Part shown: positions 1 to 64,000 of the stretch, piece after piece | Numbering within the stretch: the stretch's first letter is position 1 | Layout: each line of letters opens with the position of its first letter | DNA from: Fictibacillus arsenicus | GTDB lineage: Bacteria > Bacillota > Bacilli > Bacillales > Fictibacillaceae | Assembly (NCBI RefSeq): GCF_001642935.1 | Contig: NZ_CP016761.1 | Location: 3,844,001-3,908,000, forward strand | Reading direction: 5' to 3' | Length of the DNA: 64,000 nt | The notes under the pieces: generated by a model | Told to the model about the DNA's origin: nothing | The model's input: the letters and a program-made list of their open reading frames with translations, nothing else | Databases searched by the model: none | Position numbers and translations under genes: made by a program

Positions 1-845
1 CCGATACCTTGGTTAACACCGATCGGCTTACCAAACTGCTTGCGTTCTTTCGCGTAATTTACGGATGCATCAAGTGCACCTTGCGCGATTCCTACCGCTT
101 GAGCTGCAATACCGTTGCGTCCGCCATCCAGCGTCATCATCGCGATCTTAAAGCCTTCACCCTCTTTGCCAAGAAGGTTTTCAGCTGGCACACGGCAATC
201 TTCGAAAATGATCTCTAATGTTGGAGAAGAACGAATCCCGAGTTTCTTTTCTTTTTTCCCAAAAGAAAATCCTGGTGTCCCTTTTTCTACGATAAAAGCG
301 GAAACCCCTCTCGTTCCTGCATCGATATCCGTGCGGGCAAACACGACATAAATTTCTGCGTCGCCAGCGTTCGTGATAAAGATTTTAGAGCCGTTGATGA
401 TGTAATGGTCGCCGTCTTTTTTCGCAGTTGTTTTCATGTTTCCTGCATCAGATCCAGAACCTGGCTCAGTTAAGCCGTAAGCACCGATTTTCTTTCCTTC
501 TGCCATCGGACGAAGGAACTTTTGCTTTTGTTCTTCATTACCGAACTTGAAGATCGGCCATCCTGCAAGTGATGTATGCGCAGAAAGAGTTACACCAACT
601 GATGCACATACACGTGATAGTTCTTCAACTGCGATTACGTAGCCAAGATAGTCTCCGCCGATTCCGCCGTACTCTTCAGGCCAAGGAATACCGCAAAGTC
701 CTAGTTCTCCCATTTGATCAAAAATCGCACGGTCAAAGCGCTCTTCTTCATCACGTTCAGCCGCTGTCGGTTCTACTTCGTTACGTGCAAAATCACGCAC
801 CATCTTGCGGATCATTTCATGTTCTTCAGATAATAAAAATTGCAT
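1..845 (-). CDS. Acyl-CoA dehydrogenase, partial at the window edge
   Basis: Flavoprotein that introduces the 2,3 double bond of acyl-CoA in fatty-acid beta-oxidation. The ATG at 843-845 follows an AGAGGGAGAG ribosome site, and about 281 codons read open to the window edge. Visible family motifs are the N-terminal helical domain ([14 protein letters not shown]), [11 protein letters not shown] near residue 125 (FAD/acyl pocket) and [10 protein letters not shown]. The C-terminal domain with the catalytic Glu lies outside the window. It is the last visible gene of the minus-strand beta-oxidation cluster, 16 bp after the paralogue at 862-2001, with which it shares long identical stretches, so a gene duplication is likely. 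In B. subtilis the corresponding gene is acdA or mmgC; which one cannot be decided here. Confidence 0.93.
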
Positions 846-861
846 CTCTATTCTCTCCCTC

Positions 862-2001
862 TTACCCTAGTAGGTGTTTGCTGAGTACCATACGCTGAAT
901 TTCACTTGTTCCTTCGTAGATCTGACACACTTTCGCGTCACGGAACAGTCTTTCAACCGGATATTCCTTCGTGTAGCCGTAGCCGCCGTATACTTGCACA
1001 GCTTCGATCGCTGATTTCATCGCTGTTTCTGAAGCGAATAGTTTTGCCATCGACGCTTCTTTTCCGCATGGCATGTTATTTGTCTTTAAGTCTGCCGCAC
1101 GATACGTTAAAAGTTTTGCCGCTTCCACTTCTGTCGCCATGTCCGCCAGTTTGAATCCAAGACCTTGATTCGCCCCGATCGGCTTGCCGAACTGTTTTCT
1201 CTCTTTTGCATAGTTCGTTGCATATTCCAAGGCAGCTTCTGCGATACCAAGAGACTGAGCAGCGATTCCGATCCTGCCCACATCCAGATTGCTCATCGCG
1301 ATCTTAAAGCCTTCACCTTCATTGCCTAGCAGATTTTCAGCAGGAACACGCGCATCCTCAAAAACAATCTCGCACGTGTTTGATCCGTTTAACCCCATTT
1401 TTTTCTCTTTCTTTCCTACTGAAAAACCAGGCGTATCTTTATCTACGATGAAGGCTGAGATTCCGTAGCTCCCTTTGTCTGGTTCCGTTGAAGCAAACAC
1501 GATATACACATCCGCTTCGCCTGCATTTGTTATGAAGATCTTCGAGCCGTTCAGCACATAATGATCGCCTTGTTTAACAGCTCTTGTTTTTAGACTTGCT
1601 GCATCAGAACCTGAACTTGGCTCTGTTAATCCGAACGCACCAAGGTACTCTCCACTCGCTAACTTAGTAATGTATTTTTTCTTTTGTTCTTCATTCCCGA
1701 AATAAAGGATCGGATTCGTTCCGACACTCGTATGGACTGATAAAATAACACCAATCGTCGCGCTCACTTTTGAAAGTTCATTAATCGCGATGATGTACGA
1801 CGTAAAATCCATTCCCGCTCCGCCGTACTCTTCAGGAATCGGAATACCCATCAGCCCAAGCTCCGCCATCTTCTTTATAAGATGACGCGGAAACTCTTCC
1901 GTTTCTTCCATATGTTCAATGGCCGGTGCTATCTCTTTTTGTGCAAAATCCCGTACCATCTTCTGCATCATCTTTTGTTCTTCCGTAAACACGAGGTTCA
2001 T
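862..2001 (-). CDS. Acyl-CoA dehydrogenase (short-chain/butyryl type)
   Basis: Complete 379-residue acyl-CoA dehydrogenase, the usual family length. The start is the ATG at 1999-2001, which follows a GGGGAG ribosome site and gives the standard [10 protein letters not shown]-terminus; an upstream in-frame start would add 17 atypical residues. Motifs are [11 protein letters not shown] near 125, [13 protein letters not shown] near 150, and [10 protein letters not shown] near 360, whose Glu is the usual catalytic base. It lies between 3-hydroxybutyryl-CoA dehydrogenase and a second acyl-CoA dehydrogenase, all on the minus strand with short spacers apart from 127 bp upstream. The mmgC-like position suggests short-chain substrates. 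That is inference. Confidence 0.95.
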
Positions 2002-2115
2002 GGTCTCTCCCCATTTCCTTTTTGAAAATCTATCGTGGCACAGATAGAACATGCTATTGTGCCGATTCGCGATTTGTCTTTCTCACATAGACAAAATCGC
2101 TATTTGTATTTGTCT

Positions 2116-2128
2116 GGGGTCAGACCCC
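2116..2128. repeat. GGGGTCAGACCCC palindrome
   Basis: A perfect 6+1+6 palindrome that abuts the stop codon of the 3-hydroxybutyryl-CoA dehydrogenase gene, in the 127-bp spacer before the next gene. Variants occur at 17224-17236 (GAGGTCAGACCTC) and 56734-56746 (GGGGTCTGGCCCC). It lacks a T-run, so it is a poor intrinsic terminator and looks like a short REP-type repeat. Confidence 0.5.
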
Positions 2129-2980
2129 TTATGCGTAGGTGTAGAAACCTTTGCCTGTCTTCTTGCCTAACCATCCAGCTTTTACGTACTTTCTTAGCAA
2201 CGGACATGGGCGGTACTTATCGTCACCAAAGCCTTCATGCAGCGTTTCCATAATGTAGAGGCATGTATCGAGTCCGATAAAGTCTGCTAGTGTTAACGGC
2301 CCCATCGGGTGGTTCATTCCGAGTTTCATAATCTCGTCAACCGCTTCCGGTGTTGCAACGCCTTCATAGACCGCGAATATTGCTTCGTTGATCATTGGCA
2401 TTAAAATACGGTTTGAGATGAACCCTGGGAAATCATTTACTTCTACCGGCACTTTTTGCAGTTTCTTAGATACCGCTTCGATCGTTTCGTATACATCATC
2501 CGACGTTTGCAAACCGCGGATGATTTCTACTAGTTTCATAACCGGGACCGGGTTCATGAAATGCATGCCGATCACTTTTTCAGGACGTTCTGTAACTGCA
2601 GCAATTTCCGTAATCGGAAGAGATGATGTGTTTGATGCTAATATCGTGTGGTCTGGTGCGTATTGGTCAAGCATCTTAAACAACTGTGTTTTCACGTCCA
2701 TGTTCTCAACAACCGCTTCGATTACCAGGTCTGCTTTTGAAGCATTCTCTAGAGATACCGATGTCGTTAGACGGGATAGGATCGTTTCTTTTTCACTTTC
2801 CTCCATGCGCCCTTTTTCAACTTGACGATTCAAGTTCTTCTGAATATTTCCGATTCCTTTTTGAACGAATTCATCCTTAATATCATGTAAAATTACGCCG
2901 TAGCCTGCCATGGCACAAACTTGTGCGATCCCCGATCCCATCTGTCCTGCGCCAATCACCATAATTTGATTTATGCTCAC
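2129..2980 (-). CDS. 3-hydroxybutyryl-CoA dehydrogenase
   Basis: NAD(P)-dependent dehydrogenase interconverting 3-hydroxyacyl-CoA and acetoacetyl-CoA. It has 283 residues, the standard length. The start is a GTG at 2978-2980, preceded by AAGGAGGAAG. The Rossmann motif [11 protein letters not shown] begins at residue 11. [14 protein letters not shown] near 138-151 carries the catalytic His and Glu, and [16 protein letters not shown] near 230 is the C-terminal dimerisation domain signature. It lies 15 bp downstream of the thiolase gene, so the two are almost certainly co-transcribed. Equivalent to mmgB/hbd in Bacillus. With the thiolase it could run in the degradative direction during fatty-acid use. 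Confidence 0.95.
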
Positions 2981-2995
2981 TTACTCTTCCTCCTT

Positions 2996-4180
2996 TTATG
3001 CTTTTACTTCTACTAAAATCGCGTCACCTTGACCGCCGCCTGAACAGATCGAAGCGATCCCAAGTCCGCCGCCGCGTCTTTTTAATTCATGAATCAATGT
3101 AAGAACGATGCGTGTGCCGCTCGCTCCAATCGGATGGCCGAGTGCTACTGCACCGCCGTTCACGTTAACTTTTTCAAGATCTAATCCAGCAAGCTCTGCA
3201 CTTGTTAAAGCAACAGCTGCGAATGCTTCATTGATTTCAAAAAGATCGATTTCCTCTAACGTTTTACCAGTTTTCTTTAAAAGCTCTGTAATGACAAGAC
3301 CTGGCGTTTTCGGGAAATCCTTCGCTTCTACTGCGATCGCTGTGTGCCCTAAGATCGTCGCCATTACTTCCTTGCCTTCTTTTGCAGCGCGTTCTTCACT
3401 CATCACAACGACTGCTGCCGCACCATCATTAACTCCTGGCGCATTTCCTGCTGTAATCGTTCCGTCCTGTGAAAAAACAGGTCTTAATTTTGCAAGAGAC
3501 TCAACAGAAGTATCCTTACGCGGTGATTCATCTTCAGAAACGATGATTGGATCACCTTTACGCTGAGGAACTTCAACAGGAACGATTTCTTCAGCAAACA
3601 CATTATTATCTGCCGCTTTAACAGCAAGGCTGTGACTTCTGTATGCCCACTCATCTTGGCGCACACGCGAAATCTCCATCTCGTTTGCCACATCGTTTCC
3701 GTAGATACCCATGTGAACACCAGTAAACGTACACGTCAAACCATCATGCACCATAAGATCTTTAACGGAGCTGTCTCCCATACGAAGACCCCAGCGAGCT
3801 TTCGGTAAAATATACGGAGCATTGCTCATGGACTCCATTCCGCCTGCTACGATCACTTCTTCATCACCGGCACGAATGATCTGGTCTGCCATCGTAATCG
3901 AACGAAGACCTGAAGCACACACTTTGTTAATCGTCTCCGTCTTTGTTTCCCAAGGCAGTCCTGCTTTTTGTGCAGCCTGACGTGAAGGGATCTGCCCTTG
4001 CCCGCCTTGAAGAACACATCCTAAAATCACTTCATCAACAGATTCAGGTGAAACACCTCCGCGCTGAAGTGCTTCTTTAATCGCGATTCCGCCTAAGTCT
4101 GAAGCAGTCAAAGAGCTTAATCCCCCGCCAAACTTCCCAACTGGCGTACGTGCCCCGCTGACGATTACTGATCTAGTCAT
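2996..4180 (-). CDS. Acetyl-CoA C-acetyltransferase (thiolase)
   Basis: Thiolase of 394 residues, cleaving or forming acetoacetyl-CoA. The ATG at 4178-4180 follows GGGAGG and gives the typical [17 protein letters not shown] start; a longer reading would add 15 residues of leader. The nucleophile is Cys88 in [10 protein letters not shown]. The second active-site His is in [10 protein letters not shown] near 350 and the proton-donor Cys in CSGGGQGDA near 380. It starts its own transcription block: the 138 bp between it and fadF hold a good promoter, a cre site and a FadR-like inverted repeat. Equivalent to mmgA or thlA/yhfS in Bacillus. Confidence 0.96.
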
Positions 4181-4196
4181 ACAAAAACCTCCCGTA

Positions 4197-4225
4197 TTTA
4201 TCGAGTTTTTAGTAAACGCTTTCAA
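4197..4225 (-). promoter_or_regulatory. Promoter of the thiolase operon overlapped by a cre site
   Basis: Read on the minus strand, TTGAAA (4220-4225) and GATAAA (4197-4202) are separated by exactly 17 bp and would start transcription about 10-15 nt ahead of the thiolase ribosome site. TGAAAGCGTTTACT (4211-4224) covers the -35 box and spacer and matches 13 of 14 positions of the CcpA cre consensus TGWAANCGNTNWCA. This position would give carbon-catabolite repression. Matched by eye to remembered consensus. Confidence 0.6.
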
Positions 4226-4239
4226 AAATAAGCCAAGCC

Positions 4240-4251
4240 GAGCGAACGCTC
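4240..4251. promoter_or_regulatory. FadR-like inverted repeat upstream of the thiolase operon
   Basis: GAGCGAACGCTC is a 5+2+5 palindrome embedded in TGACTGAGCGTTCGCTCGG on the minus strand, about 60 bp upstream of the thiolase start. The arrangement resembles the TGA(A/C)TGA half-sites of TetR-family FadR operators but is weaker than the site at 6553-6566. Confidence 0.35.
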
Positions 4252-4274
4252 AGTCACTTAAATATCAAGCATGA

Positions 4275-4300
4275 AGCTGCCGGCACTAAACCTGGCAGCT
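4275..4300 (-). other. Hairpin between fadF and the thiolase gene
   Basis: AGCTGCC (4275-4281) pairs with GGCAGCT (4294-4300). It follows the fadF stop codon on the transcribed strand but lacks a clear U-run, so it may be a weak terminator or a processing or stabilising hairpin that partly uncouples the two blocks. Confidence 0.45.
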
Positions 4301-4318
4301 CACACATATAAATTTTAG

Positions 4319-6451
4319 TTACTGAAGAACTTCTTGTTTTTGTGATCCAAACAAGGATTTCTCCAAGATTTCAACAACATCTAACGTTTGAACCTGTTCT
4401 TCCACTTCTTTCGCCTTTGTCCCGTCACTTAACATCGTTAAGCAGTAAGGACAGCCGCTTCCGATCATGGTTGGATTAACAGCTAGTGCTTGCTCTGTAC
4501 GAGCAACGTTTACACGCGATCCTGCTTTTTCTTCCATCCACATCATTCCGCCGCCTGCTCCGCAGCACATTCCATTTTGACGATTGCGGTCCATCTCAAC
4601 GACTTTTACGCCCGGAATGGCTTTTAAAATATCACGAGGCGGTTCGTATACTTCGTTATAGCGGCCAAGGTAGCAGGAATCATGGTAAGTGATCGTTTCA
4701 TTCACTTCATACTTTGGCTTAATTCTTCCTTCTTTGATCCAATCAGCCAGTAGCTCCGTATGGTGATACACTTCTGCCTTCAGACCAAACTCAGGATACT
4801 CATTTTTAAAGGTGTTATAAGCATGCGGGTCAATCGTAATGATCTTTTTCACATCATGCTTTTCAAACAATGCGATGTTCGCGTTCGCCATCTCTTGGAA
4901 CATGAACTCGTTTCCAAGACGGCGTGCAGTATCACCAGAGTTTTTCTCTTTATTACCGAGAATCGCAAAAGTGATGCCTGCTTCATTCATGATCTTCGCA
5001 AGTGAAAGGGCGATCTTTTGTGAGCGGTTATCATAAGCACCCATTGAACTTACCCAGAACAGGTACTCGAACTCTTCCCCTGCTTTTTCTTTTTCTTTAA
5101 CCGTTGGGATTATGATATCTTCCTTCAGTTCGCGCCAGTTCTCGCGCTCTTTTTTCGAGATTCCCCAAGGATTTCCTTGCTTTTCAATATTCTTAATCGC
5201 ACGCTGCGCTTCAGGGTCCATCTTACCTTCAGTCAATACAAGGTAACGGCGCATATCAATAATCTTATCGACGTGCTCATTCATAACTGGACACTGATCT
5301 TCACAGTTTCGGCAAGTCGTACATGCCCAGATTTCTTCCTCTGTCATTACTTCGCCGATCATCTCAACATCATAAGAAAGTGCAGATGATCCATCTGTCG
5401 TTGCAGCTGTTTCTTGTGCTCCCTGGCCTCTCGCTTCAAATGCGATCTGGTTCCCTTTTGTGTTCGTGAACGCAAATGCCGGCATCCAAGGTGTACGAGA
5501 AGTAACGGCAGCTCCCTTTTCTGTTAAGTGATCGCGCAATTTCACGATCATATCCATTGGTGAAAGCATCTTCCCTGTGCCTGTCGCCGGACAAACATTC
5601 GTACATCGTCCGCACTCTACGCAGGCATAAAGGTCAACGAGCTGTTTCTGGTTGAAGTCTTCAATCTTGTTAACACCGAAAACTTCCTGTGTTTCGTCTT
5701 CAAAATTGATAGAAGATAACTTCCCTATCTTGTCTTTACGGCCAAGCCACACGTTAAGCGGCCCAGCGATCAAGTGTGCGTGCTTTGATTGAGGAACATA
5801 CACTAAGAATGTTAATAAGAACAATAAATGAATCCACCAAGAGATGAAGAAAACAACAGCAGCTCCGGTTTTTCCTAAAAAGCCAAGACCCATCGCAAGT
5901 CCTGATGCAATCGGCGCCGTCCATTCGTATGGAAGGTCGTGCCAAATAATCTCAGCAGCGTTTCCTAACAAAACAGAAAGCATCAAGCCGCCGATGAACA
6001 ATAGAACGAGACCTGATTTGAAACCGCGCTTTAGGCGGACAAGCTTTTCAACATATCTTCTGTAGAAAGCCCAAACGACCGCAACTAAAATCATCGTTGT
6101 TACGATTTCCTGGAAGAACGTAAACCCAGGATAAAGCGGGCCTAGTGGCAGATGTGAGCCAGGCGCAAGTCCTTTCCAAATAAAATCAATCGCTCCAAAC
6201 TGGACTAAGATAAATCCGTAAAAGAACATAACGTGAATAATTCCGCTTTTTTTATCTTTTAAAAGCTTCTTTTGTCCGAAGACATTGACTAGTACTGCTT
6301 TCATTCTTGCTTGTATGGTATGATCAAACTCTACTTTTTTTCCAAGCTTTATAAATTCATACCTTGTTTTAACCACATAGGCAAACAAAAATAGTGCGTA
6401 AGCGGTTACAAAAAGAAACGCAATCCAGTTTGCTATCATTAAGCCGTCCAT
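4319..6451 (-). CDS. fadF: FadF-type (Fe-S)-binding membrane oxidoreductase
   Basis: A 710-residue protein homologous to B. subtilis FadF/YwjF, thought to pass electrons from acyl-CoA dehydrogenase/ETF towards the quinone pool. Residues 1-230 hold about six membrane helices (nitrate-reductase gamma-like). Two ferredoxin motifs follow, CVECGRCTNVCPATG near 280 and CTTCRNCEDQCPV near 385. Two cysteine-rich CCG-type segments lie near the C-terminus: CYLGRYNEVYEPPRDIL, then CCGAGGGMMW and CPYC. The ATG at 6449-6451 follows GGGAGAG; a GTG immediately before it is an alternative. It heads the beta-oxidation cluster, and its promoter overlaps a FadR-type operator. Confidence 0.93.
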   Translation of the reverse strand: MDGLMIANWIAFLFVTAYALFLFAYVVKTRYEFIKLGKKVEFDHTIQARMKAVLVNVFGQKKLLKDKKSGIIHVMFFYGFILVQFGAIDFIWKGLAPGSHLPLGPLYPGFTFFQEIVTTMILVAVVWAFYRRYVEKLVRLKRGFKSGLVLLFIGGLMLSVLLGNAAEIIWHDLPYEWTAPIASGLAMGLGFLGKTGAAVVFFISWWIHLLFLLTFLVYVPQSKHAHLIAGPLNVWLGRKDKIGKLSSINFEDETQEVFGVNKIEDFNQKQLVDLYACVECGRCTNVCPATGTGKMLSPMDMIVKLRDHLTEKGAAVTSRTPWMPAFAFTNTKGNQIAFEARGQGAQETAATTDGSSALSYDVEMIGEVMTEEEIWACTTCRNCEDQCPVMNEHVDKIIDMRRYLVLTEGKMDPEAQRAIKNIEKQGNPWGISKKERENWRELKEDIIIPTVKEKEKAGEEFEYLFWVSSMGAYDNRSQKIALSLAKIMNEAGITFAILGNKEKNSGDTARRLGNEFMFQEMANANIALFEKHDVKKIITIDPHAYNTFKNEYPEFGLKAEVYHHTELLADWIKEGRIKPKYEVNETITYHDSCYLGRYNEVYEPPRDILKAIPGVKVVEMDRNRQNGMCCGAGGGMMWMEEKAGSRVNVARTEQALAVNPTMIGSGCPYCLTMLSDGTKAKEVEEQVQTLDVVEILEKSLFGSQKQEVLQ

Positions 6452-6532
6452 CACTTTCTCTCCCTTCCAATGCTGCTATACCCTATTTCTTTCTCTTTCA
6501 ACTATTCTAATAAAAAATAATTTTCTGACATC

Positions 6533-6541
6533 ATTATATCA
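6533..6541 (-). promoter_or_regulatory. Extended -10 promoter element of fadF
   Basis: On the minus strand TGATATAAT is a TG-N-TATAAT extended -10 element. The matching -35 region would fall on the FadR-type palindrome at 6553-6566, consistent with steric repression. Confidence 0.55.
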
Positions 6542-6552
6542 TAAAAAATAAA

Positions 6553-6566
6553 TGAATGAGCATTCA
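6553..6566. promoter_or_regulatory. FadR operator candidate
   Basis: TGAATGAGCATTCA has perfect 6-bp arms (TGAATG/CATTCA) and closely matches the B. subtilis FadR operator, which pairs TGAATGA with TCATTCA. It covers the -35 region of fadF. FadR is known to repress the fadF operon in B. subtilis and to be released by long-chain acyl-CoA. Confidence 0.65.
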
Positions 6567-6591
6567 GTCGCCATACTCCAAAAAAATTTTT

Positions 6592-6620
6592 TTAGTGGTT
6601 TAACTCATGCAGGGTATACT
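6592..6620 (+). promoter_or_regulatory. Sigma-A-like promoter of the cardiolipin synthase gene
   Basis: TTAGTG (6592-6597) and TATACT (6615-6620) are separated by 17 bp, about 34 bp upstream of the gene start at 6654. Confidence 0.5.
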
Positions 6621-6653
6621 AATACGAAAGCTTTGCAAAAGGAGGAGTTTCAA

Positions 6654-7838
6654 ATGTGGATCGTTCTTTTACTACCAATCCTATGCATTTTGGCATGGAT
6701 TGATTTTTATTTTGGTCATAAGAAACAAGTCAGTCTGGAATTGCCTCCATCGACGACAAGAGGGGAAATGCAATTTTTATCAACCGGGTATCATTTTTTT
6801 GATGCACTTTTTCAAGATATAAAGGATGCAGCTAAATATATTCACATTCAGTTCTATATTCTGCGTGATGATGAGCTCGGCCAGGATCTATGTTCTCTTT
6901 TAATCCAAAAAGCAAAAGAAGGTGTTGAAGTTCGGCTGCTGCTCGATCTTCTTGGCAGCCATGGCGTTAAACAGGAAACGATCCAGTCATTAAAAAAAGC
7001 CGGAATTCATTTTCAGTACTGTAACAAACCTGGATTCCCTTATTTTTTGTATCGGGTTAACCACCGAAATCACCGCAAAGTAGCAATTATTGACGGGAAG
7101 ATCGGATATGCTGGCGGTTATAATGTCGGAAATGAGTACATCGGGAAAGATACAAAGCTCGGTGATTGGCGTGATTACCACATGAGATTACACGGGTCGG
7201 TTGTCGGCGCGCTTCAGCAATCATTTAATCACGATTGGAATGTGGCGTCTGGCGAGGACTTAAATGTATCTGTAGCCACGGATCAGGACGATTCCTCCCA
7301 AAAAGATTTTATGCTCGTTCATTCTAACGGAAGTGCTGTGTACCGATTCTTTTACGAAAAGATTCAACGTTCGAAAAAAAGCATCTTAATTGGTTCACCT
7401 TACTTCATTCCGGGTAAAAAGATGAACAAGGCACTTCTCAGGGCTTTAAAGAGAGGTGTAAAACTCACATTAATCTTACCGATGAATCCCGATCATGCTC
7501 TTGTTAAAGAAGCATCTTACATCTATTTAAAACCGCTCTTAGAAGCCGGTGCAGAAATCTATCAATTTCACGAAGGGTTCTATCATTCAAAAGTGCTGAT
7601 GTTTGATGAACAGATCTGCGATATCGGAACTGCAAACTTTGATTTCCGCAGCTTTTTCTTTAACGATGAAATCAACTGTATATTTACCGACCAAAATTAT
7701 ATTCAAGAAGTAAAAAAGGTGATTGAATCTGATCTGGCACGCTCTGAAAAACTGACGCTGACACGTCTTAAAGAAACCCGCACCCTAAAAGTCCGTCTAA
7801 AGGAAGCGGCCGGGTTTATTATTTCGCCATTCTTATAA
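6654..7838 (+). CDS. Cardiolipin synthase family protein (phospholipase D superfamily)
   Basis: A 394-residue membrane-associated PLD-superfamily enzyme, probably joining two phosphatidylglycerols into cardiolipin. The ATG at 6654 follows AAAGGAGGAG; upstream in-frame codons lack a ribosome site. The protein starts with one membrane segment (WIVLLLPILCILAWIDFYFG), shorter than the two of classical ClsA. Two HKD motifs are present: HRKVAIID with GYAGGYN near 175, and HSKVLMFD with GTANFDFRSF near 340. It is syntenic with B. subtilis ywjE (clsB), where it also sits next to fadF/ywjF. It is divergent from fadF across a 202-bp promoter region. Confidence 0.93.
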   Translation: MWIVLLLPILCILAWIDFYFGHKKQVSLELPPSTTRGEMQFLSTGYHFFDALFQDIKDAAKYIHIQFYILRDDELGQDLCSLLIQKAKEGVEVRLLLDLLGSHGVKQETIQSLKKAGIHFQYCNKPGFPYFLYRVNHRNHRKVAIIDGKIGYAGGYNVGNEYIGKDTKLGDWRDYHMRLHGSVVGALQQSFNHDWNVASGEDLNVSVATDQDDSSQKDFMLVHSNGSAVYRFFYEKIQRSKKSILIGSPYFIPGKKMNKALLRALKRGVKLTLILPMNPDHALVKEASYIYLKPLLEAGAEIYQFHEGFYHSKVLMFDEQICDIGTANFDFRSFFFNDEINCIFTDQNYIQEVKKVIESDLARSEKLTLTRLKETRTLKVRLKEAAGFIISPFL

Positions 7839-7874
7839 GCAATCTTTTCTTCGTAACCTTAGAGGCTTTTGAAA

Positions 7875-8008
7875 GTGGTTGATTTCCGCTCCATGATACT
7901 CGCTTTCCGCGGGGCGGGCGGTGAGCCTCCTGCCGCTTTGCCCCTTTAGGCGTCTCACCTGTCCCACTCGTCCCGCAGGAGTCTCGCACCTTGCGCTCCA
8001 ATCAACTT
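7875..8008 (+). repeat. Dispersed palindromic element, copy 1 (short form)
   Basis: It begins GTGGTTGATTTCCGCTCC and ends CGCTCCAATCAACTT, so GTTGATT and AATCAAC form inverted ends. The interior holds CGCTTTCCGCGGGGCG, then GGTGAGCCTCC pairing with GGCGTCTCACC, then CCCGCAGGAGTCTCGCACC. It fills the gap between the cardiolipin synthase and uvsE genes. Both strands show short open frames, but these are by-products of the repeat. Confidence 0.85.
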
Positions 8009-8084
8009 GCACTGGGGTGTTTTTCAAAACCATTTTAAACCAAAATCTTTTAAGTTAGAGATAAAAAACATAAGGGGGCCAAAA

Positions 8085-9038
8085 ATGCTTACATCCTTTG
8101 GTTTTGTTTCGACAGCTCTCAACTTATATGAGGCCTCGCCAGCTAAAACGATGACATTTGCTACATATCAAAAAAGAGATAAAAAAGAACGGGAAGCACA
8201 GCTCCTCGCGATTACAAAAAACAATTTAGAGCGCACACTGCGTGTTCTCCATTATTGCGTGGCGCACGAATTGCCGCTATACCGGATGTCTTCTTCCATC
8301 GTTCCACTTGCTACACATCCTGATGCATCGTGGGATTTTTTAAAGAAGACAAAACAGGAATGTAAAGAGATCGAGAAAATCGTTAAGAAATATAATCTTA
8401 GAACAAGTATGCATCCAAATCAATTTACGCTTTTTACAAGCCCTCGTCCTGAAGTTACCGTAAATGCTGTGAAGGATATGCAATATCATTATGATCTTTT
8501 AAAAGGGATGGGAATTGAGGATCGGAGCTACATCAATATTCATGTTGGCGGCGCTTATGGAGATAAAGAGGCCGCATTAGAACGCTTTTATGGGAATATT
8601 AAAATGTTGCCATCAGACGTGAAAAGCCGCATGACGCTTGAGAACGACGATAAGACGTTCACGACTGAAGAAACTTTGGAAGTTTGTGTAACAGAAGGTG
8701 TTCCGCTCATGTTTGATTATCATCATTACAAAGCGAATCCTGGCGACACTCCTTTAGAAGAGCTGCTTCCCCGTTTTGTTCAGACTTGGAAAAATACAGG
8801 AAGACCGCCGAAAGTGCACCTATCTTCGCCTAAAGATGAGAAAGCATACAGGAGTCATCATGACTTTGTCAGTCTGGATTATGTACTGCCCTTCTTTAAG
8901 ATGGTGTCAGAGTTCACCGGTGAGCTGGACGTTATGATTGAGGCCAAACAAAAAGACCGCGCTGCCCTTCAGCTCATAAACGAGCTTGAAAAGGTACGCG
9001 GTTTTAAAAGAATGAGCGGCGGAACGATTCTTATGTGA
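8085..9038 (+). CDS. uvsE: UV DNA damage endonuclease UvsE
   Basis: A 317-residue metal-dependent TIM-barrel endonuclease that nicks 5' of UV photoproducts and abasic sites. The ATG at 8085 follows AAGGGGGCC; upstream in-frame codons run into the dispersed repeat. Family features are the N-terminal GFVSTALNLYEASPAK, the barrel segments SMHPNQFTLFTSP near 130 and INIHVGGAYGDKEAALERF near 170, LENDDKTFTTEETLEVC near 205 and LMFDYHHYKANPGD near 230, which carry metal-ligand His, Glu and Asp residues. Syntenic with B. subtilis ywjD. Its last 8 bp overlap the convergent hydrolase gene. Confidence 0.94.
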   Translation: MLTSFGFVSTALNLYEASPAKTMTFATYQKRDKKEREAQLLAITKNNLERTLRVLHYCVAHELPLYRMSSSIVPLATHPDASWDFLKKTKQECKEIEKIVKKYNLRTSMHPNQFTLFTSPRPEVTVNAVKDMQYHYDLLKGMGIEDRSYINIHVGGAYGDKEAALERFYGNIKMLPSDVKSRMTLENDDKTFTTEETLEVCVTEGVPLMFDYHHYKANPGDTPLEELLPRFVQTWKNTGRPPKVHLSSPKDEKAYRSHHDFVSLDYVLPFFKMVSEFTGELDVMIEAKQKDRAALQLINELEKVRGFKRMSGGTILM

Positions 9039-9804
9039 GACTTGATACAAAGCGTCTAACCTCTGAATTAAAGCTTTCAAAATGCTTAATCGGAAGCTGA
9101 TGCAAAGCTTTAGCCAGCATGACGAACTGAGCACGCTGATGGACGTTTCTTTGATACAGATTTCTGTAATAGTGCATATATTCCGCCTGGTCTCCGTAAA
9201 GAAAAAGAAGCGGAAACTGCCATTCCTTTATTTTTTCTGTACAGTTGAACGACATGCTCTCCTGATAAAAGCGCACCCACGTTGGTCGATCAGTCTGTTT
9301 ATGATAAAAGAACATCTCTTTCTTTTCGTGCTCGGTGTTAGAATGCGTATTAACAAGAATCTGATTTAAAAGGGCTGGTGTGCTTTTGGCCAGCCTTATT
9401 CCTGTTTGAAACTGCTTTTTCAGCGTAAACGTGGATACTTCCGAAAACCCACCGCTTAAAATAAGTCCTTTTGTGCGTTCAGGATATTTAATCGCAAAGG
9501 CTTGAGCAATCAACCCTCCAGAAGAGTAACCGCAAATAACGGCTTGATCGATCAGCAGATGATCGAGAAGATCTGCCACATCCTCGGCGAGATCATAAAT
9601 AGTAAAAGTCCCTTGATCCTTAACAGTAGATCTGCCATGACCCCGAAGATCAGGAAAAATGGTTTGGCAGGCTAATGAAAGACTTTTTTGATAGGCAAAC
9701 ACGAGATGACTCATGCCTGGGGGATGCAAAAAAACGATAGGTGTCCCCTCTCCAAGCTTTTCATAATAGATTTGAAACTCTGTTGTAAGTCCTGCTAAAG
9801 CCAT
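9031..9804 (-). CDS. Alpha/beta hydrolase
   Basis: A 257-residue alpha/beta-hydrolase-fold protein with no visible export signal. VFLHPPGMSH near 25 is the oxyanion-hole loop. DLRGHGRST near 52 is typical of the fold. CGYSSGG near 95 contains the nucleophile Ser in G-x-S-x-G form, the acid is likely in LFLYGDQAEY near 205, and the His is probably in KALHQLPIKHFE near 240. The substrate is unknown. The ATG at 9802-9804 follows a weak GAGGG site. It lies 7 bp downstream of the XapX gene, so both are probably one transcript, and it converges on uvsE with an 8-bp overlap. Confidence 0.85.
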   Translation of the reverse strand: MALAGLTTEFQIYYEKLGEGTPIVFLHPPGMSHLVFAYQKSLSLACQTIFPDLRGHGRSTVKDQGTFTIYDLAEDVADLLDHLLIDQAVICGYSSGGLIAQAFAIKYPERTKGLILSGGFSEVSTFTLKKQFQTGIRLAKSTPALLNQILVNTHSNTEHEKKEMFFYHKQTDRPTWVRFYQESMSFNCTEKIKEWQFPLLFLYGDQAEYMHYYRNLYQRNVHQRAQFVMLAKALHQLPIKHFESFNSEVRRFVSSLT

Positions 9805-9811
9805 AATACCC

Positions 9812-9982
9812 TCACTTCAAAAAAGTAGCAGCTACCCATCCGTATAGCTGAAATCCTAAATAAATACCGACTATCCCCATGATTCCCGGAAGAGCAGGCG
9901 GTGCTGGGATCGGCAATTTGAACATCGCAAACACAAATCCTACAACGGCACCCGTAATGATCGATAAAAGAATTAATTTCAT
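9812..9982 (-). CDS. XapX domain (DUF1427) small membrane protein
   Basis: A 56-residue protein with an ATG at 9980-9982 behind TAGGGGGTAC. The sequence, MKLILLSIITGAVVGFVFAM followed by FKLPIPAPPALPGIMGIVGI and YLGFQLYG, shows the XapX signature: a glycine-rich hydrophobic helix, a proline-rich P-x-P-x-P loop, then a second hydrophobic helix. The function of XapX proteins is not known; they are small integral membrane proteins, often next to transporters or hydrolases. It ends 7 bp before the hydrolase start. A -10-like TATTAT/TATAAA lies upstream on the minus strand near 10030. Confidence 0.85.
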   Translation of the reverse strand: MKLILLSIITGAVVGFVFAMFKLPIPAPPALPGIMGIVGIYLGFQLYGWVAATFLK

Positions 9983-10079
9983 CTATATGTACCCCCTAAT
10001 CGAATCGAGTTTACCAAATCTATCTCTTTATAATATGGCTCGATGTGCGAACAATATCCCAAATTGAATAGCACCCTTA

Positions 10080-10628
10080 TTATTTTTGAGACAGTTCATA
10101 ATGTTTTTTAATGATTCGGATTTGACCGCGGTGGCTTAGTTCGTCTTCAAAAACATGAAACCATTTAAAATAGTTATTTGAGAGCTCATCCTCCCACCAT
10201 GGTGTGGTTTCATAGAGCCATGAATCAGGAAGCTGCCTAAAGAGCTCAAGCGATTTTTCACGCGTTTTTGCCATGTCTTCTAGATAGAATTCAGCTGGAT
10301 TGCCCGAAATGATTATAGCCGCCTCGCCTAAATCCAAGGCGGGCTGAAGTGTGTCTGCATATCGTTCAATTTCTTCATCCGGCAAGTCTTTGGCCTCAGT
10401 CGTTAAATATTGATAAATCTTCTCCACCGCCACTAGGTGTGCGAGCAGCATCCCAATCGAGTTCCCTGTTCCGTTAATTCTGTAATCTAGAGCTTCGACC
10501 GATAGATCCTGAACGGCTCTTATCGTTGTTTCTCGCGTGTAGTCCATCATACTGATCAATGTTGAAAAATCTTTCGAATACCCTTCGATCTCCCCGATCA
10601 CAAACGGGCTTTTGCTTGATGTTGTCAT
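10080..10628 (-). CDS. DinB-superfamily protein
   Basis: A 182-residue four-helix-bundle protein of the DinB/YfiT-like superfamily. The ATG at 10626-10628 follows GAGGGGGAA. The family pattern is three metal-ligand histidines: NSIGMLLAHLVAVEKIY near 62 (first His), KWFHVFEDELSHRGQIRIIKKHY near 158-180 (the others). These proteins use the bundle for thiol transfer or unknown metal-dependent reactions. No neighbour suggests a substrate. It lies between the XapX-hydrolase pair and argS, separated from argS by a tandem array and the argS terminator. Confidence 0.8.
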   Translation of the reverse strand: MTTSSKSPFVIGEIEGYSKDFSTLISMMDYTRETTIRAVQDLSVEALDYRINGTGNSIGMLLAHLVAVEKIYQYLTTEAKDLPDEEIERYADTLQPALDLGEAAIIISGNPAEFYLEDMAKTREKSLELFRQLPDSWLYETTPWWEDELSNNYFKWFHVFEDELSHRGQIRIIKKHYELSQK

Positions 10629-10726
10629 AATAAATTCCCCCTCGTCTGAAAACTGCCCTATTAGAATTCAAGAAAAGAAGAGAATTTCCTTTTTCAGGAC
10701 TAAAGAGGGCAGTGAACTCTCAGAGG

Positions 10727-10856
10727 CGAGCATAAATCTCCCAGGGAGAGCATAAATCTCCCAGAGCGAGCATAAATCTCCACGAACGCGCATAAATCCC
10801 CACGAACGAGCATAAATCCCCAGGGACGAGCATAAATCCCCAGGGACGAGCATAAA
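10727..10856. repeat. Tandem array, seven units of 20 bp
   Basis: CATAAAT recurs at 10731, 10751, 10771, 10791, 10811, 10831 and 10851, exactly 20 bp apart. The unit is close to GAGCATAAATCTCCCAGGGA with substitutions that increase to one side. It lies between the argS terminator and the DinB-like gene. Any reading frame across it is low-complexity and has no ribosome site. Confidence 0.9.
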
Positions 10857-10859
10857 AAG

Positions 10860-10887
10860 AAAAAACCTGCGGGCAGACAGGTTTTTT
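10860..10887 (-). terminator. argS intrinsic terminator
   Basis: AAAAAACCTG and CAGGTTTTTT flank an 8-nt loop, 8 bp after the argS stop codon. It is symmetrical and could act on both strands. Confidence 0.85.
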
Positions 10888-10894
10888 GATCGTA

Positions 10895-12565
10895 TTACAT
10901 TCGCTCTGGAGCTTCTACTCCGATGATGTTCAACGCATTTTCAATTGTAACTTGTGTAGCTTTCATTAAAGCAAAACGCGCTTCTGATTTTGCTTTATTT
11001 TCAGCATCGAGCACACGCTCTGCGTTATAGAAGCTATGAAGAGCAGAAGCTAGCTCAAATACATAGTTCGTTACACGGTGCGTTAATAGTTTTTCAGCCG
11101 CTTCATTAATAACCGCTGGGAATTCTCCGATTTTCTTAAGAAGTTCAAACTCTTTTTCGGAATCGATCTGTGATAGATCTACATCTCCGCTATAAGAAAG
11201 TCCCATTTCCTCCCCTTGGCGAAGCATGCTGCAAACGCGGGCATGTGCGTATTGCACGTAGAACACCGGGTTCTCATTTGATTTTGATACCGCTAAGTCC
11301 ATATCAAAATCAAGATGAGTATCGTTGGAACGCATCGCGAAGAAATAACGAGTTGCGTCGATACCCACTTCTTCCATCAACTCGCGAAGTGTTACAGCTT
11401 TCCCTGTACGCTTACTCATACGAACTTTTTCTCCATTTTGGAAAAGAGAAACAAGCTGGATGATCATCACGTCAAGCTGTTCTTTTTCGTAGCCTAAAGC
11501 TTGAATCGCCGCTTTCATACGAGGAATATAACCGTGGTGGTCAGCTCCCCAAATGTTGATCAGCTTTTCAAATCCCCGATCAAACTTATCACTATGATAT
11601 GCGATATCTGGTGTTAAATAAGTGTAAGAACCGTCATTCTTGATCAGTACACGGTTTTTGTCATCACCGTAATCTGTCGTACGGAACCATGTCGCTCCTT
11701 CTTCCTCATAAACAACATCTTTTGCTTTTAACTTCTCAAGCGCAGCATCGATTTTTCCGTTTTTGTAAAGAGACGTTTCTGAGAACCAAACATCAAAATC
11801 CACGCGGAATTCAGCCAAGTCTTCTCTCAGCTTTTCTAATTCACGCTTAAGACCATATTCGCGGAAAAAGCTTACACGTTCAGCTTCATCTTTTTCAAGC
11901 CAAGAATCGCCGTATTCCGCAGCAAGATCTTTTCCGAACTCAATAATATCTGCACCGTGATAGCCATCTTCAGGCATTTCTTTATCCTTGCCAAGCGCCT
12001 GGAAGTAACGGGCTTCAATGGATGTTGCCAAATTGTTGATCTGGTTTCCTGCATCATTAATATAAAATTCGCGGGAAACATCATAGCCAGCATAATCAAG
12101 AATATTACAGATCGTGTCACCGACTGCCGCTCCACGCGCATGACCTAAGTGAAGTGTTCCTGTCGGGTTCGCTGAAACGAACTCAACCTGAACTTTCTTG
12201 CCTCCGCCAATTTCAGTGCGCCCATAATCCTTGCCTGCTTTTAAAACAGTCGGCACAAGCTCCGTTAAATAAGAATTGTCCATATAAAAGTTAATGAATC
12301 CAGGACCGGCAATCTCTACCTTCGAGATCGATGCTCGTGTTTTATCAAAATTCGCAACAAGCTCGTCCGCAATCATGCGCGGCACTTTTTTCGCAATACG
12401 CGCAAGCTGCATCGCCATGTTTGTCGCGAAATCTCCGTGTGCTTTATCTTTCGGTACTTCAAGAACCACTTCCGGCAGCTCTTCTTTTTTAGCGAGTCCT
12501 GCTTTAACTGCCGCTTCTTCAATCTCTTCTTTTAACAGGTGCTTGACCTGGTCAAGGATATTCAT
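10895..12565 (-). CDS. argS: Arginyl-tRNA synthetase
   Basis: A 556-residue class I aminoacyl-tRNA synthetase that charges tRNA-Arg in the cytoplasm. The N-terminal Add-1 domain (about 1-110) precedes the catalytic domain with [20 protein letters not shown] near 130 (the HIGH motif as HLGH) and KMSKR-like [12 protein letters not shown] near 370. The C-terminal DALR anticodon-binding domain ends in [11 protein letters not shown]. Length matches the Bacillus enzyme. The ATG at 12563-12565 overlaps the stop of the DUF1934 gene in an ATGA junction, with its ribosome site (AGGAGG) inside that gene, implying translational coupling. The same pair occurs in B. subtilis (ywiB-argS). Confidence 0.97.
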
Positions 12566-13002
12566 GCTTTTGCCTCCTGAAAATTAATCTTGATCCGATG
12601 TGTTCCTGTATGTTCACCCTGCAGAACCAGTTCGTACGCGAGTTTGAGATCCCCTGTTTGATTTTGCTGATTCCACCGGAAATTCATTTCGTGTGTGGTG
12701 GTTTCCATCCAAAGCTGGCCATAAGGGCTGTCGTACATCCCTTTTGTTGTTTGGCCGATTAAATATTTCTGTTTCATAGATACACTGCCTGAGCGGATGA
12801 TCAGAATTCCAGCGTGTGTGATTTTAATAACATTATTGACAGAACCCGCACCTTCTATCTCTTCCTTATATTGAAGATAAGTCACGTCTCCTCTTTTATA
12901 GAGCTTTCCGTCTGTCTCGGTGTAATGCTTTTCTTTTTCACCGCTAAAATGGACTTCTGAACTTATTGCAAGCGCAACAGACAATTCCGTATCTTGATCC
13001 AT
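12562..13002 (-). CDS. ywiB: DUF1934 protein (YwiB family)
   Basis: A 146-residue lipocalin-like beta-barrel protein of unknown role, always found ahead of argS in Bacilli. Typical segments are [46 protein letters not shown] and [15 protein letters not shown], alternating strands of a single barrel. The ATG at 13000-13002 has a GGAAGTG site 10 nt upstream. Coupled to argS by an ATGA overlap. It is divergent from the oxidoreductase gene across a 224-bp spacer. Confidence 0.9.
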
Positions 13003-13158
13003 GCGAACAACACTTCCTTTTTTGGTGTAACCTTGCCTTTAACTTACCTATTATAAAAGATTTCACTGCTCCCATTCAACCTTATGAGTGTACTTTAAGA
13101 AAATCATTTCATTTTAGATGTGAATTTATCCAAAAAAAAACGAAAATGAGCGTTTGTT

Positions 13159-13187
13159 TTGGCATGAGATTTGATTGCGGGTATGAT
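13159..13187 (+). promoter_or_regulatory. Sigma-A promoter of the oxidoreductase gene
   Basis: TTGGCA (13159-13164), 17 bp, TATGAT (13182-13187). Transcription would begin near 13194, about 33 nt before the ATG at 13227. Confidence 0.6.
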
Positions 13188-13226
13188 GACAACGAGAAGA
13201 TAAATGATTTTCTGAGGAGGATGTTG

Positions 13227-14240
13227 ATGAAAAACGAAAGAATTTTATTAGTGAACCGTCCAAAGGGAACACCAGAAAAAAGTGATTTCCGCTTTGAAGC
13301 AACAGCAATTCCAGAGCTTGAAAATGATCAAGTATTAGTGAAAACAATCTATCTTTCTGTAGATCCATATATGAGAGGGCGCATGAACGATACAAAATCT
13401 TATGTGCCTCCTTTTGAATTGAACGAAGTCATCTCAGGCGGTGTAGTTGGACAGGTAATCCAATCTCGTTCAAGCGAACTGGCTGAAGGCGATTTTGTAA
13501 TCGGCAACCTCGGCTGGCAAAAATACAATGCCGTAAGTGATGCTTCAGTAAGAAAGCTTGACCCTTCTATTGCACCGCTTACCACAAACCTTGGTGTACT
13601 TGGAATGACAGGCTTAACTGCTTATTTCGGCTTGCTTGATATCGGCAACCCGCAAGAAGGTGAAACCGTTGTTGTCAGCGGGGCAGCTGGAGCAGTAGGA
13701 ACAATCGTCGGCCAGATCGCTAAAATTAAAGGTACCCGAGTTGTTGGGATCGCCGGGTCTGATGAGAAGATTTCATATTTGAAAGATGGATTAGGCTTTG
13801 ATGAAGCGATCAACTATAAAACAGATGATGTTTATAAAGCGCTGAAGAATGCATGTCCAGATGGTGTGGATGTATATTTTGACAACGTTGGCGGCGAGAT
13901 TTCCGATCATGTTCTTCGCCAGATCAATAAAGGTGCGCGTATTGCCATCTGCGGACAGATCGCTCTTTATAATTTAGAAAAAATGGACGTAGGACCGCGC
14001 ATTCAAAGTCAGCTTCTGATTAACAGTGCGCTTATGAAAGGATTTATCGTGAGTGATTATGCGGCTCATTTTGAAGAGGGTGCCGTTCAGCTTGCAAAAT
14101 GGCTAAAAGAAGGCAAGCTTTCATACAGTGAGAACATTGTTGAAGGCTTCGAGAACACAGTAGATGCCTTTTTAGGACTGTTTTCTGGGGAAAACACCGG
14201 AAAACAGCTTGTAAAAGTAGCAGAGCCTGAGAATGTATAA
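13227..14240 (+). CDS. NADP-dependent oxidoreductase (MDR, YfmJ/CurA-like)
   Basis: A 337-residue medium-chain reductase of the leukotriene B4 12-hydroxydehydrogenase / curcumin reductase group, which reduces the alkenal or enone double bond with NADPH. It is zinc-free. The ATG at 13227 lies 6 nt after AGGAGG; an ATG at 13221 is too close to that site. N-terminal PKGTPEKSDFRF and SVDPYMRGRMND are family signatures. The Rossmann motif is VVSGAAGAVGTIVGQIAK near 150, followed by GIAGSDEK, and DVYFDNVGGEISD near 215. Closest B. subtilis protein by memory is YfmJ. Likely role is detoxifying reactive carbonyls. Confidence 0.9.
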   Translation: MKNERILLVNRPKGTPEKSDFRFEATAIPELENDQVLVKTIYLSVDPYMRGRMNDTKSYVPPFELNEVISGGVVGQVIQSRSSELAEGDFVIGNLGWQKYNAVSDASVRKLDPSIAPLTTNLGVLGMTGLTAYFGLLDIGNPQEGETVVVSGAAGAVGTIVGQIAKIKGTRVVGIAGSDEKISYLKDGLGFDEAINYKTDDVYKALKNACPDGVDVYFDNVGGEISDHVLRQINKGARIAICGQIALYNLEKMDVGPRIQSQLLINSALMKGFIVSDYAAHFEEGAVQLAKWLKEGKLSYSENIVEGFENTVDAFLGLFSGENTGKQLVKVAEPENV

Positions 14241-14285
14241 AATAATTAGACATAACTTTTCAGTAAATATTTAACGCGTAATAAA

Positions 14286-14315
14286 ACCAATCCTCTATGG
14301 CGGATTGGTCTTTTT
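14286..14315 (+). terminator. Intrinsic terminator after the oxidoreductase gene
   Basis: ACCAATCC (14286-14293) pairs with GGATTGGT (14302-14309), followed by CTTTTT. Confidence 0.85.
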
Positions 14316-14334
14316 ATATGAGAGAGATGAAGCA

Positions 14335-15189
14335 TTATTTTTCGACTAATGAATAGCCTATGTATTCAAGAGCAGACTCTATGTCATTGACGAATTTAGT
14401 TTTTAATTTATTTAAATCTCTATTGTTAGCCTGTTCCTTGGCAAACGCGGGAGTAACTGCTGTAATGATCGTATCCACACCCATTAAATTTAGTGCGTCG
14501 GTCATATGGAAAAGAACTTCCGGGAATTCATTTTCTTCATTAAGAAGCTTAGATAGATCAATAATAAAGTAACTTATTTTATGATTTGCAGCAGCTTGCA
14601 GTACTTCCCTCATGATCTGTTCCGAACGTTTGTCATCTACAATACCCTGTAAAGAAAGAATGGATATGCCATTTGTAATTGGGATAATCGGAACACTTAA
14701 AAATCCGATATTGTATTTTGTCTGATCTAGCTCAATCATGTGAGATAATATATCAGCTATTGATTTTAGATAGTTAATATCGTCTTCAGAAAAATTTCTT
14801 TCTTCTCTGTCCATCACACATAACGTACCGAACACATTTCCATTTAAATCTTTTAACGTCACACCTAAGAAACCTTTGACGTTTAATTGACCAGTAACTT
14901 CTAACTCTCTTGTAATAGCATCTTTCATTAAGTTTGTGGTATGCATGACGTCACCTTCATTCATGATGATTAAACGACAATACGTTCCACCGTACTCTAC
15001 ACTGTATCCTTCTGGTATAATCTCTTCTTCTTCATTATAGGAACTGAGGACAGTCATCGCTGTTTCTCCTCTTTTGGTTACATACGTAGTTTTCACATTT
15101 AATTGTTTACTAATCAATTTAAACATCTTCTGGGAAACAGACTTCAATGAATAGTAATTAGACATTAAATTTTTCTGATTATCAGTCAC
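14335..15189 (-). CDS. GAF-STAS regulatory protein
   Basis: A 284-residue cytoplasmic protein. The start is a GTG at 15187-15189 behind AGGGGGGA. Residues 20-160 form a GAF sensor domain, with LGVTLKDLNGNVFGTLCVMDREERNFSEDD as the classic GAF C-terminal strand-helix. Residues 170-284 form a STAS domain: SVPIIPITNGISILSLQGIVDD, then SYFIIDLSKLL with a Ser at the position phosphorylated in anti-anti-sigma proteins, then LMGVDTIITAVTPAFAKE. This is the layout of RsbR-type stressosome proteins, with GAF replacing the usual globin-like sensor. It could feed the sigma-B pathway; no rsb genes lie nearby. Confidence 0.82.
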   Translation of the reverse strand: MTDNQKNLMSNYYSLKSVSQKMFKLISKQLNVKTTYVTKRGETAMTVLSSYNEEEEIIPEGYSVEYGGTYCRLIIMNEGDVMHTTNLMKDAITRELEVTGQLNVKGFLGVTLKDLNGNVFGTLCVMDREERNFSEDDINYLKSIADILSHMIELDQTKYNIGFLSVPIIPITNGISILSLQGIVDDKRSEQIMREVLQAAANHKISYFIIDLSKLLNEENEFPEVLFHMTDALNLMGVDTIITAVTPAFAKEQANNRDLNKLKTKFVNDIESALEYIGYSLVEK

Positions 15190-15263
15190 TTTATCCCCCC
15201 TGAAAAACCTTTAATGTAACTTAATATAGAAATAGTATATCATTAAAGCTTTGATTAAACGAA

Positions 15264-15293
15264 AAGGCTGACTCATGATTACGAGTCAGCCTT
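15264..15293 (-). terminator. Terminator of the histidine kinase gene
   Basis: AAGGCTGACTC and GAGTCAGCCTT pair around an 8-nt loop, with TTTTC following on the minus strand, just after the kinase stop codon. Confidence 0.8.
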
Positions 15294-15299
15294 CACTAT

Positions 15300-17039
15300 T
15301 TAAACAGGCAGTATCATACTAACCGTCGTTCCTTTGCCTTCCTCACTATGAAACTTAAGCTCACCTTTATGCTCTTTCATAATTTTTGAACTTATCATCA
15401 AGCCAAGGCCGGTCCCTTTTTCTTTTGTTGTGTAAAAAGGTTCTCCAAGCTTTTCAAGACGGTCTGCCGGGATTCCGCATCCTTGATCTTTTACGATCAA
15501 ATGAATGCAATCATCTACCCTTTTTCCTTCAATGGAGATGATTCCACCCTTTGCCATAGAGTCCATGGCGTTTTTAACCACATTGATCAATACTTGCTTC
15601 AGTCCATTTTCCTCAGCAGTAATATACGGCAGTTTTTCACACAAGTCACTTTGAATCTCAACATTTTGTACAAGTGCCTCTGGCTGAAGCAATGTTTCTA
15701 CAAACTCAACGAGCTCCCGAAGCGATGTTTTTTTGTAAGACTTCGCTTGCGGTTTTGCCATCAATAACAGCTGTCCCATGATTTGATCGATGCGGTTCAA
15801 TTCTTTATGCATAATGTTGTAATAGTTCGCAGCGTCGAGTTGTTCGCATTCCTGAAAAAGCTGAATGAATCCTTTTAAAGAGGTTAAAGGATTTCTGATC
15901 TCATGTGCTACCGATGCGGCAAGCAGGCCGACGATCGAAAGTTTATCCGATTGGCGGAGCATTTCTTCAGACTTTTTACGTTCCGATATATCACGGGTAA
16001 CTCCTATTATCTCAACTACTTTTCCCGTATCATCCGCAATGCTTTTACAAGACGTTTCGATCCAGACGAAATGTCCATTCTTATGCTGCAGCCTGAATTG
16101 AACAGTAGCTGTGCATGGTCCTTCCATTAATTGTTCATGACCTTTCCAAGCTGCTTCTTCATCTTCGGGATGGAGCAGCCAATAGCCTGTTTTACCGATT
16201 AGCTCTTCCTGCTTTCTACCAAGCAGTATTTCACAAGCAGGAGATACATACGTATATGTGCCGTCCATCGTATGTGTTGTGATCATATCCATCGCATTTT
16301 CAGCGAGCAGCCTGTATCTCGCTTCACTCTCTTCCAGCAGCACGCGTGATTCGATCTTTTCCGTTACCTCTCTCCCAAAAACGAGCAGGTTTTTTCGGGA
16401 GCCATCCGGATTAAACACAGGAATTTTATAGACATCAAAAAAGCGCGTGCTTCCGTCTTTTGCAGGTACAAATTCTTCACAGCGGACAATTTCCTTCGCC
16501 TGCCAGACTTGTTCATCCGTTTCAATACAATATTGAAAGACATCTCGAAAAAAAGGTTTAATCTCTTGAAGGTCAGCATCTGTTTTCCCTGTAAAATCAA
16601 ATCCTTGCAGTTCAAAAAGCTTGCCGACAAATTCGTTTGCAAACAAGAAGCGACCGTTTCCATCTTTTATCCCAATAAAATCTGGAACGATGTTCATCAG
16701 CGTTTTTAATAAGGGCTCCTGGCAGGAGTGAACGACCGAAGGCTGCTCTTTCAATATAAAATACCGGTAGAAATCTTCCTTAACAGGCAGCAAGCCTTCA
16801 CTAACCTTCACACTTATAAAGCCTTTTGCTGTTAAAAGGTTTCCATCTTCTCCATCTTTGTGACGCAAAACGATTTCATCAATAGACTTTCCTTTTAAAA
16901 AAGCTGCGTCTCCTGTCAATTCTAGAAAATGATGATTCACTGCAGCAATATTCATGCTAGGTGCAACAAGCACAACTGCTTCTGAAAGCTGGTCAATAAA
17001 ATCCTGTATATATTTCATATCTCTTGTAATCGCTTCCAT
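15300..17039 (-). CDS. PAS-domain sensor histidine kinase (KinA/KinE-like)
   Basis: A soluble multi-PAS histidine kinase of 579 residues. The ATG at 17037-17039 sits 8 nt after GGGGGG; the in-frame ATG at 17046-17048 is too close to it. Successive PAS domains occupy about 8-90, 110-230 and 240-365 (the last with YTYVSPACEILLGR and GVTRDISERKKSEE). The HisKA H-box is VAHEIRNPLTSLKG near 375. The ATPase domain has NVVKNAMDSM, VKDQGCGIPADRLE and TKEKGTGLGL. No response regulator is adjacent. An orphan, soluble PAS kinase is the pattern of kinases feeding the Spo0F phosphorelay for sporulation, so that is a reasonable but unproven role. Confidence 0.88.
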   Translation of the reverse strand: MEAITRDMKYIQDFIDQLSEAVVLVAPSMNIAAVNHHFLELTGDAAFLKGKSIDEIVLRHKDGEDGNLLTAKGFISVKVSEGLLPVKEDFYRYFILKEQPSVVHSCQEPLLKTLMNIVPDFIGIKDGNGRFLFANEFVGKLFELQGFDFTGKTDADLQEIKPFFRDVFQYCIETDEQVWQAKEIVRCEEFVPAKDGSTRFFDVYKIPVFNPDGSRKNLLVFGREVTEKIESRVLLEESEARYRLLAENAMDMITTHTMDGTYTYVSPACEILLGRKQEELIGKTGYWLLHPEDEEAAWKGHEQLMEGPCTATVQFRLQHKNGHFVWIETSCKSIADDTGKVVEIIGVTRDISERKKSEEMLRQSDKLSIVGLLAASVAHEIRNPLTSLKGFIQLFQECEQLDAANYYNIMHKELNRIDQIMGQLLLMAKPQAKSYKKTSLRELVEFVETLLQPEALVQNVEIQSDLCEKLPYITAEENGLKQVLINVVKNAMDSMAKGGIISIEGKRVDDCIHLIVKDQGCGIPADRLEKLGEPFYTTKEKGTGLGLMISSKIMKEHKGELKFHSEEGKGTTVSMILPV

Positions 17040-17552
17040 TACGACCATTCCCCCCTTTTTACTGACATTTATCTACTCATAACTATAGCAAAAAAGACTT
17101 GAATGCATAACAAATTTCGACATTTTCTGATATTTTTCAATGAAAATGTCATACAAAACACTTATATTTCTTTAAGTTCCCATTGATTTACTTTTATTCT
17201 TTCTATATATTTATTCAATGTAGGAGGTCAGACCTCTTATTGTCTATAATCTAAAAGATTGTTGCTTTTAAATCGATTTATTCTGAGAACCTTCGTTTGC
17301 AAGTTGATTGGAGCGCAAGGTGCGAGACTCCTCGAAAATGAAAACTCACATTTTCATCGTGCGATGTATCGCTGTCGAAGCTTTCCTTGTCCTGAGGGAT
17401 TAGCGGGACAGGTGAGACCCCACAGGCATACAAAGCCGAGGAGGCTCACCGCCCGCCCCGCGGAAAGCGAGCATCCTGGTGCGGAAATCAACCACTTCTA
17501 TAGCAACAATATTACGGAAAGAAACAAATTTAAAAAGTAATGAGGGAATTTT
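17040..17552. other. Intergenic region between kinase and channel genes
   Basis: 513 bp without a gene. It holds the kinase promoter region, the palindrome GAGGTCAGACCTC at 17224-17236, a conserved CTAAAAGATTGTTGC flank box near 17251 and the long inverted copy of the dispersed element. The channel ribosome site TGAGGGAATTTT ends it. Confidence 0.7.
17302..17498 (-). repeat. Dispersed palindromic element, copy 2 (inverted, with insert)
   Basis: Reads AAGTTGATTGGAGCGCAAGG at the left and GCGGAAATCAACCACTT at the right, i.e. the element in reverse. Between GACTCCT and GGGATTAGCGGGACAGG it carries about 60 bp not found in other copies, including the small hairpin GAAAATG-AAAACTCA-CATTTTC. A reading frame that crosses it is a repeat by-product. 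Confidence 0.82.
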
Positions 17553-18176
17553 ATGGGTGCTATCGGATTATTATTTTCTGGTGCGGCATTGTTTTTGAAC
17601 AGTTTAATGCTGCTCGGTAAAGCAGAAGAAAAAAGTGTAGCGTTTTTTAATATATTAGTTGGAGCTTTGCAGGTCATTACGCCGCTCTATTTAATCATTA
17701 CATCTGACCAATCGAACTGGTCAATGTTCAACAATGGGGCTGTTTTTTTATTTGGATTCACCTATCTCTATTTAGGGGCAACGATTTTGAAAGGGTACGA
17801 TTCCACCGGTCTCGGCTGGTACTCTCTATGGGTTGCGATGATGGCGCTCGTATATGCAGTAGTTTTTTACATTCAAGAAAACGATGCACTTAACGCTCTT
17901 ATTTGGGTGATGTGGGCATTTTTATGGTGCTTGTTCTATTTATCATCTGCTCTCAAAAAGCCTTATGAAGCTTACATTGGAAGAGTCGCTTTTGTTCAGT
18001 CATGGGTAACATTAACGCTTCCATCTCTATTCATGCTGCTTGATATTTGGCAAGTTGCAAAGCTGCAGCAAATTTGGATCTATGTTTGTTTAGCATCATC
18101 CGTATATTTTGCAGTGGAAGCTATTCTGTTCTTTAAAGGGAGAAAGCAAGAACAGCTTCAGGAATTAGCGCAATAG
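17553..18176 (+). CDS. AmiS/UreI family channel
   Basis: A 207-residue protein with six hydrophobic helices, homologous to the proton-gated urea channel UreI of Helicobacter and the amide transporter AmiS. The ATG at 17553 follows TGAGGG. Family signatures are GLLFSGAALFLNSLMLLG in helix 1, FNILVGALQVITPLYLI in helix 2, VFLFGFTYLYLGATI near 65, GWYSLWVAMMAL near 90 and LIWVMWAFLWCLFYLSSALKK near 115, which line the pore in UreI. No urease or amidase gene is in the window, so the substrate (urea, short amides or another small solute) is open. Confidence 0.87.
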   Translation: MGAIGLLFSGAALFLNSLMLLGKAEEKSVAFFNILVGALQVITPLYLIITSDQSNWSMFNNGAVFLFGFTYLYLGATILKGYDSTGLGWYSLWVAMMALVYAVVFYIQENDALNALIWVMWAFLWCLFYLSSALKKPYEAYIGRVAFVQSWVTLTLPSLFMLLDIWQVAKLQQIWIYVCLASSVYFAVEAILFFKGRKQEQLQELAQ

Positions 18177-18184
18177 CAGGTTTG

Positions 18185-18219
18185 AAAGCTATCCCGTTTT
18201 GTAGGGGGTAGCTTTTTTG
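18185..18219 (+). terminator. Terminator of the channel gene
   Basis: AAAGCTATCCC pairs with GGGGTAGCTTT and is followed by a T-run. Confidence 0.75.
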
Positions 18220-18296
18220 TTTGAGTAGAGATGTATGGGTATACGGCGCGCGAAATTTGTCACAGAATGTCGACTCCTGGTTATTTTCTGTTATCC

Positions 18297-18380
18297 GTGG
18301 AATTAAATATGATTACCCTGTAATAAAAACCCTTTACTCTGTAATAAAGTCTTTTAATGTGGGATTATTCGCCCTCATAC
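18297..18380. repeat. Phased short repeats, about 21 bp
   Basis: CTGTAATAAA occurs at 18318 and 18339, with diverged units GTGGAATTAAAT at 18297 and TGGGATTATTC at about 18360: four decaying units at 21-bp spacing. Lies in the spacer where the channel gene and speB converge. Confidence 0.65.
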
Positions 18381-18443
18381 CCGACACGGTATAATTAAAG
18401 AACAGTTTCTTTTCACCGAAACTGTACCTATTTTATTAAAAAC

Positions 18444-18485
18444 AAAAGGATGCAGCCCCCAAAACGGAACTGCATCCTTTTTTTC
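18444..18485 (-). terminator. speB terminator
   Basis: AAAAGGATGCAG and CTGCATCCTTTT pair around a 14-nt loop. It lies just after the speB stop codon and has T-runs on both strands. Confidence 0.8.
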
Positions 18486-18499
18486 TAGAAAAATAGTTA

Positions 18500-19372
18500 T
18501 TATTTCACCCAGCCAAGCAAGATTTCACGAAGAAATTTGCTTGCTGCGATTGGTGTTTGTTCTGAAGGGTCATAAATGGGAGCTACCTCTACTAAATCAG
18601 CTCCAATAATGTTGATGTCTGCTTTCGCGATCAGCTGAATCGCTTCAAGAAGCTCTTTAGATGTAATTCCGCCCGCTTCTGCCGTTCCTGTTCCAGGTGC
18701 TGCAGATGGGTCAAGCACATCGATGTCGATCGTCACATAAACGTTGCGTCCTTTTAACGTCGGAAGAACTTCTTTCAGTGGCTCAGCAACGTCAAACTTA
18801 TACATATGCATGCCGCTTGTTTTAGCGAATTCGAACTCTTCACGCATGCCTGAACGGATTCCAAAAGAATACACGTTTTCTGCTCCGATTAGATCACAAA
18901 CTTTGCGAATCGGCGTTGAGTGAGATAACACTTCCCCTTCATACTGCTCGCGAAGATCAGCATGTGCATCAATATGGATTACGACATAGTCATCATATTT
19001 TTGCTTCAGTGCTTTAAAAACAGGCCATGTTACAAGGTGTTCTCCACCCATGCCGAGCGGGAACTTGTTGTCGGCTAATAGTGTAGAAACGTACTCTTCA
19101 ATCATATCCAATGAACGCTGAGGATTTCCGAACGGCAATGGAATATCTCCTGCATCGAAGTAGTTCACTTCTTCAAGATGCTTGTCCATGTACGGGCTGT
19201 ATTCTTCCAATCCTAGTGACGCCTCGCGTATTCTAGCAGGACCAAAACGGCTGCCAGGGCGGAAGGAAACAGTCCAGTCCATCGGCATTCCGTAAAGTAC
19301 TGCATCTGCCGTTTTATAATCAGGCTTGCTTAAAATAAATACATTTCCAGAATAAGCTTCATCAAAACGCAT
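18500..19372 (-). CDS. speB: Agmatinase
   Basis: A 290-residue binuclear manganese ureohydrolase that converts agmatine to putrescine and urea. Ligand motifs are GMGGEHLVTWPVF near 113, VVIHIDAHADLRE near 137 and VYVTIDIDVLDPSAAPGTGTAEAGG near 215. N-terminal PMDWTVSFRPGSRFGPARIREAS is typical of agmatinases, not arginases. The length equals B. subtilis SpeB. It follows speE by 62 bp on the same strand. Together they provide the agmatine to putrescine to spermidine route; a speA-like arginine decarboxylase is not in the window. The urea released might relate to the nearby urea-channel-like gene at 17553, but that is only a possibility. Confidence 0.95.
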   Translation of the reverse strand: MRFDEAYSGNVFILSKPDYKTADAVLYGMPMDWTVSFRPGSRFGPARIREASLGLEEYSPYMDKHLEEVNYFDAGDIPLPFGNPQRSLDMIEEYVSTLLADNKFPLGMGGEHLVTWPVFKALKQKYDDYVVIHIDAHADLREQYEGEVLSHSTPIRKVCDLIGAENVYSFGIRSGMREEFEFAKTSGMHMYKFDVAEPLKEVLPTLKGRNVYVTIDIDVLDPSAAPGTGTAEAGGITSKELLEAIQLIAKADINIIGADLVEVAPIYDPSEQTPIAASKFLREILLGWVK

Positions 19373-19401
19373 AAGTTTTACACTCCTTATATGTAAAATA
19401 T

Positions 19402-19425
19402 GGGGAGCTCTTGTAAAAGCTCCCC
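19402..19425 (-). other. Hairpin between speE and speB
   Basis: GGGGAGCT/AGCTCCCC, with an 8-nt loop and only a weak following U-run (ATATTTTA) on the transcribed strand. It may partly terminate transcription or protect the speE mRNA end while allowing speB expression. Confidence 0.55.
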
Positions 19426-19434
19426 TCTCACTTT

Positions 19435-20262
19435 TTATTTCAATAGGTCACTTACAAACTTCGGCAATGCAAATGCAGCAGTGTGAAGCTGTGGTGTCCA
19501 ATATTTCGTTTCGATATCGTGGAAACGCTCAGCTGGTACTTCTAATGGATCGTGTTTCTTTGAACCAATCGTGAATGTCCAAAGTCCGCTTGGGTAAGTC
19601 GGGATGTTTGCTGTGTAAAGACGAGTGATCGGGAAGATCTCGCTAACGTCACTGAAAACTTGAGAGATCAACTCAGGTGTGAACCAAGGGTTGTCTGTTT
19701 GCGCAACGAAGATTCCGTCTTCTTTAAGTGCTTTAGAGATTCCTTCATAGAAACCTTTTTCAAATAGCTTTGCAGCAGGTCCAACAGGCTCAGTTGAGTC
19801 TACCATAATAACGTCATACTCGTTCTCGCTTGTTGCGATGTGCATGAAGCCGTCGTCCACTTTTACTTCAACACGCGGGTTCTCTAAGTCAACAGCGATT
19901 TCAGGCAAATACTTTTTAGAGTACTCGATTACTTTTCCGTCGATCTCAACAAGCACTGCTTTTTCAACAGATGGGTGCTTAAGAACTTCACGGATTACTC
20001 CGCCGTCTCCTCCGCCAACTACTAAAACGTGCTTAGGATTTGGATGCGTGAAAAGAGGTACATGCGCTACCATCTCGTGGTAAACGAACTCGTCTTTTTG
20101 TGTCGTCATTACCATGCCATCAAGGATCAGCATGTTTCCGAATTCTTCTGTTTCAACCATATCAAGCTTTTGAAATTCTGTTTGCTCAGATACGTATGTT
20201 TTGTTAATCTTCATCGTAATTCCGAAGTTTTCTGTTTGTTTTTCAGTAAACCAAATACTCAT
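19435..20262 (-). CDS. speE: Spermidine synthase
   Basis: A 275-residue aminopropyltransferase that makes spermidine from putrescine and decarboxylated S-adenosylmethionine. The ATG at 20260-20262 begins [19 protein letters not shown]. The family fingerprint is [20 protein letters not shown] near 50, [18 protein letters not shown] near 80, [16 protein letters not shown] near 103 and [13 protein letters not shown] near 153, where the Asp is the catalytic residue region. Upstream of and co-oriented with speB, as in B. subtilis (speE-speB). Confidence 0.96.
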
Positions 20263-20504
20263 GTTGGTCTCACTCCTAATATATATTTGAAATGCCAGGC
20301 ATCGTTGTTTCGTTCTTTTACAAACAAAATGATTATAGCATTCCAGGACCTAAGATTCCAAATCATTTTTTTAGAGAAATGAACACCGAGAAATCATGAC
20401 ATTTCATAATACGCCCACTCTCAATGATTCCCTATTCTGCTCATCCTAAAAATAGTACATTCACCCTGTTTCTTTTGGCTGACTTTTAACATGCCATTAA
20501 ATGA

Positions 20505-20510
20505 TATAAT
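20505..20510 (+). promoter_or_regulatory. Putative -10 box of the holin-like toxin locus
   Basis: TATAAT at 20505-20510, about 95 bp before the 28-codon toxin gene; the -35 side (TGACTT, 20480-20485) is poorly spaced at 19 bp. It faces away from speE. Confidence 0.45.
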
Positions 20511-20558
20511 GAAGAAAGCGTTCAGAAGGACAGACGGCCGGCGCATTCCCTTTTTTTA

Positions 20559-20599
20559 AACTGAAGCTGGACATCTCGCTGTATTTGCAGCTTACAGTT
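20559..20599 (+). promoter_or_regulatory. Leader hairpin ahead of the toxin ribosome site
   Basis: AACTGAAGCTG (20559-20569) can pair with CAGCTTACAGTT (20588-20599). The stem ends two bases before the GGGGGG ribosome site, so it could control access to it. Confidence 0.5.
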
Positions 20600-20609
20600 A
20601 AGGGGGGTG

Positions 20610-20696
20610 ATGCCTCTGACGATCTTTGAGGCGTTGATGTTTGCGGTCGCTTTTAGCTCGCTTATCGTTACTGTCCTTACGTCTAAAAATAAATAG
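20610..20696 (+). CDS. Putative holin-like toxin (type I toxin-antitoxin family)
   Basis: A 28-residue peptide, MPLTIFEALMFAVAFSSLIV followed by TVLTSKNK. The pattern is that of the Hol-Tox family: a short polar start (T-x-F-E-A-L-M), one hydrophobic helix, then a lysine-rich tail. Translation starts at ATG 20610 or the adjoining GTG 20607; AAGGGGGG lies just upstream. The transcript can end at the intrinsic terminator 20789-20816, and the 90 nt after the stop codon fold into hairpins. Family members are membrane-active peptides usually held in check by an antisense RNA from the opposite strand; I could not pick out a convincing antisense promoter. It sits between speE and the symporter gene, next to a dispersed element. 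Confidence 0.72.
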   Translation: MPLTIFEALMFAVAFSSLIVTVLTSKNK

Positions 20697-20697
20697 G

Positions 20698-20746
20698 CCT
20701 CTGTCACACGTGTAAAGGCATCCGGGTTTTCGTTTAGAAGACCCGG
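20698..20746 (+). other. Structured 3' region of the toxin transcript
   Basis: Two hairpins follow the stop codon. GCCT...AGGC (20698-20719) encloses CACACGTGT. CCGGGT (20722-20727) pairs with ACCCGG (20741-20746). In type I loci this region overlaps the antitoxin RNA. Confidence 0.5.
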
Positions 20747-20788
20747 CCTCGCTTTTCCGGCTCGTGTGTACCTTCTGGCGCGCCATTC

Positions 20789-20816
20789 GTCCGTGTATTT
20801 TGCACGGGCGTTTTTT
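20789..20816 (+). terminator. Terminator of the toxin locus
   Basis: CCGTG-TATTTTG-CACGG, with flanking GTC/GGC pairs, is followed by GCGTTTTTT. Confidence 0.75.
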
Positions 20817-20823
20817 ATTGAAA

Positions 20824-20955
20824 GTGGTTGATTTCCGCTCCAGGTGCTCGCTTTCCGCGGGGCGTGCGGTGAGCCCCCTAGGCTCTTCAAGCCTGCAGGG
20901 CCTCACCTGTCCCGCTAATCCCGCAGGAGTCTCGCACCTTCCGCTCCAATCAACT
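20824..20955 (+). repeat. Dispersed palindromic element, copy 3 (short form)
   Basis: Starts GTGGTTGATTTCCGCTCC and ends CCGCTCCAATCAACT. It has the GGTGAGCCCCCT arm and its opposing GCCTCACC arm, with a GGCTCTTCAAGCC apical stem. Lies directly after the toxin terminator; the following 227 bp to the symporter gene hold nothing else recognisable except its promoter region. Confidence 0.85.
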
Positions 20956-21182
20956 ATTCAACGATGAACATTAATAAAACATCAAAAAATAACAACCTTT
21001 TGAAAGAGACTTCCTTGTGATACACCTAGTCCCCTACCTAGCTGGATAGTGCTTCCGTCCTGCTAACTCTCTAACTTGTATAAATTCCCATTCACAAAAA
21101 CGTCAAAAATTATCGAAAAATGTCGAAACGTGTATTAAACTGATTTTTGAGAATTATATAAAAACTTTCAGGGAGGAATTCT

Positions 21183-22613
21183 ATGAACATTGCTAATGAG
21201 TTTATCGGCTTTATGAACAACTTGTTATGGACGTATGTCATTGTCGGGGGATTACTTGGACTTGGCGTTTATTTCTCCGTTAAAACAAAGTTTGTTCAGC
21301 TTCGCATGATCAAGGAAATGTTTCGTATTCTGACAGACAAAGCGATGGTTACTACAGAGGGTAAAAAAGGAGTCTCATCTTTCCAGTCATTCTGTATTGG
21401 AGCTGCTACACGTATTGGTACGGGTAACTTAGCCGGTGTCGCAATCGCTATTGCGATCGGTGGTCCTGGAGCTATCTTCTGGATGTGGGTTGTTGCTCTC
21501 TTTGGTGGAGCGACAAGTTTTATTGAAAGTACACTTGCACAAGTTTACAAAATTAAGGATAAAGAAGGCTTTAGAGGCGGACCTGCTTATTACATGCAAA
21601 AAGCTTTAAACGCCCGCTGGCTTGGCATCATTTTTGCTTTCTTTATTGCATTGGCATTCGGATTAATCTTTAACGCGGTTCAATCCAATACCATTTCTTT
21701 AGCTTTTGAATCTGCATTTGGAACAAACCGTACTGTTATTGGACTAGCTTTAGTCGGACTTACAGCACTTGTTATTTTTGGCGGAGTGAAGCGTATCGCT
21801 AAAGTTTCGGAAGTTATCGTTCCGATTATGGCAGGGTTCTATATCATCTTAGGTCTATATGTAATGGCTACAAACATCTCACAAGTACCTGCAGTGTTTG
21901 CATTAATATTCAAGAGTGCTTTTGGACTTGAACAGGCAGTCGGCGGAGGAATTGGTGCTGCCATCATGAATGGTGTAAAACGGGGATTATTCTCAAACGA
22001 AGCCGGTATGGGAAGTGCACCGAACGCAGCTGCTACAGCTGTAGTCAGCCACCCGGCAAAACAAGGATTAATTCAAACACTTGGTGTATTTGTTGATACG
22101 TTGCTAGTATGTAGTGCTACTGGCTTCATCATCCTTATGGGAGATGCTTATGGAAAATCAGATCTTACTGGGATCGAACTGCTTCAAGCATCACTTGAAT
22201 CACATGTAGGAGGCTGGGCTGGTATCTTTATTGCGATCTCTATCTTCCTGTTTGCCTACAGCTCCATTATCGGAAGCTACTATTATGGTGAAACAAATAT
22301 TGAATTCATTAAAAAGAGTAAAACAAATATCTTCATCTACCGTATTGCTGTGCTTGGCATGGTCATGTTCGGCGCGTTAGCGAGCCTTCAGATCGTTTGG
22401 GATTTAGCAGACTTGTCAATGGCATTCATGGCAACGATCAACCTTGTAGCACTTGCGCTATTAGGGAAACTTGCCTTTAAAGTATTGCGTCATTATCTCG
22501 AACAGCGAAAACGCGGAAAAGACCCAGTGTTCTATGCAGACAGCATCCCTGAACTTGGCGAACTCGAAGCATGGGAAAAGGCACCTGTTAAAGAAGAACA
22601 GCGAGTTTCATAA
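21183..22613 (+). CDS. Sodium:alanine/glycine symporter (AGCS family)
   Basis: A 476-residue polytopic transporter with about 11 membrane segments. The ATG at 21183 follows AGGGAGGAATT. Family motifs are AATRIGTGNLAGVAIAIAIGG near 80, FWMWVVALFGGATSFIESTLAQ near 100, GGPAYYMQKAL near 132, and NGVKRGLFSNEAGMGSAPNAAA near 265, which form the sodium and substrate sites in AGCS proteins. The hydrophilic tail after 450 is acidic. Substrate is likely alanine or glycine coupled to Na+; glutamine is also possible in this family (AlsT). Monocistronic: a terminator follows at once. Confidence 0.92.
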   Translation: MNIANEFIGFMNNLLWTYVIVGGLLGLGVYFSVKTKFVQLRMIKEMFRILTDKAMVTTEGKKGVSSFQSFCIGAATRIGTGNLAGVAIAIAIGGPGAIFWMWVVALFGGATSFIESTLAQVYKIKDKEGFRGGPAYYMQKALNARWLGIIFAFFIALAFGLIFNAVQSNTISLAFESAFGTNRTVIGLALVGLTALVIFGGVKRIAKVSEVIVPIMAGFYIILGLYVMATNISQVPAVFALIFKSAFGLEQAVGGGIGAAIMNGVKRGLFSNEAGMGSAPNAAATAVVSHPAKQGLIQTLGVFVDTLLVCSATGFIILMGDAYGKSDLTGIELLQASLESHVGGWAGIFIAISIFLFAYSSIIGSYYYGETNIEFIKKSKTNIFIYRIAVLGMVMFGALASLQIVWDLADLSMAFMATINLVALALLGKLAFKVLRHYLEQRKRGKDPVFYADSIPELGELEAWEKAPVKEEQRVS

Positions 22614-22620
22614 TGTACGA

Positions 22621-22650
22621 AAAAAAGCACCCGCTCTGGGTGCTTTTTCT
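22621..22650. terminator. Bidirectional terminator between symporter and amidohydrolase genes
   Basis: AAAAAGCACCC-GCTCT-GGGTGCTTTTT, with T-runs on both strands, in the 41 bp where the two genes converge. Confidence 0.88.
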
Positions 22651-22654
22651 TATT

Positions 22655-23941
22655 TCACAACCGCCCTAAGAGCTGTTTTGTCCGCTCTTTCGCGTTTGCC
22701 ATCACTTTTTCTTCGTCTATCGTTTTAAGCTCTCGGCCTCGCATCACGATTTCCCCATCGATGATCACTGTATCAACATCTTGTCCAGTCGCTGCATACA
22801 CGAGCAGATTTGCCGTTTCATGACCAGGCGTTAGATGCAGTTTGTTCATATCCATCAAGATCAAATCTGCTTTTTTACCAACCGTTAATGATCCTGTTTC
22901 TTCGCCTATCCCTAAAATGTCTGCTCCGTTTTGTGTCGCCATCGTTAGTACATCATGGGCACTCAAAACTGCAGCGTCTTCATATTTCAGCTTTTGGAAC
23001 CAACTTGCTGCTTTCATTTCAAAAAACAGATCAAGTGAACTTGCGCTAGCCGGTCCATCTGTTCCAAGCCCCACCTTAATCCCAGATTCAAGCAGTCTCT
23101 TAACATCGCTTATGCCGCATCCGAGTTTCGCATTGCTGACTGGATTGTGAATAATCCCTCCTGAAACAGACTCAAGAATTTTATAATCATCATTATTAAA
23201 GTGAACACCGTGTGCAAGCAGAACTGGCCGTTCGAAAACACCTGCCTGCTGCAAATATTGAACAGGTCTCGTTTTATATTTTTCCTGAATCATGCGTTCT
23301 TCGTCTTTCGTCTCTGCAAGATGAATATGCAATGGTACGTCCTTCTCTTTAGAAAGTCCGACTGCTGCTTTCAAAAAGTCTGGAGGACACATATACGGAG
23401 AATGCGGAGCGATCATCGTTGTCACTCTGCCATTGCCTTTCCCGTGCCATCGGTCAACAACATCAGCAGCTTCTCGCAAACGCCCTTCATAATTATCATC
23501 CATCGCGATAAGCCCGCGTGCAATGACTGCCCGGATTCCAGATTCCACTGCAGCTTCAGCTACTTGATCCATTCCGATATACATATCTGCATATGCCGTC
23601 GTTCCGCCCTTAATCATCTCTGCCATTGATAAAAGAGCTCCCCAGTACCGGTCTTCGTCGATCATTTTCATTTCAAGAGGCAGCATCTTTTCGTTCAGCC
23701 ATGTCATAAGCGGCACATCATCACTATAGCAGCGCAATAACGACATCGGCGTATGTTGATGACCATTTACTAGTCCAGGCAAGGTGAGCATGCCTTTTCC
23801 GTCTACTTTTTCGATAGATTCTTCATATGTAAAGTTTCCTATATTCTCAATCTTGTTGTCTTTAATAAGGATTTCCCCAGAATTAACGGTCCATTTGCCA
23901 TCTTCAGCCACCGTCATATAACGAATGTTTTGTATAAGCAT
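22655..23941 (-). CDS. Amidohydrolase (MTA/SAH deaminase-like)
   Basis: A 428-residue metal-dependent deaminase of the chlorohydrolase/ATZ-TRZ group. The ATG at 23939-23941 follows GAAGGAGGTAGAG; an earlier in-frame start adds 9 residues without a site. Ligand motifs: GLVNGHQHTPMSLLR near 58 (HxH), APHSPYMC near 180, IHLAETKDE near 210, LLAHGVHFN near 240 and GLGTDGPASASSLD near 290 (Asp). The closest characterised group deaminates 5'-methylthioadenosine or S-adenosylhomocysteine. Polyamine synthesis, encoded 3 kb away, releases methylthioadenosine, which fits, but adenine-nucleoside analogues are also possible substrates. Confidence 0.87.
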   Translation of the reverse strand: MLIQNIRYMTVAEDGKWTVNSGEILIKDNKIENIGNFTYEESIEKVDGKGMLTLPGLVNGHQHTPMSLLRCYSDDVPLMTWLNEKMLPLEMKMIDEDRYWGALLSMAEMIKGGTTAYADMYIGMDQVAEAAVESGIRAVIARGLIAMDDNYEGRLREAADVVDRWHGKGNGRVTTMIAPHSPYMCPPDFLKAAVGLSKEKDVPLHIHLAETKDEERMIQEKYKTRPVQYLQQAGVFERPVLLAHGVHFNNDDYKILESVSGGIIHNPVSNAKLGCGISDVKRLLESGIKVGLGTDGPASASSLDLFFEMKAASWFQKLKYEDAAVLSAHDVLTMATQNGADILGIGEETGSLTVGKKADLILMDMNKLHLTPGHETANLLVYAATGQDVDTVIIDGEIVMRGRELKTIDEEKVMANAKERTKQLLGRL

Positions 23942-23983
23942 TTCTCTACCTCCTTCATCTTTTGACATTATAGCATTTATGAG

Positions 23984-24113
23984 GAGTTGATTTCCGTTTC
24001 AGGATGCTCGCTTTCCGGGGGGCGTGCGGTGAGCCTCCTCTGCGCTATGCGCCGTTAGGAGTCTCACCTGTCCCGCTAATCCCCCAGGAGTCTCGCACCT
24101 TCCACTCCAATCA
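23984..24113 (+). repeat. Dispersed palindromic element, copy 4 (degenerate)
   Basis: Starts GAGTTGATTTCCGTTTCAGG and ends CACTCCAATCA, having lost the AAC of the right end. The inner arm GGTGAGCCTCCT pairs with AGGAGTCTCACC around an apical TGCGC-TAT-GCGC stem. Lies in the spacer between two divergent genes, upstream of the pbp promoter. Confidence 0.8.
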
Positions 24114-24150
24114 TTTTTTTCAACAGGATGCTATCTAGAAAAGAACCTAC

Positions 24151-24180
24151 GTTTAAGAGAAGCCTTTTTTCACCATACTA
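24151..24180 (+). promoter_or_regulatory. Forespore (sigma-G/F-like) promoter of the PBP gene
   Basis: GTTTA (24151-24155), 18 bp, CATACTA (24174-24180). The -10 fits the sigma-G pattern CATNNTA exactly and the -35 fits 4 of 5 of GHATR. B. subtilis pbpG is expressed in the forespore under sigma-F, so a forespore promoter is expected. Confidence 0.45.
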
Positions 24181-24214
24181 GATAAGGAAAAGTGGATTTT
24201 AAGGAGGGCGGATT

Positions 24215-26278
24215 ATGAAGTTTTGGCAGATTTATAAAGAAGCTACGAAACAGCAAAAAATACGCTGGATCAAAAAATGGGGACTTATTGCCTCAGGAAG
24301 TCTTGTTTTATCATTTATCGGACTTTTGCTGCTTGCCAAACTCATGGGTCCACCTGCTCTTTTAGTACCGCAAACAACGATCATGTATGCAGCCGACGGT
24401 TCTAAGATGGGCGAGATTAACAATGGCGGACAGAACCGATACTGGCTTCCTCTTAAAAAAATAGATAAAGATGTAATAAAAGCTACGATATCAATTGAAG
24501 ATAAGAGTTTCTATAAACATAATGGCTTTGATTTTAAGAGAATCGCAGGCGCTTTATTAGCTGATATTAAAGCCGGCTCTAAAGTACAAGGAGCAAGCAC
24601 GATCACACAGCAATATGCCCGCAACCTCTTTTTAACGCATGAAAAAACATGGCGCAGAAAATTTCAAGAGGCTTTTTATACACTTCGTCTCGAAATGAGT
24701 TATTCAAAGGATGAGATTTTAGAAGGATATTTAAACACAATCTATTATGGACACGGATCATACGGAATCCAGTCCGCTTCCCGGTACTATTTCGGAAAGA
24801 ATGCTGAGGAACTAACACTTGCTGAATCAAGCATGCTCGCTGGAATTCCGAAAGGCCCGAGCTATTACTCTCCGATCCTGCATGAAGAAAACGCAAAAAA
24901 GAGACAGGAAATCATCCTGACAAGTATGGCCGAAGACGGTTCTATCAAAAAAGGAAAGATAAAGAACGCCGTTTCTGAAAAATTAACTTATGTTCAGGAA
25001 GAGGACGAAGAAGTTGCAGCAGTTGCACCATATTTTCAGGATGCTGTCATGCGTACGCTGAAAAAGGAACTCAACATCAATACAAACTCGGTTCAGTTCG
25101 GCGGTCTGCGCATCTACACAACACTCGACCCTCATATGCAGGAGGTAGCAGAGCACACGATTGAAAACCGGATTATCGATAACAGCAATATACAGACTGC
25201 TCTTGTGGCGATGGATCCTCGCAGTGGTGATGTAAAAGCATTAGTTGGCGGGCGGAATTTTAAAGAAAGTTCGTTCAACCGCGCACTACAGGCTAGAAGA
25301 GCTCCAGGTTCAACCTTTAAGCCGTTCCTTTATTATACAGCGCTGGAACACGGGTATACAGCCTCAACTCCTATCAAGTCTGAACCAACAACATTTGCTA
25401 TGGCAGACGGAGTCACAAATTATAAACCAAAAAATTTTAAGAATCGCTACGCAAACGACTTTATAACGATGGCACAAGCACTCGCTCTTTCCGACAACAT
25501 CTATGCGGTAAAAACAAACCTTTATTTAGGACCGGATAAGCTTGTAAAAACAGCAAAGAAATTCGGCATTAAGAGCGAGCTTGCAGGGATCCCTTCCTTG
25601 GCACTTGGCTCAAAAGCGGTCGGCGTTTTAGAACTTACAAATGCATACGGAGTCTTTGCAAACGGCGGAAAGAAAGCGGACCCTGTTTTCATTACGAAAA
25701 TTACCGATTCAAAAGGTGAAGTACTCTATCAGCATGAATATGAGAGTGAACAAGTGATTGATGAAAACAAAGCATTTGTCATGACAGATCTTTTAGCTGG
25801 AACGTTTGATGAAAAACTGAATGATTATACGAGTGTAACAGGGTCAAGCATCAATCATTATTTGACTCGGCCAATGGCTGGGAAGTCTGGCTCCACACCA
25901 AATGACAGCTGGATGGTCGGTTATGCACCACAGCTCGTAACTGGAGTTTGGGTCGGGTACGATAATAACGAAGAGCTGCATGATGTGAATGATACAGGAT
26001 ACTCAAAGCGGATCTGGGCGTATTTTATGGAGGGTGCATTGAAAAACAAACAGATCTTGTCCTTTGAGCAGCCAGAAGGTGTAACCGCAGTCACGATCAA
26101 CCCGCAAAACGGAAAGCTCGCAACGGAAAGCTGCCCGGTAACGCGCATCTCGTATTATGAAAAAGGAACAGAACCTGTAGAATTTTGTGATGAACACGGA
26201 GTTTCTAAAGAAATAAAAGAAAAACTGGAGAAAAAAGAAGAGAAAAAAGGATTTTTCAAGCGGATCTTTTCTTGGTGA
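24215..26278 (+). CDS. pbpG: Class A penicillin-binding protein (PBP1A/PbpG-like)
   Basis: A 687-residue bifunctional peptidoglycan synthase. The ATG at 24215 follows AAGGAGGGCGG. A short cytoplasmic tail precedes a membrane anchor (about 27-50). The GT51 transglycosylase domain has SIEDKSFYKHNGFDFKR near 90, GASTITQQYARNLFL near 125 and EGYLNTIYYGHGSYGIQSAS. The transpeptidase domain has APGSTFKPFLYY (SxxK) near 365, LSDNIYAVK (SxN) near 425 and KSGSTPNDSWMVGYAP near 550, with KSG instead of KTG. Syntenic with B. subtilis ywhE (pbpG), ahead of ywhD, where it serves spore peptidoglycan synthesis. Confidence 0.93.
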   Translation: MKFWQIYKEATKQQKIRWIKKWGLIASGSLVLSFIGLLLLAKLMGPPALLVPQTTIMYAADGSKMGEINNGGQNRYWLPLKKIDKDVIKATISIEDKSFYKHNGFDFKRIAGALLADIKAGSKVQGASTITQQYARNLFLTHEKTWRRKFQEAFYTLRLEMSYSKDEILEGYLNTIYYGHGSYGIQSASRYYFGKNAEELTLAESSMLAGIPKGPSYYSPILHEENAKKRQEIILTSMAEDGSIKKGKIKNAVSEKLTYVQEEDEEVAAVAPYFQDAVMRTLKKELNINTNSVQFGGLRIYTTLDPHMQEVAEHTIENRIIDNSNIQTALVAMDPRSGDVKALVGGRNFKESSFNRALQARRAPGSTFKPFLYYTALEHGYTASTPIKSEPTTFAMADGVTNYKPKNFKNRYANDFITMAQALALSDNIYAVKTNLYLGPDKLVKTAKKFGIKSELAGIPSLALGSKAVGVLELTNAYGVFANGGKKADPVFITKITDSKGEVLYQHEYESEQVIDENKAFVMTDLLAGTFDEKLNDYTSVTGSSINHYLTRPMAGKSGSTPNDSWMVGYAPQLVTGVWVGYDNNEELHDVNDTGYSKRIWAYFMEGALKNKQILSFEQPEGVTAVTINPQNGKLATESCPVTRISYYEKGTEPVEFCDEHGVSKEIKEKLEKKEEKKGFFKRIFSW

Positions 26279-26285
26279 GTCGGTG

Positions 26286-26321
26286 GATCCCTGTCAGCTT
26301 GTGAGCTGGCGGGGATTTTTA
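26286..26321 (+). terminator. Terminator of the PBP gene
   Basis: ATCCCTGTCAGCT-TGTG-AGCTGGCGGGGAT followed by TTTTAT. Confidence 0.85.
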
Positions 26322-26337
26322 TAAGCATTAACCAATT

Positions 26338-26442
26338 ATTCCTGAAGTTTTAGCCATAATTCCTGAAATTCTTACGTTAATCCCGCAAGAATTGACCATA
26401 ATCCCGCGAGTTTAGTGCATATATCCGCGAGTCGACACCCTT
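26338..26442. repeat. Phased tandem array, five units of exactly 21 bp
   Basis: Units begin at 26338, 26359, 26380, 26401 and 26422. The early form is ATTCCTGAAGTTTTAGCCATA and the later form ATCCCGCGAGTTTAGTGCATA; each unit keeps (A)TNCCNG(A/C)(A/G)(A/G) at its start. It lies between the pbp terminator and the ywhD terminator, where the genes converge. Confidence 0.9.
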
Positions 26443-26489
26443 CGTACCTTTTCGACTCACCCACCCATACACAAATCCAGAACAAAATA

Positions 26490-26530
26490 AAATGCCCGAG
26501 ACCTATACGAGGGTCCCGGGCACTTTATTG
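26490..26530 (-). terminator. ywhD terminator
   Basis: TGCCCGAGACC and GGGTCCCGGGCA pair around a 7-nt loop, with TTTTATTTTG on the minus strand. It is about 110 bp beyond the ywhD stop codon. Confidence 0.7.
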
Positions 26531-26637
26531 TCCTAGAAACATTGTGTGTACAATGCTATCTATTAGTTTAATGGAAGTGCTTTCTTGTCACAAGTTTTTT
26601 AAAAAATGTTCAAAAAAGGTTCATAACTTTGCCATTT

Positions 26638-27177
26638 TTATTCCACTAAAGACTTGATTTCATCTCCAGAACGATTAAACATTTCTTCATCATGCTCTTT
26701 TAAGAAATTTCCGAGCACTCGGCGGGCATTCACATCCATATCCTCGACGATGACTTTGCCCTTCATGGATTTATCCATGCGATTCACGTGTTCAGGCAAA
26801 CTTTTATATCCTCTTCGTGCTTCAACGTCTACTTGCATCTCACAAGCTGTTAAACCGAAATAATAAGGACCCTCTGGACCGCGGTTGATCGTCACCCAAA
26901 CGAGCCAATACAATCTTGGGTTTGGCGTATCTTCGCGATTCGGAGTGAACTTAATGCGCTTTTCAACATCACTTCGAGCGTGCATAGCGCCCATATCGAT
27001 ATACGCTACAGCGTCTACCACATCTACAATTACAGGTGTAACGTGATCTAGCGTTAAGCTTCCAACACCGTATCCGCCATGACCGTCAGTCGAGTCACCT
27101 GAAATAATGGTGAACCCCATACCTTTTTTCTTTTTATCGCCGTCTTTGGCGTTATTGGAATTGAAAAAATCTTTCAT
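26638..27177 (-). CDS. ywhD: YwhD family protein
   Basis: A 179-residue cytoplasmic protein of unknown function, conserved in Bacillaceae next to pbpG. The ATG at 27175-27177 follows GAGGAG by 8 nt, and a longer reading lacks a ribosome site. The start is polar and lysine-rich (DKKKKGMGFTIISGDSTDGH). Then come GYGVGSLTLDHVTPVIVDV, GAMHARSDVEKRIKFTP, YWLVWVTINRGPEGPYYFGL and a C-terminal helical part. No catalytic motif is evident. Confidence 0.88.
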   Translation of the reverse strand: MKDFFNSNNAKDGDKKKKGMGFTIISGDSTDGHGGYGVGSLTLDHVTPVIVDVVDAVAYIDMGAMHARSDVEKRIKFTPNREDTPNPRLYWLVWVTINRGPEGPYYFGLTACEMQVDVEARRGYKSLPEHVNRMDKSMKGKVIVEDMDVNARRVLGNFLKEHDEEMFNRSGDEIKSLVE

Positions 27178-27268
27178 GCTTCCAGCTCCTCTAAACAATT
27201 CATTGTTACCACGTATTGTATCACAAAAAAGAGCAAAAACTCTCAGAAAGAAACTTCTCATAAATAGG

Positions 27269-27297
27269 TTGAATAATTACCTAAAAACGAATATTAT
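27269..27297 (+). promoter_or_regulatory. Promoter of the purine permease gene
   Basis: TTGAAT (27269-27274), 17 bp, TATTAT (27292-27297). PurBox 1 overlaps the -10 element. Confidence 0.55.
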
Positions 27298-27327
27298 ATA
27301 TCATGTACTTATAAATCGTTCGTATTT
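27283..27327. promoter_or_regulatory. Inverted PurR box pair (candidate)
   Basis: Box 1 at 27283-27295 reads AAAAACGAATATT. Box 2 at 27315-27327 read on the minus strand is AAATACGAACGAT. Each matches about 11 of 13 positions of the B. subtilis PurBox AWWWCCGAACWWT and they face each other as in known PurR operators. The 19-nt gap is slightly longer than usual. Box 2 ends next to the ribosome site. Confidence 0.5.
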
Positions 27328-27342
27328 TGGAGGTCCAAACAT

Positions 27343-28659
27343 ATGCTTTCATCCTTTTTTAAGCTAAAAGAACTTGGTACAACAGTAAAAACTGAAATTA
27401 CGGCGGGTATTACAACCTTTTTAACAATGGTTTATATCGTTATTGTTAACCCAATCATCTTACATTCAGCTGGCGTTCCTTTTGATACAGTCTTTATGGC
27501 AACGATCATTGCCACAGTAGTCGGAACATTATGGATGGCATTACTCGCTAACTATCCGATAGCCATTGCTCCAGGAATGGGTTTAAACGCGTATTTTGCA
27601 TTCTCAGTAGTAGGAAACAATACAAATATTGATTACCGCATCGCATTCGGTGCTGTTTTTGTAGCGGGTATCCTTTTTGTTATATTATCGTTAACCCCGT
27701 TTCGTGAAAAATTAATCGAGTCGATTCCAGCAAACTTAAAGCACGGAATTACAGCTGGTATCGGACTTTTCATCGCTTTTATCGGTATGCGCTTAACAGG
27801 AATTATCGTTGCACACCCTGAAAATTTAGTTGGACTTGGCAACTTGCATTCGCCTACAGTATTGCTCGCACTAGGCGGACTTGCGATTACACTCATTTTA
27901 ATGGCTCTTAACGTGAACGGTGCATTGTTCTTCGGAATGATCATCACTGGTGCTATTGCTTATTTCACTAAACAGTTAAAATTCGAGGACAAAATAATGT
28001 CGATGCCGAATCTTCCTAACGAATTTTTCATTTTCGGCGACCCGATCACAGCATTTGGAGATGTGTTCCAATATGGATTATATGCTGTCGTATTTTCTTT
28101 CTTACTTGTAACGATCTTTGATACAACGGGAACAATGGTTGGTGTTGCAGAGCAAGCTGGTCTAATGAAAGGCAATAAGATGCCTCGTGCGCGCCAGGCG
28201 CTTCTAGCAGATTCAGTAGCAACAACTGTCGGTTCAGCTTTCGGAACAAGCCCAACAAGTGCTTACATTGAGTCTTCATCAGGTGTTGCTGCAGGCGGAC
28301 GTTCAGGTTTAACATCTGTAGTCGTTGCTATACTGTTTATCGCTGCTGCATTCTTCGCACCACTCGTAAGTGCGATTTCAGGTCTTGCTGCGATTACAGC
28401 ACCAACATTGATCATCGTTGGAAGCTTGATGCTTGGCTCACTTAGCAAAATCAACTGGAACGAGCTTGACGAAGCATTTCCGGCGTTCTTAATCATCTTA
28501 ACGATGCCGCTAACTTCAAGCATCGCTACAGGAATCGCACTTGGATTCATTTCTTATCCAATTTTAAAAATTGTTAAAGGCAAATATAAAGAAGTTCCTT
28601 TCTTAGTCTATTTGTTCGCTGTCTTATTCTTCTATCAGCTAGCGTTTTTGCCACACTAA
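27343..28659 (+). CDS. NCS2 family purine permease (guanine/hypoxanthine type)
   Basis: A 438-residue permease of the AzgA-like branch of NCS2 (COG2252), importing hypoxanthine, guanine or adenine with protons. The ATG at 27343 follows TTGGAGG. Signatures are TAGITTFLTMVYIVIVNP near 20, NYPIAIAPGMGLNAYFAF near 68, NLKHGITAGIGLFIAFIGMRL near 128, FDTTGTMVGVAEQAGL near 260 and SPTSAYIESSSGVAAGGRSGL near 305. The 14-segment core is complete. B. subtilis counterparts are PbuG and PbuO. The upstream PurR-like boxes suggest repression when purines are plentiful. Confidence 0.92.
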   Translation: MLSSFFKLKELGTTVKTEITAGITTFLTMVYIVIVNPIILHSAGVPFDTVFMATIIATVVGTLWMALLANYPIAIAPGMGLNAYFAFSVVGNNTNIDYRIAFGAVFVAGILFVILSLTPFREKLIESIPANLKHGITAGIGLFIAFIGMRLTGIIVAHPENLVGLGNLHSPTVLLALGGLAITLILMALNVNGALFFGMIITGAIAYFTKQLKFEDKIMSMPNLPNEFFIFGDPITAFGDVFQYGLYAVVFSFLLVTIFDTTGTMVGVAEQAGLMKGNKMPRARQALLADSVATTVGSAFGTSPTSAYIESSSGVAAGGRSGLTSVVVAILFIAAAFFAPLVSAISGLAAITAPTLIIVGSLMLGSLSKINWNELDEAFPAFLIILTMPLTSSIATGIALGFISYPILKIVKGKYKEVPFLVYLFAVLFFYQLAFLPH

Positions 28660-28667
28660 AAAATTTG

Positions 28668-28697
28668 AAGTCATCCCAATGCGGATGACTTTTTTAT
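28668..28697 (+). terminator. Terminator of the purine permease gene
   Basis: AAGTCATCC-CAATGC-GGATGACTT followed by TTTTAT. Confidence 0.88.
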
Positions 28698-28715
28698 GCT
28701 CTTTTTTAAATTAAG

Positions 28716-28744
28716 TTGACACTTAATTAAGTGAATGCTAAATT
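28716..28744 (+). promoter_or_regulatory. ArsR promoter with built-in operator
   Basis: TTGACA (28716-28721), 17 bp, TAAATT (28739-28744). Between them lies the perfect 14-bp palindrome CACTTAATTAAGTG (28720-28733). A second, overlapping inverted repeat, TTAAGT-TGAC-ACTTAA, covers 28711-28726. This is the expected position for autorepression by the adjoining ArsR protein. The predicted transcription start (about 28751) coincides with the ATG. Confidence 0.7.
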
Positions 28745-28750
28745 ATAAAC

Positions 28751-29068
28751 ATGATAGAAAAAGTGATCGCTTCATTATCAGTCCCTAGCCGAAGGGAAAT
28801 ATTAAATTTATTGCGCAATGGAGAGTTAACATCTACTGCTATCGCAGAACAGTTTGAGATCTCTGCTCCCGCTGTCTCGCAGCATCTGAAGGTTCTTCAA
28901 AATTCCGGACTTGTAGTAGTACGGAAATCAGGAACAAAGCGCTATTACCGAATACGAAAGGAAGGTTTTAAAGATTTAAAAGAGTTTATCGATCAATTTT
29001 GGGACGATAGCTTATTGCGCTTAAAAGAAGCTGCAGAAGAGGAAGAAAGGAGAAACAATGAACGATAA
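28751..29068 (+). CDS. ArsR-family autorepressor (SdpR-like)
   Basis: A 105-residue winged-helix repressor. The helix-turn-helix is LTSTAIAEQFEISAPAVSQHLKVLQNSGL (about 27-55), followed by the wing VVVRKSGTKRYYRI. It lacks the metal-binding ELCVCDL motif of ArsR/SmtB metal sensors, so it belongs to the group resembling SdpR that pairs with SRPBCC proteins. No Shine-Dalgarno site precedes the ATG, and the promoter predicts an mRNA starting at or next to it, so translation is probably leaderless. Its end overlaps the next gene by 11 bp. Confidence 0.88.
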   Translation: MIEKVIASLSVPSRREILNLLRNGELTSTAIAEQFEISAPAVSQHLKVLQNSGLVVVRKSGTKRYYRIRKEGFKDLKEFIDQFWDDSLLRLKEAAEEEERRNNER

Positions 29069-29507
29069 GACCCCAGTACTTACAAAAGAGATTTTTATTG
29101 AGTGTTCACCAAAGACCTTATTTTCATTCTTTATTCATCCCGATAAAATGGTTCGCTGGATCGGACAGCAAGTTTTGCTTGAACCTAGAATCGGCGGTAA
29201 ATACAGAATAGATATCAACGGAGAAAACATTGCATTAGGAGAATATAAAGAAATTACTCCCTATGAAAAAGTAGTACTAACTTGGGGATGGGAAGGCTTA
29301 GAAATCATGCCGCCCGGGTCGAGCACCGTAGAATTTCTGCTGACACCTCAAGAAAGCGGTACGCTTCTCACATTAAATCATTTTGATATTCCGAGCGAAA
29401 AAATGACGTCCAATGACCAAGGCTGGACTCACTACATGACGAGACTTCAACGATTGGCAGAAGGTCAGAATATCGAACCTGATCCTTGGGGTACAGGTAA
29501 AAAGTAA
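29058..29507 (+). CDS. SRPBCC (AHSA1-like) domain protein
   Basis: A 149-residue START/Bet v1-like fold protein, with the ligand cavity signature FIECSPKTLFSFFIHPDKMVRW at the N-terminus, GGKYRIDINGENIALGEYKEI in the middle and TWGWEG before the C-terminal helix. ATG 29058 follows AAAGGAG inside the arsR gene. ArsR plus AHSA1-like pairs are common in Bacillaceae. The protein probably binds a small hydrophobic molecule, though no ligand is known. No membrane or signal segment. Confidence 0.85.
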   Translation: MNDKTPVLTKEIFIECSPKTLFSFFIHPDKMVRWIGQQVLLEPRIGGKYRIDINGENIALGEYKEITPYEKVVLTWGWEGLEIMPPGSSTVEFLLTPQESGTLLTLNHFDIPSEKMTSNDQGWTHYMTRLQRLAEGQNIEPDPWGTGKK

Positions 29508-29524
29508 TTTAGGAGGAATAAAAT

Positions 29525-29917
29525 ATGTCAGCAAATATTTATCAAGAAGTTATTATTCATTCAAGCCCTAACAGTGTGTATGAAACGCTATTAAATGAAC
29601 AGCAGTTTAGTGAAGTAACAGGTGGTGCACCAACAAAAATCGTACCTGAAGAAGGCGGCCATTTTTCTTTATTCGGAGGCATGATTGAAGGCAGAACAAT
29701 TGAACTTGTTGCTAACGAGCGAATTGTACAAGCATGGCGTGCAGCAAACTGGGAACCCGGTGTCTATTCCATTGCAAAGTTTGATATACAAACAAAGGGT
29801 GATGAGACATTGCTTGTCTTTACACATTCAGGTTTTCCAGAAGAGCAAAAACCACACCTTGAAGCTGGATGGCATGAAAATTATTGGCTGCCCCTTCAAA
29901 AGCACTTATCTGAATAA
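29525..29917 (+). CDS. SRPBCC (AHSA1-like) domain protein, second copy
   Basis: A 130-residue single-domain SRPBCC protein, third gene of the ArsR operon, 17 bp after the previous one, with a TAGGAGGAAT site. It starts IYQEVIIHSSPNSVYETLLNEQQFSEVTGG and includes GGMIEGRTIELVANERIVQAWRAANWEPGVYS, the AHSA1 beta-sheet core. It is only distantly similar to its neighbour, so the two may bind different ligands or act as a heteromer. Controlled by the same autorepressed promoter. Confidence 0.85.
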   Translation: MSANIYQEVIIHSSPNSVYETLLNEQQFSEVTGGAPTKIVPEEGGHFSLFGGMIEGRTIELVANERIVQAWRAANWEPGVYSIAKFDIQTKGDETLLVFTHSGFPEEQKPHLEAGWHENYWLPLQKHLSE

Positions 29918-29924
29918 AATAAGT

Positions 29925-29972
29925 AAAAAGACCGGTCAGCTCTAGACTAACTATGGCTGAAACCGGTCTTTT
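29925..29972. terminator. Bidirectional terminator, SRPBCC operon and lipoprotein gene
   Basis: AAAAAGACCGGTCAGC pairs with GGCTGAAACCGGTCTTTT, ending next to the stop codon of the convergent lipoprotein gene. Confidence 0.82.
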
Positions 29973-29973
29973 A

Positions 29974-30414
29974 TTATTTCTTTTCGAATACCGCCGCTAC
30001 CTCATGCTTCTTTTCTTCTTCAAAAAAAGTTTTCGCTACTCGGTATGTTCCTGCCTCTTGATCCTTTAGTTCAATCGGCTGCTCATAGTTTTCTCCTGCT
30101 TTCACCATGATCATCTGCTCGGTGAACATTTGATCTGGATTGACCTTGTTCCATTTTCCGTCTTCCCACTTTTCCAGAGTAAAAGCGACTCCTGTTCCGA
30201 TCTCTTTATCCGAACTGTTTTTCAGCGTAATTTTAGCTTCTTCACTTCCATCTTCAAGTTTCACTTCTGCCTTCACACCAGCTGCTTCTGCTGGCATATC
30301 ATTTTCTACTTTGGGTGCTCCGCTCTTATTGTCCTCTTCAGGTGCTGGCTTACTGCCGCAAGCGGCAAGGAGAACGAGCAGGCATGCCATAAAAATAAGC
30401 TTCATGTTTTTCAT
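29974..30414 (-). CDS. Lipoprotein with an immunoglobulin-like domain
   Basis: A 146-residue exported lipoprotein. The lipobox LLAAC lies at about 16-20 after a short charged start and hydrophobic core; mature Cys is followed by GSKPAPEEDNKSG, a typical tether. The rest (about 50-146) is a beta-rich domain: KITLKNSSDKEIGTGVAFTLEKW, then KWNKVNPDQMF, then TYRVAKTFFEEEKKHEV. This is the pattern of small bacterial Ig-like domains in Bacillus lipoproteins. The ATG at 30412-30414 and the GTG just before it both lie behind AGGAGGG. Function unknown. Confidence 0.75.
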   Translation of the reverse strand: MKNMKLIFMACLLVLLAACGSKPAPEEDNKSGAPKVENDMPAEAAGVKAEVKLEDGSEEAKITLKNSSDKEIGTGVAFTLEKWEDGKWNKVNPDQMFTEQMIMVKAGENYEQPIELKDQEAGTYRVAKTFFEEEKKHEVAAVFEKK

Positions 30415-30525
30415 CACTAAGCCCTCCTTTTTCCTATTAGTCGCAATCAGAATTAAAAAGTTTCATATAAACTGTCGTTTACAGTCATATAGAGGTGGAT
30501 ATGCTGTTAACAAAGGGGTGCTAGC

Positions 30526-30735
30526 ATGAATTTAGTACTTGTTTCTACTGTTTTATTTTTAATGTCCTTAGCCCTTGGAATCGGTTATTACGGCACTCGT
30601 TTATACGAAAAAAGTATTTTCCTAGGTTTTGTAACAACTCTCCTTGGCTTAATTATTCCGTTATCTTTATTTCTAGGCTTCATCTACTTTTATGGACTGT
30701 ATCATCACGGTCACCCTCTACAGTTTAAATGGTAA
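30526..30735 (+). CDS. Small membrane protein, unknown function
   Basis: A 69-residue hydrophobic protein with ATG 30526 behind AAAGGGGTG. Two membrane segments (about 3-24 and 31-55) surround a short YYGTRLYEKS loop; the tail YHHGHPLQFKW is histidine-rich. No family was recognised. It stands alone between the divergent lipoprotein gene and the convergent ywgA gene. The ribosome site, membrane topology and following terminator support a real gene. Confidence 0.65.
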   Translation: MNLVLVSTVLFLMSLALGIGYYGTRLYEKSIFLGFVTTLLGLIIPLSLFLGFIYFYGLYHHGHPLQFKW

Positions 30736-30737
30736 AT

Positions 30738-30782
30738 AAAAAACCTGTCCTTAGGCCAAAAGCAGCCCTCAAACAGGTTTAT
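30738..30782. terminator. Bidirectional terminator, small membrane protein and ywgA
   Basis: AAAAACCTGT and ACAGGTTT pair around a long loop of about 24 nt, with T-runs on either side. Confidence 0.65.
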
Positions 30783-30784
30783 TT

Positions 30785-31288
30785 CTATTGCACTGTATTT
30801 TTTAAATTTGAAATATAAGCAAAAGCTTCTTCCATTTCTTCTTCCGTATACTTCTGCTTTGCTTTTACCGTTTGAACCTTCTCTTTGATCTCATCTGCAT
30901 CAAACTTATCAAAATACATGATCGTCGATACGAGTTCCAAGAAGCGGGACGATTGTTCATTCATAGATCGAACGCAATCACCCAGCAACTCGATTTCTGC
31001 TCCATAAGTTGATAGGAGCTTCTGTCCTTCTTCGTTCACAGCATATCGGTATTGCGAATAGCCGCTTACCTTTTCCTTCACTTCATGTATATAACCCATG
31101 TTGCAAAGCTCTTCAATCTTCAGCGTCAGTTCTTCAGAATACGGTCCGTAAAAATGAAACTGGTATTTTTCTTGAAAAGGAAAGTTCAACTTCTTCGCAA
31201 TATACACCATTTTTTGAAGCTTTTTTCGGCCTATCACTTCACCGGCTTCCTGAATCAGAGTGACAACCTTTAAATGATCCTCAAACAC
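30785..31288 (-). CDS. ywgA: YwgA family protein
   Basis: A 167-residue protein of unknown function found next to ywfO in Bacilli. The likely start is the GTG at 31286-31288, 6 nt after AGGGGGA, giving MFEDHLKVVTLIQEAGEVIG; an ATG six codons earlier has no spacing from its site. It resembles an antitoxin-like SocA/DUF4065-type fold: GRKKLQKMVYIAKKLNFPFQEKYQFHFYGPYSEEL near 25-60, then GYSQYRYAVNEEGQKLL. It follows ywfO on the same transcript. Confidence 0.87.
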   Translation of the reverse strand: MFEDHLKVVTLIQEAGEVIGRKKLQKMVYIAKKLNFPFQEKYQFHFYGPYSEELTLKIEELCNMGYIHEVKEKVSGYSQYRYAVNEEGQKLLSTYGAEIELLGDCVRSMNEQSSRFLELVSTIMYFDKFDADEIKEKVQTVKAKQKYTEEEMEEAFAYISNLKNTVQ

Positions 31289-31317
31289 AGCACTTCCCCC
31301 TAACATCCTTTTTCGTT

Positions 31318-32601
31318 CTATTTATGTAAAATCTCATTTATCTTCGTTTTTAGTGACTCGTCTTTAATGCTCTCGATCAAATCTAGCGGAAAATACAGCT
31401 TATGATCGGTGCGGCGCTTTCCTGATATCGCTTCAACCACATCTGATTCTCTTGATAGCTCCCGGATCTCTCCGTTTGGTTTCAACAGATTAATCGGTAG
31501 CCGCTCTTCTTTTTCACCAGGACGGTAAAAATCGTACGGAAGATCAGAAGATGAATCGACGACAAGATAATATTTCGGATTGATTCCAGCTTCCTGAAAA
31601 TAGGCAGACAATAAATGACCGTCTGTAAATGAAACCATTTCAGTATACTTAAATAGTTTTCTGTCGATAAAACGGATGCAAAGATCACTTAAAATCGGAT
31701 CCTCTTCATCCATCCAGCCTTGAAAATAATAATGAATGACACCCTCGTCGAGTGATATATAATCCTCTAAAGACACGCTGCCTTCAAAAAGTGTCTTAAA
31801 ATGAGACAACTCTCTTTTAAATGTATACCCTGTCTCGTAAAGCTCCTTCGCCCGATGAAGAATTTTACTTAAAATCACTTCTGCACTGCGCGTAACAGGA
31901 TGAAAATAAACCTGCCAGTACATCTGATAACGGCTCATAATATAGTCCTCTACCGCATGCATGCCGCTGGATTTAATGACAACGCCATCCTCAGTAGGCC
32001 GCATTACGCGCAGAATTCGTTCGATATCAAAATTTCCGTAACTGACCCCAGTAAAGTACGCATCACGCAGCAAATAATCCATTCTGTCCGCATCAATCTG
32101 ACTGGAGATCAGACTGACGATCAGCTTGTCAGGGTGTGTTTTCGCGATCACTTCTGCAACCTGCTTCGGGAAATCTTCTCCCATTTGCAAAAGGACGCTA
32201 TTCACTTCTGTATCACCTAAGATGATGTCCCGGCTGAACTCCTCATGATCTACGCCGAACACTTTTTCAAAGGAGTGAGAGAACGGACCATGTCCCACAT
32301 CATGTAAAAGCGCTGCGGATAGAACAAGAAGACGCTGCTCTGGATCCCATGTTTGTTTTTCCTGAAAAATATCTATGATTCGTCTTGTAATCTCGTAAAC
32401 GCCAAGGGAATGACTAAAACGGCTATGTTCTGCTCCATGAAACGTTAGATATGTCGTACCCAGCTGCCTTATTCTTCGCAGTCTCTGAAACTCGCGCGTG
32501 CCGATCAGCCGCCAGATCAGTTCATCCCGAACGTGAATATAGCGGTGTACCGGGTCTTTAAACACTTTTTCTTCGTGCAGCTTTCCTAATGGTTTCGCCA
32601 T
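31318..32601 (-). CDS. ywfO: HD-domain phosphohydrolase YwfO
   Basis: A 427-residue HD-superfamily enzyme related to Enterococcus EF1143 and the dGTPase/SAMHD1 group; likely a dNTP triphosphohydrolase. The ATG at 32599-32601 gives MAKPLGKLHEEKVFKDPVH; an AGGA lies 10 nt upstream. Metal-site motifs are FHGAEHSRFSHSLGVYE near 55 (His), LSAALLHDVGHGPFSHSFEK near 105 (HD) and SSQIDADRMDYLLRDAYFTGV near 175 (Asp). The C-terminal third has a mixed fold seen in YwfO homologues. First gene of the ywfO-ywgA pair. Confidence 0.92.
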   Translation of the reverse strand: MAKPLGKLHEEKVFKDPVHRYIHVRDELIWRLIGTREFQRLRRIRQLGTTYLTFHGAEHSRFSHSLGVYEITRRIIDIFQEKQTWDPEQRLLVLSAALLHDVGHGPFSHSFEKVFGVDHEEFSRDIILGDTEVNSVLLQMGEDFPKQVAEVIAKTHPDKLIVSLISSQIDADRMDYLLRDAYFTGVSYGNFDIERILRVMRPTEDGVVIKSSGMHAVEDYIMSRYQMYWQVYFHPVTRSAEVILSKILHRAKELYETGYTFKRELSHFKTLFEGSVSLEDYISLDEGVIHYYFQGWMDEEDPILSDLCIRFIDRKLFKYTEMVSFTDGHLLSAYFQEAGINPKYYLVVDSSSDLPYDFYRPGEKEERLPINLLKPNGEIRELSRESDVVEAISGKRRTDHKLYFPLDLIESIKDESLKTKINEILHK

Positions 32602-32665
32602 TGAATTTTTTCCTGCTCCTTCTGCCAGCATTTATAGGTAAGAGTTCTCTTAAAAAAGAAAAATC

Positions 32666-32698
32666 CCTTCCTCAATAATCATGTTGAGAAGGTTTTTT
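32666..32698. terminator. Terminator-like hairpin in a divergent region
   Basis: CCTTCCTCAA (32666-32675) pairs with TTGAGAAGG (32684-32692) and is followed by TTTTTT on the plus strand and GATTTTTCTTTTTT on the minus strand. The flanking genes diverge, so no neighbouring gene needs it. It could be a relic of a lost gene or a leader element of ywfO. Confidence 0.6.
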
Positions 32699-32706
32699 CT
32701 GAACAA

Positions 32707-32760
32707 AATGTGTGATTTATTTAATAGAATGTGTGATTTATCTAATAGAATATACCCTAT
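32707..32760. repeat. Phased 21-bp repeats
   Basis: AATGTGTGATTTATTTAATAG (32707-32727) is followed at once by AATGTGTGATTTATCTAATAG (32728-32748), differing at one base, then a diverged start AATATACC at 32749. Confidence 0.85.
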
Positions 32761-32922
32761 TGTATCGTGTTACTAACTTTCAAAACAACCACTATTTTTT
32801 TCTATATCTGCTCTCATTTATATCGGCAAAAGGTGCCATAAATCCACCATTTTCTTCCCCTTTCAATATGAGTTATACTAGATAAAGCTTATAACGGAAA
32901 TGATAGTTTTATATGGCTCGAT

Positions 32923-33053
32923 GTTGATTTACGCTCCAGGATGCTCGCTTTCCGCGGGGTGTGCGGTGAGCCTCCTAGCACTCTGCACCATTAGGAGTCT
33001 CACCTGTCCCACTCATCGCGCTGGAGTCTCAAACCTTACGCTCCAATCAACTT
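32923..33053 (+). repeat. Dispersed palindromic element, copy 5 (short form)
   Basis: Starts GTTGATTTACGCTCCAGG and ends TACGCTCCAATCAACTT. The inner arm GGTGAGCCTCCT pairs with AGGAGTCTCACC around GCACTCTGCACC. The 370 bp upstream, from 32602, otherwise hold only the hairpin and repeats listed here plus A+T-rich sequence. Confidence 0.85.
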
Positions 33054-33102
33054 AACAAAGAAGCGTACTCAACTTTTATATAGATTGCAGGAGGAACAAT
33101 TC

Positions 33103-33903
33103 ATGGATCAAGAACGAAGATTAAAAAATGGACAGGCATGGAGCAACAGTTCTTATCAGGCTTGGGTCAACCGTTTTGGCGCGCCTGAAAAAGCGGTATC
33201 CCGCATATTGAAAAATCCAAAAAGACGGCTTCAGCCACTCGATCAGTATGTTGGGGATGTGTCTGGCAAAAAGATCGTAAACCTTTTAGGATCACACGGC
33301 AGTAAAGCTGTCGCATTGTCTTTGCTTGGAGCTGACGCTACAGTTATCGATATTTCAGAATCGAACGCTGCATACGCACGCGAACTGGCTGAAGCTGCTG
33401 ACGTTAACATCCGCTATGTTGTTGAAGACATTTTAAACCTGCCAGCATCAGAACTGACAGGTGATTATGATATGGCCTTCATGGAAAACGGCATTCTGCA
33501 TTATTTCACCGACTTGAACGCTTACTTTGCGGTAGTCGCTGGCTTGTTAAAAAAAGGCGGAAAACTGATTCTGCAAGACTTCCATCCTGTTTCTACAAAA
33601 CTGATAGAATCTCAAGGAAAAAGTCAGGCCGTAAGAAAGCACAAAGTCACTGGTGATTATTTTAGCGAAGAGCTTGTAACGATGGATGTCGCTTACTCCA
33701 AATTCCTGCCAGAATTGCAATATGCAACTTCTGAAGAACGAGCTCCGTTCCAAGTTCAAATCCGCCAATGGACGCTTGGAGAGATCATTACGGCAATCGG
33801 CAGCCAGGGTCTTTGGATCAAACAGCTCGTTGAAGAACCGCATCCAGACGAACTTGACCGCGGCATTCCAAAATCCTTTATTATCGTTGCGGAGAAACTG
33901 TAA
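33103..33903 (+). CDS. Class I SAM-dependent methyltransferase
   Basis: A 266-residue Rossmann-fold methyltransferase. The ATG at 33103 lies 9 nt after AGGAGG. The SAM-binding motif I is [32 protein letters not shown] near 55-85, with Asp of motif II in [18 protein letters not shown] near 105 and [16 protein letters not shown] near 130 are motifs III-IV, and [16 protein letters not shown] near 160 is the post-motif strand. The substrate is unknown. Stop TAA and the LipL start ATG overlap by one base, so both are translated from one mRNA. Confidence 0.88.
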
Positions 33904-34736
33904 TGACGAATCATCTGTTAGAACAGCCTGCTTGGCGGCTGATCGACCAGTCAACGCTCGGACCGGGATTTGATGCGAGGCAGTCTTTTGCGACCGACGA
34001 TACACTATGCACATCGATCGGAAGCGGAAACTCGCCTGCCACGGCACGCACGTGGGTCCACCACAATACGATCGTCCTCGGCATTCAGGATACACGGCTT
34101 CCCTATCTAAAGGACGGGATCGATTACTTGGAGGCTGGCGGTTATCGGGTGATCGTACGGAATTCCGGCGGTCTTGCCGTTGTACTGGATGAAGGCGTAT
34201 TGAACATTTCACTCATTCTCCCTGAAAAAGAAGGGACGATCGACATCAACCAAGGCTATGACACGATGACCGCATTAGTGGAGCAGCTCCTTGAACCTTA
34301 CGGGGCGTCTTTTGAAGCCTATGAGATCGTTGGTTCTTATTGCCCGGGAAGCTATGATTTAAGCATCGGCGGAAAAAAATTCGCAGGCATTTCTCAGCGG
34401 CGTATGCGCGGCGGTGTTGCGGTGCAGATCTACCTTTGCGTGGATGGCAGCGGTTCTGAACGTGCGGCATTGATTGGCGAGTTTTACAAGCGGGGCTTAA
34501 GAGGCAAAACGACCAAGTTTCAATACCCTGAGATCAAGCCTGATGTTATGGCGAGTTTGGCCGAGCTGCTCGGCCGTCCCCTTACTGTTGCAGATATCCA
34601 CGCCCGTCTATTGAATGTGCTGCACAAAAACAGCGAGCTCTTTTACAGCGGCCAGCTATCATCGGAAGAAAGCGAGCTGCTTCCAGGAAACATACAGAGA
34701 ATGTGGGATCGAAATGAGAAGGCACTGTCACTTTAG
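33903..34736 (+). CDS. lipL: Octanoyl-[GcvH]:protein N-octanoyltransferase LipL
   Basis: A 277-residue amidotransferase of the LplA/LipB fold that moves octanoyl from GcvH to the E2 subunits of 2-oxoacid dehydrogenases in lipoate assembly. [18 protein letters not shown] near 88 is the ligand pocket. The nucleophile Cys147 is in [12 protein letters not shown], and the conserved Lys lies in [12 protein letters not shown] near 158. B. subtilis LipL is YwfL, also beside pta. It starts in a 1-bp overlap with the methyltransferase stop codon. Confidence 0.93.
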
Positions 34737-34753
34737 GTGGCAGTGTCTTTTTC
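34722..34753 (+). terminator. lipL terminator
   Basis: GCACTGTCAC pairs with GTGGCAGTGT and is followed by CTTTTT; the 5' arm lies inside the last codons of lipL. Confidence 0.72.
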
Positions 34754-34784
34754 AAGCGGACAACAATTCCCTTTAAATGGTAAA

Positions 34785-34830
34785 TTATGTGATGAACGAT
34801 CTTTTTTATGTGATCATGTATTTTTCCGAG
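34785..34830. repeat. Phased 21-bp repeats (TTATGTGAT family)
   Basis: TTATGTGATGAACGATCTTTT (34785-34805) is followed by TTATGTGATCATGTATTTTTC (34806-34826). The same motif forms the five-unit array at 45263-45362. Lies between lipL and pta, which converge. Confidence 0.82.
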
Positions 34831-34854
34831 ACCGATTATCTTAATAAGACATAC

Positions 34855-34880
34855 AAAAGCCAGCTCAGAGAGCTGGCTTT
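34855..34880 (-). terminator. pta terminator
   Basis: AAAGCCAGCTC-AGA-GAGCTGGCTTT, just after the pta stop codon. Confidence 0.85.
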
Positions 34881-34885
34881 CCATA

Positions 34886-35866
34886 TTATTTAACGTCTAG
34901 TGATTGCATCGCTGTGATCAAAGCTAGTTTATAAACGTCTTCTGCATTACAGCCGCGGGATAGATCGTTTACAGGCATGTTCAAGCCCTGTAAGATAGGT
35001 CCGATCGCTTCAAATCCGCCTAAACGCTGAACCATCTTGTAGCCGATGTTCCCTGTTTCAAGGCTTGGGAAGATAAATACGTTCGCTTCCCCTTTTAATG
35101 GTGAATTCGGCGCTTTTTTCCTTGCAACCGACGGTACGAATGCTGCATCGAATTGAAGCTCTCCATCATACGTAAAGTTCGGGTCCATCCCCTTAAGAAC
35201 TTCTAATGCTTCCACTACTTTTTCAGTCTCAGGCGAAACAGCAGATCCTTTTGTTGAAAAAGAAAGTAAAGCTACTTTCGGGTCGATGCCGAAAACGCGA
35301 GCAGTTTCAGCAGAAACCACTGCAGATTCAGCTAAATCCTGGCTGGACGGTGCAATGTTAATCGCGCAGTCTGCGAATACATACTTCTCGTCGCCGCGAA
35401 CCATGATGAACGCACCAGACGTTTTCTTAACGCCTTCTTTTGTTTTAATGATTTGAAGAGCCGGACGAACCGTGTCAGCCGTAGAATGAGCCGCTCCGCT
35501 TACAAGTCCTTGAGCCTTTCCAGTGTAAACGAGCATCGTGCCAAAATAATTTTCATCCAGTAAAATCTTGCGTGCCTGCTCTTCTGTTGTTTTTCCTTTA
35601 CGGCGTTCTACCAATGCATCAACTAATGCATCAAACTCTGGATATTCTGATGGGTTAAGAACTTCTACTCCATCAAGTGAAAATCCACCCGCTTCTGCTT
35701 TTGCAGAAACCTCCGCTTGGTTTCCTACCAAAATAGGCTGCAAAACTTTTTCAGAAGCTAGACGACTTACTGCTTCTAGAATTCTTTCATCCGTACCTTC
35801 AGGAAAAACGATAACCGGATTCGCTGCTTGTACTTTGTTTTTTAAATCTATAAAAAGATCGCTCAT
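34886..35866 (-). CDS. pta: Phosphate acetyltransferase
   Basis: A 326-residue enzyme converting acetyl-CoA and phosphate to acetyl phosphate in acetate overflow metabolism. The ATG at 35864-35866 has GGAGG 13 nt upstream. Short-form Pta: N-terminal VFPEGTDERILEAVSRL near 20, GLVSGAAHSTADTVRPALQIIKT near 125, FADCAINIAPSSQDLAESAV near 170, LLSFSTKGSA near 205 and GNIGYKMVQRLGGFEAIGPILQGL near 280. Ackless neighbourhood, as in B. subtilis, where pta sits apart from ackA. A cre-like sequence lies about 100 bp upstream. Confidence 0.96.
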   Translation of the reverse strand: MSDLFIDLKNKVQAANPVIVFPEGTDERILEAVSRLASEKVLQPILVGNQAEVSAKAEAGGFSLDGVEVLNPSEYPEFDALVDALVERRKGKTTEEQARKILLDENYFGTMLVYTGKAQGLVSGAAHSTADTVRPALQIIKTKEGVKKTSGAFIMVRGDEKYVFADCAINIAPSSQDLAESAVVSAETARVFGIDPKVALLSFSTKGSAVSPETEKVVEALEVLKGMDPNFTYDGELQFDAAFVPSVARKKAPNSPLKGEANVFIFPSLETGNIGYKMVQRLGGFEAIGPILQGLNMPVNDLSRGCNAEDVYKLALITAMQSLDVK

Positions 35867-35965
35867 GTGAAAAATAGCCTCCTATAAATCTTTTTCTGAC
35901 TCTGCAATTTACATTCCCTATTAGGTTACTCCTTTTTTATAACCTTTTAAACCTATGCATACAGT

Positions 35966-35980
35966 TGTAAGCGCTTGATA
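35966..35980. promoter_or_regulatory. cre-like site upstream of pta
   Basis: TGTAAGCGCTTGATA matches the left part and centre (TGTAAGCGCT) of the CcpA consensus but is weak at the right end. It lies about 100 bp upstream of the pta start, where CcpA activates pta in B. subtilis. Confidence 0.45.
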
Positions 35981-36028
35981 GAAGAAGTTCTTTTATTTTG
36001 AATTTTTAAACGTCTATTATTTGAGGAT

Positions 36029-36242
36029 GTTGACTTCCGCTCCAGGTTGCTCGCTTTCCGCGGGGCGTGCGGTGAGCCTCATGACGCTATGCGTCGTTAG
36101 GAGTCTCACCTCAAGGAAGTTGGTGTGCTCCTGCGTCTGCAAGAAATCCTACCGAAGCGGGCTTCCTCGTCGCATGCCTTGCTTGAAGCTTATTCAGGTA
36201 GCTGGCACGCAGGAGTCTCGCAACCTTCCTCTCCAATCAACT
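36029..36242 (+). repeat. Dispersed palindromic element, copy 6 (long form with insert)
   Basis: Starts GTTGACTTCCGCTCCAGG and ends CTCTCCAATCAACT. After the GGTGAGCC...GTCTCACC stem (apical GACGC-TAT-GCGTC) it carries an insert of about 85-100 bp, including GCTTCCTCGTCGCATGCCTT, before rejoining the standard GCAGGAGTCTCGC end. The insert is shared with copy 8 at 47557-47760. Confidence 0.85.
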
Positions 36243-36300
36243 ATTCAAAGTAGCATACTCAAAAAAACATTTTAGATTTTAGATGTTTCTCAAAGTAATC

Positions 36301-36325
36301 GTTTAAAAGTTGTATCTCCGGGAAA
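36301..36325 (+). promoter_or_regulatory. Sigma-B promoter of the copper-storage-like gene
   Basis: GTTTAA (36301-36306), 13 bp, GGGAAA (36320-36325): a full match to the general-stress sigma-B consensus GTTTAA-N12-14-GGGWAW, 40 bp upstream of the gene. Confidence 0.7.
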
Positions 36326-36364
36326 CCTTTTACTGAAATCTTATTTAGGGAGGCGTTTTTAAGG

Positions 36365-36691
36365 ATGCACCAAACTTATCAAGAATGTATCGATGAATGC
36401 CTGCGCTGCATGCAGGCGTGTAACCATTGCTATGTCGCTTGTTTGCAAGAAAGAGACGTTAAGATGATGGCGAATTGTATCAGGCTCGACCGTGAATGCT
36501 CGGATATTTGCAGCTTTGCCGCAGAGATGATGGCACGAAACAGCCCATTCATCAACGAGATCTGTGAACTATGCGCTAAAGTATGTGAAGCTTGCGGTAA
36601 AGAATGTGAACAGCACGATCACCAGCACTGTCAGGAGTGTGCGAAAGCCTGCTTCAGATGTGCAGAAGTTTGCAGAAAAATGGTCTCATAA
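36365..36691 (+). CDS. Four-helix-bundle copper-binding protein (Csp-like)
   Basis: A 108-residue cysteine-rich protein with 19 Cys, spaced as repeated CxxxC, CxxC and CxxxCxxC along four predicted helices: CIDECLRCMQACNHCYVAC at 8-26, CIRLDRECSDIC near 38-50, CELCAKVCEACGKEC near 69, CQECAKACFRCAEVC near 90. This is the pattern of the DUF326/Csp copper-storage bundle, in which Cys thiolates line the core and hold many Cu(I) ions. No signal peptide, so it is a cytosolic Csp3-like form (B. subtilis YhjQ group). GGGAGG lies upstream. Sigma-B-type promoter at 36301 points to stress induction. Confidence 0.9.
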   Translation: MHQTYQECIDECLRCMQACNHCYVACLQERDVKMMANCIRLDRECSDICSFAAEMMARNSPFINEICELCAKVCEACGKECEQHDHQHCQECAKACFRCAEVCRKMVS

Positions 36692-36697
36692 AACGAA

Positions 36698-36733
36698 GAA
36701 AACTTCCTTCCAAATCGGGAGAAAGTTTTTTTA
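36698..36733 (+). terminator. Terminator of the copper-storage-like gene
   Basis: AAAACTTCCTTCC-AAATC-GGGAGAAAGTTTTTTT, an imperfect stem followed by a T-run. Confidence 0.7.
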
Positions 36734-36741
36734 TTTGTAAA

Positions 36742-36769
36742 TGAATCTTTTTCCTTTTCCTTCCGTAAA
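36742..36769 (+). promoter_or_regulatory. Sigma-W-like promoter of spo0M
   Basis: TGAATC (36742-36747), 16 bp, CGTAAA (36764-36769). This fits the ECF sigma-W pattern TGAAAC-N16-CGTA with one change; spo0M has a sigma-W promoter in B. subtilis. Confidence 0.5.
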
Positions 36770-36800
36770 ATTGAGAGATAAATTTGGAGGAGGAATCAGC

Positions 36801-37577
36801 ATGTCTTTTGTTAACCGTATGTTAGCTAGTGTAGGAATTGGAGCAGCAAAGGTAGACACGATTTTAGATAAGGATACTTACTCACCAGGCGAAACCATTA
36901 CAGGTACGATTAAAATAGAAGGCGGAAAAGTGGATCAGAACATTGACCACATCACCCTTTACGTGATGACAGAATTTTATCGTGAAGTCGATGATAAAAA
37001 AGTACGTGATACAGCAGCGATTGAAAACTCTAGGGTTGGCACAAGTCTTGTTGTAAAAGCAGGAAGTTCCCAAGAGATTCCTTTCTCACTTAAACTTCCA
37101 TATGATACGCCTTATACACTCGGACACACCCCTGTTTGGATCAAGACTGGTCTGGATATTCAGATGGCAGTTGATCCAACAGACAACGATCAGATTCGTG
37201 TACACCCAGATGCAGAAACATCTGCCATTTTTGATGCGATCGAACAGCTTGGATTCAGGCTTCGCAAAGCATATTGCGGATCTGCTCCGCGCTATATGCG
37301 CCGCAGACTTCCTTTCCTGCAAGAATTCGAGTACGTACCAACTTCAGGTGCTTATGCAGGGAAACTTGATGAACTGGAAGTCATATTAGTTCCGCAAAGC
37401 GACAGCATCGAGCTTTTAATGGAGATCGACAAACGCGGAAAAGGATTGTTCGGCATGCTGGAAGAAGCGATGGACCTTGATGAAACGAAGGTGCGCATGA
37501 CCCTTACACGTGCTGAGCTGCAAAATCCATCTAACGTAAAAGCCAAGATCGAGTACACTCTCCGTCAATTCAGCTAA
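36801..37577 (+). CDS. spo0M: Sporulation-control protein Spo0M
   Basis: A 258-residue arrestin-like beta-sandwich protein that influences early sporulation and cell division in B. subtilis. The ATG at 36801 follows TTGGAGGAGG. N-terminal MSFVNRMLASVGIGAAKVDT, the paired sheets YSPGETITGTIKIEGGKVDQNIDHITLYVMTEF and QEIPFSLKLPYDTPYTLGHTPVWIKTGLDI, then RMRR-like basic stretch YMRRRLPFLQEFEYVPTSG, and a C-terminal acidic end are as in known Spo0M. Length is identical to the B. subtilis protein as I recall it. Monocistronic. Confidence 0.95.
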   Translation: MSFVNRMLASVGIGAAKVDTILDKDTYSPGETITGTIKIEGGKVDQNIDHITLYVMTEFYREVDDKKVRDTAAIENSRVGTSLVVKAGSSQEIPFSLKLPYDTPYTLGHTPVWIKTGLDIQMAVDPTDNDQIRVHPDAETSAIFDAIEQLGFRLRKAYCGSAPRYMRRRLPFLQEFEYVPTSGAYAGKLDELEVILVPQSDSIELLMEIDKRGKGLFGMLEEAMDLDETKVRMTLTRAELQNPSNVKAKIEYTLRQFS

Positions 37578-37652
37578 CCCTTTTTGGATTCGTCCCTACT
37601 TATGGTATATTTGTAGGGACGTGTTTATTTTTAGCAGGGAGTGAATTATACG

Positions 37653-38396
37653 ATGAGTGAAGCAGCGATTACACTAGAAGGCTGGTATTGTCTTCATGAT
37701 TTCCGTACGATGGATTGGGCCTCTTGGAAAACACTTTCGAGTGACCAGCGCGAATACGCGATTAATGAATTTCTTACGTTTCTTGAAAAGTGGGAGAACG
37801 TAGAAGCAAATAAAACAGGCAGCCATGCCCTTTACAGCATCATGGGCCAAAAAGCTGATTTTATGATGATGCTTCTTCGCCCAACAATGGAAGAATTGAA
37901 CGAGATCGAGAACGCATTTAATAAAACAGCTTTTGCTCAATATACGATTAAAGCTTATTCTTACGTTTCAGTTGTAGAGCTAAGCACATACAATCCGCAA
38001 AACGAGAGCGGCGAGATGGATCCCATGATCAAAGCCCGCCTGTTCCCAGAACTTCCTAAGTGGAAGCATGTTTGCTTCTATCCGATGGACAAGCGCCGTG
38101 ATGGTGACGACAACTGGTACATGCTTTCTATGGAAGATCGCAAAAAGATGATGTACTCCCACGGTATGATCGGCCGCGGATATGCAGGAAAAGTAAAGCA
38201 GATCATCACTGGATCTGTCGGTTTTGACGATTGGGAATGGGGCGTGACGCTGTTCTCAAACGACATGCTTCAATTTAAAAAATTAGTATACGAAATGCGC
38301 TTTGACGAAGTAAGCGCACGCTTCGGCGAATTCGGATCTTTCTATGTCGGAAACATCCTTACAAAAGAAGCTGTGCCTGCTTTCTTGCAAGTGTAA
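37653..38396 (+). CDS. hemQ: Coproheme decarboxylase HemQ
   Basis: A 247-residue chlorite-dismutase-fold enzyme that converts coproheme to heme b with hydrogen peroxide in the Gram-positive heme pathway. The ATG at 37653 sits about 11 nt after [19 protein letters not shown] at 10-22, [15 protein letters not shown] near 64, CFYPMDKRR at 141-149 and [10 protein letters not shown] at 167-176 are family signatures; the His at about 170 is the proximal heme ligand and the Tyr of the YPMDKRR motif is catalytic. B. subtilis YwfI, also next to pta. Confidence 0.95.
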
Positions 38397-38409
38397 AATT
38401 TATATCTTA

Positions 38410-38446
38410 TACCTTTGTCTGTTTATCAGGCAAAGGTTTTTTTATT
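38410..38446 (+). terminator. hemQ terminator
   Basis: ACCTTTGTCTG-TTTAT-CAGGCAAAGGT followed by TTTTTTAT. Confidence 0.88.
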
Positions 38447-38546
38447 ATGGCAAGGTCTAGTTTTCCAAAAAGGCTCATACACATATATCGAATGTTCTGT
38501 TTCCCTGCTTGTACACCAAGAATCAACACATAGAGGGGGAAGGAAA

Positions 38547-38978
38547 TTGGCTGTCATTAAAGCAAACAGTAAAGATATTGACTTGCTTGCACGTTTAATA
38601 CGTGCTGAGGCTGAAGGTGAAGGCGATCAGGGCATGCTGCTTGTGGGTAACACTGGGGTTAATCGAATTCGTGGCAATTGTCTTGATTTTAAAAATATCC
38701 GTACAATGCAGCAAATGGTGTTCCAACGACCAGGAGGATTCGAAGCAACGATCAAAGGATATTTCTATCAAGGTGCTCGCGAGAACGAAAGAAGGCTGGC
38801 AAGAAGAGTTATAAATGGTCAGCGTTTTCATCCTGCTAAAAACTCATTATGGTTTTTTGATCCAAGTGGTGCCTGTCCGCCTACTTGGTATAATCAGCCG
38901 CATTCTGGAAGCTTTAAGGCTCACTGCTTTTATCAGCCGAAACAAAGTGATTGTCCAAATGTGTTTAACACCTTTTAG
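38547..38978 (+). CDS. cwlJ: Spore cortex-lytic hydrolase CwlJ
   Basis: A 143-residue SleB-type hydrolase domain without a signal peptide. The start is a TTG at 38547-38549 behind AGGGGGAAGG, giving MAVIKANSKDIDLLARLIRA, which aligns with the start of B. subtilis CwlJ. The catalytic Glu is in RAEAEGEGDQGMLLVGN. NSLWFFDPSGACPPTWYNQP and FKAHCFYQPKQSDCPNVFNTF are characteristic of CwlJ. Made in the mother cell, placed in the coat, and triggered by Ca-dipicolinate in germination. Followed after 12 bp by gerQ, required for its localisation. Confidence 0.95.
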   Translation: MAVIKANSKDIDLLARLIRAEAEGEGDQGMLLVGNTGVNRIRGNCLDFKNIRTMQQMVFQRPGGFEATIKGYFYQGARENERRLARRVINGQRFHPAKNSLWFFDPSGACPPTWYNQPHSGSFKAHCFYQPKQSDCPNVFNTF

Positions 38979-38990
38979 GGAGGTTTGTTG

Positions 38991-39458
38991 ATGAATAATT
39001 TTAATCCTTATTACCGGCAGCAAAATGGAATGAATGGTATGAATGGCATGGGTGGCATGATGGGAGGCATGGCAGGTATGGGTGTGCCGCAGGATATGGC
39101 GCAAAGCCAGCAGGCACCAGGTGTCGGTGGAGGTCCTATGGCAGATATGGCTGCACCAGGACAGCTACCGCTCGAACAGTCGTATATTGAAAACATTCTT
39201 CGTTTAAACAAAGGCAAGGTCGCAACGGTTTATATGACTTTCGAGAACAACGAAAAGTGGAATGCTAAAGTTTTTAAAGGAATCATTGAAGCTGCTGGCC
39301 GCGATCATATTATCCTAAGTGATCCGCAAACGGGCAAACGCTATTTATTATTAATGGTTTATGTAAACTACGTAACGTTTGATGAAGAGATCAATTACAG
39401 CTATCCATATGGAACACAGCAGCAATCCGGGCAGCTCTCCCAATACAGCCCGCGCTGA
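38991..39458 (+). CDS. gerQ: Spore coat protein GerQ
   Basis: A 155-residue coat protein needed for CwlJ assembly into the coat. The ATG at 38991 is 7 nt after GGGAGG; two in-frame TTG codons before it are not needed. Residues 1-45 are a Met/Gly/Asn-rich low-complexity stretch (NGMNGMNGMGGMMGGM). The conserved domain runs from PLEQSYIENILRLNKGKVATVY near 60 to YLLLMVYVNYVTFDEEINYSYP near 120. In B. subtilis, lysines of GerQ are cross-linked by transglutaminase. Operon with cwlJ. Confidence 0.94.
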   Translation: MNNFNPYYRQQNGMNGMNGMGGMMGGMAGMGVPQDMAQSQQAPGVGGGPMADMAAPGQLPLEQSYIENILRLNKGKVATVYMTFENNEKWNAKVFKGIIEAAGRDHIILSDPQTGKRYLLLMVYVNYVTFDEEINYSYPYGTQQQSGQLSQYSPR

Positions 39459-39495
39459 TAAGAATACGTTAAATGTCTGGTCAAGACAGGTACAG

Positions 39496-39530
39496 AAAAA
39501 AGGCGTCCCGCTAAAAGGAACGCCTTTTCA
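39496..39530. terminator. Bidirectional terminator, gerQ and DUF423 gene
   Basis: AAAAAGGCGT and ACGCCTTTT pair around a 13-nt loop, immediately before the stop of the convergent gene. Confidence 0.85.
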
Positions 39531-39902
39531 TTATGCTTTTACAACCGAAATGATCAGTAAGATCCAGCCAACGATAAATGCTACTCCTCCAAGAGGCGTA
39601 ATCGGCCCGAAAAACTTCATGCCTGTGTTCGAAAGGGCATATAAACTGCCTGAGAACAACAGGATTCCGATGAAGAATGACCACCCCGCTCCATTCAATA
39701 AAGCAGACGCTGGCCATTTACCAAGCAGAATACCAACAGCAACTAACGCCAAAGCATGATACATATGGTATTGAACACCTGTCTGATACACGTCCAGCAT
39801 GTTGCGTTCTGTTAATTTTGCTTCCAGGGCATGTGCGCCAAAAGCTCCAAGCATAACCGCAAGCATGGCATTAACCGCTCCTAATATAAGAAAAAGCTTC
39901 AT
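39531..39902 (-). CDS. ywdK: DUF423 membrane protein (YwdK)
   Basis: A 123-residue membrane protein with four helices. Family hallmarks are GAVNAMLAVMLGAFGAHALEAKL near 8-30, YQTGVQYHMYHALALVAVG near 40, WSFFIGILLFSGSLYALS near 75 and FGPITPLGGVAFIVGWILL near 97. No biochemical function is known. The ATG at 39900-39902 is preceded by CAGGAGTGG. It lies downstream of gerQ in opposite orientation; in B. subtilis ywdK also neighbours gerQ (ywdL). Confidence 0.92.
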   Translation of the reverse strand: MKLFLILGAVNAMLAVMLGAFGAHALEAKLTERNMLDVYQTGVQYHMYHALALVAVGILLGKWPASALLNGAGWSFFIGILLFSGSLYALSNTGMKFFGPITPLGGVAFIVGWILLIISVVKA

Positions 39903-40010
39903 AGTTCCACTCCTGTTTTTCTTTTATCTTACCATTGAAACTCACTGAATCAAAAGGTTGCCACAGGATTGTAAAGAATTTGGCGGACAGCTCGTCCATG
40001 ATAATAAAGA

Positions 40011-40041
40011 CGAACGCTAACGTTGTTTGGTTTGGCGTTCG
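40011..40041 (-). terminator. Weak terminator of the small membrane protein gene
   Basis: CGAACGC (40011-40017) and GCGTTCG (40035-40041) pair across the end of the gene; CTTTATTA follows on the minus strand. Confidence 0.45.
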
Positions 40042-40244
40042 GTGTCCAGCATTCGGACGTATTGATCGATCTTTCGTTCCAGCTCCTCTTTTTCAACTAA
40101 CTCTGAATGCAGTTCTTTAATAATTCCCTCTAGACTCTGAATCCGCTTTTCGAATTGAAAGAGCAGGTATCCTGCAATCACGATAGGAAACCCTACATTA
40201 CCGAGGAGATTTACTAAGTTAAGCCAATCATTTGCTTGAGTCAT
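40017..40244 (-). CDS. Small membrane protein with coiled coil (YvrJ-like)
   Basis: A 75-residue protein, start ATG 40242-40244, 8 nt after GAGGGG (a GTG three codons earlier is too near that site). One membrane segment, WLNLVNLLGNVGFPIVIAGYLL, has the GNVGFPI pattern of YvrJ-type holin-like proteins. A charged heptad region follows (FQFEKRIQSLEGIIKELHSE, then LVEKEELERKIDQYV). The LexA box at 40278-40291 lies 34 bp upstream of its start, so it may be SOS-induced. Confidence 0.7.
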   Translation of the reverse strand: MTQANDWLNLVNLLGNVGFPIVIAGYLLFQFEKRIQSLEGIIKELHSELVEKEELERKIDQYVRMLDTERQTKQR

Positions 40245-40277
40245 TTGTTTCACCCCTCATTTTTTTCGAACATAAAT

Positions 40278-40291
40278 CGAACGTATGTTCG
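40278..40291. promoter_or_regulatory. LexA (DinR) SOS box
   Basis: CGAACGTATGTTCG, a perfect match to the Bacillus LexA operator CGAAC-N4-GTTCG. A further CGAACAT half-site lies 11 bp to the left at 40267. It is in the spacer between the minus-strand YvrJ-like gene (34 bp away) and the plus-strand 56-residue membrane protein gene (158 bp away). Confidence 0.72.
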
Positions 40292-40448
40292 TAAATTAAG
40301 TATAAAACGAAGGAGGATTTTTTACCATCATTCCTTTTTCATATTTCATTTTTGATTCCTTAGACCTACACAAAAAATAGGTTTAAATAATTTTTATAGT
40401 GGAATAAAGATACTAAGACGGAACAAACAACAAAGGAGGAACAACAAA

Positions 40449-40619
40449 ATGGAACTTATTATTACGATGATATATACAATTTTAGGACTTGCCACTCTCA
40501 GTTTAATTGCAACAGCAGCTGCAGTTTACTTTTCTAATAAAAAGATCAACGAAAAAATTGAAATCGCAAAACGTAAAGATGAAAGAATGGAAAATCAACA
40601 TACGTACGTATCGATCTAA
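40449..40619 (+). CDS. Small membrane protein, 56 residues
   Basis: ATG 40449 lies behind AAAGGAGGAAC. The first 30 residues (MELIITMIYTILGLATLSLI and following ATAAAVYFS) form one long hydrophobic helix; the rest is charged (KKINEKIEIAKRKDERMENQ). No family recognised. The strong ribosome site, typical composition and an immediately following terminator argue for a real gene. A -10-like GATACT lies near 40410. Divergent from the YvrJ-like gene. Confidence 0.7.
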   Translation: MELIITMIYTILGLATLSLIATAAAVYFSNKKINEKIEIAKRKDERMENQHTYVSI

Positions 40620-40648
40620 CAGCGTTTAAATAAACGCTGTTTTTTTTG
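40619..40648 (+). terminator. Terminator of the 56-residue protein gene
   Basis: ACAGCGTTTA-AA-TAAACGCTGT followed by a run of eight or more T. Confidence 0.88.
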
Positions 40649-40672
40649 TTTTAAAAACCTTAATTCTGTGTG

Positions 40673-40714
40673 TTTTTGTTCGGTCATCCACTTTTTTTGT
40701 ACGGTCACCCTAGA
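40673..40714. repeat. Phased 21-bp repeat pair
   Basis: TTTTTGTTCGGTCATCC at 40673 and TTTTTGTACGGTCACCC at 40694, 21 bp apart, between a plus-strand terminator and the convergent ywdI gene. Confidence 0.75.
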
Positions 40715-40751
40715 TTGTTCCACGTTCATGAACCCCATGCACCTAAAAAAA

Positions 40752-40782
40752 GAAAAAAACCGCTCCAAAGAGCAGGTTTCAC
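40752..40782 (-). terminator. ywdI terminator
   Basis: On the minus strand AACCTGCTC-TTTG-GAGCGGTT is followed by TTTTTTC. Confidence 0.78.
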
Positions 40783-40793
40783 CAAAGCATTAC

Positions 40794-41117
40794 TTAAAAA
40801 TCAAAAATGGAATCTCCATTTCCATCATTATCATCGTTATCGTCATCATCATATTCCATGTCATAGTCCATCATGGATTTTTTGTGGCTTTTAGCTGGCG
40901 GAGCAGTTACCATGCTCATCGGCTTTTGAACGGGATGCGAAGGAGCCCACTCTTTTACTGAAAGCTGATCGTCATCTCCCGCTTCCATCATTAATTCACA
41001 CAGTGTATGGATGGCTGTGACATGTTCCCGAAGTTTAGGAGAGTTTTCTCCTAATTGCTTGATCTCCGCGAGATGCTTTTCTATTTTTTTCGCAAACTGG
41101 CTTACTGGTATATTCAT
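40794..41117 (-). CDS. ywdI: YwdI family (DUF5327) protein
   Basis: A 107-residue protein of unknown function. The N-terminal half is helical (VSQFAKKIEKHLAEIKQLGE, HVTAIHTLCELMMEAG). The middle is a proline-rich linker, and the tail is strongly acidic (MEYDDDDNDDNDGNG), ending DSIFDF, a conserved C-terminal signature in this family. The ATG at 41115-41117 has no strong ribosome site. The position near gerQ and ywdK matches ywdI in B. subtilis. Confidence 0.82.
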   Translation of the reverse strand: MNIPVSQFAKKIEKHLAEIKQLGENSPKLREHVTAIHTLCELMMEAGDDDQLSVKEWAPSHPVQKPMSMVTAPPAKSHKKSMMDYDMEYDDDDNDDNDGNGDSIFDF

Positions 41118-41361
41118 CTATTTCACCACAACTATCTTTTTTTCTTATTCTACCAAACGGGGCACCAGAAATAAAATGACGCAGAAAAAGACAGCTCCAA
41201 ATAAGCTGCCTTTTCCGCTCCAAACCCGTGCAATAACCCTCATTAACACGCAGGCGTACGGTGATCCAGGCCGCAAGCCATGCAAGTGAATGCTAAAACT
41301 ACGAATTCCTATTCTTCTTATTTTCAGGCTGTTTTCGTATACTTTGTTGCTTTTGTAAGAG
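41118..41361. other. Spacer with a terminator-like hairpin
   Basis: AAGACAGCT (41188-41196) and AGCTGCCTT (41204-41212) form a hairpin with T-runs on the minus strand. The 150 bp to its right contain only short open frames without a ribosome site. No supported gene. Confidence 0.5.
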
Positions 41362-41490
41362 GTTAATTTCCGCTACAGGACTCGTCTTCCGCAGGGTGTG
41401 CGGTGAGCCCCCTCGTCGCCTCGCGACATTGAGTGGTCTCACCTGTCCCACTCATCCTGCAGGGGTCTCGTCCTTTCGCTCCAATTAACT
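41362..41490 (+). repeat. Dispersed palindromic element, copy 7 (GTTAATT ends)
   Basis: Starts GTTAATTTCCGCTACAGG and ends TCGCTCCAATTAACT: both inverted ends have changed together (GTTGATT to GTTAATT, AATCAAC to AATTAAC). Homology with copy 9 continues outward on both sides, about 41342-41553 against 53030-53245, including CTTTGTTGCTTTTGTAAGAG on the left and ATCTTTTAGAAAAGA on the right. Confidence 0.85.
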
Positions 41491-41604
41491 AATCAATGAA
41501 GAATTTCGATAAAATCTCTTAGTTGCACAATCTTTTAGAAAAGAGCGTATTTTTAAATAGATTTCCCCCTTTTCATTAAATTTTTTATATACCAAAAACG
41601 ATTG

Positions 41605-41835
41605 TTATGACGTATCCACCCAACTGAACGCCTGCTTATTGAATATGCTGTTAACTGCTTGCTGAAAATGAGCTGCAATCACATTTTCCGAATCTTCATC
41701 CAGCAGCAGTCTGCCCCAATGATCCACCGCTGGCAGAGCTTGTCCCGATTTTGGCAGAGAAGCAGCAACCATATAGTTCTTCATAACAGCCCCCATTAGC
41801 AGCAGAACCCAAAGGATGTACATCATAACTTCCAT
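41605..41835 (-). CDS. Hypothetical protein with an N-terminal membrane segment
   Basis: A 76-residue open frame starting at ATG 41833-41835, preceded by AAGGGGAAGGG. Residues 4-22 are hydrophobic (MMYILWVLLLMGAVM) and could be a signal anchor. The remainder, with LPKSGQALPAVDHWGRLLLD and a C-terminal SIFNKQAFSWVDTS, is soluble and unlike any family I recognise. Isolated between a dispersed element and the carbonic anhydrase gene. Ribosome site and composition are reasonable, but conservation is unknown. Confidence 0.45.
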   Translation of the reverse strand: MEVMMYILWVLLLMGAVMKNYMVAASLPKSGQALPAVDHWGRLLLDEDSENVIAAHFQQAVNSIFNKQAFSWVDTS

Positions 41836-42189
41836 GTCCCTTCCCCTTTCAAAATAAGAATAATAAGTTCCCGATCTATTTAAAAACCAACTGGCAAGCT
41901 ATTTGTTTTTCTTCCTCCCTTCGAACTTACCAATTTATGTGGTGTTAACTGCGATTATACGTACCTTATGATAAAATGTTTGTCATAATGTGCTTTTGTC
42001 TCAAAGTTTCTATCAACAAAAAAACTGCCTCACATACAAAAAAGAGCAGAATGAGCATCCTTTTTTGTATAATAGTAAAAATAAGCTTGAATAAGTTAGC
42101 GAGTTCAGGCTGATTATGATAGAAAAAGACGCACACTTTACGATTACTTTAATAGTGAACTATTTTCTGTAGAAACGAGGAGGAAAATC
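41836..42189. other. Spacer upstream of the carbonic anhydrase gene
   Basis: 354 bp with no gene. It contains an A/T hairpin of 10 perfect pairs, ATACAAAAAA (42034-42043) with TTTTTTGTAT (42061-42070), whose right arm runs into TATAAT (42068-42073). Otherwise A+T-rich sequence with nothing recognisable. Confidence 0.5.
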
Positions 42190-42747
42190 ATGTCCATACT
42201 TAACGAAATCATAACGTACAATCAAAAATTTGTTGAAAACAAAGAATATGAACCTTTTCAAACTACTAAATTTCCAGATAAGGGGCTCGTCATCGTCTCT
42301 TGTATGGATACACGTCTTACAGAATTAATGCCCAGTGCCATGAACATTAAGAACGGAGATGTGAAAATCATTAAATCAGCTGGAGCGGTTATCTCTCATC
42401 CGTTCGGCTCCATAATGAGAAGCATACTCGTCGCAATCTATGCACTAAAAGCTGAGGAAGTAATGGTTATCGGCCACTATGATTGCGGAATGAGCAATGT
42501 AAATGCAGACGCATTGATTGCCCAAATGCAGGACCGTGGAGTGGAATCCTCCACACTCGATACCTTAAAATATTCCGGTCTTGACCTAAAAAAATGGGTG
42601 AAAGGCTTTGACAGTGTTGAGGAATCAGTGAAAAACAGTGTAGAGTTAGTAAGAAATCACCCTCTGCTGCCAGAAGGCATCAAAGTCCATGGACTCGTCA
42701 TCGATCCTTCCACGGGTAAACTAGACATTGTAGATGCAGATAACTAA
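42190..42747 (+). CDS. Beta-class carbonic anhydrase
   Basis: A 185-residue zinc enzyme hydrating CO2 to bicarbonate. The ATG at 42190 follows CGAGGAGGAA. Zinc and dyad residues are in VSCMDTRLTELMP near 37 (CxDxR) and VIGHYDCGMSNV near 96 (HxxC). SAGAVISHPFGSIMRSILVAIYAL near 62 is the active-site helix. C-terminal GIKVHGLVIDPSTGKLDIVD is the family end. It resembles B. subtilis YtiB (187 residues). Supplies bicarbonate for carboxylases, or CO2/bicarbonate balance. Monocistronic. Confidence 0.93.
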   Translation: MSILNEIITYNQKFVENKEYEPFQTTKFPDKGLVIVSCMDTRLTELMPSAMNIKNGDVKIIKSAGAVISHPFGSIMRSILVAIYALKAEEVMVIGHYDCGMSNVNADALIAQMQDRGVESSTLDTLKYSGLDLKKWVKGFDSVEESVKNSVELVRNHPLLPEGIKVHGLVIDPSTGKLDIVDADN

Positions 42748-42757
42748 ATAGATAAAG

Positions 42758-42792
42758 AAAAAGGTGCCTCCAAGTGAGGTGCCTTTTGTTTT
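42758..42792 (+). terminator. Terminator of the carbonic anhydrase gene
   Basis: AAAAAGGTGCCTC-CAAGT-GAGGTGCCTTTT then GTTTT. Confidence 0.85.
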
Positions 42793-42861
42793 CTAGACAA
42801 CCTACAATGAAACGTTATTCAAAGATAGTAAAATCCTCCTGTTATTGACAAGGAATTTAAC

Positions 42862-42887
42862 GTTTAGAATCTCCCGAATTCGTGAAT
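42862..42887 (+). promoter_or_regulatory. Sigma-B-like promoter of the YflT-domain gene
   Basis: GTTTAG (42862-42867), 14 bp, GTGAAT (42882-42887): one mismatch in each box against GTTTAA-N12-14-GGGWAW, 39 bp before a gene whose family is sigma-B controlled in B. subtilis. Confidence 0.5.
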
Positions 42888-42925
42888 ACACACTATAACT
42901 TCGTTTAAAGGAGAGGATATAAAAA

Positions 42926-43276
42926 ATGGTTAAACCAATTGTACATGAATTTAACTCACAACAAGAATTAATTGCTGCTGCAAGTGATTTGAAAGCAAAA
43001 GGTATTCATGAAGACAATCTCTATGTCCTGTCACACGAAAAAGGCGACACCCGTGATCTAGCAGATAATGCGGATGTTAATACAATCGGATTAAAAGAAG
43101 AAGGTTTAGGCACAGCGCTCAGCAACGTATTTGAGTCCAGAGGCGATGAGCTGCGCAAGAAGATGACTGAAATGGGGTTATCTGACGTAGAGGCAGATCA
43201 ATATGAGAAGAGACTCGACATGGGTAAAATCTTACTCATTGTAAAAGATGAAGATAAAGTAACGAACTTGCCATAA
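42926..43276 (+). CDS. General stress protein, YflT (GSP17M) domain
   Basis: A 116-residue protein of the heat-induced stress protein YflT family (B. subtilis YflT/GSP17M group). The ATG at 42926 follows AAAGGAGAGG. The single alpha/beta domain starts KPIVHEFNSQQELIAAASDLKAKGIHEDNLYVLSHEK, continues with NTIGLKEEGLGTALSNVFESRGDELRKKM and ends in GKILLIVKDED. Function is unknown, but the family belongs to the general stress regulon, and a sigma-B-like promoter is present. Confidence 0.88.
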   Translation: MVKPIVHEFNSQQELIAAASDLKAKGIHEDNLYVLSHEKGDTRDLADNADVNTIGLKEEGLGTALSNVFESRGDELRKKMTEMGLSDVEADQYEKRLDMGKILLIVKDEDKVTNLP

Positions 43277-43284
43277 GAAAAATA

Positions 43285-43323
43285 AAGAGTCGCTGAACCC
43301 GATTTGGGTTTAGCGGCTCTTTT
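43285..43323. terminator. Bidirectional terminator, stress protein and SRPBCC genes
   Basis: AAGAGTCGCTGAACCC-GATTT-GGGTTTAGCGGCTCTTTT, a 16-bp near-perfect stem between convergent genes. Confidence 0.9.
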
Positions 43324-43329
43324 AGTCAT

Positions 43330-43863
43330 TTATGCAGGCTGCTTTAACCCTTTTAACTGAGGCTCATATATCTTTTTCAGCCTAAAGAGTGCTGCCCTCA
43401 TTTCTCGCTTCATCTTCCATTTATAGAAAAACGCAATATACCGTTCAATTGAATTTTTCTTAGAAGTACCTTCGCACATCCATGTTAGTGTGGTTGAACC
43501 ATGATTCTCAGAAAAGAAAATACCGAACCTTAAAATGGTTTCGCCTTTATTAATCCGCATCTGATAATGAATACTTTTTCCCAGGACACAGCGGCCGATT
43601 TTCAAACTAGCCGGAACGCCATCGGTTTCCCAATATTGCGAAGCTCCTTCTCCCCTTTCTGGTCCCACAAACATAAAGGGTATAGCTGCATCTTCGTCCA
43701 TCTGCCATCGCGGCCAATTTTTCAGATTCAATAAGGATTCATATAACTCAAAGTGAGAAATGTTCAAATCAGCAGTTTCCTTCACCCTCCATCTCGCTGG
43801 AATAAGAAGTGCTGCCAAAACAAATAAAATCATTACAATGCCTGTAAATAACCAAACTACCAT
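43330..43863 (-). CDS. Membrane-anchored SRPBCC (polyketide-cyclase-like) protein
   Basis: A 177-residue protein. The ATG at 43861-43863 lies 6 nt after AGGAGGG; the ATG two codons earlier directly abuts that site. Residues 2-24 (VVWLFTGIVMILFVLAALLI) are a membrane anchor. The rest is an SRPBCC fold: ETADLNISHFELYESLLNLKNWPRW, then FVGPERGEGASQYWE, then STTLTWMCEGTSKKNSIERY and a long C-terminal helix. Such proteins bind lipids or other hydrophobic ligands. Divergent from the FAD oxidoreductase gene. Confidence 0.8.
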   Translation of the reverse strand: MVVWLFTGIVMILFVLAALLIPARWRVKETADLNISHFELYESLLNLKNWPRWQMDEDAAIPFMFVGPERGEGASQYWETDGVPASLKIGRCVLGKSIHYQMRINKGETILRFGIFFSENHGSTTLTWMCEGTSKKNSIERYIAFFYKWKMKREMRAALFRLKKIYEPQLKGLKQPA

Positions 43864-43964
43864 GAGCATCCCTCCTGTTTTCTATTCTATTGAAAAATTT
43901 TTCCTTTCATGCGGTTTCTCTTTTGCTTTTCCCGGGAATGAAAAGAGGACGAGGAGGAGTAAAT

Positions 43965-45179
43965 ATGAATTTACACAATGGCCAGTTGTTTTGGCCATCA
44001 ACATATACAGATGACGTCCAATATCCAGTACTTGAAGAGAATATTATATGTGACGTACTGATTGTAGGCGGAGGAATGTCCGGATCGCTCTGTGCTTATA
44101 CGCTAGGCAAAGAGACGGATCTCGACGTTGTCGTCATTGATAGGAGAAAACCTGGCTATGGCAGTTCATCTGCAAACACCGGACTCTTACAGTTCTCAAG
44201 TGATAAAATGCTCCACGAGCTTATTGAACAAAAAGGGGAGCAAGATGCAGTTTATTTTTATCAGCTTTGCAAAAATGCTTTAGAAAATTTAAAAAATATG
44301 GCACAAAATTTATCAGAAGATCCTGAGTTCAGAGAACAAAAAAGCCTCTATTACGCCAGCACGGCTGAAGATGCCTCAAAGCTAGTCCGTGAATACGAAG
44401 CTTTAAAGAAATTTGATTTCCCTGTAGAATATCTCGAACCTCAAGAGATTTCCGCGCATTTTCCTTTTTCAAAACCAGCTGCACTTGTAACGAGCGGTGA
44501 TGCTGATGTTAACCCGTATAAATTTGTCCAGATCATGTTAAAAGATGCTGAAGTGGCTGGCGTAAGAATTTTTGAGGAAACGCCTCTTATGCGAAAAACA
44601 AAAACAGTCCATGGCTTTACATGTGAATCTGAAAATGGAACGATTCAAGCAAGGCACATCATTTTTGCAACGGGATATGAAAATGATTTTCTCGTACAGC
44701 AGCTAGGTGCTGACCTTAACCGTTCCTATGCGATTGCAACGGAACCTCTCCCATCACTTAAGACGTGGTACAAAGAATGGATAATATGGGAAACGAAGCG
44801 TCCCTATTTGTATATGCGTACAACGAAAGATGGAAGGATCATTGCAGGAGGCTTAGATGAGGATCAGGCAGAAGCACCATTAAATGACAGCTTGATTGAA
44901 GAACGCGGAGAGCGAATCAGGCAAAAGATCATGGAACACTTTCCAGATCTGTCACCCGAAATCTCACATTCTTGGTGTGCAACGTTTGGTGAATCGCATG
45001 ATGGACTCCCATATATCGGTGAACACCCTAACCGCCTAGGCGAATATTATTGTTTAGGTTTTGGCGGAAATGGAACAGTGTACAGCATGCTAGGTGCTGG
45101 AATAATCAAAGATCTAATCACAAAAGGCTTTCACCCTGCATCAAGACTGTTCACAATAGCACGGGCAGTAAGCTTGTAA
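43965..45179 (+). CDS. FAD-dependent amino-acid oxidase-like oxidoreductase (DadA/GlyOx family)
   Basis: A 404-residue flavoprotein. The ATG at 43965 follows CGAGGAGGAG; an upstream in-frame ATG would add 25 odd residues. It starts HNGQLFWPSTYTD..YPVLEENIICDVLIVGGGMSG, where GGGMSG is the FAD dinucleotide motif, followed by VVVIDRRKPGYGSSSANTGLLQ. HIIFATGYEN near 230 and WCATFGESHDGLPYIGEHPN near 350 are family signatures, and CLGFGGNGTVYSMLGA near 375 is the C-terminal FAD contact. Substrate unknown; the family covers gamma-glutamylputrescine oxidase, sarcosine and D-amino-acid oxidases, so a polyamine link is possible. Confidence 0.88.
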   Translation: MNLHNGQLFWPSTYTDDVQYPVLEENIICDVLIVGGGMSGSLCAYTLGKETDLDVVVIDRRKPGYGSSSANTGLLQFSSDKMLHELIEQKGEQDAVYFYQLCKNALENLKNMAQNLSEDPEFREQKSLYYASTAEDASKLVREYEALKKFDFPVEYLEPQEISAHFPFSKPAALVTSGDADVNPYKFVQIMLKDAEVAGVRIFEETPLMRKTKTVHGFTCESENGTIQARHIIFATGYENDFLVQQLGADLNRSYAIATEPLPSLKTWYKEWIIWETKRPYLYMRTTKDGRIIAGGLDEDQAEAPLNDSLIEERGERIRQKIMEHFPDLSPEISHSWCATFGESHDGLPYIGEHPNRLGEYYCLGFGGNGTVYSMLGAGIIKDLITKGFHPASRLFTIARAVSL

Positions 45180-45192
45180 ATCATTATTTAGG

Positions 45193-45230
45193 TGACACTT
45201 CTCCCGCTATATGGGGTAAGTGTTTTTTTC
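45193..45230 (+). terminator. Terminator of the FAD oxidoreductase gene
   Basis: ACACTTCTCCC-GCTATAT-GGGGTAAGTGT followed by TTTTTTC. Confidence 0.8.
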
Positions 45231-45262
45231 ACGCGTACACAAACTTCCATAAAATGGTTAAT

Positions 45263-45362
45263 TATGTGATCAATCGGCTTTTTTATGTGATAAAGAGTAT
45301 TTTTTATGTGATGCTGGCCCTTTTTTATGTGATGATCACTTATTTTTATGTGATGATGTAAT
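45263..45362. repeat. Phased tandem array, five units of exactly 21 bp (TTATGTGAT family)
   Basis: TATGTGAT begins at 45263, 45284, 45305, 45326 and 45347. The T-rich run before each motif is conserved while the other bases vary. The left edge, AAATGGTTAATTATGTGATC, resembles that of the array at 34779 (AAATGGTAAATTATGTGATG). Lies where the oxidoreductase and hydrolase genes converge. Confidence 0.92.
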
Positions 45363-45382
45363 TTTGAAACTCATCAAAAAGA

Positions 45383-45408
45383 AAAAGCCAGCTGAATATA
45401 GCTGGCTT
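45383..45408 (-). terminator. Terminator of the alpha/beta hydrolase gene
   Basis: AAGCCAGCT-GAATAT-AGCTGGCTT with a following T-run (TTTTTC) on the minus strand. Confidence 0.82.
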
Positions 45409-45416
45409 CCCCTCTA

Positions 45417-46214
45417 TTATGAAGCAGTCGGTGCTGCTGCAATTTGTTTTTTGATAAAATCGATCGACTTCTTATTAAAGATGTCAGGTTGATCGACGTT
45501 GCAGACATGTCCACAATCTCTAATCGTCAATAGCTTTGAATGTTTCTTTTTATCGATAAATGCCTGAATCGGCGGCAAAAACATATAATCTTCCTCGCCC
45601 ATGATGTAAAGCGTAGGAATTGGCATTTCTTTTTTCGTTAACTTTTGCAAAAACGGATTAATTTTTAGCGTTAGCTTGAACCAGCGCTTAAATTCTTTCT
45701 GACAAAGCTTTTTCGCTTCACCTATAAACAGCGAACGCGATGCTTCGTGTCTTTTCTTTGGCATGATTACCCATGCAAATAAGCTGTAAAGCCACATGTA
45801 AGGAATAAAAGATTTGCATAAATTCCCCATTGCAATCAAAAACTGTGAACGGAAATTCATTTTCGTTACAGCTCCGCCAAGTGTCATAGACGCTACCCGT
45901 TCCGGTTTCAACTCAGCTATTGTCTGAATAAGAATCGTACCAAGTGAAATACCAACAAAATGCGCTTTTTGGATCTTCAAATGATCCATAACTTCAAGCA
46001 CATCAAGACTTACTTCTTTAAAAGAATATTTTTTTAATAAAAATTTCTCAGATTGAGATTTGCCGTGACCTCTTAGATCAACAAGCAAAATATTAAAGTG
46101 TTGTTTGAATTCTCTTAACTGTTTATACCAAATGGATGAACTGCCCCCTGCTCCATGGACAAAAATCACCCATTGATGATTTTTTTCGTGTGTATAAGTT
46201 TTGTAATGAAGCAC
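45417..46214 (-). CDS. Alpha/beta hydrolase
   Basis: A 265-residue cytoplasmic hydrolase. Start GTG 46212-46214, 6 nt after AGGAGGAG. VIFVHGAGGSSSIWY near 17 is the oxyanion loop, DLRGHGKS near 47 the usual turn, and VGISLGT near 94 the nucleophile elbow (Ser in G-I-S-L-G). The acid is likely Asp in YIMGEEDYMF near 200, and the His in IRDCGHVCNVDQP near 235. Basic residues are frequent (pI high). It resembles the 3-oxoadipate enol-lactonase/MenH branch. Substrate unknown. Confidence 0.86.
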   Translation of the reverse strand: MLHYKTYTHEKNHQWVIFVHGAGGSSSIWYKQLREFKQHFNILLVDLRGHGKSQSEKFLLKKYSFKEVSLDVLEVMDHLKIQKAHFVGISLGTILIQTIAELKPERVASMTLGGAVTKMNFRSQFLIAMGNLCKSFIPYMWLYSLFAWVIMPKKRHEASRSLFIGEAKKLCQKEFKRWFKLTLKINPFLQKLTKKEMPIPTLYIMGEEDYMFLPPIQAFIDKKKHSKLLTIRDCGHVCNVDQPDIFNKKSIDFIKKQIAAAPTAS

Positions 46215-46388
46215 AAAGTACTCCTCCTATTGGTTAAACGTCGATGAAAAATTCCAGCCTTCATTTTACCATACTATACATGTTTTGTACCCCCATCTAG
46301 GCAAAAGAATGTGTACAAACTGGAAACATGACGTATTTCTCTTTATACTATAGGTATATTAACGATAGTGAGGTCAGGAGGTTTCAAA

Positions 46389-46886
46389 ATGGCTAAAGAA
46401 AGTTCATTTGATATTGTTTCACAAGTTGATTTATCCGAAGTAGACAACGCCATTAATATCGCAACAAAAGAAATCACAACACGCTATGATTTTAAGGGAA
46501 GCAAGAGTGAAATCACCCTTGATAAATCAAGTGAAGAATTAGTTTTAGTTTCTGATGATGAATACAAGCTCGAACAGCTGAAAGATGTAGTCATTACAAA
46601 GCTTATTAAACGCGGTGTTCCAACAAAAAACCTGGATTACAGCAAAATTGAACAAGCTTCAGGCGGAACCGTTCGCCAGCGTGCAAAGCTTGTTACTGGA
46701 ATTGATAAAGATAATGCAAAGAAAATTAACACTTTAATTAAAAATTCCGGTCTAAAAGTAAAGAGCCAAGTACAAGATGATCAAGTTCGTGTAACGGCAA
46801 AAAGCAGAGACGATCTTCAGCAGATCATTGCCCTTGTAAGAGAAGCAAACTTGCCAATCGATGTGCAGTTCATTAACTACAGATAA
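46389..46886 (+). CDS. YajQ family nucleotide-binding protein
   Basis: A 165-residue protein of two tandem ferredoxin-like domains; the family binds cyclic di-GMP in some bacteria and nucleotides or RNA in others. The ATG at 46389 follows GTCAGGAGG. Signatures: [37 protein letters not shown] at the start, [32 protein letters not shown] near 90 and [31 protein letters not shown] at the end. Length is standard. B. subtilis homologue is YitK. Monocistronic. Confidence 0.94.
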
Positions 46887-46890
46887 ATAT

Positions 46891-46930
46891 AAAAAGCTTG
46901 AGGAATTTTATATTCTCCTCAAGCTTTTTG
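46891..46930 (+). terminator. yajQ terminator
   Basis: AAAAAGCTTGAGGA and TCCTCAAGCTTTTT pair around an 11-nt loop. The stem also encodes the last codons of the frameshifted gene on the other strand. Confidence 0.88.
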
Positions 46931-47203
46931 TTTGAAATTTTCTTTTTTTTGAGAGCCACTCATAAAAATGATGATATTGATAGTACCTCGTACCTTTTAG
47001 TTCAATTTTAGGTATATCAGGATATTTTTGAACTAGCTCTTCTACTTCATCAAGCGTTAATAATTGTGCAAATCTTTTTCTTTAATCAGCACCGGATACT
47101 CCGAAAAACTGTTACCTGGATTCTTAAAATTCTTCAATCCATCCCCTATAAAATAATCGAGTCCTGCCAGCCCTAGTCCAATCCAAAGCAAACTGATCTC
47201 CAT
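46908..47203 (-). pseudogene. Frameshifted small gene (membrane start, excisionase-like end)
   Basis: ATG 47201-47203 directly follows the stop of the neighbour at 47204. The frame MEISLLWIGLGLAGLDYFIG, DGLKNFKNPGNSF... LIKEKDLHNY stops at residue 48. Reading on in the next frame gives TLDEVEELVQKYPDIPKIEL, KGTRYYQYHHFYEWLSKKRK, which resembles the helix-turn-helix and wing of an excisionase/MerR-like DNA-binding fold. One extra T in TTATTAACG (near 47080) would join them as KDLHNYLTLDEVEEL, about 98 residues in all. So a one-base deletion, or a sequencing error in a short T-run, breaks the gene. Confidence 0.7.
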
Positions 47204-47428
47204 TTATACGGACTCTTTCTTGTCACTGGCATCTAAAAGTTTCATCTGTTCAAGCTCCAGCCTCATCTTTTGGGTTTCGATCACATAGTTATCGTGCTTC
47301 AGCCTTTCTAGTTCAAGCTCATCTTTTAGCATTTTGTGCTTCAGTTTTGTCTGTGATTGAAAATGCCCCAATACGATTGCGATAATTGGAATTGAGAATA
47401 TCATAATGACTGAAATTGTCCCCGTCAT
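47204..47428 (-). CDS. Small membrane protein with coiled coil
   Basis: A 74-residue protein; ATG 47426-47428 follows TAGGAGGAA. One N-terminal membrane segment (ISVIMIFSIPIIAIVLGHF) is followed by a long charged heptad-rich helix (KLKHKMLKDELELERLKHDN, YVIETQKMRLELEQMKLLD). The layout resembles PspB-type proteins, but no family is certain. Its stop codon is directly next to the start of the frameshifted gene, so the two formed an operon and probably a functional pair. Confidence 0.72.
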   Translation of the reverse strand: MTGTISVIMIFSIPIIAIVLGHFQSQTKLKHKMLKDELELERLKHDNYVIETQKMRLELEQMKLLDASDKKESV

Positions 47429-47556
47429 AGTATTCCTCCTAGAAATTTTTACCTTGTGTTCCAATAATACCAAAAATAAAGAGAGCTCGCACAGACAAAC
47501 ATTTATTGATGTGTCTTTAATAAAGACAGGTGCTTTTTTTACCTCTCTTCATTGAC

Positions 47557-47760
47557 AAGTTGTTTAGAGTGCAAGGTGCGAGACTCCTGCGGGATCAGCG
47601 TGCCAACAACCTGAGTATTCTTCTCGCAAGGCATGCGACGAGGAAGCACCTCCGACAGGATTTTCTTGAAGACGCATGAGCAGCACTTCATATATCTTTC
47701 GCTAAGGCTCACCGCCCGCCCCGCGGAAAGCGAGCATCCTGGAGCGGAAATCAACCACTT
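47557..47760 (-). repeat. Dispersed palindromic element, copy 8 (inverted long form)
   Basis: Right end GGAGCGGAAATCAACCACTT is well kept; the left end (AAGTTGTTTAGAGTGCAAGG) has decayed. Reading the minus strand, after CGGTGAGCC it carries an insert with GCTTCCTCGTCGCATGCCTT and TTGGCACGC in common with copy 6, replacing the usual inner stem. Confidence 0.83.
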
Positions 47761-47796
47761 CAAAAGCTACATTGTTTACGAAACAGTATTTTGATT

Positions 47797-48513
47797 TTAA
47801 GAAACTGCCTTCTTTACGCCTTCTTTAATGATTTGTTCCGATAACCTAGCCAGTCCCTTCGCCTCTTGCTGCTGCGGATAGATGGGAGGGTGAACCTCAA
47901 TATGCACGCTTGCCGGCTTTATCCAGAATCCCTGCTGCTCCATCATTTTATAAGAACCATTGATTGTAACAGGAATGATCGGCACACCCGATTTAGTCGC
48001 CAGCTTAAAACTGCCGGCTTTAAATTCGGACATGTCATCCCCTTTGCTTCTCGTCCCTTCAGGAAAAATAACTAAAGAAGTACCGTTTTGAAGCAATTGT
48101 GCACCTTCATTAATCGCTTTTACAGACTGACGCACATTTTTCCGGTCCATGAAAAGACAGTTCAGCTGCTCCATCCACGTTCCAATAAACGGCATTTTTT
48201 TCACTTCTATCTTAGATATAAAAGCTTTTGGCTTCTGAATATATCCCAACAAGAGTGGAATATCAAAATTTCCTTGATGATTACTTACAAACAGTACTGC
48301 CGTATCTTTCGGGATGTTCTCTTCCCCGCTTACCGTGATTGTTGATCCAGTCAGCTTTACTAAAGAACGCGCCCATTCTTTCGCTTTTTTATCAGCTAAT
48401 TCATCACGTTCTTGAATTCTTCCAGATTTCTGTAGATTCTTTACCCGATTTAGTGCAGGTATTAACTTAATTAATACCGTCCAAAAATAAACAAACCAAA
48501 TAATCGTCCGCAA
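47797..48513 (-). CDS. 1-acyl-sn-glycerol-3-phosphate acyltransferase (PlsC family)
   Basis: A 238-residue membrane-associated acyltransferase making phosphatidic acid. Start is a TTG at 48511-48513 with AAAGGATG upstream; no in-frame ATG fits. Residues 1-20 are hydrophobic. The HX4D motif is VLFVSNHQGNFDIPLLLG near 75, the substrate-binding motif is VIFPEGTRSKGDDM near 145, and VPIIPVTINGSYKM near 170 is motif IV. 13 bp downstream of the SLAP-domain gene, with which it is co-transcribed. B. subtilis has one plsC plus paralogues; which one this is remains open. Confidence 0.9.
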   Translation of the reverse strand: MRTIIWFVYFWTVLIKLIPALNRVKNLQKSGRIQERDELADKKAKEWARSLVKLTGSTITVSGEENIPKDTAVLFVSNHQGNFDIPLLLGYIQKPKAFISKIEVKKMPFIGTWMEQLNCLFMDRKNVRQSVKAINEGAQLLQNGTSLVIFPEGTRSKGDDMSEFKAGSFKLATKSGVPIIPVTINGSYKMMEQQGFWIKPASVHIEVHPPIYPQQQEAKGLARLSEQIIKEGVKKAVS

Positions 48514-48526
48514 AACTTCTCATCCT

Positions 48527-48901
48527 TTAACTAATTATTAACTCACCAGAATCGCCATCAAGTGGATCTATCAAACTTCCTGCTGGAAAAATAAACGTCC
48601 ACGGCATACTTGTTTCAGCAGGTATCTCTAACGTGTAAGCTGACTCAAACTCACCTATAGTCCGATTCTTCTCTTTATATACGACCTTTTTGCCTAAAAG
48701 TGACATCGGAATTTTAGAATAATTGTTTAATAAAACCGTTATTAAAAACTCTCGCTTATGATTAAATGCAGTTTTTAAAAGAACAGCTTGGTACCCTTCT
48801 TTTCCTTCAGCATGAATTCCAGAAAAAACACGCTCAATTTCATGTCTGTCTTTTTCTGCTAAAGTCCTGTCCCATGCGGATTCAAATGCTAATTTTTGCA
48901 A
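48527..48901 (-). CDS. SLAP domain-containing protein
   Basis: A 124-residue single SLAP domain (found in the accessory Sec system of Bacilli, but also as free-standing proteins). Start TTG 48899-48901 behind GGTGAGG. Typical features are LAFESAWDRTLAEKDRHEIERVF at the start, YQAVLLKTAFNHKREFLITVLLNNYSKIPMSL in the middle and SMPWTFIFPAGSL at the end. No secretion signal. No accSec genes nearby, so its partner is unknown. First gene of an operon with plsC. Confidence 0.82.
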   Translation of the reverse strand: MQKLAFESAWDRTLAEKDRHEIERVFSGIHAEGKEGYQAVLLKTAFNHKREFLITVLLNNYSKIPMSLLGKKVVYKEKNRTIGEFESAYTLEIPAETSMPWTFIFPAGSLIDPLDGDSGELIIS

Positions 48902-48942
48902 TGTACCTCACCCCTTTTGATTCATCTTATCATAATAGAAAT

Positions 48943-48991
48943 AAAAAGCTGGCTCGTAAAATCGTGTTTACCGCGATTCGAGCCAGCTTTC
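48943..48991 (-). terminator. Terminator of the lipoprotein gene
   Basis: AAAAAGCTGGCTCG and CGAGCCAGCTTTCTT pair around 22 nt; read on the minus strand it ends in TTTTTA. Confidence 0.82.
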
Positions 48992-48995
48992 TTAT

Positions 48996-49550
48996 TTATT
49001 CATAAATCGAACTCGCAGCTTTCAGCAAATTTGATTTTGCCTTCTTGCTGTCTGTCTCTTCTTCTTTCAAGTATTCCATTTTATGATACAGACCTTCCTC
49101 TTCCCATGCTAAAATCGGCAAGTCTGAACTTCCAGAAAAATAAGCTTTTATTCCGTTCTCAAGCTTAACCTTTTCGTTCGTTTTCAGTTTCTCTGCATTC
49201 GGAAGAAAGTTAGATATCCGGTAGGCTAAATAGACATTCTTGCCTTCCTGCCTCGGATAAAAAACAGAGTCGAGAAGTATATTTCTTTTTTCTCCCCAAT
49301 CCGAAATTTGAAAGGTAGATAAAGCTACTTTGAATGGCAGCTTATCAGGCAGCTCTAAAGAAAACGGAAGAGCCTTTTGTGCCTCTTCTTTTGAAACGTG
49401 ATCATAATATCTCGGGTAGGCACCTTTTACATGGTCCTGCAGTTTTAAGTTTTTGTCATTTAACGTACCCTGCGCACTGCTTGAACAGCCAGCAAGAAAG
49501 ACAATTATAACCAGATATACGAACAGCTTCTGCTTATTCAACCGCCCCAC
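48996..49550 (-). CDS. Lipoprotein, unknown function
   Basis: A 184-residue exported lipoprotein with lipobox LAGC at about 19-22 after a basic start and hydrophobic stretch. The mature part (LPFSLELPDKLPFKVALSTF, then AYRISNFLPNAEKLKTNEKV, then LYHKMEYLKEEE) shows a DUF4367-like beta/alpha pattern but no firm family. Start GTG 49548-49550, with AAGGAATGG upstream; a TTG three codons later is an alternative. 8 bp after the YunD-like gene, so probably in one operon. Confidence 0.75.
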   Translation of the reverse strand: MGRLNKQKLFVYLVIIVFLAGCSSSAQGTLNDKNLKLQDHVKGAYPRYYDHVSKEEAQKALPFSLELPDKLPFKVALSTFQISDWGEKRNILLDSVFYPRQEGKNVYLAYRISNFLPNAEKLKTNEKVKLENGIKAYFSGSSDLPILAWEEEGLYHKMEYLKEEETDSKKAKSNLLKAASSIYE

Positions 49551-49558
49551 CCATTCCT

Positions 49559-51139
49559 TTATTTTTTGGAAGATGGTACTTTGACTCTCCAGTTATTATC
49601 ACACGCTGCCTCAATTGTACCTCTTTTTAGCAGATAATTAGCCATCAGTTCCGATACATCGATTGGAATATCCTTTACAACACGCTTTCCTTTAAACATA
49701 TGGTAGTCTCCGCCACCGCCTGCACGGTAGTTATTCATTACTACTTGATACAGTGCGTTACCATCTACCTCATCACCTTTGAAGGTTAATTCAGTAATTC
49801 TTTGTCCAAATGGTTTTGATAGATCGATCGTATATCGGATTCCTTCCCACATGTCATAATTGTAATGCTGCGGCTTAGGAACAGAAAATGCCGGATTAAC
49901 AGCCACTGTACCATCTTCGTTCAATACAAAATAGGAAGCTGACCTCTCCAAAGCCTCTCTCATATCCTTGCCTGTGATCTCAACGACTTTTAACGTATTT
50001 GGATAAATATAGTTTGATACGATATCGCGCATCGTAACACGGGAAGAAAAACCTTTTGACCTATTATCAAATAATGCTGTGCTTGAAATTTCCGTGCCAG
50101 CAGCATCTATCTGCACTTTATTAATAAACTCGATCAAAGGAGTGTCTCTTAATCTCGTTTCCATCGGATCGGTTATCTCCATATCTCCCTCAATAACGCC
50201 GATCGGCTGATCTAGCCATTCCTGAGCTTTTTCTTCGTATGGAGCAATTAAATCCAGTACCACCTGATCAGGATCATAGCCTTTCGCAGAAAGAAGAGAG
50301 GATTTCTTACTGATTACTTCCCAAAACCCGCTATTATTTCTAATTGTTACTTCTACATGACCTACTGAAGTTCCTTGTGTACCTGGCTGAATAACCGATA
50401 CACCATTTATTTCGCTGTTTTCTATTAGACGGTGCTGATGACCGGTTAAAAGAACATCAATACCCTCGATCTCCATACATAGCTGGTATCCCTGATTTTC
50501 CCCTGTCAAAATTTCGGTAGGTTCGCCAGATTCTATGTCTCTTTCAAATCCTCCATGATAGGAAACGATCACAATATCTGCCTTTTCTTTTAAAAACGGA
50601 ACCCATTTTTTTGCCGATTGAACGGCATCAAGAAACGTGATGCCTTTTATATGTTCAGGGTTTTCCCAATTTGGTATGTAATGTGTCGTCAGTCCAAGCA
50701 CTGCTACCTTAAAACCGCTTCTGAATTTTTTTATTAGATAAGGCTCTCCAAATATCGGCTGGCCTGAATCCTCCCATACTATATTTGCAGATATCCATGG
50801 AAACTTCGATTCATTTACTGTCTTCTCTAAAAGTGGCAGTCCGTAGTTAAATTCATGATTTCCGATCACAGCAGCATCAAATTTAAGTTCGTTCAATAGC
50901 AACACCATGGGATTAATAGATTCTTTCCCCATCCTTGCATAATGATAGGTTAGCGGCGTTCCTTGTATGAGATCACCGTTATCAATTAACAAACAGTTAT
51001 CGTTCATTTTCATTTCCTCTTTAATAAGAGCTGCCGCCTTAGCAAGTCCCAATTCAGCTTGTTCGTTGTTTCCGTAAGTTAATGGGAGCACATTTCCATG
51101 CACGTCACTCGTTACATATATATGGATCGATTCTTCCAA
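49559..51139 (-). CDS. Bifunctional UDP-sugar hydrolase / 5'-nucleotidase (YunD-like)
   Basis: A 526-residue calcineurin-like phosphoesterase with a C-terminal 5'-nucleotidase domain. Likely start is TTG 51137-51139, 7 nt after GGAGGGAGG, giving MEESIHIYVTSDVHGN; a GTG seven codons earlier overlaps that site. Metal motifs are TSDVHGNVLP near 10, LLIDNGDLIQGTPLTY near 50, AVIGNHEFNYG near 90, SYHGGFERD near 175 and VLLTGHQHRL near 210. The C-terminal domain has NNYRAGGGGDYHMFKG near 480. No signal peptide, so it is cytoplasmic like B. subtilis YunD. Confidence 0.9.
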   Translation of the reverse strand: MEESIHIYVTSDVHGNVLPLTYGNNEQAELGLAKAAALIKEEMKMNDNCLLIDNGDLIQGTPLTYHYARMGKESINPMVLLLNELKFDAAVIGNHEFNYGLPLLEKTVNESKFPWISANIVWEDSGQPIFGEPYLIKKFRSGFKVAVLGLTTHYIPNWENPEHIKGITFLDAVQSAKKWVPFLKEKADIVIVSYHGGFERDIESGEPTEILTGENQGYQLCMEIEGIDVLLTGHQHRLIENSEINGVSVIQPGTQGTSVGHVEVTIRNNSGFWEVISKKSSLLSAKGYDPDQVVLDLIAPYEEKAQEWLDQPIGVIEGDMEITDPMETRLRDTPLIEFINKVQIDAAGTEISSTALFDNRSKGFSSRVTMRDIVSNYIYPNTLKVVEITGKDMREALERSASYFVLNEDGTVAVNPAFSVPKPQHYNYDMWEGIRYTIDLSKPFGQRITELTFKGDEVDGNALYQVVMNNYRAGGGGDYHMFKGKRVVKDIPIDVSELMANYLLKRGTIEAACDNNWRVKVPSSKK

Positions 51140-51433
51140 AGCATCGACCTCCCTCCTCACATACTAGTACTCGTATTATACTATTTAACTAAAGTTAAGG
51201 GGGAAATCGGTTTCTAATTTTTACGTATGAAAAAACCAGAGAATTCGACATTATTTCCACGGAAATAATCATTATTCTACAAAAATTCTTATCTTTCGGT
51301 TTTCCTTCAGCTCTTTTTACAAAATGAGTTTTGAAAATTCTTTAAAAATATATGAATAATTTTTACAGGAATATTCGTCTACATATCGAATACTAATAAT
51401 CTTGTTCTTTTATAGAAAAAAGGGGGCATTACC

Positions 51434-53011
51434 ATGAACGTAGATTCGAAAGTGAAAAAGAAAAAGAATCAATCGAATCGAAAAGCTTATCTTCTTCCTC
51501 TTGCAATTGTTCTGCTTTTGGTAGGATTGGTGGTTTGGAACAACATCCGCCAGGAGACTAGACTTCCAAATAAGGACTGGAGCCGATCTGTCAGTATATC
51601 GGCTGAATCCATAAGCTCAGAACCGATTGCATTTAAGGAAGACAATCAATATCATATCTACACACATCTTAAAGACGGCATTAAAGCTACCATTTTAGAT
51701 GAGAAGCTGAATGTTGTTTCAGAGAAAACTGAAAAGCTGCCAATTGATGAGAGAGGCAATTTTTGGACAGATGGCAAGCAGATCGCTTTCGTATCGCAGG
51801 GCGATCTAATCATTCAAGAAGGCGGGAAGCAAAACGTATTAGATAAAGGTGTTGAATTCTTAGCCGATACAAAGAACCGATTTGCCTATACGAAAGGGAA
51901 TGAAGTATATGCATATGAACCTGAGAGCGGTAAAAGCAAATTAATATTTTCAGCTAAAGAAAAAGTTGCAGAGTTAACAGCAAATCCAGAATCTGCGTCT
52001 TTTATTGCCGTTGTCGGTGAAAAAGTTGAAATGGAAGCATTCTATTTAACTGAAAAAAGCGGACAATATGAACCGGTCTCAATCCTTAAGTACAGCAAAA
52101 CGCCAACTGATAAGATTTATAACTTCAGATTTGCTGAAGCTGGTGATGACGTTCATATTCTTTATACGTTCTATTCATCAAAGCAAGGAACGAAATCATT
52201 TAAAACCTTTTACAGTTCAGCACCAATGAACCAATTGAAAGATTTATCATTTACGAGCGTTAATTTTAAAGATGTATCTGAAGGTTACGAGATTGAAAAT
52301 CCAACTTACCTGAATTTGAACATAGAAGACAATGCACCAACAATTCTTTTCTCTGCTAGAGGAGCAATATCTACTAAAAAAGATGCAGGTAATATCTATA
52401 GAGCTTCGTTAAAAAATGATACTTGGGAAGCAACTCGTATAAGTACGACTAACGATTTCTCAATCTACCCTGTAAAAGCAGAAGATCAAACTGTCTTCTG
52501 GTTAAAAGCTGAGTCTGTTCAGGATTATCAAGTTCACGCAGCAAGTCAGGATCCAGCAATAATGAAGAACAGTCAATCCATCAGTAAGCAGGATGTCTAC
52601 AATGCATCGTTTGACGCTTTTGCCGCTTCAATTGTTTCATTTATCGCGATGACAAATGCATTCGTTTGGATTGTACCGACCATTTTATTTTTAGGTATTC
52701 TGTATGTTGTTAGAATTGATGTGATTGAAGAAGAAAAACCGTGGGTGAAATGGGTATCGATTGCGCTCTTTGTTCTTACACAGCTCTATGTGATTCAATC
52801 CTTGTTCAATAATCGATTCTATACACTTGCACCTGAATATTTAACCTTTGACGGCAGTTCACTTGTCGTTCCAATTATCGTTTCAATCGTAGCACTCTAT
52901 GTCATGCAAGCCGTTAAAAATAAGGATTGGGGGCTTTTCGCCCAAGTTTCTTACTTTATTGGAATTACTGTATTGTTCCAGTTGTTTATTGTTGGAACGT
53001 ACGTATATTAA
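51434..53011 (+). CDS. Large membrane protein with an extracytoplasmic beta-rich domain
   Basis: A 525-residue protein of unknown function. ATG 51434 follows AAAGGGGGC. After a lysine-rich start (KKKKNQSNRK) a membrane helix lies at about 19-36 (YLLPLAIVLLLVGLVVW). Residues 45-380 are extracytoplasmic and made of repeating strands (for example GNFWTDGKQIAFVSQGDLII, and QYEPVSILKYSKTP), suggesting a beta-propeller. Four or five helices follow at about 400-525 (FIAMTNAFVWIVPTILFLGI, then WVSIALFVLTQLYVIQSLF, then VVPIIVSIVALYVM). No family was recognised. Confidence 0.8.
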   Translation: MNVDSKVKKKKNQSNRKAYLLPLAIVLLLVGLVVWNNIRQETRLPNKDWSRSVSISAESISSEPIAFKEDNQYHIYTHLKDGIKATILDEKLNVVSEKTEKLPIDERGNFWTDGKQIAFVSQGDLIIQEGGKQNVLDKGVEFLADTKNRFAYTKGNEVYAYEPESGKSKLIFSAKEKVAELTANPESASFIAVVGEKVEMEAFYLTEKSGQYEPVSILKYSKTPTDKIYNFRFAEAGDDVHILYTFYSSKQGTKSFKTFYSSAPMNQLKDLSFTSVNFKDVSEGYEIENPTYLNLNIEDNAPTILFSARGAISTKKDAGNIYRASLKNDTWEATRISTTNDFSIYPVKAEDQTVFWLKAESVQDYQVHAASQDPAIMKNSQSISKQDVYNASFDAFAASIVSFIAMTNAFVWIVPTILFLGILYVVRIDVIEEEKPWVKWVSIALFVLTQLYVIQSLFNNRFYTLAPEYLTFDGSSLVVPIIVSIVALYVMQAVKNKDWGLFAQVSYFIGITVLFQLFIVGTYVY

Positions 53012-53049
53012 AAAAGCTGTTGCGGCAAACTTTGTTGCTTTTGTAAGAG

Positions 53050-53178
53050 GTTAATTTCCGCTGCAGGACTCGCTTTCCGCAGGGTGTGCGGTGAGCCCCC
53101 TCGTAGCCTCGCGACATTGAGTGGTCTCACCTGTCCCACTCATCCTGCCGGAGTCTCGTCCTTACGCTCCAATTAACT
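53050..53178 (+). repeat. Dispersed palindromic element, copy 9 (GTTAATT ends)
   Basis: Starts GTTAATTTCCGCTGCAGG and ends ACGCTCCAATTAACT. Nearly the same as copy 7, including its flanks (about 53030-53245). Confidence 0.87.
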
Positions 53179-53242
53179 ATTCAATGAAGAATTTCGATAG
53201 AATTTTTCAGTTGCAACAATCTTTTAGAAAAGACTCAATATT

Positions 53243-53276
53243 AAAAAGCGGAGGAAATTAATCCCCCGCTTTTTTA
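53243..53276 (-). terminator. Terminator of the YcgQ-like gene
   Basis: AAAAAGCGG and CCGCTTTTTT pair around an interior that can also form GAGG/CCCC, next to the stop codon. Confidence 0.75.
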
Positions 53277-53277
53277 T

Positions 53278-54222
53278 TTATTCTGTTCCAAAACTCTCTG
53301 CACTCGGGTATACATAAGGATCTTTAAGAGGTTCAATCTTTTTTAAAGAGTCTATTTTTACAAGAGGAAGCCGGATGTGATTAAATTCTGTTTCATCGAT
53401 AACGCCTGTTACCGTGTACCAAGTATCCGTTTTTAGCTTTGATACCTGGTCTCCTTCAACAATTGTTCCGTATACGACTGCATCCGCACTGCAGCAGTTC
53501 ATAGAAAAACGGGCAATAACAGCCTGGTCTTCCTTCATGCCATCTTCTCTATAAACAAATCCGGTCGTTTCGATTTCTTTGCCTTTAAATTGATCAAGAT
53601 AAATGTTAAAGACACTCATTGCATCTAAATAGTGTTCTGATGTAACGGTGATTTTATCTTCTTTTAATAACTCTTTCCCAAATTTCTCATAGTACTCAGT
53701 TACATCATACGTTTCTATAGGATTCTCTTTCTTCACGTTCTCTTCCATTTCTTTTAAATAGCCTTCTGGATCTTCCAGATATGCTTCAACATCTATTTCC
53801 TCAGATGCAACGACGTTCCCTTCCTCAGTCTTTTGAGTAGGTTTGGCATATAGTCCTGTGCCGTAGCGGATTCCCCTTTTCTCAGCAATAGAGCTGTCCA
53901 TCGCTTTCTCAGGCATCATAAACCCTGTTAACAAGGGAATCACGAATAACATATAGATTAAGAAGTGTTTAATCGGCGCACCCTTTGGTGTATGGTCGAC
54001 GCCGCACCCGCATCCATCATCATGATGCTGTGATCTTCTGAAAAACTGCATAACTCCTAAGATTCCAAATATCGCAACCGCGAAATAAACAAAGATATGC
54101 ATTTTGGGAGCTACATAATAAGTAAGTTTTCCTGATGTGATCAGCCCGATCAACAGCAGCATGAAGCCAATCAAAATAATGCCTCTCAAGTAAATATGGA
54201 AATCTTGGTCACTCTTTTTCAT
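53278..54222 (-). CDS. TIGR03943 family protein (YcgQ-like)
   Basis: A 314-residue membrane protein paired with the permease upstream. Three or four N-terminal helices (IILIGFMLLLIGLITSGKL, then IFVYFAVAIFGILGVMQFF, then HFLIYMLFVIPLLTGFM) surround a Cys/His-rich loop QHHDDGCGCGVDHTP near 65-80. The C-terminal half is an exported OB-like domain with FSMNCCSADAVVYGTIVEGDQV near 240. Family proteins are always encoded with a DUF318-type permease (B. subtilis ycgR-ycgQ). The CGC and CC motifs suggest metal or thiol chemistry. Second gene of the operon, 18 bp after its partner. Confidence 0.87.
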   Translation of the reverse strand: MKKSDQDFHIYLRGIILIGFMLLLIGLITSGKLTYYVAPKMHIFVYFAVAIFGILGVMQFFRRSQHHDDGCGCGVDHTPKGAPIKHFLIYMLFVIPLLTGFMMPEKAMDSSIAEKRGIRYGTGLYAKPTQKTEEGNVVASEEIDVEAYLEDPEGYLKEMEENVKKENPIETYDVTEYYEKFGKELLKEDKITVTSEHYLDAMSVFNIYLDQFKGKEIETTGFVYREDGMKEDQAVIARFSMNCCSADAVVYGTIVEGDQVSKLKTDTWYTVTGVIDETEFNHIRLPLVKIDSLKKIEPLKDPYVYPSAESFGTE

Positions 54223-54240
54223 GTCAGCTTCTCTCCCATT

Positions 54241-55248
54241 CTAAAAATACTGAAATACCATTGTTGCCGCAAACACCATGAATGTTATTAATCCCATCAA
54301 CACAAAGACGAATCGCGTTTTAAAATATGCAAACATCATAAACATGTTTTTCACATCGAGCATCGGCCCGTACACCAAGAAAGCGATGATTGATCCAACT
54401 GTAAACGTACTTCCGAATGAAGCTGCGATAAAGGCATCCGCTTCTGAACAGATCGATAACAAGAAAGCGAGTCCCATCATCAGTCCTGTTGACATCCATT
54501 CATTGCTTCCAAGCGCGAGCAAGTCTTTTCGGTCCAGAAAAACCTGGAACATGCTTGCTAAAAAGGCACCCATGATCAGGAATTTTCCTGTATCAAAAAA
54601 TTCGTCGGAAGCGTGATATAAAGTCTGTTTCCAACGGCTTGCAGGCAATCCATGACTATGGTCATGCCCCCCCTGAAGCACCTCGGATTTCAGTTGATTT
54701 TGGTTGCGATAAAGGAAATAAATGATGATACCAATTACAATAGCAACAGCCAAGGCAAGTCCAACACGGCCGTATACAACCGTCATATTTGTACGGAATG
54801 CATAAAATGTCGACAGAATAACCACTGGATTAACGATCGGCACTGTCAAAAGAAAAACAACACCTAGATGAAGCGGCATACCTTTTTTAATTAAACGCCT
54901 AACCACTGGGATAATCGCACATTCACAAACTGGAAAAATTACACCTAAAAACATCACTGCTCCAATACCCGCAAAAGGATTTTTGGGTATTAATTTTCTG
55001 ATGTGGTTCTCTGTAATAAAAGTCTGGATAAGAGCAGAAATGAAAACTCCCAATAGAATAAATGGCACTGCCTCTATTAATATACTTAAAAATACTGTAT
55101 TCAGGTGCATGATTGAATTAGGGAGATTTTCAAACACTGAATCATTCTTAATCTCTTCCATAAATATAAAAGAAATAATAAATATGGCCAACAATAAAAG
55201 ACCGATCATCTCTTTTCTTACAGAATCTCTAGTTGCAATATCTCTCAT
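54241..55248 (-). CDS. DUF318-family permease (YcgR-like)
   Basis: A 335-residue permease with about eight helices. ATG 55246-55248 has GGGAGA and AAGGA upstream. Signatures are LLGVFISALIQTFI near 70, VIFPVCECAIIPVVRRLIKKGMPLHLGVVFLLTVPIVNPVV near 105-145, which includes the C-E-C site, a His-rich loop GGHDHSHG near 195, and LSICSEADAFIAASFGSTF near 270 with its invariant Cys. Related to ArsP-type permeases. A Zur-type palindrome 74 bp upstream suggests a role in zinc starvation, with the histidine loop as a possible metal site. Confidence 0.87.
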   Translation of the reverse strand: MRDIATRDSVRKEMIGLLLLAIFIISFIFMEEIKNDSVFENLPNSIMHLNTVFLSILIEAVPFILLGVFISALIQTFITENHIRKLIPKNPFAGIGAVMFLGVIFPVCECAIIPVVRRLIKKGMPLHLGVVFLLTVPIVNPVVILSTFYAFRTNMTVVYGRVGLALAVAIVIGIIIYFLYRNQNQLKSEVLQGGHDHSHGLPASRWKQTLYHASDEFFDTGKFLIMGAFLASMFQVFLDRKDLLALGSNEWMSTGLMMGLAFLLSICSEADAFIAASFGSTFTVGSIIAFLVYGPMLDVKNMFMMFAYFKTRFVFVLMGLITFMVFAATMVFQYF

Positions 55249-55321
55249 TCCTTAAATCTCCCTTCATAACATTTTTGTCCCTTTAAGTAATCTAGTAAAT
55301 TATCTGTTTTACCATTTTATT

Positions 55322-55342
55322 AAATCGTAATTGTTACGCTTT
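55322..55342. promoter_or_regulatory. Zur box candidate
   Basis: AAATCGTAAT-T-GTTACGCTTT matches 18 of 20 defined positions of the Bacillus Zur operator AAATCGTAATNATTACGATTT. It lies 74 bp upstream of the YcgR-like start, ahead of a -10-like GATAAT, so binding there would block transcription when zinc is available. Confidence 0.65.
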
Positions 55343-55371
55343 GTAAAGGGTAAAAAATAAAACCAGGTTTA

Positions 55372-56241
55372 TTAACCCTGGTTTGCTAATCTCTTATATA
55401 ATGCTTGAGTCCCGCTATCTTCTTCTCCCATTTCAGCTAATTCTTCATACAGCTTTTTAGCTAAGGCTAAGCCTGGTGTCATCAATCCCATCTGTTCAGC
55501 CGAATTCAAAGCAATCGTCATATCTTTAATAAAATGCTTAACGTAAAATCCAGGTGCAAAATCACCTTTTAACATTCTTGGACCGAGGTTACTTAAATTC
55601 CAGCTTCCCGCTGCTCCCGATTCAATACTCTTCAATACTGTCTCAGGATTTAGTCCTGCTTTTTCAGCATATAAAATCGCTTCACAAACACCGATCATCC
55701 CAGATGCGATTGCTATCTGGTTGCACATTTTAGTATGCTGGCCAGAACCTGCTTTTCCTTGATACACAACATTTGTTCCCATTTTAGAGAAGATTGGCAG
55801 AAGCTCCTTAAAAGCTGATTCGTCCCCGCCGACCATGATGGATAATTTAGCATCCCTTGCTCCGATATCTCCGCCTGAAACGGGTGCATCCAAGGCTGCA
55901 AGATTTTTCTCTGCTGCAGCTTTTTCAATTTTTTGAGCGAGCTGAGGACTTGAAGTTGTCATATCAATTAAATAGGAACCTTCTGTAGCGTGTTCAATAA
56001 GGCCGTCAGTGCCTAAGTATACTTGCTCTACGTCCGTCGGATAACCTACCATCGTGATGATCACGTCGCAATTTTGTGCAATATCTTTTGGTGTTTCGGC
56101 CCATTTAGCACCACTCTCTAGAAGATCATTTGCTTTTTCTTTCGTTCTTGTATAAACATGGACGGGATGCCCCGCTTTCATCAAGTGGCCTGCCATGCTT
56201 TTCCCCATAACTCCTGTTCCAATAAATCCAATTGTCTTCAA
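55372..56241 (-). CDS. NAD(P)-dependent oxidoreductase (3-hydroxyisobutyrate dehydrogenase family, YkwC-like)
   Basis: A 289-residue beta-hydroxyacid dehydrogenase. TTG 56239-56241, 8 nt after AAGGAG, gives MKTIGFIGTGVMGKSMAGHL; the GTG three codons earlier abuts that site. The Rossmann motif GFIGTGVMGKSMA is followed by VYTRTKEKANDL, DAPVSGGDIGARDAKLSIMVGG near 122 (substrate motif) and GSGQHTKMCNQIAIA near 167, whose Lys is the catalytic residue. KHFIKDMTIAL near 233 is the cofactor-side signature. Likely acts on a short hydroxyacid or tartronate semialdehyde; substrate unknown. Confidence 0.9.
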   Translation of the reverse strand: MKTIGFIGTGVMGKSMAGHLMKAGHPVHVYTRTKEKANDLLESGAKWAETPKDIAQNCDVIITMVGYPTDVEQVYLGTDGLIEHATEGSYLIDMTTSSPQLAQKIEKAAAEKNLAALDAPVSGGDIGARDAKLSIMVGGDESAFKELLPIFSKMGTNVVYQGKAGSGQHTKMCNQIAIASGMIGVCEAILYAEKAGLNPETVLKSIESGAAGSWNLSNLGPRMLKGDFAPGFYVKHFIKDMTIALNSAEQMGLMTPGLALAKKLYEELAEMGEEDSGTQALYKRLANQG

Positions 56242-56302
56242 TTCTCTCACTCCTTTTTTCTACATTATAACGAAAGAACAATAAATGAAAAAATCATCGC
56301 TT

Positions 56303-56617
56303 TTATGCGATGACTTCACCTTGTAAAATTCGTTCAATCTTGATTTGTGCTTGATCATAATCCATGTTTAAATACGTTAACATCGTCATGATATCGTCTT
56401 TCGAATGTCTTTTCAATAAATAAAACATTTGAGGCTTTTCTTTCTTTAATAAAGTCATAATCTCAATAGTAGGCAGCGTTCTGCCCATCGGTTTAATACG
56501 TAAAAAAGAGCGGATGTAGTTTGTGAAAACCGGGATGGAATCAACAGTATCTGGGTGCTTGGTTAATAGTTCCTGAAACTTAATTAATGAATCGATCAGT
56601 TCTTTATTTCTTTCCAC
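56303..56617 (-). CDS. Hypothetical helical protein
   Basis: A 104-residue all-helical cytoplasmic protein, start GTG 56615-56617 behind GAGGGAAG. Sequence segments ELIDSLIKFQELLTKHPDTV, TLPTIEIMTLLKKEKPQMFY and DDIMTMLTYLNMDYDQAQIK are amphipathic helices. I recognise no family. It may be co-transcribed with the YkwC-like gene (61 bp downstream). The ribosome site and codon use look genuine. Confidence 0.65.
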   Translation of the reverse strand: MERNKELIDSLIKFQELLTKHPDTVDSIPVFTNYIRSFLRIKPMGRTLPTIEIMTLLKKEKPQMFYLLKRHSKDDIMTMLTYLNMDYDQAQIKIERILQGEVIA

Positions 56618-57065
56618 GAATCTTCCCTCGTCCTTTCACAATCATTTATATAGTTGCTTAATGATTAGCCTGTTTATCTTTCCAACTTACTTATCGGCAT
56701 TTTCTGACAAAGTTCTACAACTTTTTAATAAAGGGGGTCTGGCCCCAAACAATTTATTTCCCGTCCAGTTTTTAATTTCTGCCTTAGGGTGTTTGCTCAT
56801 TTTGGGCCACACTTTTATTGTCATTTTAAAAAATAGCTGTTTTTAAACGATGTCTAACCATCGTTTTTACTATTATTCCTCAGCACCTTTGGACCTGTTT
56901 TCTAGATATCAATCATTCTATGAAACAGTTCATTTGAATTATCTTTTACTTTTCCGATATGTCATCCTTACTGTTTACCACTTTTCATATTTACTTAATT
57001 GTATAAAAATGGTAAATTTTATTTGTCGACAAAGGGGTCCCGTAATACGGCAGGAGGGTTAGAAT
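56618..57065. other. Divergent spacer without a recognisable gene
   Basis: 448 bp of A+T-rich sequence. It contains GGGGTCTGGCCCC (56734-56746), a variant of the palindrome at 2116 and 17224. Short open frames lack ribosome sites. The final 30 bp hold the CAGGAGGG site of the NlpC/P60-like gene. Confidence 0.6.
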
Positions 57066-57803
57066 ATGAAAAAACATGTAGTTTCTACTGTTTTGGCATT
57101 CTGTCTCGCAGCTTTTTCGGTACCAAGTGCTTTTGCCCAAAATCATAACGTGTCTTATGCAGATGAGATTTTGCAGATGCAGCCGGATTTAACGGAGGAA
57201 GAATTATTATCTAGTGTTCGATCAATTGCAAAGAACACAGGAGATACCGAGGAAGCTCACCTCAAGCAAATCTATAAAGAATTAAAAAATGATCAAACGA
57301 AAGCAACAAAGGAGAAGCAGCAAGCAGGAGAGATTGGAACGATGGGCGGCAGCGGAGGAACGGTATCCGTTGGAACGAGCACAAAAGGAAACTTTTATTA
57401 CACGGCTTCTCAAACTGCTTATCTCAATCACGGACACGTTGGTATGTACTACACCAGCAGCACCATTGTCGAATCTGTTCCTGATACGGGAGTAAGGACC
57501 ATCTCAACGACATTACGAAAAGTTGATCAAGGTGATGCTCAAGTAAAATCTGTTACAACGAGTACGACGAACCGCGAAAATGCTGCAAACTGGGCATTCA
57601 GCCGCGTCGGTATTGATGATTATTCCTACAACTTTGTCACGAATCGAACAACTTCCCATATCGGTGATAAGAATTGTTCTAAACTGATATGGTCCGCTTA
57701 TAAATTAAACGGCAACCTTGATTTAGATGTAGACGGAGGACTCGGTGTTTACCCAAGAGATGTCCGAGATGCACCAGATACTAGATTAGTCCGGACCATT
57801 TAA
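57066..57803 (+). CDS. Secreted YiiX/NlpC-P60-like cysteine hydrolase
   Basis: A 245-residue exported protein. ATG 57066 follows CAGGAGGG. The signal peptide ends near AFA-Q (residue 24). A helical region (DLTEEELLSSVRSIAKNTGD) and Gly/Ser linker (GTMGGSGGTVSVGTST) precede the catalytic domain at about 110-245. AYLNHGHVGMYYTSS near 118 holds the catalytic His, and KNCSKLIWSAYKLN near 205 the Cys. The His-before-Cys order is that of circularly permuted papain-fold YiiX/YycO proteins. Likely cleaves a peptide, amide or thioester link in the envelope. Confidence 0.82.
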   Translation: MKKHVVSTVLAFCLAAFSVPSAFAQNHNVSYADEILQMQPDLTEEELLSSVRSIAKNTGDTEEAHLKQIYKELKNDQTKATKEKQQAGEIGTMGGSGGTVSVGTSTKGNFYYTASQTAYLNHGHVGMYYTSSTIVESVPDTGVRTISTTLRKVDQGDAQVKSVTTSTTNRENAANWAFSRVGIDDYSYNFVTNRTTSHIGDKNCSKLIWSAYKLNGNLDLDVDGGLGVYPRDVRDAPDTRLVRTI

Positions 57804-57808
57804 TAACG

Positions 57809-57850
57809 AGAAGGCAATAAGGGCGTAAACTTGCGAACTTATTGCCTTCT
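57809..57850 (+). terminator. Terminator of the hydrolase gene
   Basis: AGAAGGCAATAAG and CTTATTGCCTTCT, 13 perfect pairs, followed by TTATCC rather than a pure T-run; some read-through into the next gene is possible. Confidence 0.75.
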
Positions 57851-57868
57851 TTATCCGAAAAGGTGATC

Positions 57869-59062
57869 ATGATGAAAAAAGTAATACTTACTTTTGCTCT
57901 CATTATTTTAATAGGCGCTCTGGTGTATAACTTCTTTTTTGGTCAAAGTATTGATGCGTCAAATTCCCTTGAAGAAGAAGATATTAAAAATAGTAATTTT
58001 TTAGAGGATAAAAAAGCAGTTATGTATTTTTCCACGACAGCAGACCAAGATATGGACGACAAAGGAATAAGCCTTGCTGTTTTTCTCAATGATAGAGGGG
58101 AAGCAGATGCTTACCAAATGAAAGGGCTAGAGTTGGGAAGTCTTTCCGTTCATGATCGCGAACTTTTGCTTACGGATAAAAACTCAGTTAGACTGATGGG
58201 TAAAAGCTATAAAGAGTTCAACATGAAGAAGCCTCAATATACAGGAGAAAGAGCAGGTTATTTAAAAAGCAAAAATCTGCACGTTACTATTTTTAATACA
58301 GGTGTTAATAAAAACGGAGGATATGATTCGAATGTATGGTTTGGCAACAACAGCGGATTTCAAACAGCCAATATTCCTCACTATATTTTAGCCTCGGGAA
58401 TCACGGATAACGAAGTATTGATTTTGACTCAAGATACTGAACAGAATCTATATAAGTTAAGAAATGTAATGTTTACAAAAAATGATGTAAACGTGCGAGA
58501 TCTTGTTACATTAGAGAATAAAGCGAACTCCGAATTCTCTGTCCGGTCTCCTATCCTGAGTGATGCTGACTTCTATTATTTTATTCTAAGTGAATTTGTA
58601 AATGATACTAGTGAAAAAACTATATTGTTTCGAGTTCACAAAAAAACACTGAAACAAGAAAAAATCCAGTTAGCTTCTTATTCGAACATGAAGCATCCCA
58701 CAGCGGCCATTCCATATAACGTGAAAAACTCTGCCCACCTGAATAATCAAGTTCTATATTATATAAATGGTCTTGGGGAAATCATCACTTTCGATACACA
58801 AACAAGTAAGGTGAAAATATCTTTCACCTTAAAAAATGCTTCTCAAGACGGTGTGCGACATAACGAGGAAATCTTTTTTAATAGAGAGCATGTATACGTT
58901 GTACGATTTGATGAAGATACGAAAGAAAAATATTTTATTGAAAATTACTCATTAATTACCGGAGATAGCATCAAAACTATTAAAATTAATGGACTAAACG
59001 AGATTCTAAAATCTGTTAAAGGCAAATCTATTTACTCGTATGATTTTAAAATGCTGAAGTAA
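57869..59062 (+). CDS. Membrane-anchored extracytoplasmic protein, unknown
   Basis: A 397-residue protein. AAAAGG precedes ATG 57869 and the next codon ATG 57872; either could start it. MMKKVILTFALIILIGALVY then NFFFGQ is an uncleaved anchor or signal; the remaining 370 residues are exported and strand-rich (for example VMYFSTTADQDMDDKGISLA, VLILTQDTEQNLYKLRNVMF, QVLYYINGLGEIITFDTQTS), suggesting a beta-propeller. No family recognised. Lower GC than its neighbours. 65 bp after the hydrolase gene, so possibly a functional pair. Confidence 0.78.
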   Translation: MMKKVILTFALIILIGALVYNFFFGQSIDASNSLEEEDIKNSNFLEDKKAVMYFSTTADQDMDDKGISLAVFLNDRGEADAYQMKGLELGSLSVHDRELLLTDKNSVRLMGKSYKEFNMKKPQYTGERAGYLKSKNLHVTIFNTGVNKNGGYDSNVWFGNNSGFQTANIPHYILASGITDNEVLILTQDTEQNLYKLRNVMFTKNDVNVRDLVTLENKANSEFSVRSPILSDADFYYFILSEFVNDTSEKTILFRVHKKTLKQEKIQLASYSNMKHPTAAIPYNVKNSAHLNNQVLYYINGLGEIITFDTQTSKVKISFTLKNASQDGVRHNEEIFFNREHVYVVRFDEDTKEKYFIENYSLITGDSIKTIKINGLNEILKSVKGKSIYSYDFKMLK

Positions 59063-59063
59063 C

Positions 59064-59112
59064 AAAAAAGTGTAAGCCGTTTGGATTTTACCGAACTGGC
59101 TTACACTTTTTT
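59064..59112. terminator. Bidirectional terminator overlapping the MFS gene end
   Basis: AAAAAAGTGTAAGCC and GGCTTACACTTTTTT pair around 19 nt. The right arm includes the last codons of the MFS transporter gene. Confidence 0.85.
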
Positions 59113-60438
59113 CTTTATTTTGAAATGATAGATTGAAATTGCGATACACACGAGAATCGTATAGAAAATAAACACATTGCGGTATACGACTTCTAATGTA
59201 AATGCTCTTTGTCCTTCAATCAAAAGTCCCGCAATAGCCACACCAAGTGCTCCACCGAAGAATTGCACAAGCTGGAGCATACCCATGCCGGAACCTACTT
59301 CATCTTTACTTAAGATTCTAGAATTCTCGTTTGCCAGACTAGAAGTGAGACTGGAAAACCCTATGCTCGTAAACATATAAAAAATAGCTGTCATATAGAA
59401 CGCTTTCGTTCCGAGGAGCGAGAAAAGCACAGCCGATATTAGCAGCGACAGAATGCCTGCGCGCATGACAGGAAGATTGCCGAACCGATCGATCCAGCGC
59501 CCGACATATATTGCAGCAAACGCGGAAAGCATAGCACCTGGAAAAATTACGAGACCTATCACGGCCGGTTCTTTGTGAAACAGATTCGCAAGCATCACAG
59601 GCATAACAAACAAGAAAGCAAAATGAGTCATGAACGCTATAAGCCCCACAAACAAAAGCGATACATACCTGCTGTTTTTAAACAGATTGATCCGTATAAA
59701 AGGATCTACTTTTTTCTTTGAAAACAATACAAGAATCGTAAAGAACAAAACGCTCAATCCAAGCTGCCAAAAAGCGAACGAGGAAAGATAGAGTAAAAGA
59801 GTTGTAACTCCTCCACCCGTTAACAGAGCTCCAACGAAATCGAACGAACCGTCCCTTCTCTGTTCTACAGGCAGATATATTTTAAAAACAGGCAGCAGCA
59901 GCAAAACCACTCCTGTTACGATAAATAAGAAGTTCCAACCGAAAAGCTGTGTGATGCCTCCGCCAATCACTGGCCCGAGTCCAAAACCAAGAGATGCAGC
60001 CGATGAAATAAATGACATCGCGCGTCCTCGTCTTGAGATCGGAATATACCTTGTTGCAAGCACCATTCCGAGTCCAGGAACCGCTCCTGCTCCCATCGCC
60101 TGAACCATGCGGCTGACAAGAACAAAAACAAAGTTGTTGGCAAAATAGCCGATGATCGATGCGATGCCTAATATCACTAGCCCCGTCATCAATAACCTGC
60201 CAATCGGTATAAAATCAGACAAGCGGCTGAATGTAATCGTCGATAAGGCAAACACAATGGAATAACCTGATACGATCCAGGAACCAGCTGTCGGGCTTAA
60301 ATCAAACTGTGAAATGACACTCGGAAGAGCAACATTAAACATGGTTGTATTCATAACAACCAGCCAAACCGTTAAACTCCATAAAGGGATAATCCGATTT
60401 TCCTGAATCGTGCCAAAACGCGCTTCTTCACCAGGCAT
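59101..60438 (-). CDS. MFS transporter (DHA2-like drug/H+ antiporter)
   Basis: A 445-residue transporter with about 14 hydrophobic segments. The ATG at 60436-60438 lies 7 nt after AGAGGTG; a start six codons earlier has no site. Motif A-like FSRLSDFIPIGRLLMTGLVILG lies near 60, the DHA2 motif AGSWIVSGYSIVFAL near 40, and motif C GLGFGLGPVIGGGITQLFGWNFLF near 150. The second half repeats AIYVGRWIDRFGNLPVMRAG near 315. Substrate unknown; multidrug or metabolite efflux is likely. Alone between two terminators. Confidence 0.88.
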   Translation of the reverse strand: MPGEEARFGTIQENRIIPLWSLTVWLVVMNTTMFNVALPSVISQFDLSPTAGSWIVSGYSIVFALSTITFSRLSDFIPIGRLLMTGLVILGIASIIGYFANNFVFVLVSRMVQAMGAGAVPGLGMVLATRYIPISRRGRAMSFISSAASLGFGLGPVIGGGITQLFGWNFLFIVTGVVLLLLPVFKIYLPVEQRRDGSFDFVGALLTGGGVTTLLLYLSSFAFWQLGLSVLFFTILVLFSKKKVDPFIRINLFKNSRYVSLLFVGLIAFMTHFAFLFVMPVMLANLFHKEPAVIGLVIFPGAMLSAFAAIYVGRWIDRFGNLPVMRAGILSLLISAVLFSLLGTKAFYMTAIFYMFTSIGFSSLTSSLANENSRILSKDEVGSGMGMLQLVQFFGGALGVAIAGLLIEGQRAFTLEVVYRNVFIFYTILVCIAISIYHFKIKKKV

Positions 60439-60594
60439 TGTGTTCACCTCTTTCACCTAAACAATATTTCTTATCTTAGCATGAGAAGAAATTAAAAATC
60501 TTTTAATTTGCTTAGTAAAATTTACACTTTATTAGATTTTTTTCGAGAAAGCTAAAATGATATGATAAAGGTAGTTAGCATAGGAGGTATTCTC

Positions 60595-61218
60595 ATGAAA
60601 TTATTACTATTAGGAGCTTCGGGAAGAGTTGGTCAAAAGGTTGCCGAACTATCCATTCAAGAAGGAATGAAAGTGCACGCCCTCCTTCGAAACCCAGAGA
60701 AAGTCCCTTCATCAATATTAGAAAAAATAACGTATACACATGGAAATGTCTTAAATAAAGAGCAGATAGAAGAAGCCATATCGGGTAACGATATGGTAGT
60801 TAGCGCTCTATCTACTGACGGAGGAAACGTCCTTTCCGAAAGCATGCCGCTTATTATAGAGGCAATGAAAAAAGAAGGCATATCACGTATCATATCGGTC
60901 GGTACGGCTGGAATATTGCAAAGCCGAGCAGAACCTGATATGCTGCGCTACCAATCTTCTGAATCGAAACGGAAATTAACGAGAGCAGCAGAAGATCATC
61001 ATAAAGCGTATAATTTTTTGAAAGAAAGCGCTCTGGACTGGACGATCGTTTGCCCCACTTACCTGCCGGATGGAGACGCTACAGGTGTATATCGGGTCGA
61101 AGAGGACTTTTTACCAGAGGACGGAAGTAAGATCACGACAGGAGACACCGCACATTTCACTTTTTCACTAATTAAAGAGCCGCGTTTCATTAAATTCCGC
61201 GTCGGTATCGCTTACTGA
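60595..61218 (+). CDS. NAD(P)-binding oxidoreductase (atypical SDR)
   Basis: A 207-residue NmrA/YwnB-like Rossmann protein. ATG 60595 follows ATAGGAGG. The dinucleotide motif is LLLLGASGRVGQKVAELSIQEG at 3-24, with ALLRNPEKV near 34 as the NADP-ribose-phosphate clamp. NDMVVSALSTDGG near 72 and RIISVGTAGILQ near 100 replace the classical SDR catalytic tetrad, and LDWTIVCPTYLPDG near 150 is the usual family loop. A TATGAT -10 box lies at 60561. Likely a stress-responsive flavin or quinone reductase; unproven. Confidence 0.87.
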   Translation: MKLLLLGASGRVGQKVAELSIQEGMKVHALLRNPEKVPSSILEKITYTHGNVLNKEQIEEAISGNDMVVSALSTDGGNVLSESMPLIIEAMKKEGISRIISVGTAGILQSRAEPDMLRYQSSESKRKLTRAAEDHHKAYNFLKESALDWTIVCPTYLPDGDATGVYRVEEDFLPEDGSKITTGDTAHFTFSLIKEPRFIKFRVGIAY

Positions 61219-61231
61219 GACAAAGCGATAT

Positions 61232-61275
61232 AAAAAAGGCTTTTGCTGAAAAACTCTCAGCAAAAGCCTCCTTTT
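61232..61275. terminator. Bidirectional terminator, SDR and CtaM genes
   Basis: AAAAAAGGCTTTTGCTGA pairs with TCAGCAAAAGCC and CTTTTTT follows. Confidence 0.9.
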
Positions 61276-61809
61276 TTATGCATAATAAGGCGCTATCATC
61301 AAGTAGACGAGTACACCTGTTAAACTTACATACAGCCATAACGGCATCGTCCAGCGAGCGATCTTACGGTGTTTCTCCACTTGCATGTTCAATCCGCGTG
61401 TAACAGTAATCAAAGCAAGCGGCACAATCACAATCGCAAGCAGAATGTGTGTGATCAATATAAAGAAATAAATATACTTAAGCGGACCCTCTCCGCCATA
61501 AGATGTCGATTCCGTTAAATAGTGATACGTCACATAAGAGAGAAGAAAGAAAGTCGTACTCGTAAACGCTGCAAAAATGAATCGTTTATGAAGCGTTATG
61601 TTCTTCTGCTTAATAAAATAAAGAGCAGCCATTAAAAAAACGAATGTAAAGCTGTTAAAGATTGCATTCAATCGGGGCAGCAAAGTAACATCAAACGCGA
61701 TCTCCCCTTCATACTCGGGCAAGAAGAAAAGCACGGCAACCAGTACGTTGATCGCAATCGATAATCCGATTATGAGCGGTGTATAATTACGCTGTTTTGT
61801 TTCAGCCAT
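61276..61809 (-). CDS. ctaM: DUF420 protein CtaM (YozB), cytochrome oxidase assembly
   Basis: A 177-residue membrane protein with five helices. ATG 61807-61809 follows AAAGGAGC. LPRLNAIFNSFTFVFLMAALYFIKQKNITLHKRFIFAAF near 43-80 holds the conserved Asn and His, SYVTYHYLTEST near 90 another His, and THILLAIVIVPLALITVTRGLNMQVEKHRKIARWTMPLWLYVSLTGV the final ones. Staphylococcal CtaM is needed for aa3-type quinol oxidase maturation; the Bacillus homologue is YozB. No oxidase genes are in the window. Confidence 0.9.
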   Translation of the reverse strand: MAETKQRNYTPLIIGLSIAINVLVAVLFFLPEYEGEIAFDVTLLPRLNAIFNSFTFVFLMAALYFIKQKNITLHKRFIFAAFTSTTFFLLSYVTYHYLTESTSYGGEGPLKYIYFFILITHILLAIVIVPLALITVTRGLNMQVEKHRKIARWTMPLWLYVSLTGVLVYLMIAPYYA

Positions 61810-62036
61810 AGTGTATTGCTCCTTTTCAAAACAAAATGTAGTTTCTCATACCTTTTCTACACGTTTCCAACTTCATTTTACCATTCTGCACTCTAATTCC
61901 AAACTTAATAACCGCTGAAAACAGCATGCCCGATGCAAGTGTCAATAATTCTTCAAATAATGTACAGTTTCGGTTACCGAAATTAACCTTACCGGGATAC
62001 ATTCCTAGGTATACATAACGGTTTTGGCGAGTGACT

Positions 62037-62141
62037 CCAAAAGTTTTGGTTCTCAATCCAAAAATTTTGCTTCTTTATCCATGAGTTTAGGCCTTAAATC
62101 CAAAAATTTTTGCCGTTTATCCACGAGATGTCATTCCTCGA
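62037..62141. repeat. Phased tandem array, five units of exactly 21 bp
   Basis: Units begin at 62037, 62058, 62079, 62100 and 62121, each with CCA(A/C/T): CCAAAAGTTTTGGTTCTCAAT, CCAAAAATTTTGCTTCTTTAT and so on. The first two contain AAAA-TTTT palindromic centres. Lies beyond the terminator of the peptidase gene. Confidence 0.9.
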
Positions 62142-62187
62142 CAAGTTCCGCACACTCCATACCCTGCACTCTCTCATATAAAAAAGA

Positions 62188-62213
62188 AAAAACCGGCACA
62201 AAGCCGGTTTCCC
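62188..62213 (-). terminator. Terminator of the peptidase gene
   Basis: AAACCGGC-ACAAA-GCCGGTTT with TTTTTTC on the minus strand. Confidence 0.85.
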
Positions 62214-62230
62214 CTCTCCTCCCTACTTAT

Positions 62231-63934
62231 TTAAGCTCTCGCAAACTGCTCCTCGTCAATTGTGGCAAGGAACTTCTCTACTTCTCCTACCACTGACGAT
62301 ACACAGCCTTTTTCAAATGGCGAAATCAATCCTGCCTCTTCAACCAGCTTCGTGAATGGAAGGCTTCCTCCTTTTTGACAAAGAGCGAAATAGTCTTCCC
62401 AAGCACTTTCACGGTTTTCAACAGAACGCTTCCAGAACTGAAGCGCACAAATTTGGGCCAGCGTATAGTCGATATAATAGAATGGTGAACGGAAAATGTG
62501 ACCCTGTCTATGCCAGAATCCGCCGTTTTCCAAATACTCTAATCCATCATAATCACGGTGAGGCAAGTATGTTTTCTCGAGTTCTCTCCATTTCGAACGG
62601 CGCTCTGCCGGCGTTGCGTCTGGATGGTCATACACAAAGTGCTGGAACTCATCCACTGCAACACCATATGGAATGAATTCTACAGCCCCAGTTAAATGGG
62701 AGTATAGATACTTTTCCGTGTCTTTACCGAACAGTTCTTCAATCCATGGATATGTTAAAAACTCCATGCTCATTGAGTGGATTTCACAAGCTTCCAGTGT
62801 CGGGAATTGATATTCCGGCACTTCGTATCCGCGGCTCGTGTACATCTGAAACGCATGGCCGATCTCATGCAGCAGCACGCGCACATCATTATCTGATCCG
62901 TTAAAATTTGTAAAGATGAACGGAGCTTGATAATCCTGAAGATATGTACAATAACCGCCTGGAGCTTTACCTGCTTTGCTTTCAAGATCCATTAACTCAT
63001 CCTCAGCCATATAGTTGAAGAAAGCACCCGTTTCATGAGCGAGCCCAGCAAACACAAGCTTTGCCTTATCAACAATCCAGCCAGCATCACCTTGTGGCTT
63101 AGGGTTACCAGTTGTGAAGCTGAACGGCTCATCATAAAACTTCAGTTCATTTAATCCAATTCGTTTCTGCTGCTTGCCCCTTAATTTCGTGCAAAGTGGA
63201 ACAATAATTTCTTTTACTTGTTCACGGAACACCTTCACATCTGCCGCATTATAATCTGTTCTTCCCATGCGGTCATAAGCAAGCTCTGTAAAATTTTTAT
63301 AACCTAGTTTATGGGCGATCCCTGTACGCAACTTAACTAGCTCGTCATAAATAGTATCAAATTTTTCTTCGTTCAATTTCAAGAATGCATTTGCAGCTAA
63401 GCTTGCAGCTTTTCTTGTTTCGCGATCTGAAGACTGGCTGTACGGGGATAGTTGAGCAAGTGTCAGTTCTTTTTCATCAAACTCAATTTTTGCCGAAGCC
63501 ATTACCTTTACATATTCAGAGCTTAATTTATTTTCTAGTTTTAAATCTTCAAGTACAGCATCTGAATATGTTTTGACCTTTAATTCTGCCAGACGAAACA
63601 ACTGGCTGCCCCACTTCTTTTCTAACTCATCCTTATAAGGAGACTGTACAAGCGCCTCATGAAATGCCGTTACCATGCCTTGGTAGACAGGAAGATTTTC
63701 ATCCATAAATGCCTGTTCTTCTTTATAATAAGCGTCTTCCGTGTTAATCGTATGACGGATCTTCGCTAATCTCGCCTTTGACTCAAAGCTGTTGCGAAGT
63801 GAAACAACCTTTTTCATTGCTTCGTTCTGTTCATCTGCTGATGACGCATCACGAAAAATCTGTACTGCTTCTTCAAAAGCTTTTTTCAGTTCTTCCACAT
63901 TTGGTCTTTCATATGTAAATTCACTAAATTTCAT
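62231..63934 (-). CDS. M3 family oligoendopeptidase (PepF-like)
   Basis: A 567-residue zinc metallopeptidase that degrades oligopeptides in the cytoplasm. ATG 63932-63934 follows ATAGGGGGC. The active site is VRVLLHEIGHAFQMYTSRGY near 350, with HExxH ligands and catalytic Glu, and a downstream Glu in FPTLEACEIHSMSMEFLTYPW near 380 as the third ligand. GYCTYLQDYQAPFIFTNFNG near 325 is the substrate strand. Helical N- and C-terminal domains are as in the pz-peptidase/PepF group. No signal peptide. Length fits the M3 oligoendopeptidases of Bacillus. Confidence 0.93.
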   Translation of the reverse strand: MKFSEFTYERPNVEELKKAFEEAVQIFRDASSADEQNEAMKKVVSLRNSFESKARLAKIRHTINTEDAYYKEEQAFMDENLPVYQGMVTAFHEALVQSPYKDELEKKWGSQLFRLAELKVKTYSDAVLEDLKLENKLSSEYVKVMASAKIEFDEKELTLAQLSPYSQSSDRETRKAASLAANAFLKLNEEKFDTIYDELVKLRTGIAHKLGYKNFTELAYDRMGRTDYNAADVKVFREQVKEIIVPLCTKLRGKQQKRIGLNELKFYDEPFSFTTGNPKPQGDAGWIVDKAKLVFAGLAHETGAFFNYMAEDELMDLESKAGKAPGGYCTYLQDYQAPFIFTNFNGSDNDVRVLLHEIGHAFQMYTSRGYEVPEYQFPTLEACEIHSMSMEFLTYPWIEELFGKDTEKYLYSHLTGAVEFIPYGVAVDEFQHFVYDHPDATPAERRSKWRELEKTYLPHRDYDGLEYLENGGFWHRQGHIFRSPFYYIDYTLAQICALQFWKRSVENRESAWEDYFALCQKGGSLPFTKLVEEAGLISPFEKGCVSSVVGEVEKFLATIDEEQFARA

Positions 63935-64000
63935 GTCGATGCCCCCTATAAATTTTGCTTTATACCAATTTCTACAAACCGCTCCCTTTCTCCTGTAATA

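What the first reader, a model, noticed from the sequence alone, without database searches (positions are those of the whole stretch)
7875..53178. Nine-copy family of structured intergenic elements in 45 kb
Copies at 7875-8008, 17302-17498, 20824-20955, 23984-24113, 32923-33053, 36029-36242, 41362-41490, 47557-47760 and 53050-53178 share GTTGATTTCCGCTCC at one end and CGCTCCAATCAAC at the other, with CTTTCCGCGGGGCG, GGTGAGCC...TCTCACC and GCAGGAGTCTCGC inside. Seven are in one orientation and two inverted. None interrupts a gene. One copy per 5-7 kb implies hundreds in the genome. No transposase gene is present, so this is MITE-like or a multiplied structured RNA/DNA element of unknown role. 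The short reading frames across copies are probably often mis-annotated as proteins.
Basis: partly seen in the sequence, partly recalled or inferred. Interest (0 to 1): 0.76.

Follow-up and report, generated by a model that had tools for sequence, protein, structure and literature searches.

The report
Jumping hairpin elements shared across Bacilli
Hundreds of short jumping DNA elements in this bacterium's genome carry one conserved folded hairpin, and the same hairpin sits in elements with different transposon ends in many other Bacilli, so it is probably a structured RNA or DNA module whose job is still unknown.

Summary
The nine copies are real, but the coordinates given mark only a G+C-rich core of about 130 nt. 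Well-preserved copies are longer (about 220-300 bp), with A+T-rich arms and outer inverted ends like GGCTGTTTTCGTAAACTTTGTTG. The genus is Fictibacillus; 64 copies in an 800-kb sample suggest about 320 per genome. Of 67 bounded copies of this end type (several genomes), 46 show 8-bp target duplications (mis-paired control 155 of 3350), and relatives have empty sites. The ends match IS1595-family insertion sequences, not ISL3, so these are MITEs moved in trans; no such transposase was found in the window's own genome. The unusual part is the core. Its hairpin covaries (40 of 45 pairs) over some 40 genomes, and it lies between at least three kinds of transposon ends. It was found in 120 of 398 genomes drawn from the class and in none outside it. 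Outside Fictibacillus, its purine-rich strand tends to be the one co-transcribed with neighbouring genes (94 against 40 overall). I read it as a structured, probably transcribed module re-packaged by several MITEs. Mobility is well supported; selection on the fold is likely; the RNA role is inferred.

The parts
7839..8073 (+). copy W1 (core 7878-8006); outer bounds approximate
   Evidence: full-length model hit; no convincing ends or duplication
17239..17530 (-). copy W2 (core 17310-17492) with the 57-nt insert; site empty in 11 of 11 Fictibacillus relatives
17333..17389 (-). 57-nt insert module, AGGA on both sides
20809..21018 (+). copy W3 (core 20827-20954); filled in two relatives, empty in one, eight not comparable
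23958..24166 (+). copy W4 (core 23986-24115); filled in one relative, empty in ten; outer bounds approximate
32915..33073 (+). copy W5, 159-bp insert (core 32923-33051); filled in three relatives, empty in seven, one without flanks
32907..32914 (.). left target duplication TTTTATAT of W5
33074..33081 (.). right target duplication TTTTATAT of W5
36011..36294 (+). copy W6 (core 36029-36240) with the 94-nt insert at 36112-36205; outer bounds approximate
41327..41547 (+). copy W7 (core 41362-41489), type-A ends GGCTGTTTTCGTAT / CGCTCTTTTCTAAA, flanks TATTTTCA / TATTTTTA (7 of 8)
47516..47792 (-). copy W8 (core 47565-47755) with an insert of about 99 nt at 47606-47704; outer bounds approximate
53009..53248 (+). 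copy W9 (core 53050-53177)

Best explanation
The copies are MITEs: short transposons without a gene of their own, with outer inverted ends, moved in trans by IS1595-family transposases into A+T-rich sites between genes, where they make 8-bp target duplications. What defines the family is the core inside: a long hairpin with mismatched internal loops, kept over much of the class Bacilli while its stems change by paired substitutions. MITEs with different ends carry the same core. Shown: mobility, ends, duplications, conserved fold, several vehicles, range. Inferred: selection on the fold (about 0.6), the RNA strand and the role in transcripts (about 0.4). The stated confidence is for the MITE part together with a conserved structured core.
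For: Young burst with exact ends and 8-bp duplications in G104. Duplications of at least 7 of 8 in 46 of 67 type-A copies against 155 of 3350 mis-paired. Empty sites. IS1595 element L227 with the same kind of ends and duplication AAAAGTTT; L247 has an end identical to the MITE's left end; nine of nine loci with a transposase at least 61% identical to that of L227 have A-type ends on at least one side. B-type ends: 13 of 14 with duplications, matching a second IS1595 clade, e.g. L231. Covariation: 604 double-changed cells against 115 shuffled, 40 of 45 pairs; 127 against 31 inside this genome. Strand bias with neighbouring genes 94 against 40 and 21 against 0 in one genus.
Against: No IS1595 or ISL3 transposase domain in the window's genome and no tblastn hit in about 1.06 Mb of its sequence in hand, overlaps counted. 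Only one of nine window copies shows near-complete ends. In Fictibacillus there is no strand bias with genes (15 against 14) or with replication (80 of 150). In the genus with 21 against 0, at least three loci (L385, L387, L389) share the same flank and are not independent. Unpaired columns are on average not more conserved than paired ones (0.73 against 0.81). Wobble pairs do not fix the strand over many genera (98 against 111), and three positions are constant or frequent G-U pairs on the + strand only. No expression data.
Confidence: 0.75

Rival explanations
1. Ordinary MITE with an inert core: one ancient IS1595-derived MITE whose ends diverged together with its transposase, and whose arms stay complementary through template switching between hairpin arms, without any function of the core.
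For: A and B ends both go with IS1595 clades and 8-bp duplications. Orientation is random in Fictibacillus. Loops are on average not more conserved than stems.
Against: The mismatched loops persist over many genera instead of being copied into perfect pairs. Type C ends look unrelated and lack an 8-bp duplication. The inner core also sits in quite different outer stems. Strand bias in other genera.
Confidence: 0.3
2. The core acts at the DNA level, as a hairpin or cruciform that a host protein or the transposition machinery binds, and helps the element to spread.
For: Near-palindrome that folds on both strands; the same core in several vehicles; orientation follows the replication arms in G309, 32 of 35.
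Against: No replication bias in Fictibacillus (80 of 150). In G309 the bias is confounded with gene direction, and the boundaries were chosen after seeing the strands. The core was not looked for inside autonomous IS1595 elements.
Confidence: 0.2
3. MITEs moved by ISL3-family transposases.
For: 8-bp duplications and GGCT ends (recalled features of ISL3).
Against: PF01610 has no match in G000 or in any of the 17 same-genus genomes of that search. Where paired ends were found around ISL3 genes of relatives they differ (30 loci). IS1595 loci match.
Confidence: 0.03

Closest known systems
BOX, RUP and SPRITE repeats of Streptococcus pneumoniae (PMC3049150; passages read)
   Same: Intergenic, under a few hundred bp, predicted stem-loops if transcribed, ends like those of resident insertion sequences (RUP and IS630-Spn1), modular build (BOX), ORFs on them annotated as genes.
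   Different: Those are per-species families; here one structured core covers much of a class and lies between at least three kinds of ends. No sequence comparison with BOX or RUP was made.
IS1595-family insertion sequences
   Same: Ends and 8-bp duplications of two clades match MITE types A and B.
   Different: The MITEs hold no transposase gene.
bcr repeats of the Bacillus cereus group (Bcr1 seen as a row of a table in PMC2267715; otherwise recalled)
   Same: Repeated, intergenic, folding elements of a Bacillus group.
   Different: Not compared by sequence here.
Stem-loop families Bhal-1 (B. halodurans, 74 nt) and Sta-1 (S. aureus, 105 nt) of PMC2267715 (passages read)
   Same: Intergenic stem-loop repeats of Bacilli; could be earlier sightings of this family.
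Bacillaceae-1 RNA, RF01690 (PMC2864571; passages read)
   Same: Structured element of Bacillaceae by name.
   Different: No match of this or any Rfam family in the window at gathering scores or in five loci up to E = 1 that would be this element.

Membership tests
MITE | short, with terminal inverted repeats | tested here: met
   Exact ends in G104; 67 bounded type-A and 14 type-B copies; many copies of the window's genome have decayed ends.
MITE | target-site duplication of fixed length | tested here: met
   8 bp: 46 of 67 type A (control 155 of 3350), 13 of 14 type B (no separate control); not seen for type C.
MITE | filled and empty orthologous sites | tested here: met
   W2, W3, W4, W5.
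MITE | no transposase gene inside; ends shared with an autonomous element | tested here: met
   L227, L247, L191 for type A; L231 for type B. Partner of type C not sought.
MITE | moved by that transposase | not testable with these tools
   Needs a transposition assay.
ISL3-derived MITE | ends shared with an ISL3 element | tested here: not met
structured noncoding RNA | covarying secondary structure | tested here: met
   the wide alignment is fitted to the model and holds six opposite-strand re-hits.
structured noncoding RNA | transcribed from a defined strand | tested here: inconclusive
   Only orientation bias, absent in Fictibacillus; wobble counts undecided.
known Rfam family | match at the curated score | tested here: not met

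The most novel reading that the evidence does not exclude
The core is an undescribed class of structured noncoding RNA of the Bacilli, read from its purine-rich strand, that spreads as cargo of at least three kinds of MITE, in a few to some hundreds of copies per genome, and may switch between two exclusive pairings (CCUGCGGG with CCCGCGG or with CCCGCAGG).
Probability: 0.35. Interest if true: 0.85.

Novelty: new variant of a known kind. Interest (0 to 1): 0.6.

Why it matters
If the core has a function, one of the most repeated structured sequences in many Bacilli genomes has no family entry that I could find, and its spread shows how a folded module can be multiplied and re-packaged between transposon types. 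If it has none, the family still explains some spurious small proteins and offers natural experiments: the same gene neighbourhood with and without the element.

Tried and rejected
ISL3 as partner: rejected. Known RNA families: none. Papers: ten searches, none of whose listings names this element; four short core strings occur in no held full text. The library holds only open-licence papers and no supplements were open to me, so Bhal-1 and Sta-1 remain possible earlier sightings. Phages: one 129-nt core had no match in 50,697 records. Strand from wobble pairs: in this genome's main stem my tally rows gives 43 A-C against 10 G-T cells (two constant G-T pairs left out), but over many genera it is 111 against 98 (three G-T-rich pairs left out). 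Replication: no bias here (80 of 150), strong in G309 (30 or 32 of 35 by the boundary used, chosen after seeing the strands) and confounded with gene direction. A strict search for paired ends and duplication around single loci found only 8 of 41 at score 19 (control 5 of 205). The call that allots ends to IS1595 loci left 6 of the 17 more distant loci without a B end within 4 mismatches.

Rows dropped: one search kept 59 of 67 cores by length, one search used 57 of them; one search kept 53 of 80 joined hits (room and two flanking ORFs needed); one search took 90 chosen loci and aligned the best 150 of 156 matches; one search dropped elements near locus ends, duplicates and those over 900 bp from an ORF; one search used 35 of 37 G309 matches (one on the second contig and one opposite-strand re-hit left out); one search counts L366, L380 and L208 on both strands.
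Full report
OBSERVATION. The nine copies are in the window at the stated places, and a family model finds no tenth. The window is bases 3,844,001-3,908,000 of a 4,055,461-base single-contig genome. A window gene found 12 loci in named genomes, 11 of them Fictibacillus at 83-96% identity and one a weak short match elsewhere. In 40 evenly spaced stretches of 20 kb I found 71 joined hits, 64 spanning at least 100 model positions, hence about 320 copies per genome.

WHAT THE UNIT IS. GTTGATT and AATCAAC are the base of an internal hairpin. Outside them lie conserved A+T-rich arms. The left outer end GGCTGTTTTCGTAAACTTTGTTGCT has 91 matches with up to 3 mismatches in this genome, and the reversed pattern none. 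Genome G104, of another family of the order, holds a young burst of near-identical copies; eleven of these with both flanks have 8-bp duplications of at least 7 of 8, such as TTAAAAAT, TTTAGCAA and TTGCATAA. Over everything in hand, 46 of 67 bounded type-A copies with a core have such duplications, against 155 of 3350 when flanks are mis-paired (three loci counted on both strands). Copies of the window's own genome are among them (L029, L030, L083, L085, L087, L096, L099, L100 with 8 of 8). Sites in Fictibacillus relatives: W2 is empty in 11 of 11; W4 is filled in one and empty in ten; W5 is filled in three and empty in seven, one lacking flanks; W3 is filled in two and empty in one, eight not comparable. 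At W5 the 8 bases TTTTATAT stand once in empty sites and twice around the insert. In the window only W7 has near-complete ends.

WHO MOVES THEM. I first thought of ISL3. Its transposase domain has no match in this genome or in the 17 other genomes of the genus searched, and ends found around ISL3 genes of relatives differ. A decayed 1.13-kb element in G104 with the right ends led to IS1595. L227 is a 1449-bp element with a 336-aa IS1595 transposase (NF033547, E = 2.4e-63), ends GGCTCTTTTCGTAAATATTGTTG / GACTGTTTTCGTATAGATTGTTG and AAAAGTTT on both sides. L247 has an end identical to the MITE's left end. Nine of nine loci with a transposase at least 61% identical to that of L227 have A-type ends on one or both sides; of 17 more distant loci, 11 have a GGCTNTGTTAAA-like (B) end within 4 mismatches on at least one side. 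L231, of the second group, has TTATTTTA on both sides, in genome G094 that also has a core between B-like ends (L130). The window's genome has no IS1595 domain match, so its copies may be stranded; two other genomes of the genus (G012, G015) have one.

ONE CORE, SEVERAL VEHICLES. In other genera the same core lies between B ends (14 copies, 13 with duplications of at least 7 of 8). In G023 and relatives it lies between GGGGCTGTCC and GGACAGCCCC without an 8-bp duplication. In G052, G058 and G069 the inner part of the core sits in quite different, still self-complementary outer stems. In Fictibacillus an insert of 57 nt (8 of 80 joined hits) and inserts of about 80-103 nt sharing a CTTCCTCGTCGCATGCC-like stretch recur inside the core. 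A and B could be one old MITE whose ends followed its transposase; type C is harder to explain so.

STRUCTURE. On 57 cores of this genome 127 cells are changed on both sides of a pair, against 31 in shuffles. That alignment was fitted to the model and six rows are opposite-strand re-hits, so the figures lean upwards. Mismatched loops persist over these genera; but unpaired columns are on average less conserved than paired ones (0.73 against 0.81), the most conserved part being the inner stem and its neighbourhood. No Rfam family matches.

RANGE. With the wider model, 120 of 398 genomes drawn from the class match, in 35 of 145 genera. Of 299 drawn from the phylum 3 match, all in the class (how many of the 299 lie outside the class is not printed, and weak forms may be lost). 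Sixteen plasmid records match, of Priestia, Peribacillus, Bacillus, Paenibacillus, Niallia, Planococcus and Sporosarcina, twice seen beside gnd in a metabolic gene cluster, once next to a Tn3 transposase. No phage record matched one core.

PLACE AND STRAND. In this genome orientation is random to genes (15 (+,+), 14 (-,-)) and to replication (80 of 150). Over all loci the purine-rich strand is more often the co-transcribed one: 94 (-,-) against 40 (+,+); without G114, G309 and the named Fictibacillus loci 67 against 34 (p = 0.0013); by genome 32 against 15 (p = 0.019, genomes not independent); convergent gaps 62, divergent 23. In the genus of G114 and G309 it is 21 against 0 of 30, though at least three loci share a flank. 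This is the best hint that the core acts, or is tolerated, as RNA from that strand. It is only a hint.

VERDICT. MITE with IS1595-like ends: about 0.9. Core kept by selection on its fold: about 0.6. Core acting as RNA from the purine-rich strand: about 0.4. No listing of ten paper searches names the family, but the library is partial and PMC2267715 (passages seen) may hold earlier sightings under species names.

Noticed in passing
window 10707-10866: Tandem array of a 20-nt unit, GAGCATAAATC(T/C)CC-like, just downstream of the ORF at 10895-12565 on the - strand.
   Followed up: no
window 34742-34825 and 45219-45365: Two places share a stretch and 21-nt TTATGTGAT repeats.
   Followed up: no
window 62036-62119: 21-nt TCCAAAA-like tandem repeat.
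   Followed up: no
window 76-713 and 1232-1869: Two neighbouring stretches 71-75% alike, 1156 bp apart, probably paralogous genes in tandem.
   Followed up: no
window 17333-17389; L031, L049, L058, L060, L061, L062, L069, L317, L323: The 57-nt insert CAAGGAAGGCTTCG..CATTTTCG with AGGA on both sides occurs at the same point of the core in Fictibacillus and in G023; it could be a second small mobile or structural module.
   Followed up: partly
L399:4001-4087 and L402:3001-3087: Plasmids of B. subtilis and Paenibacillus urinalis carry a core between gnd and a hypothetical gene in a zwf/gnd/pgi cluster, next to a Tn3 transposase in one.
   Followed up: partly
G309 chromosome: Core orientation changes with the replication arms (32 of 35), unlike Fictibacillus.
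   Followed up: partly
L401:2487-2624: Hypothetical protein WP_205664564.1 annotated across a core on a Priestia megaterium plasmid.
   Followed up: yes
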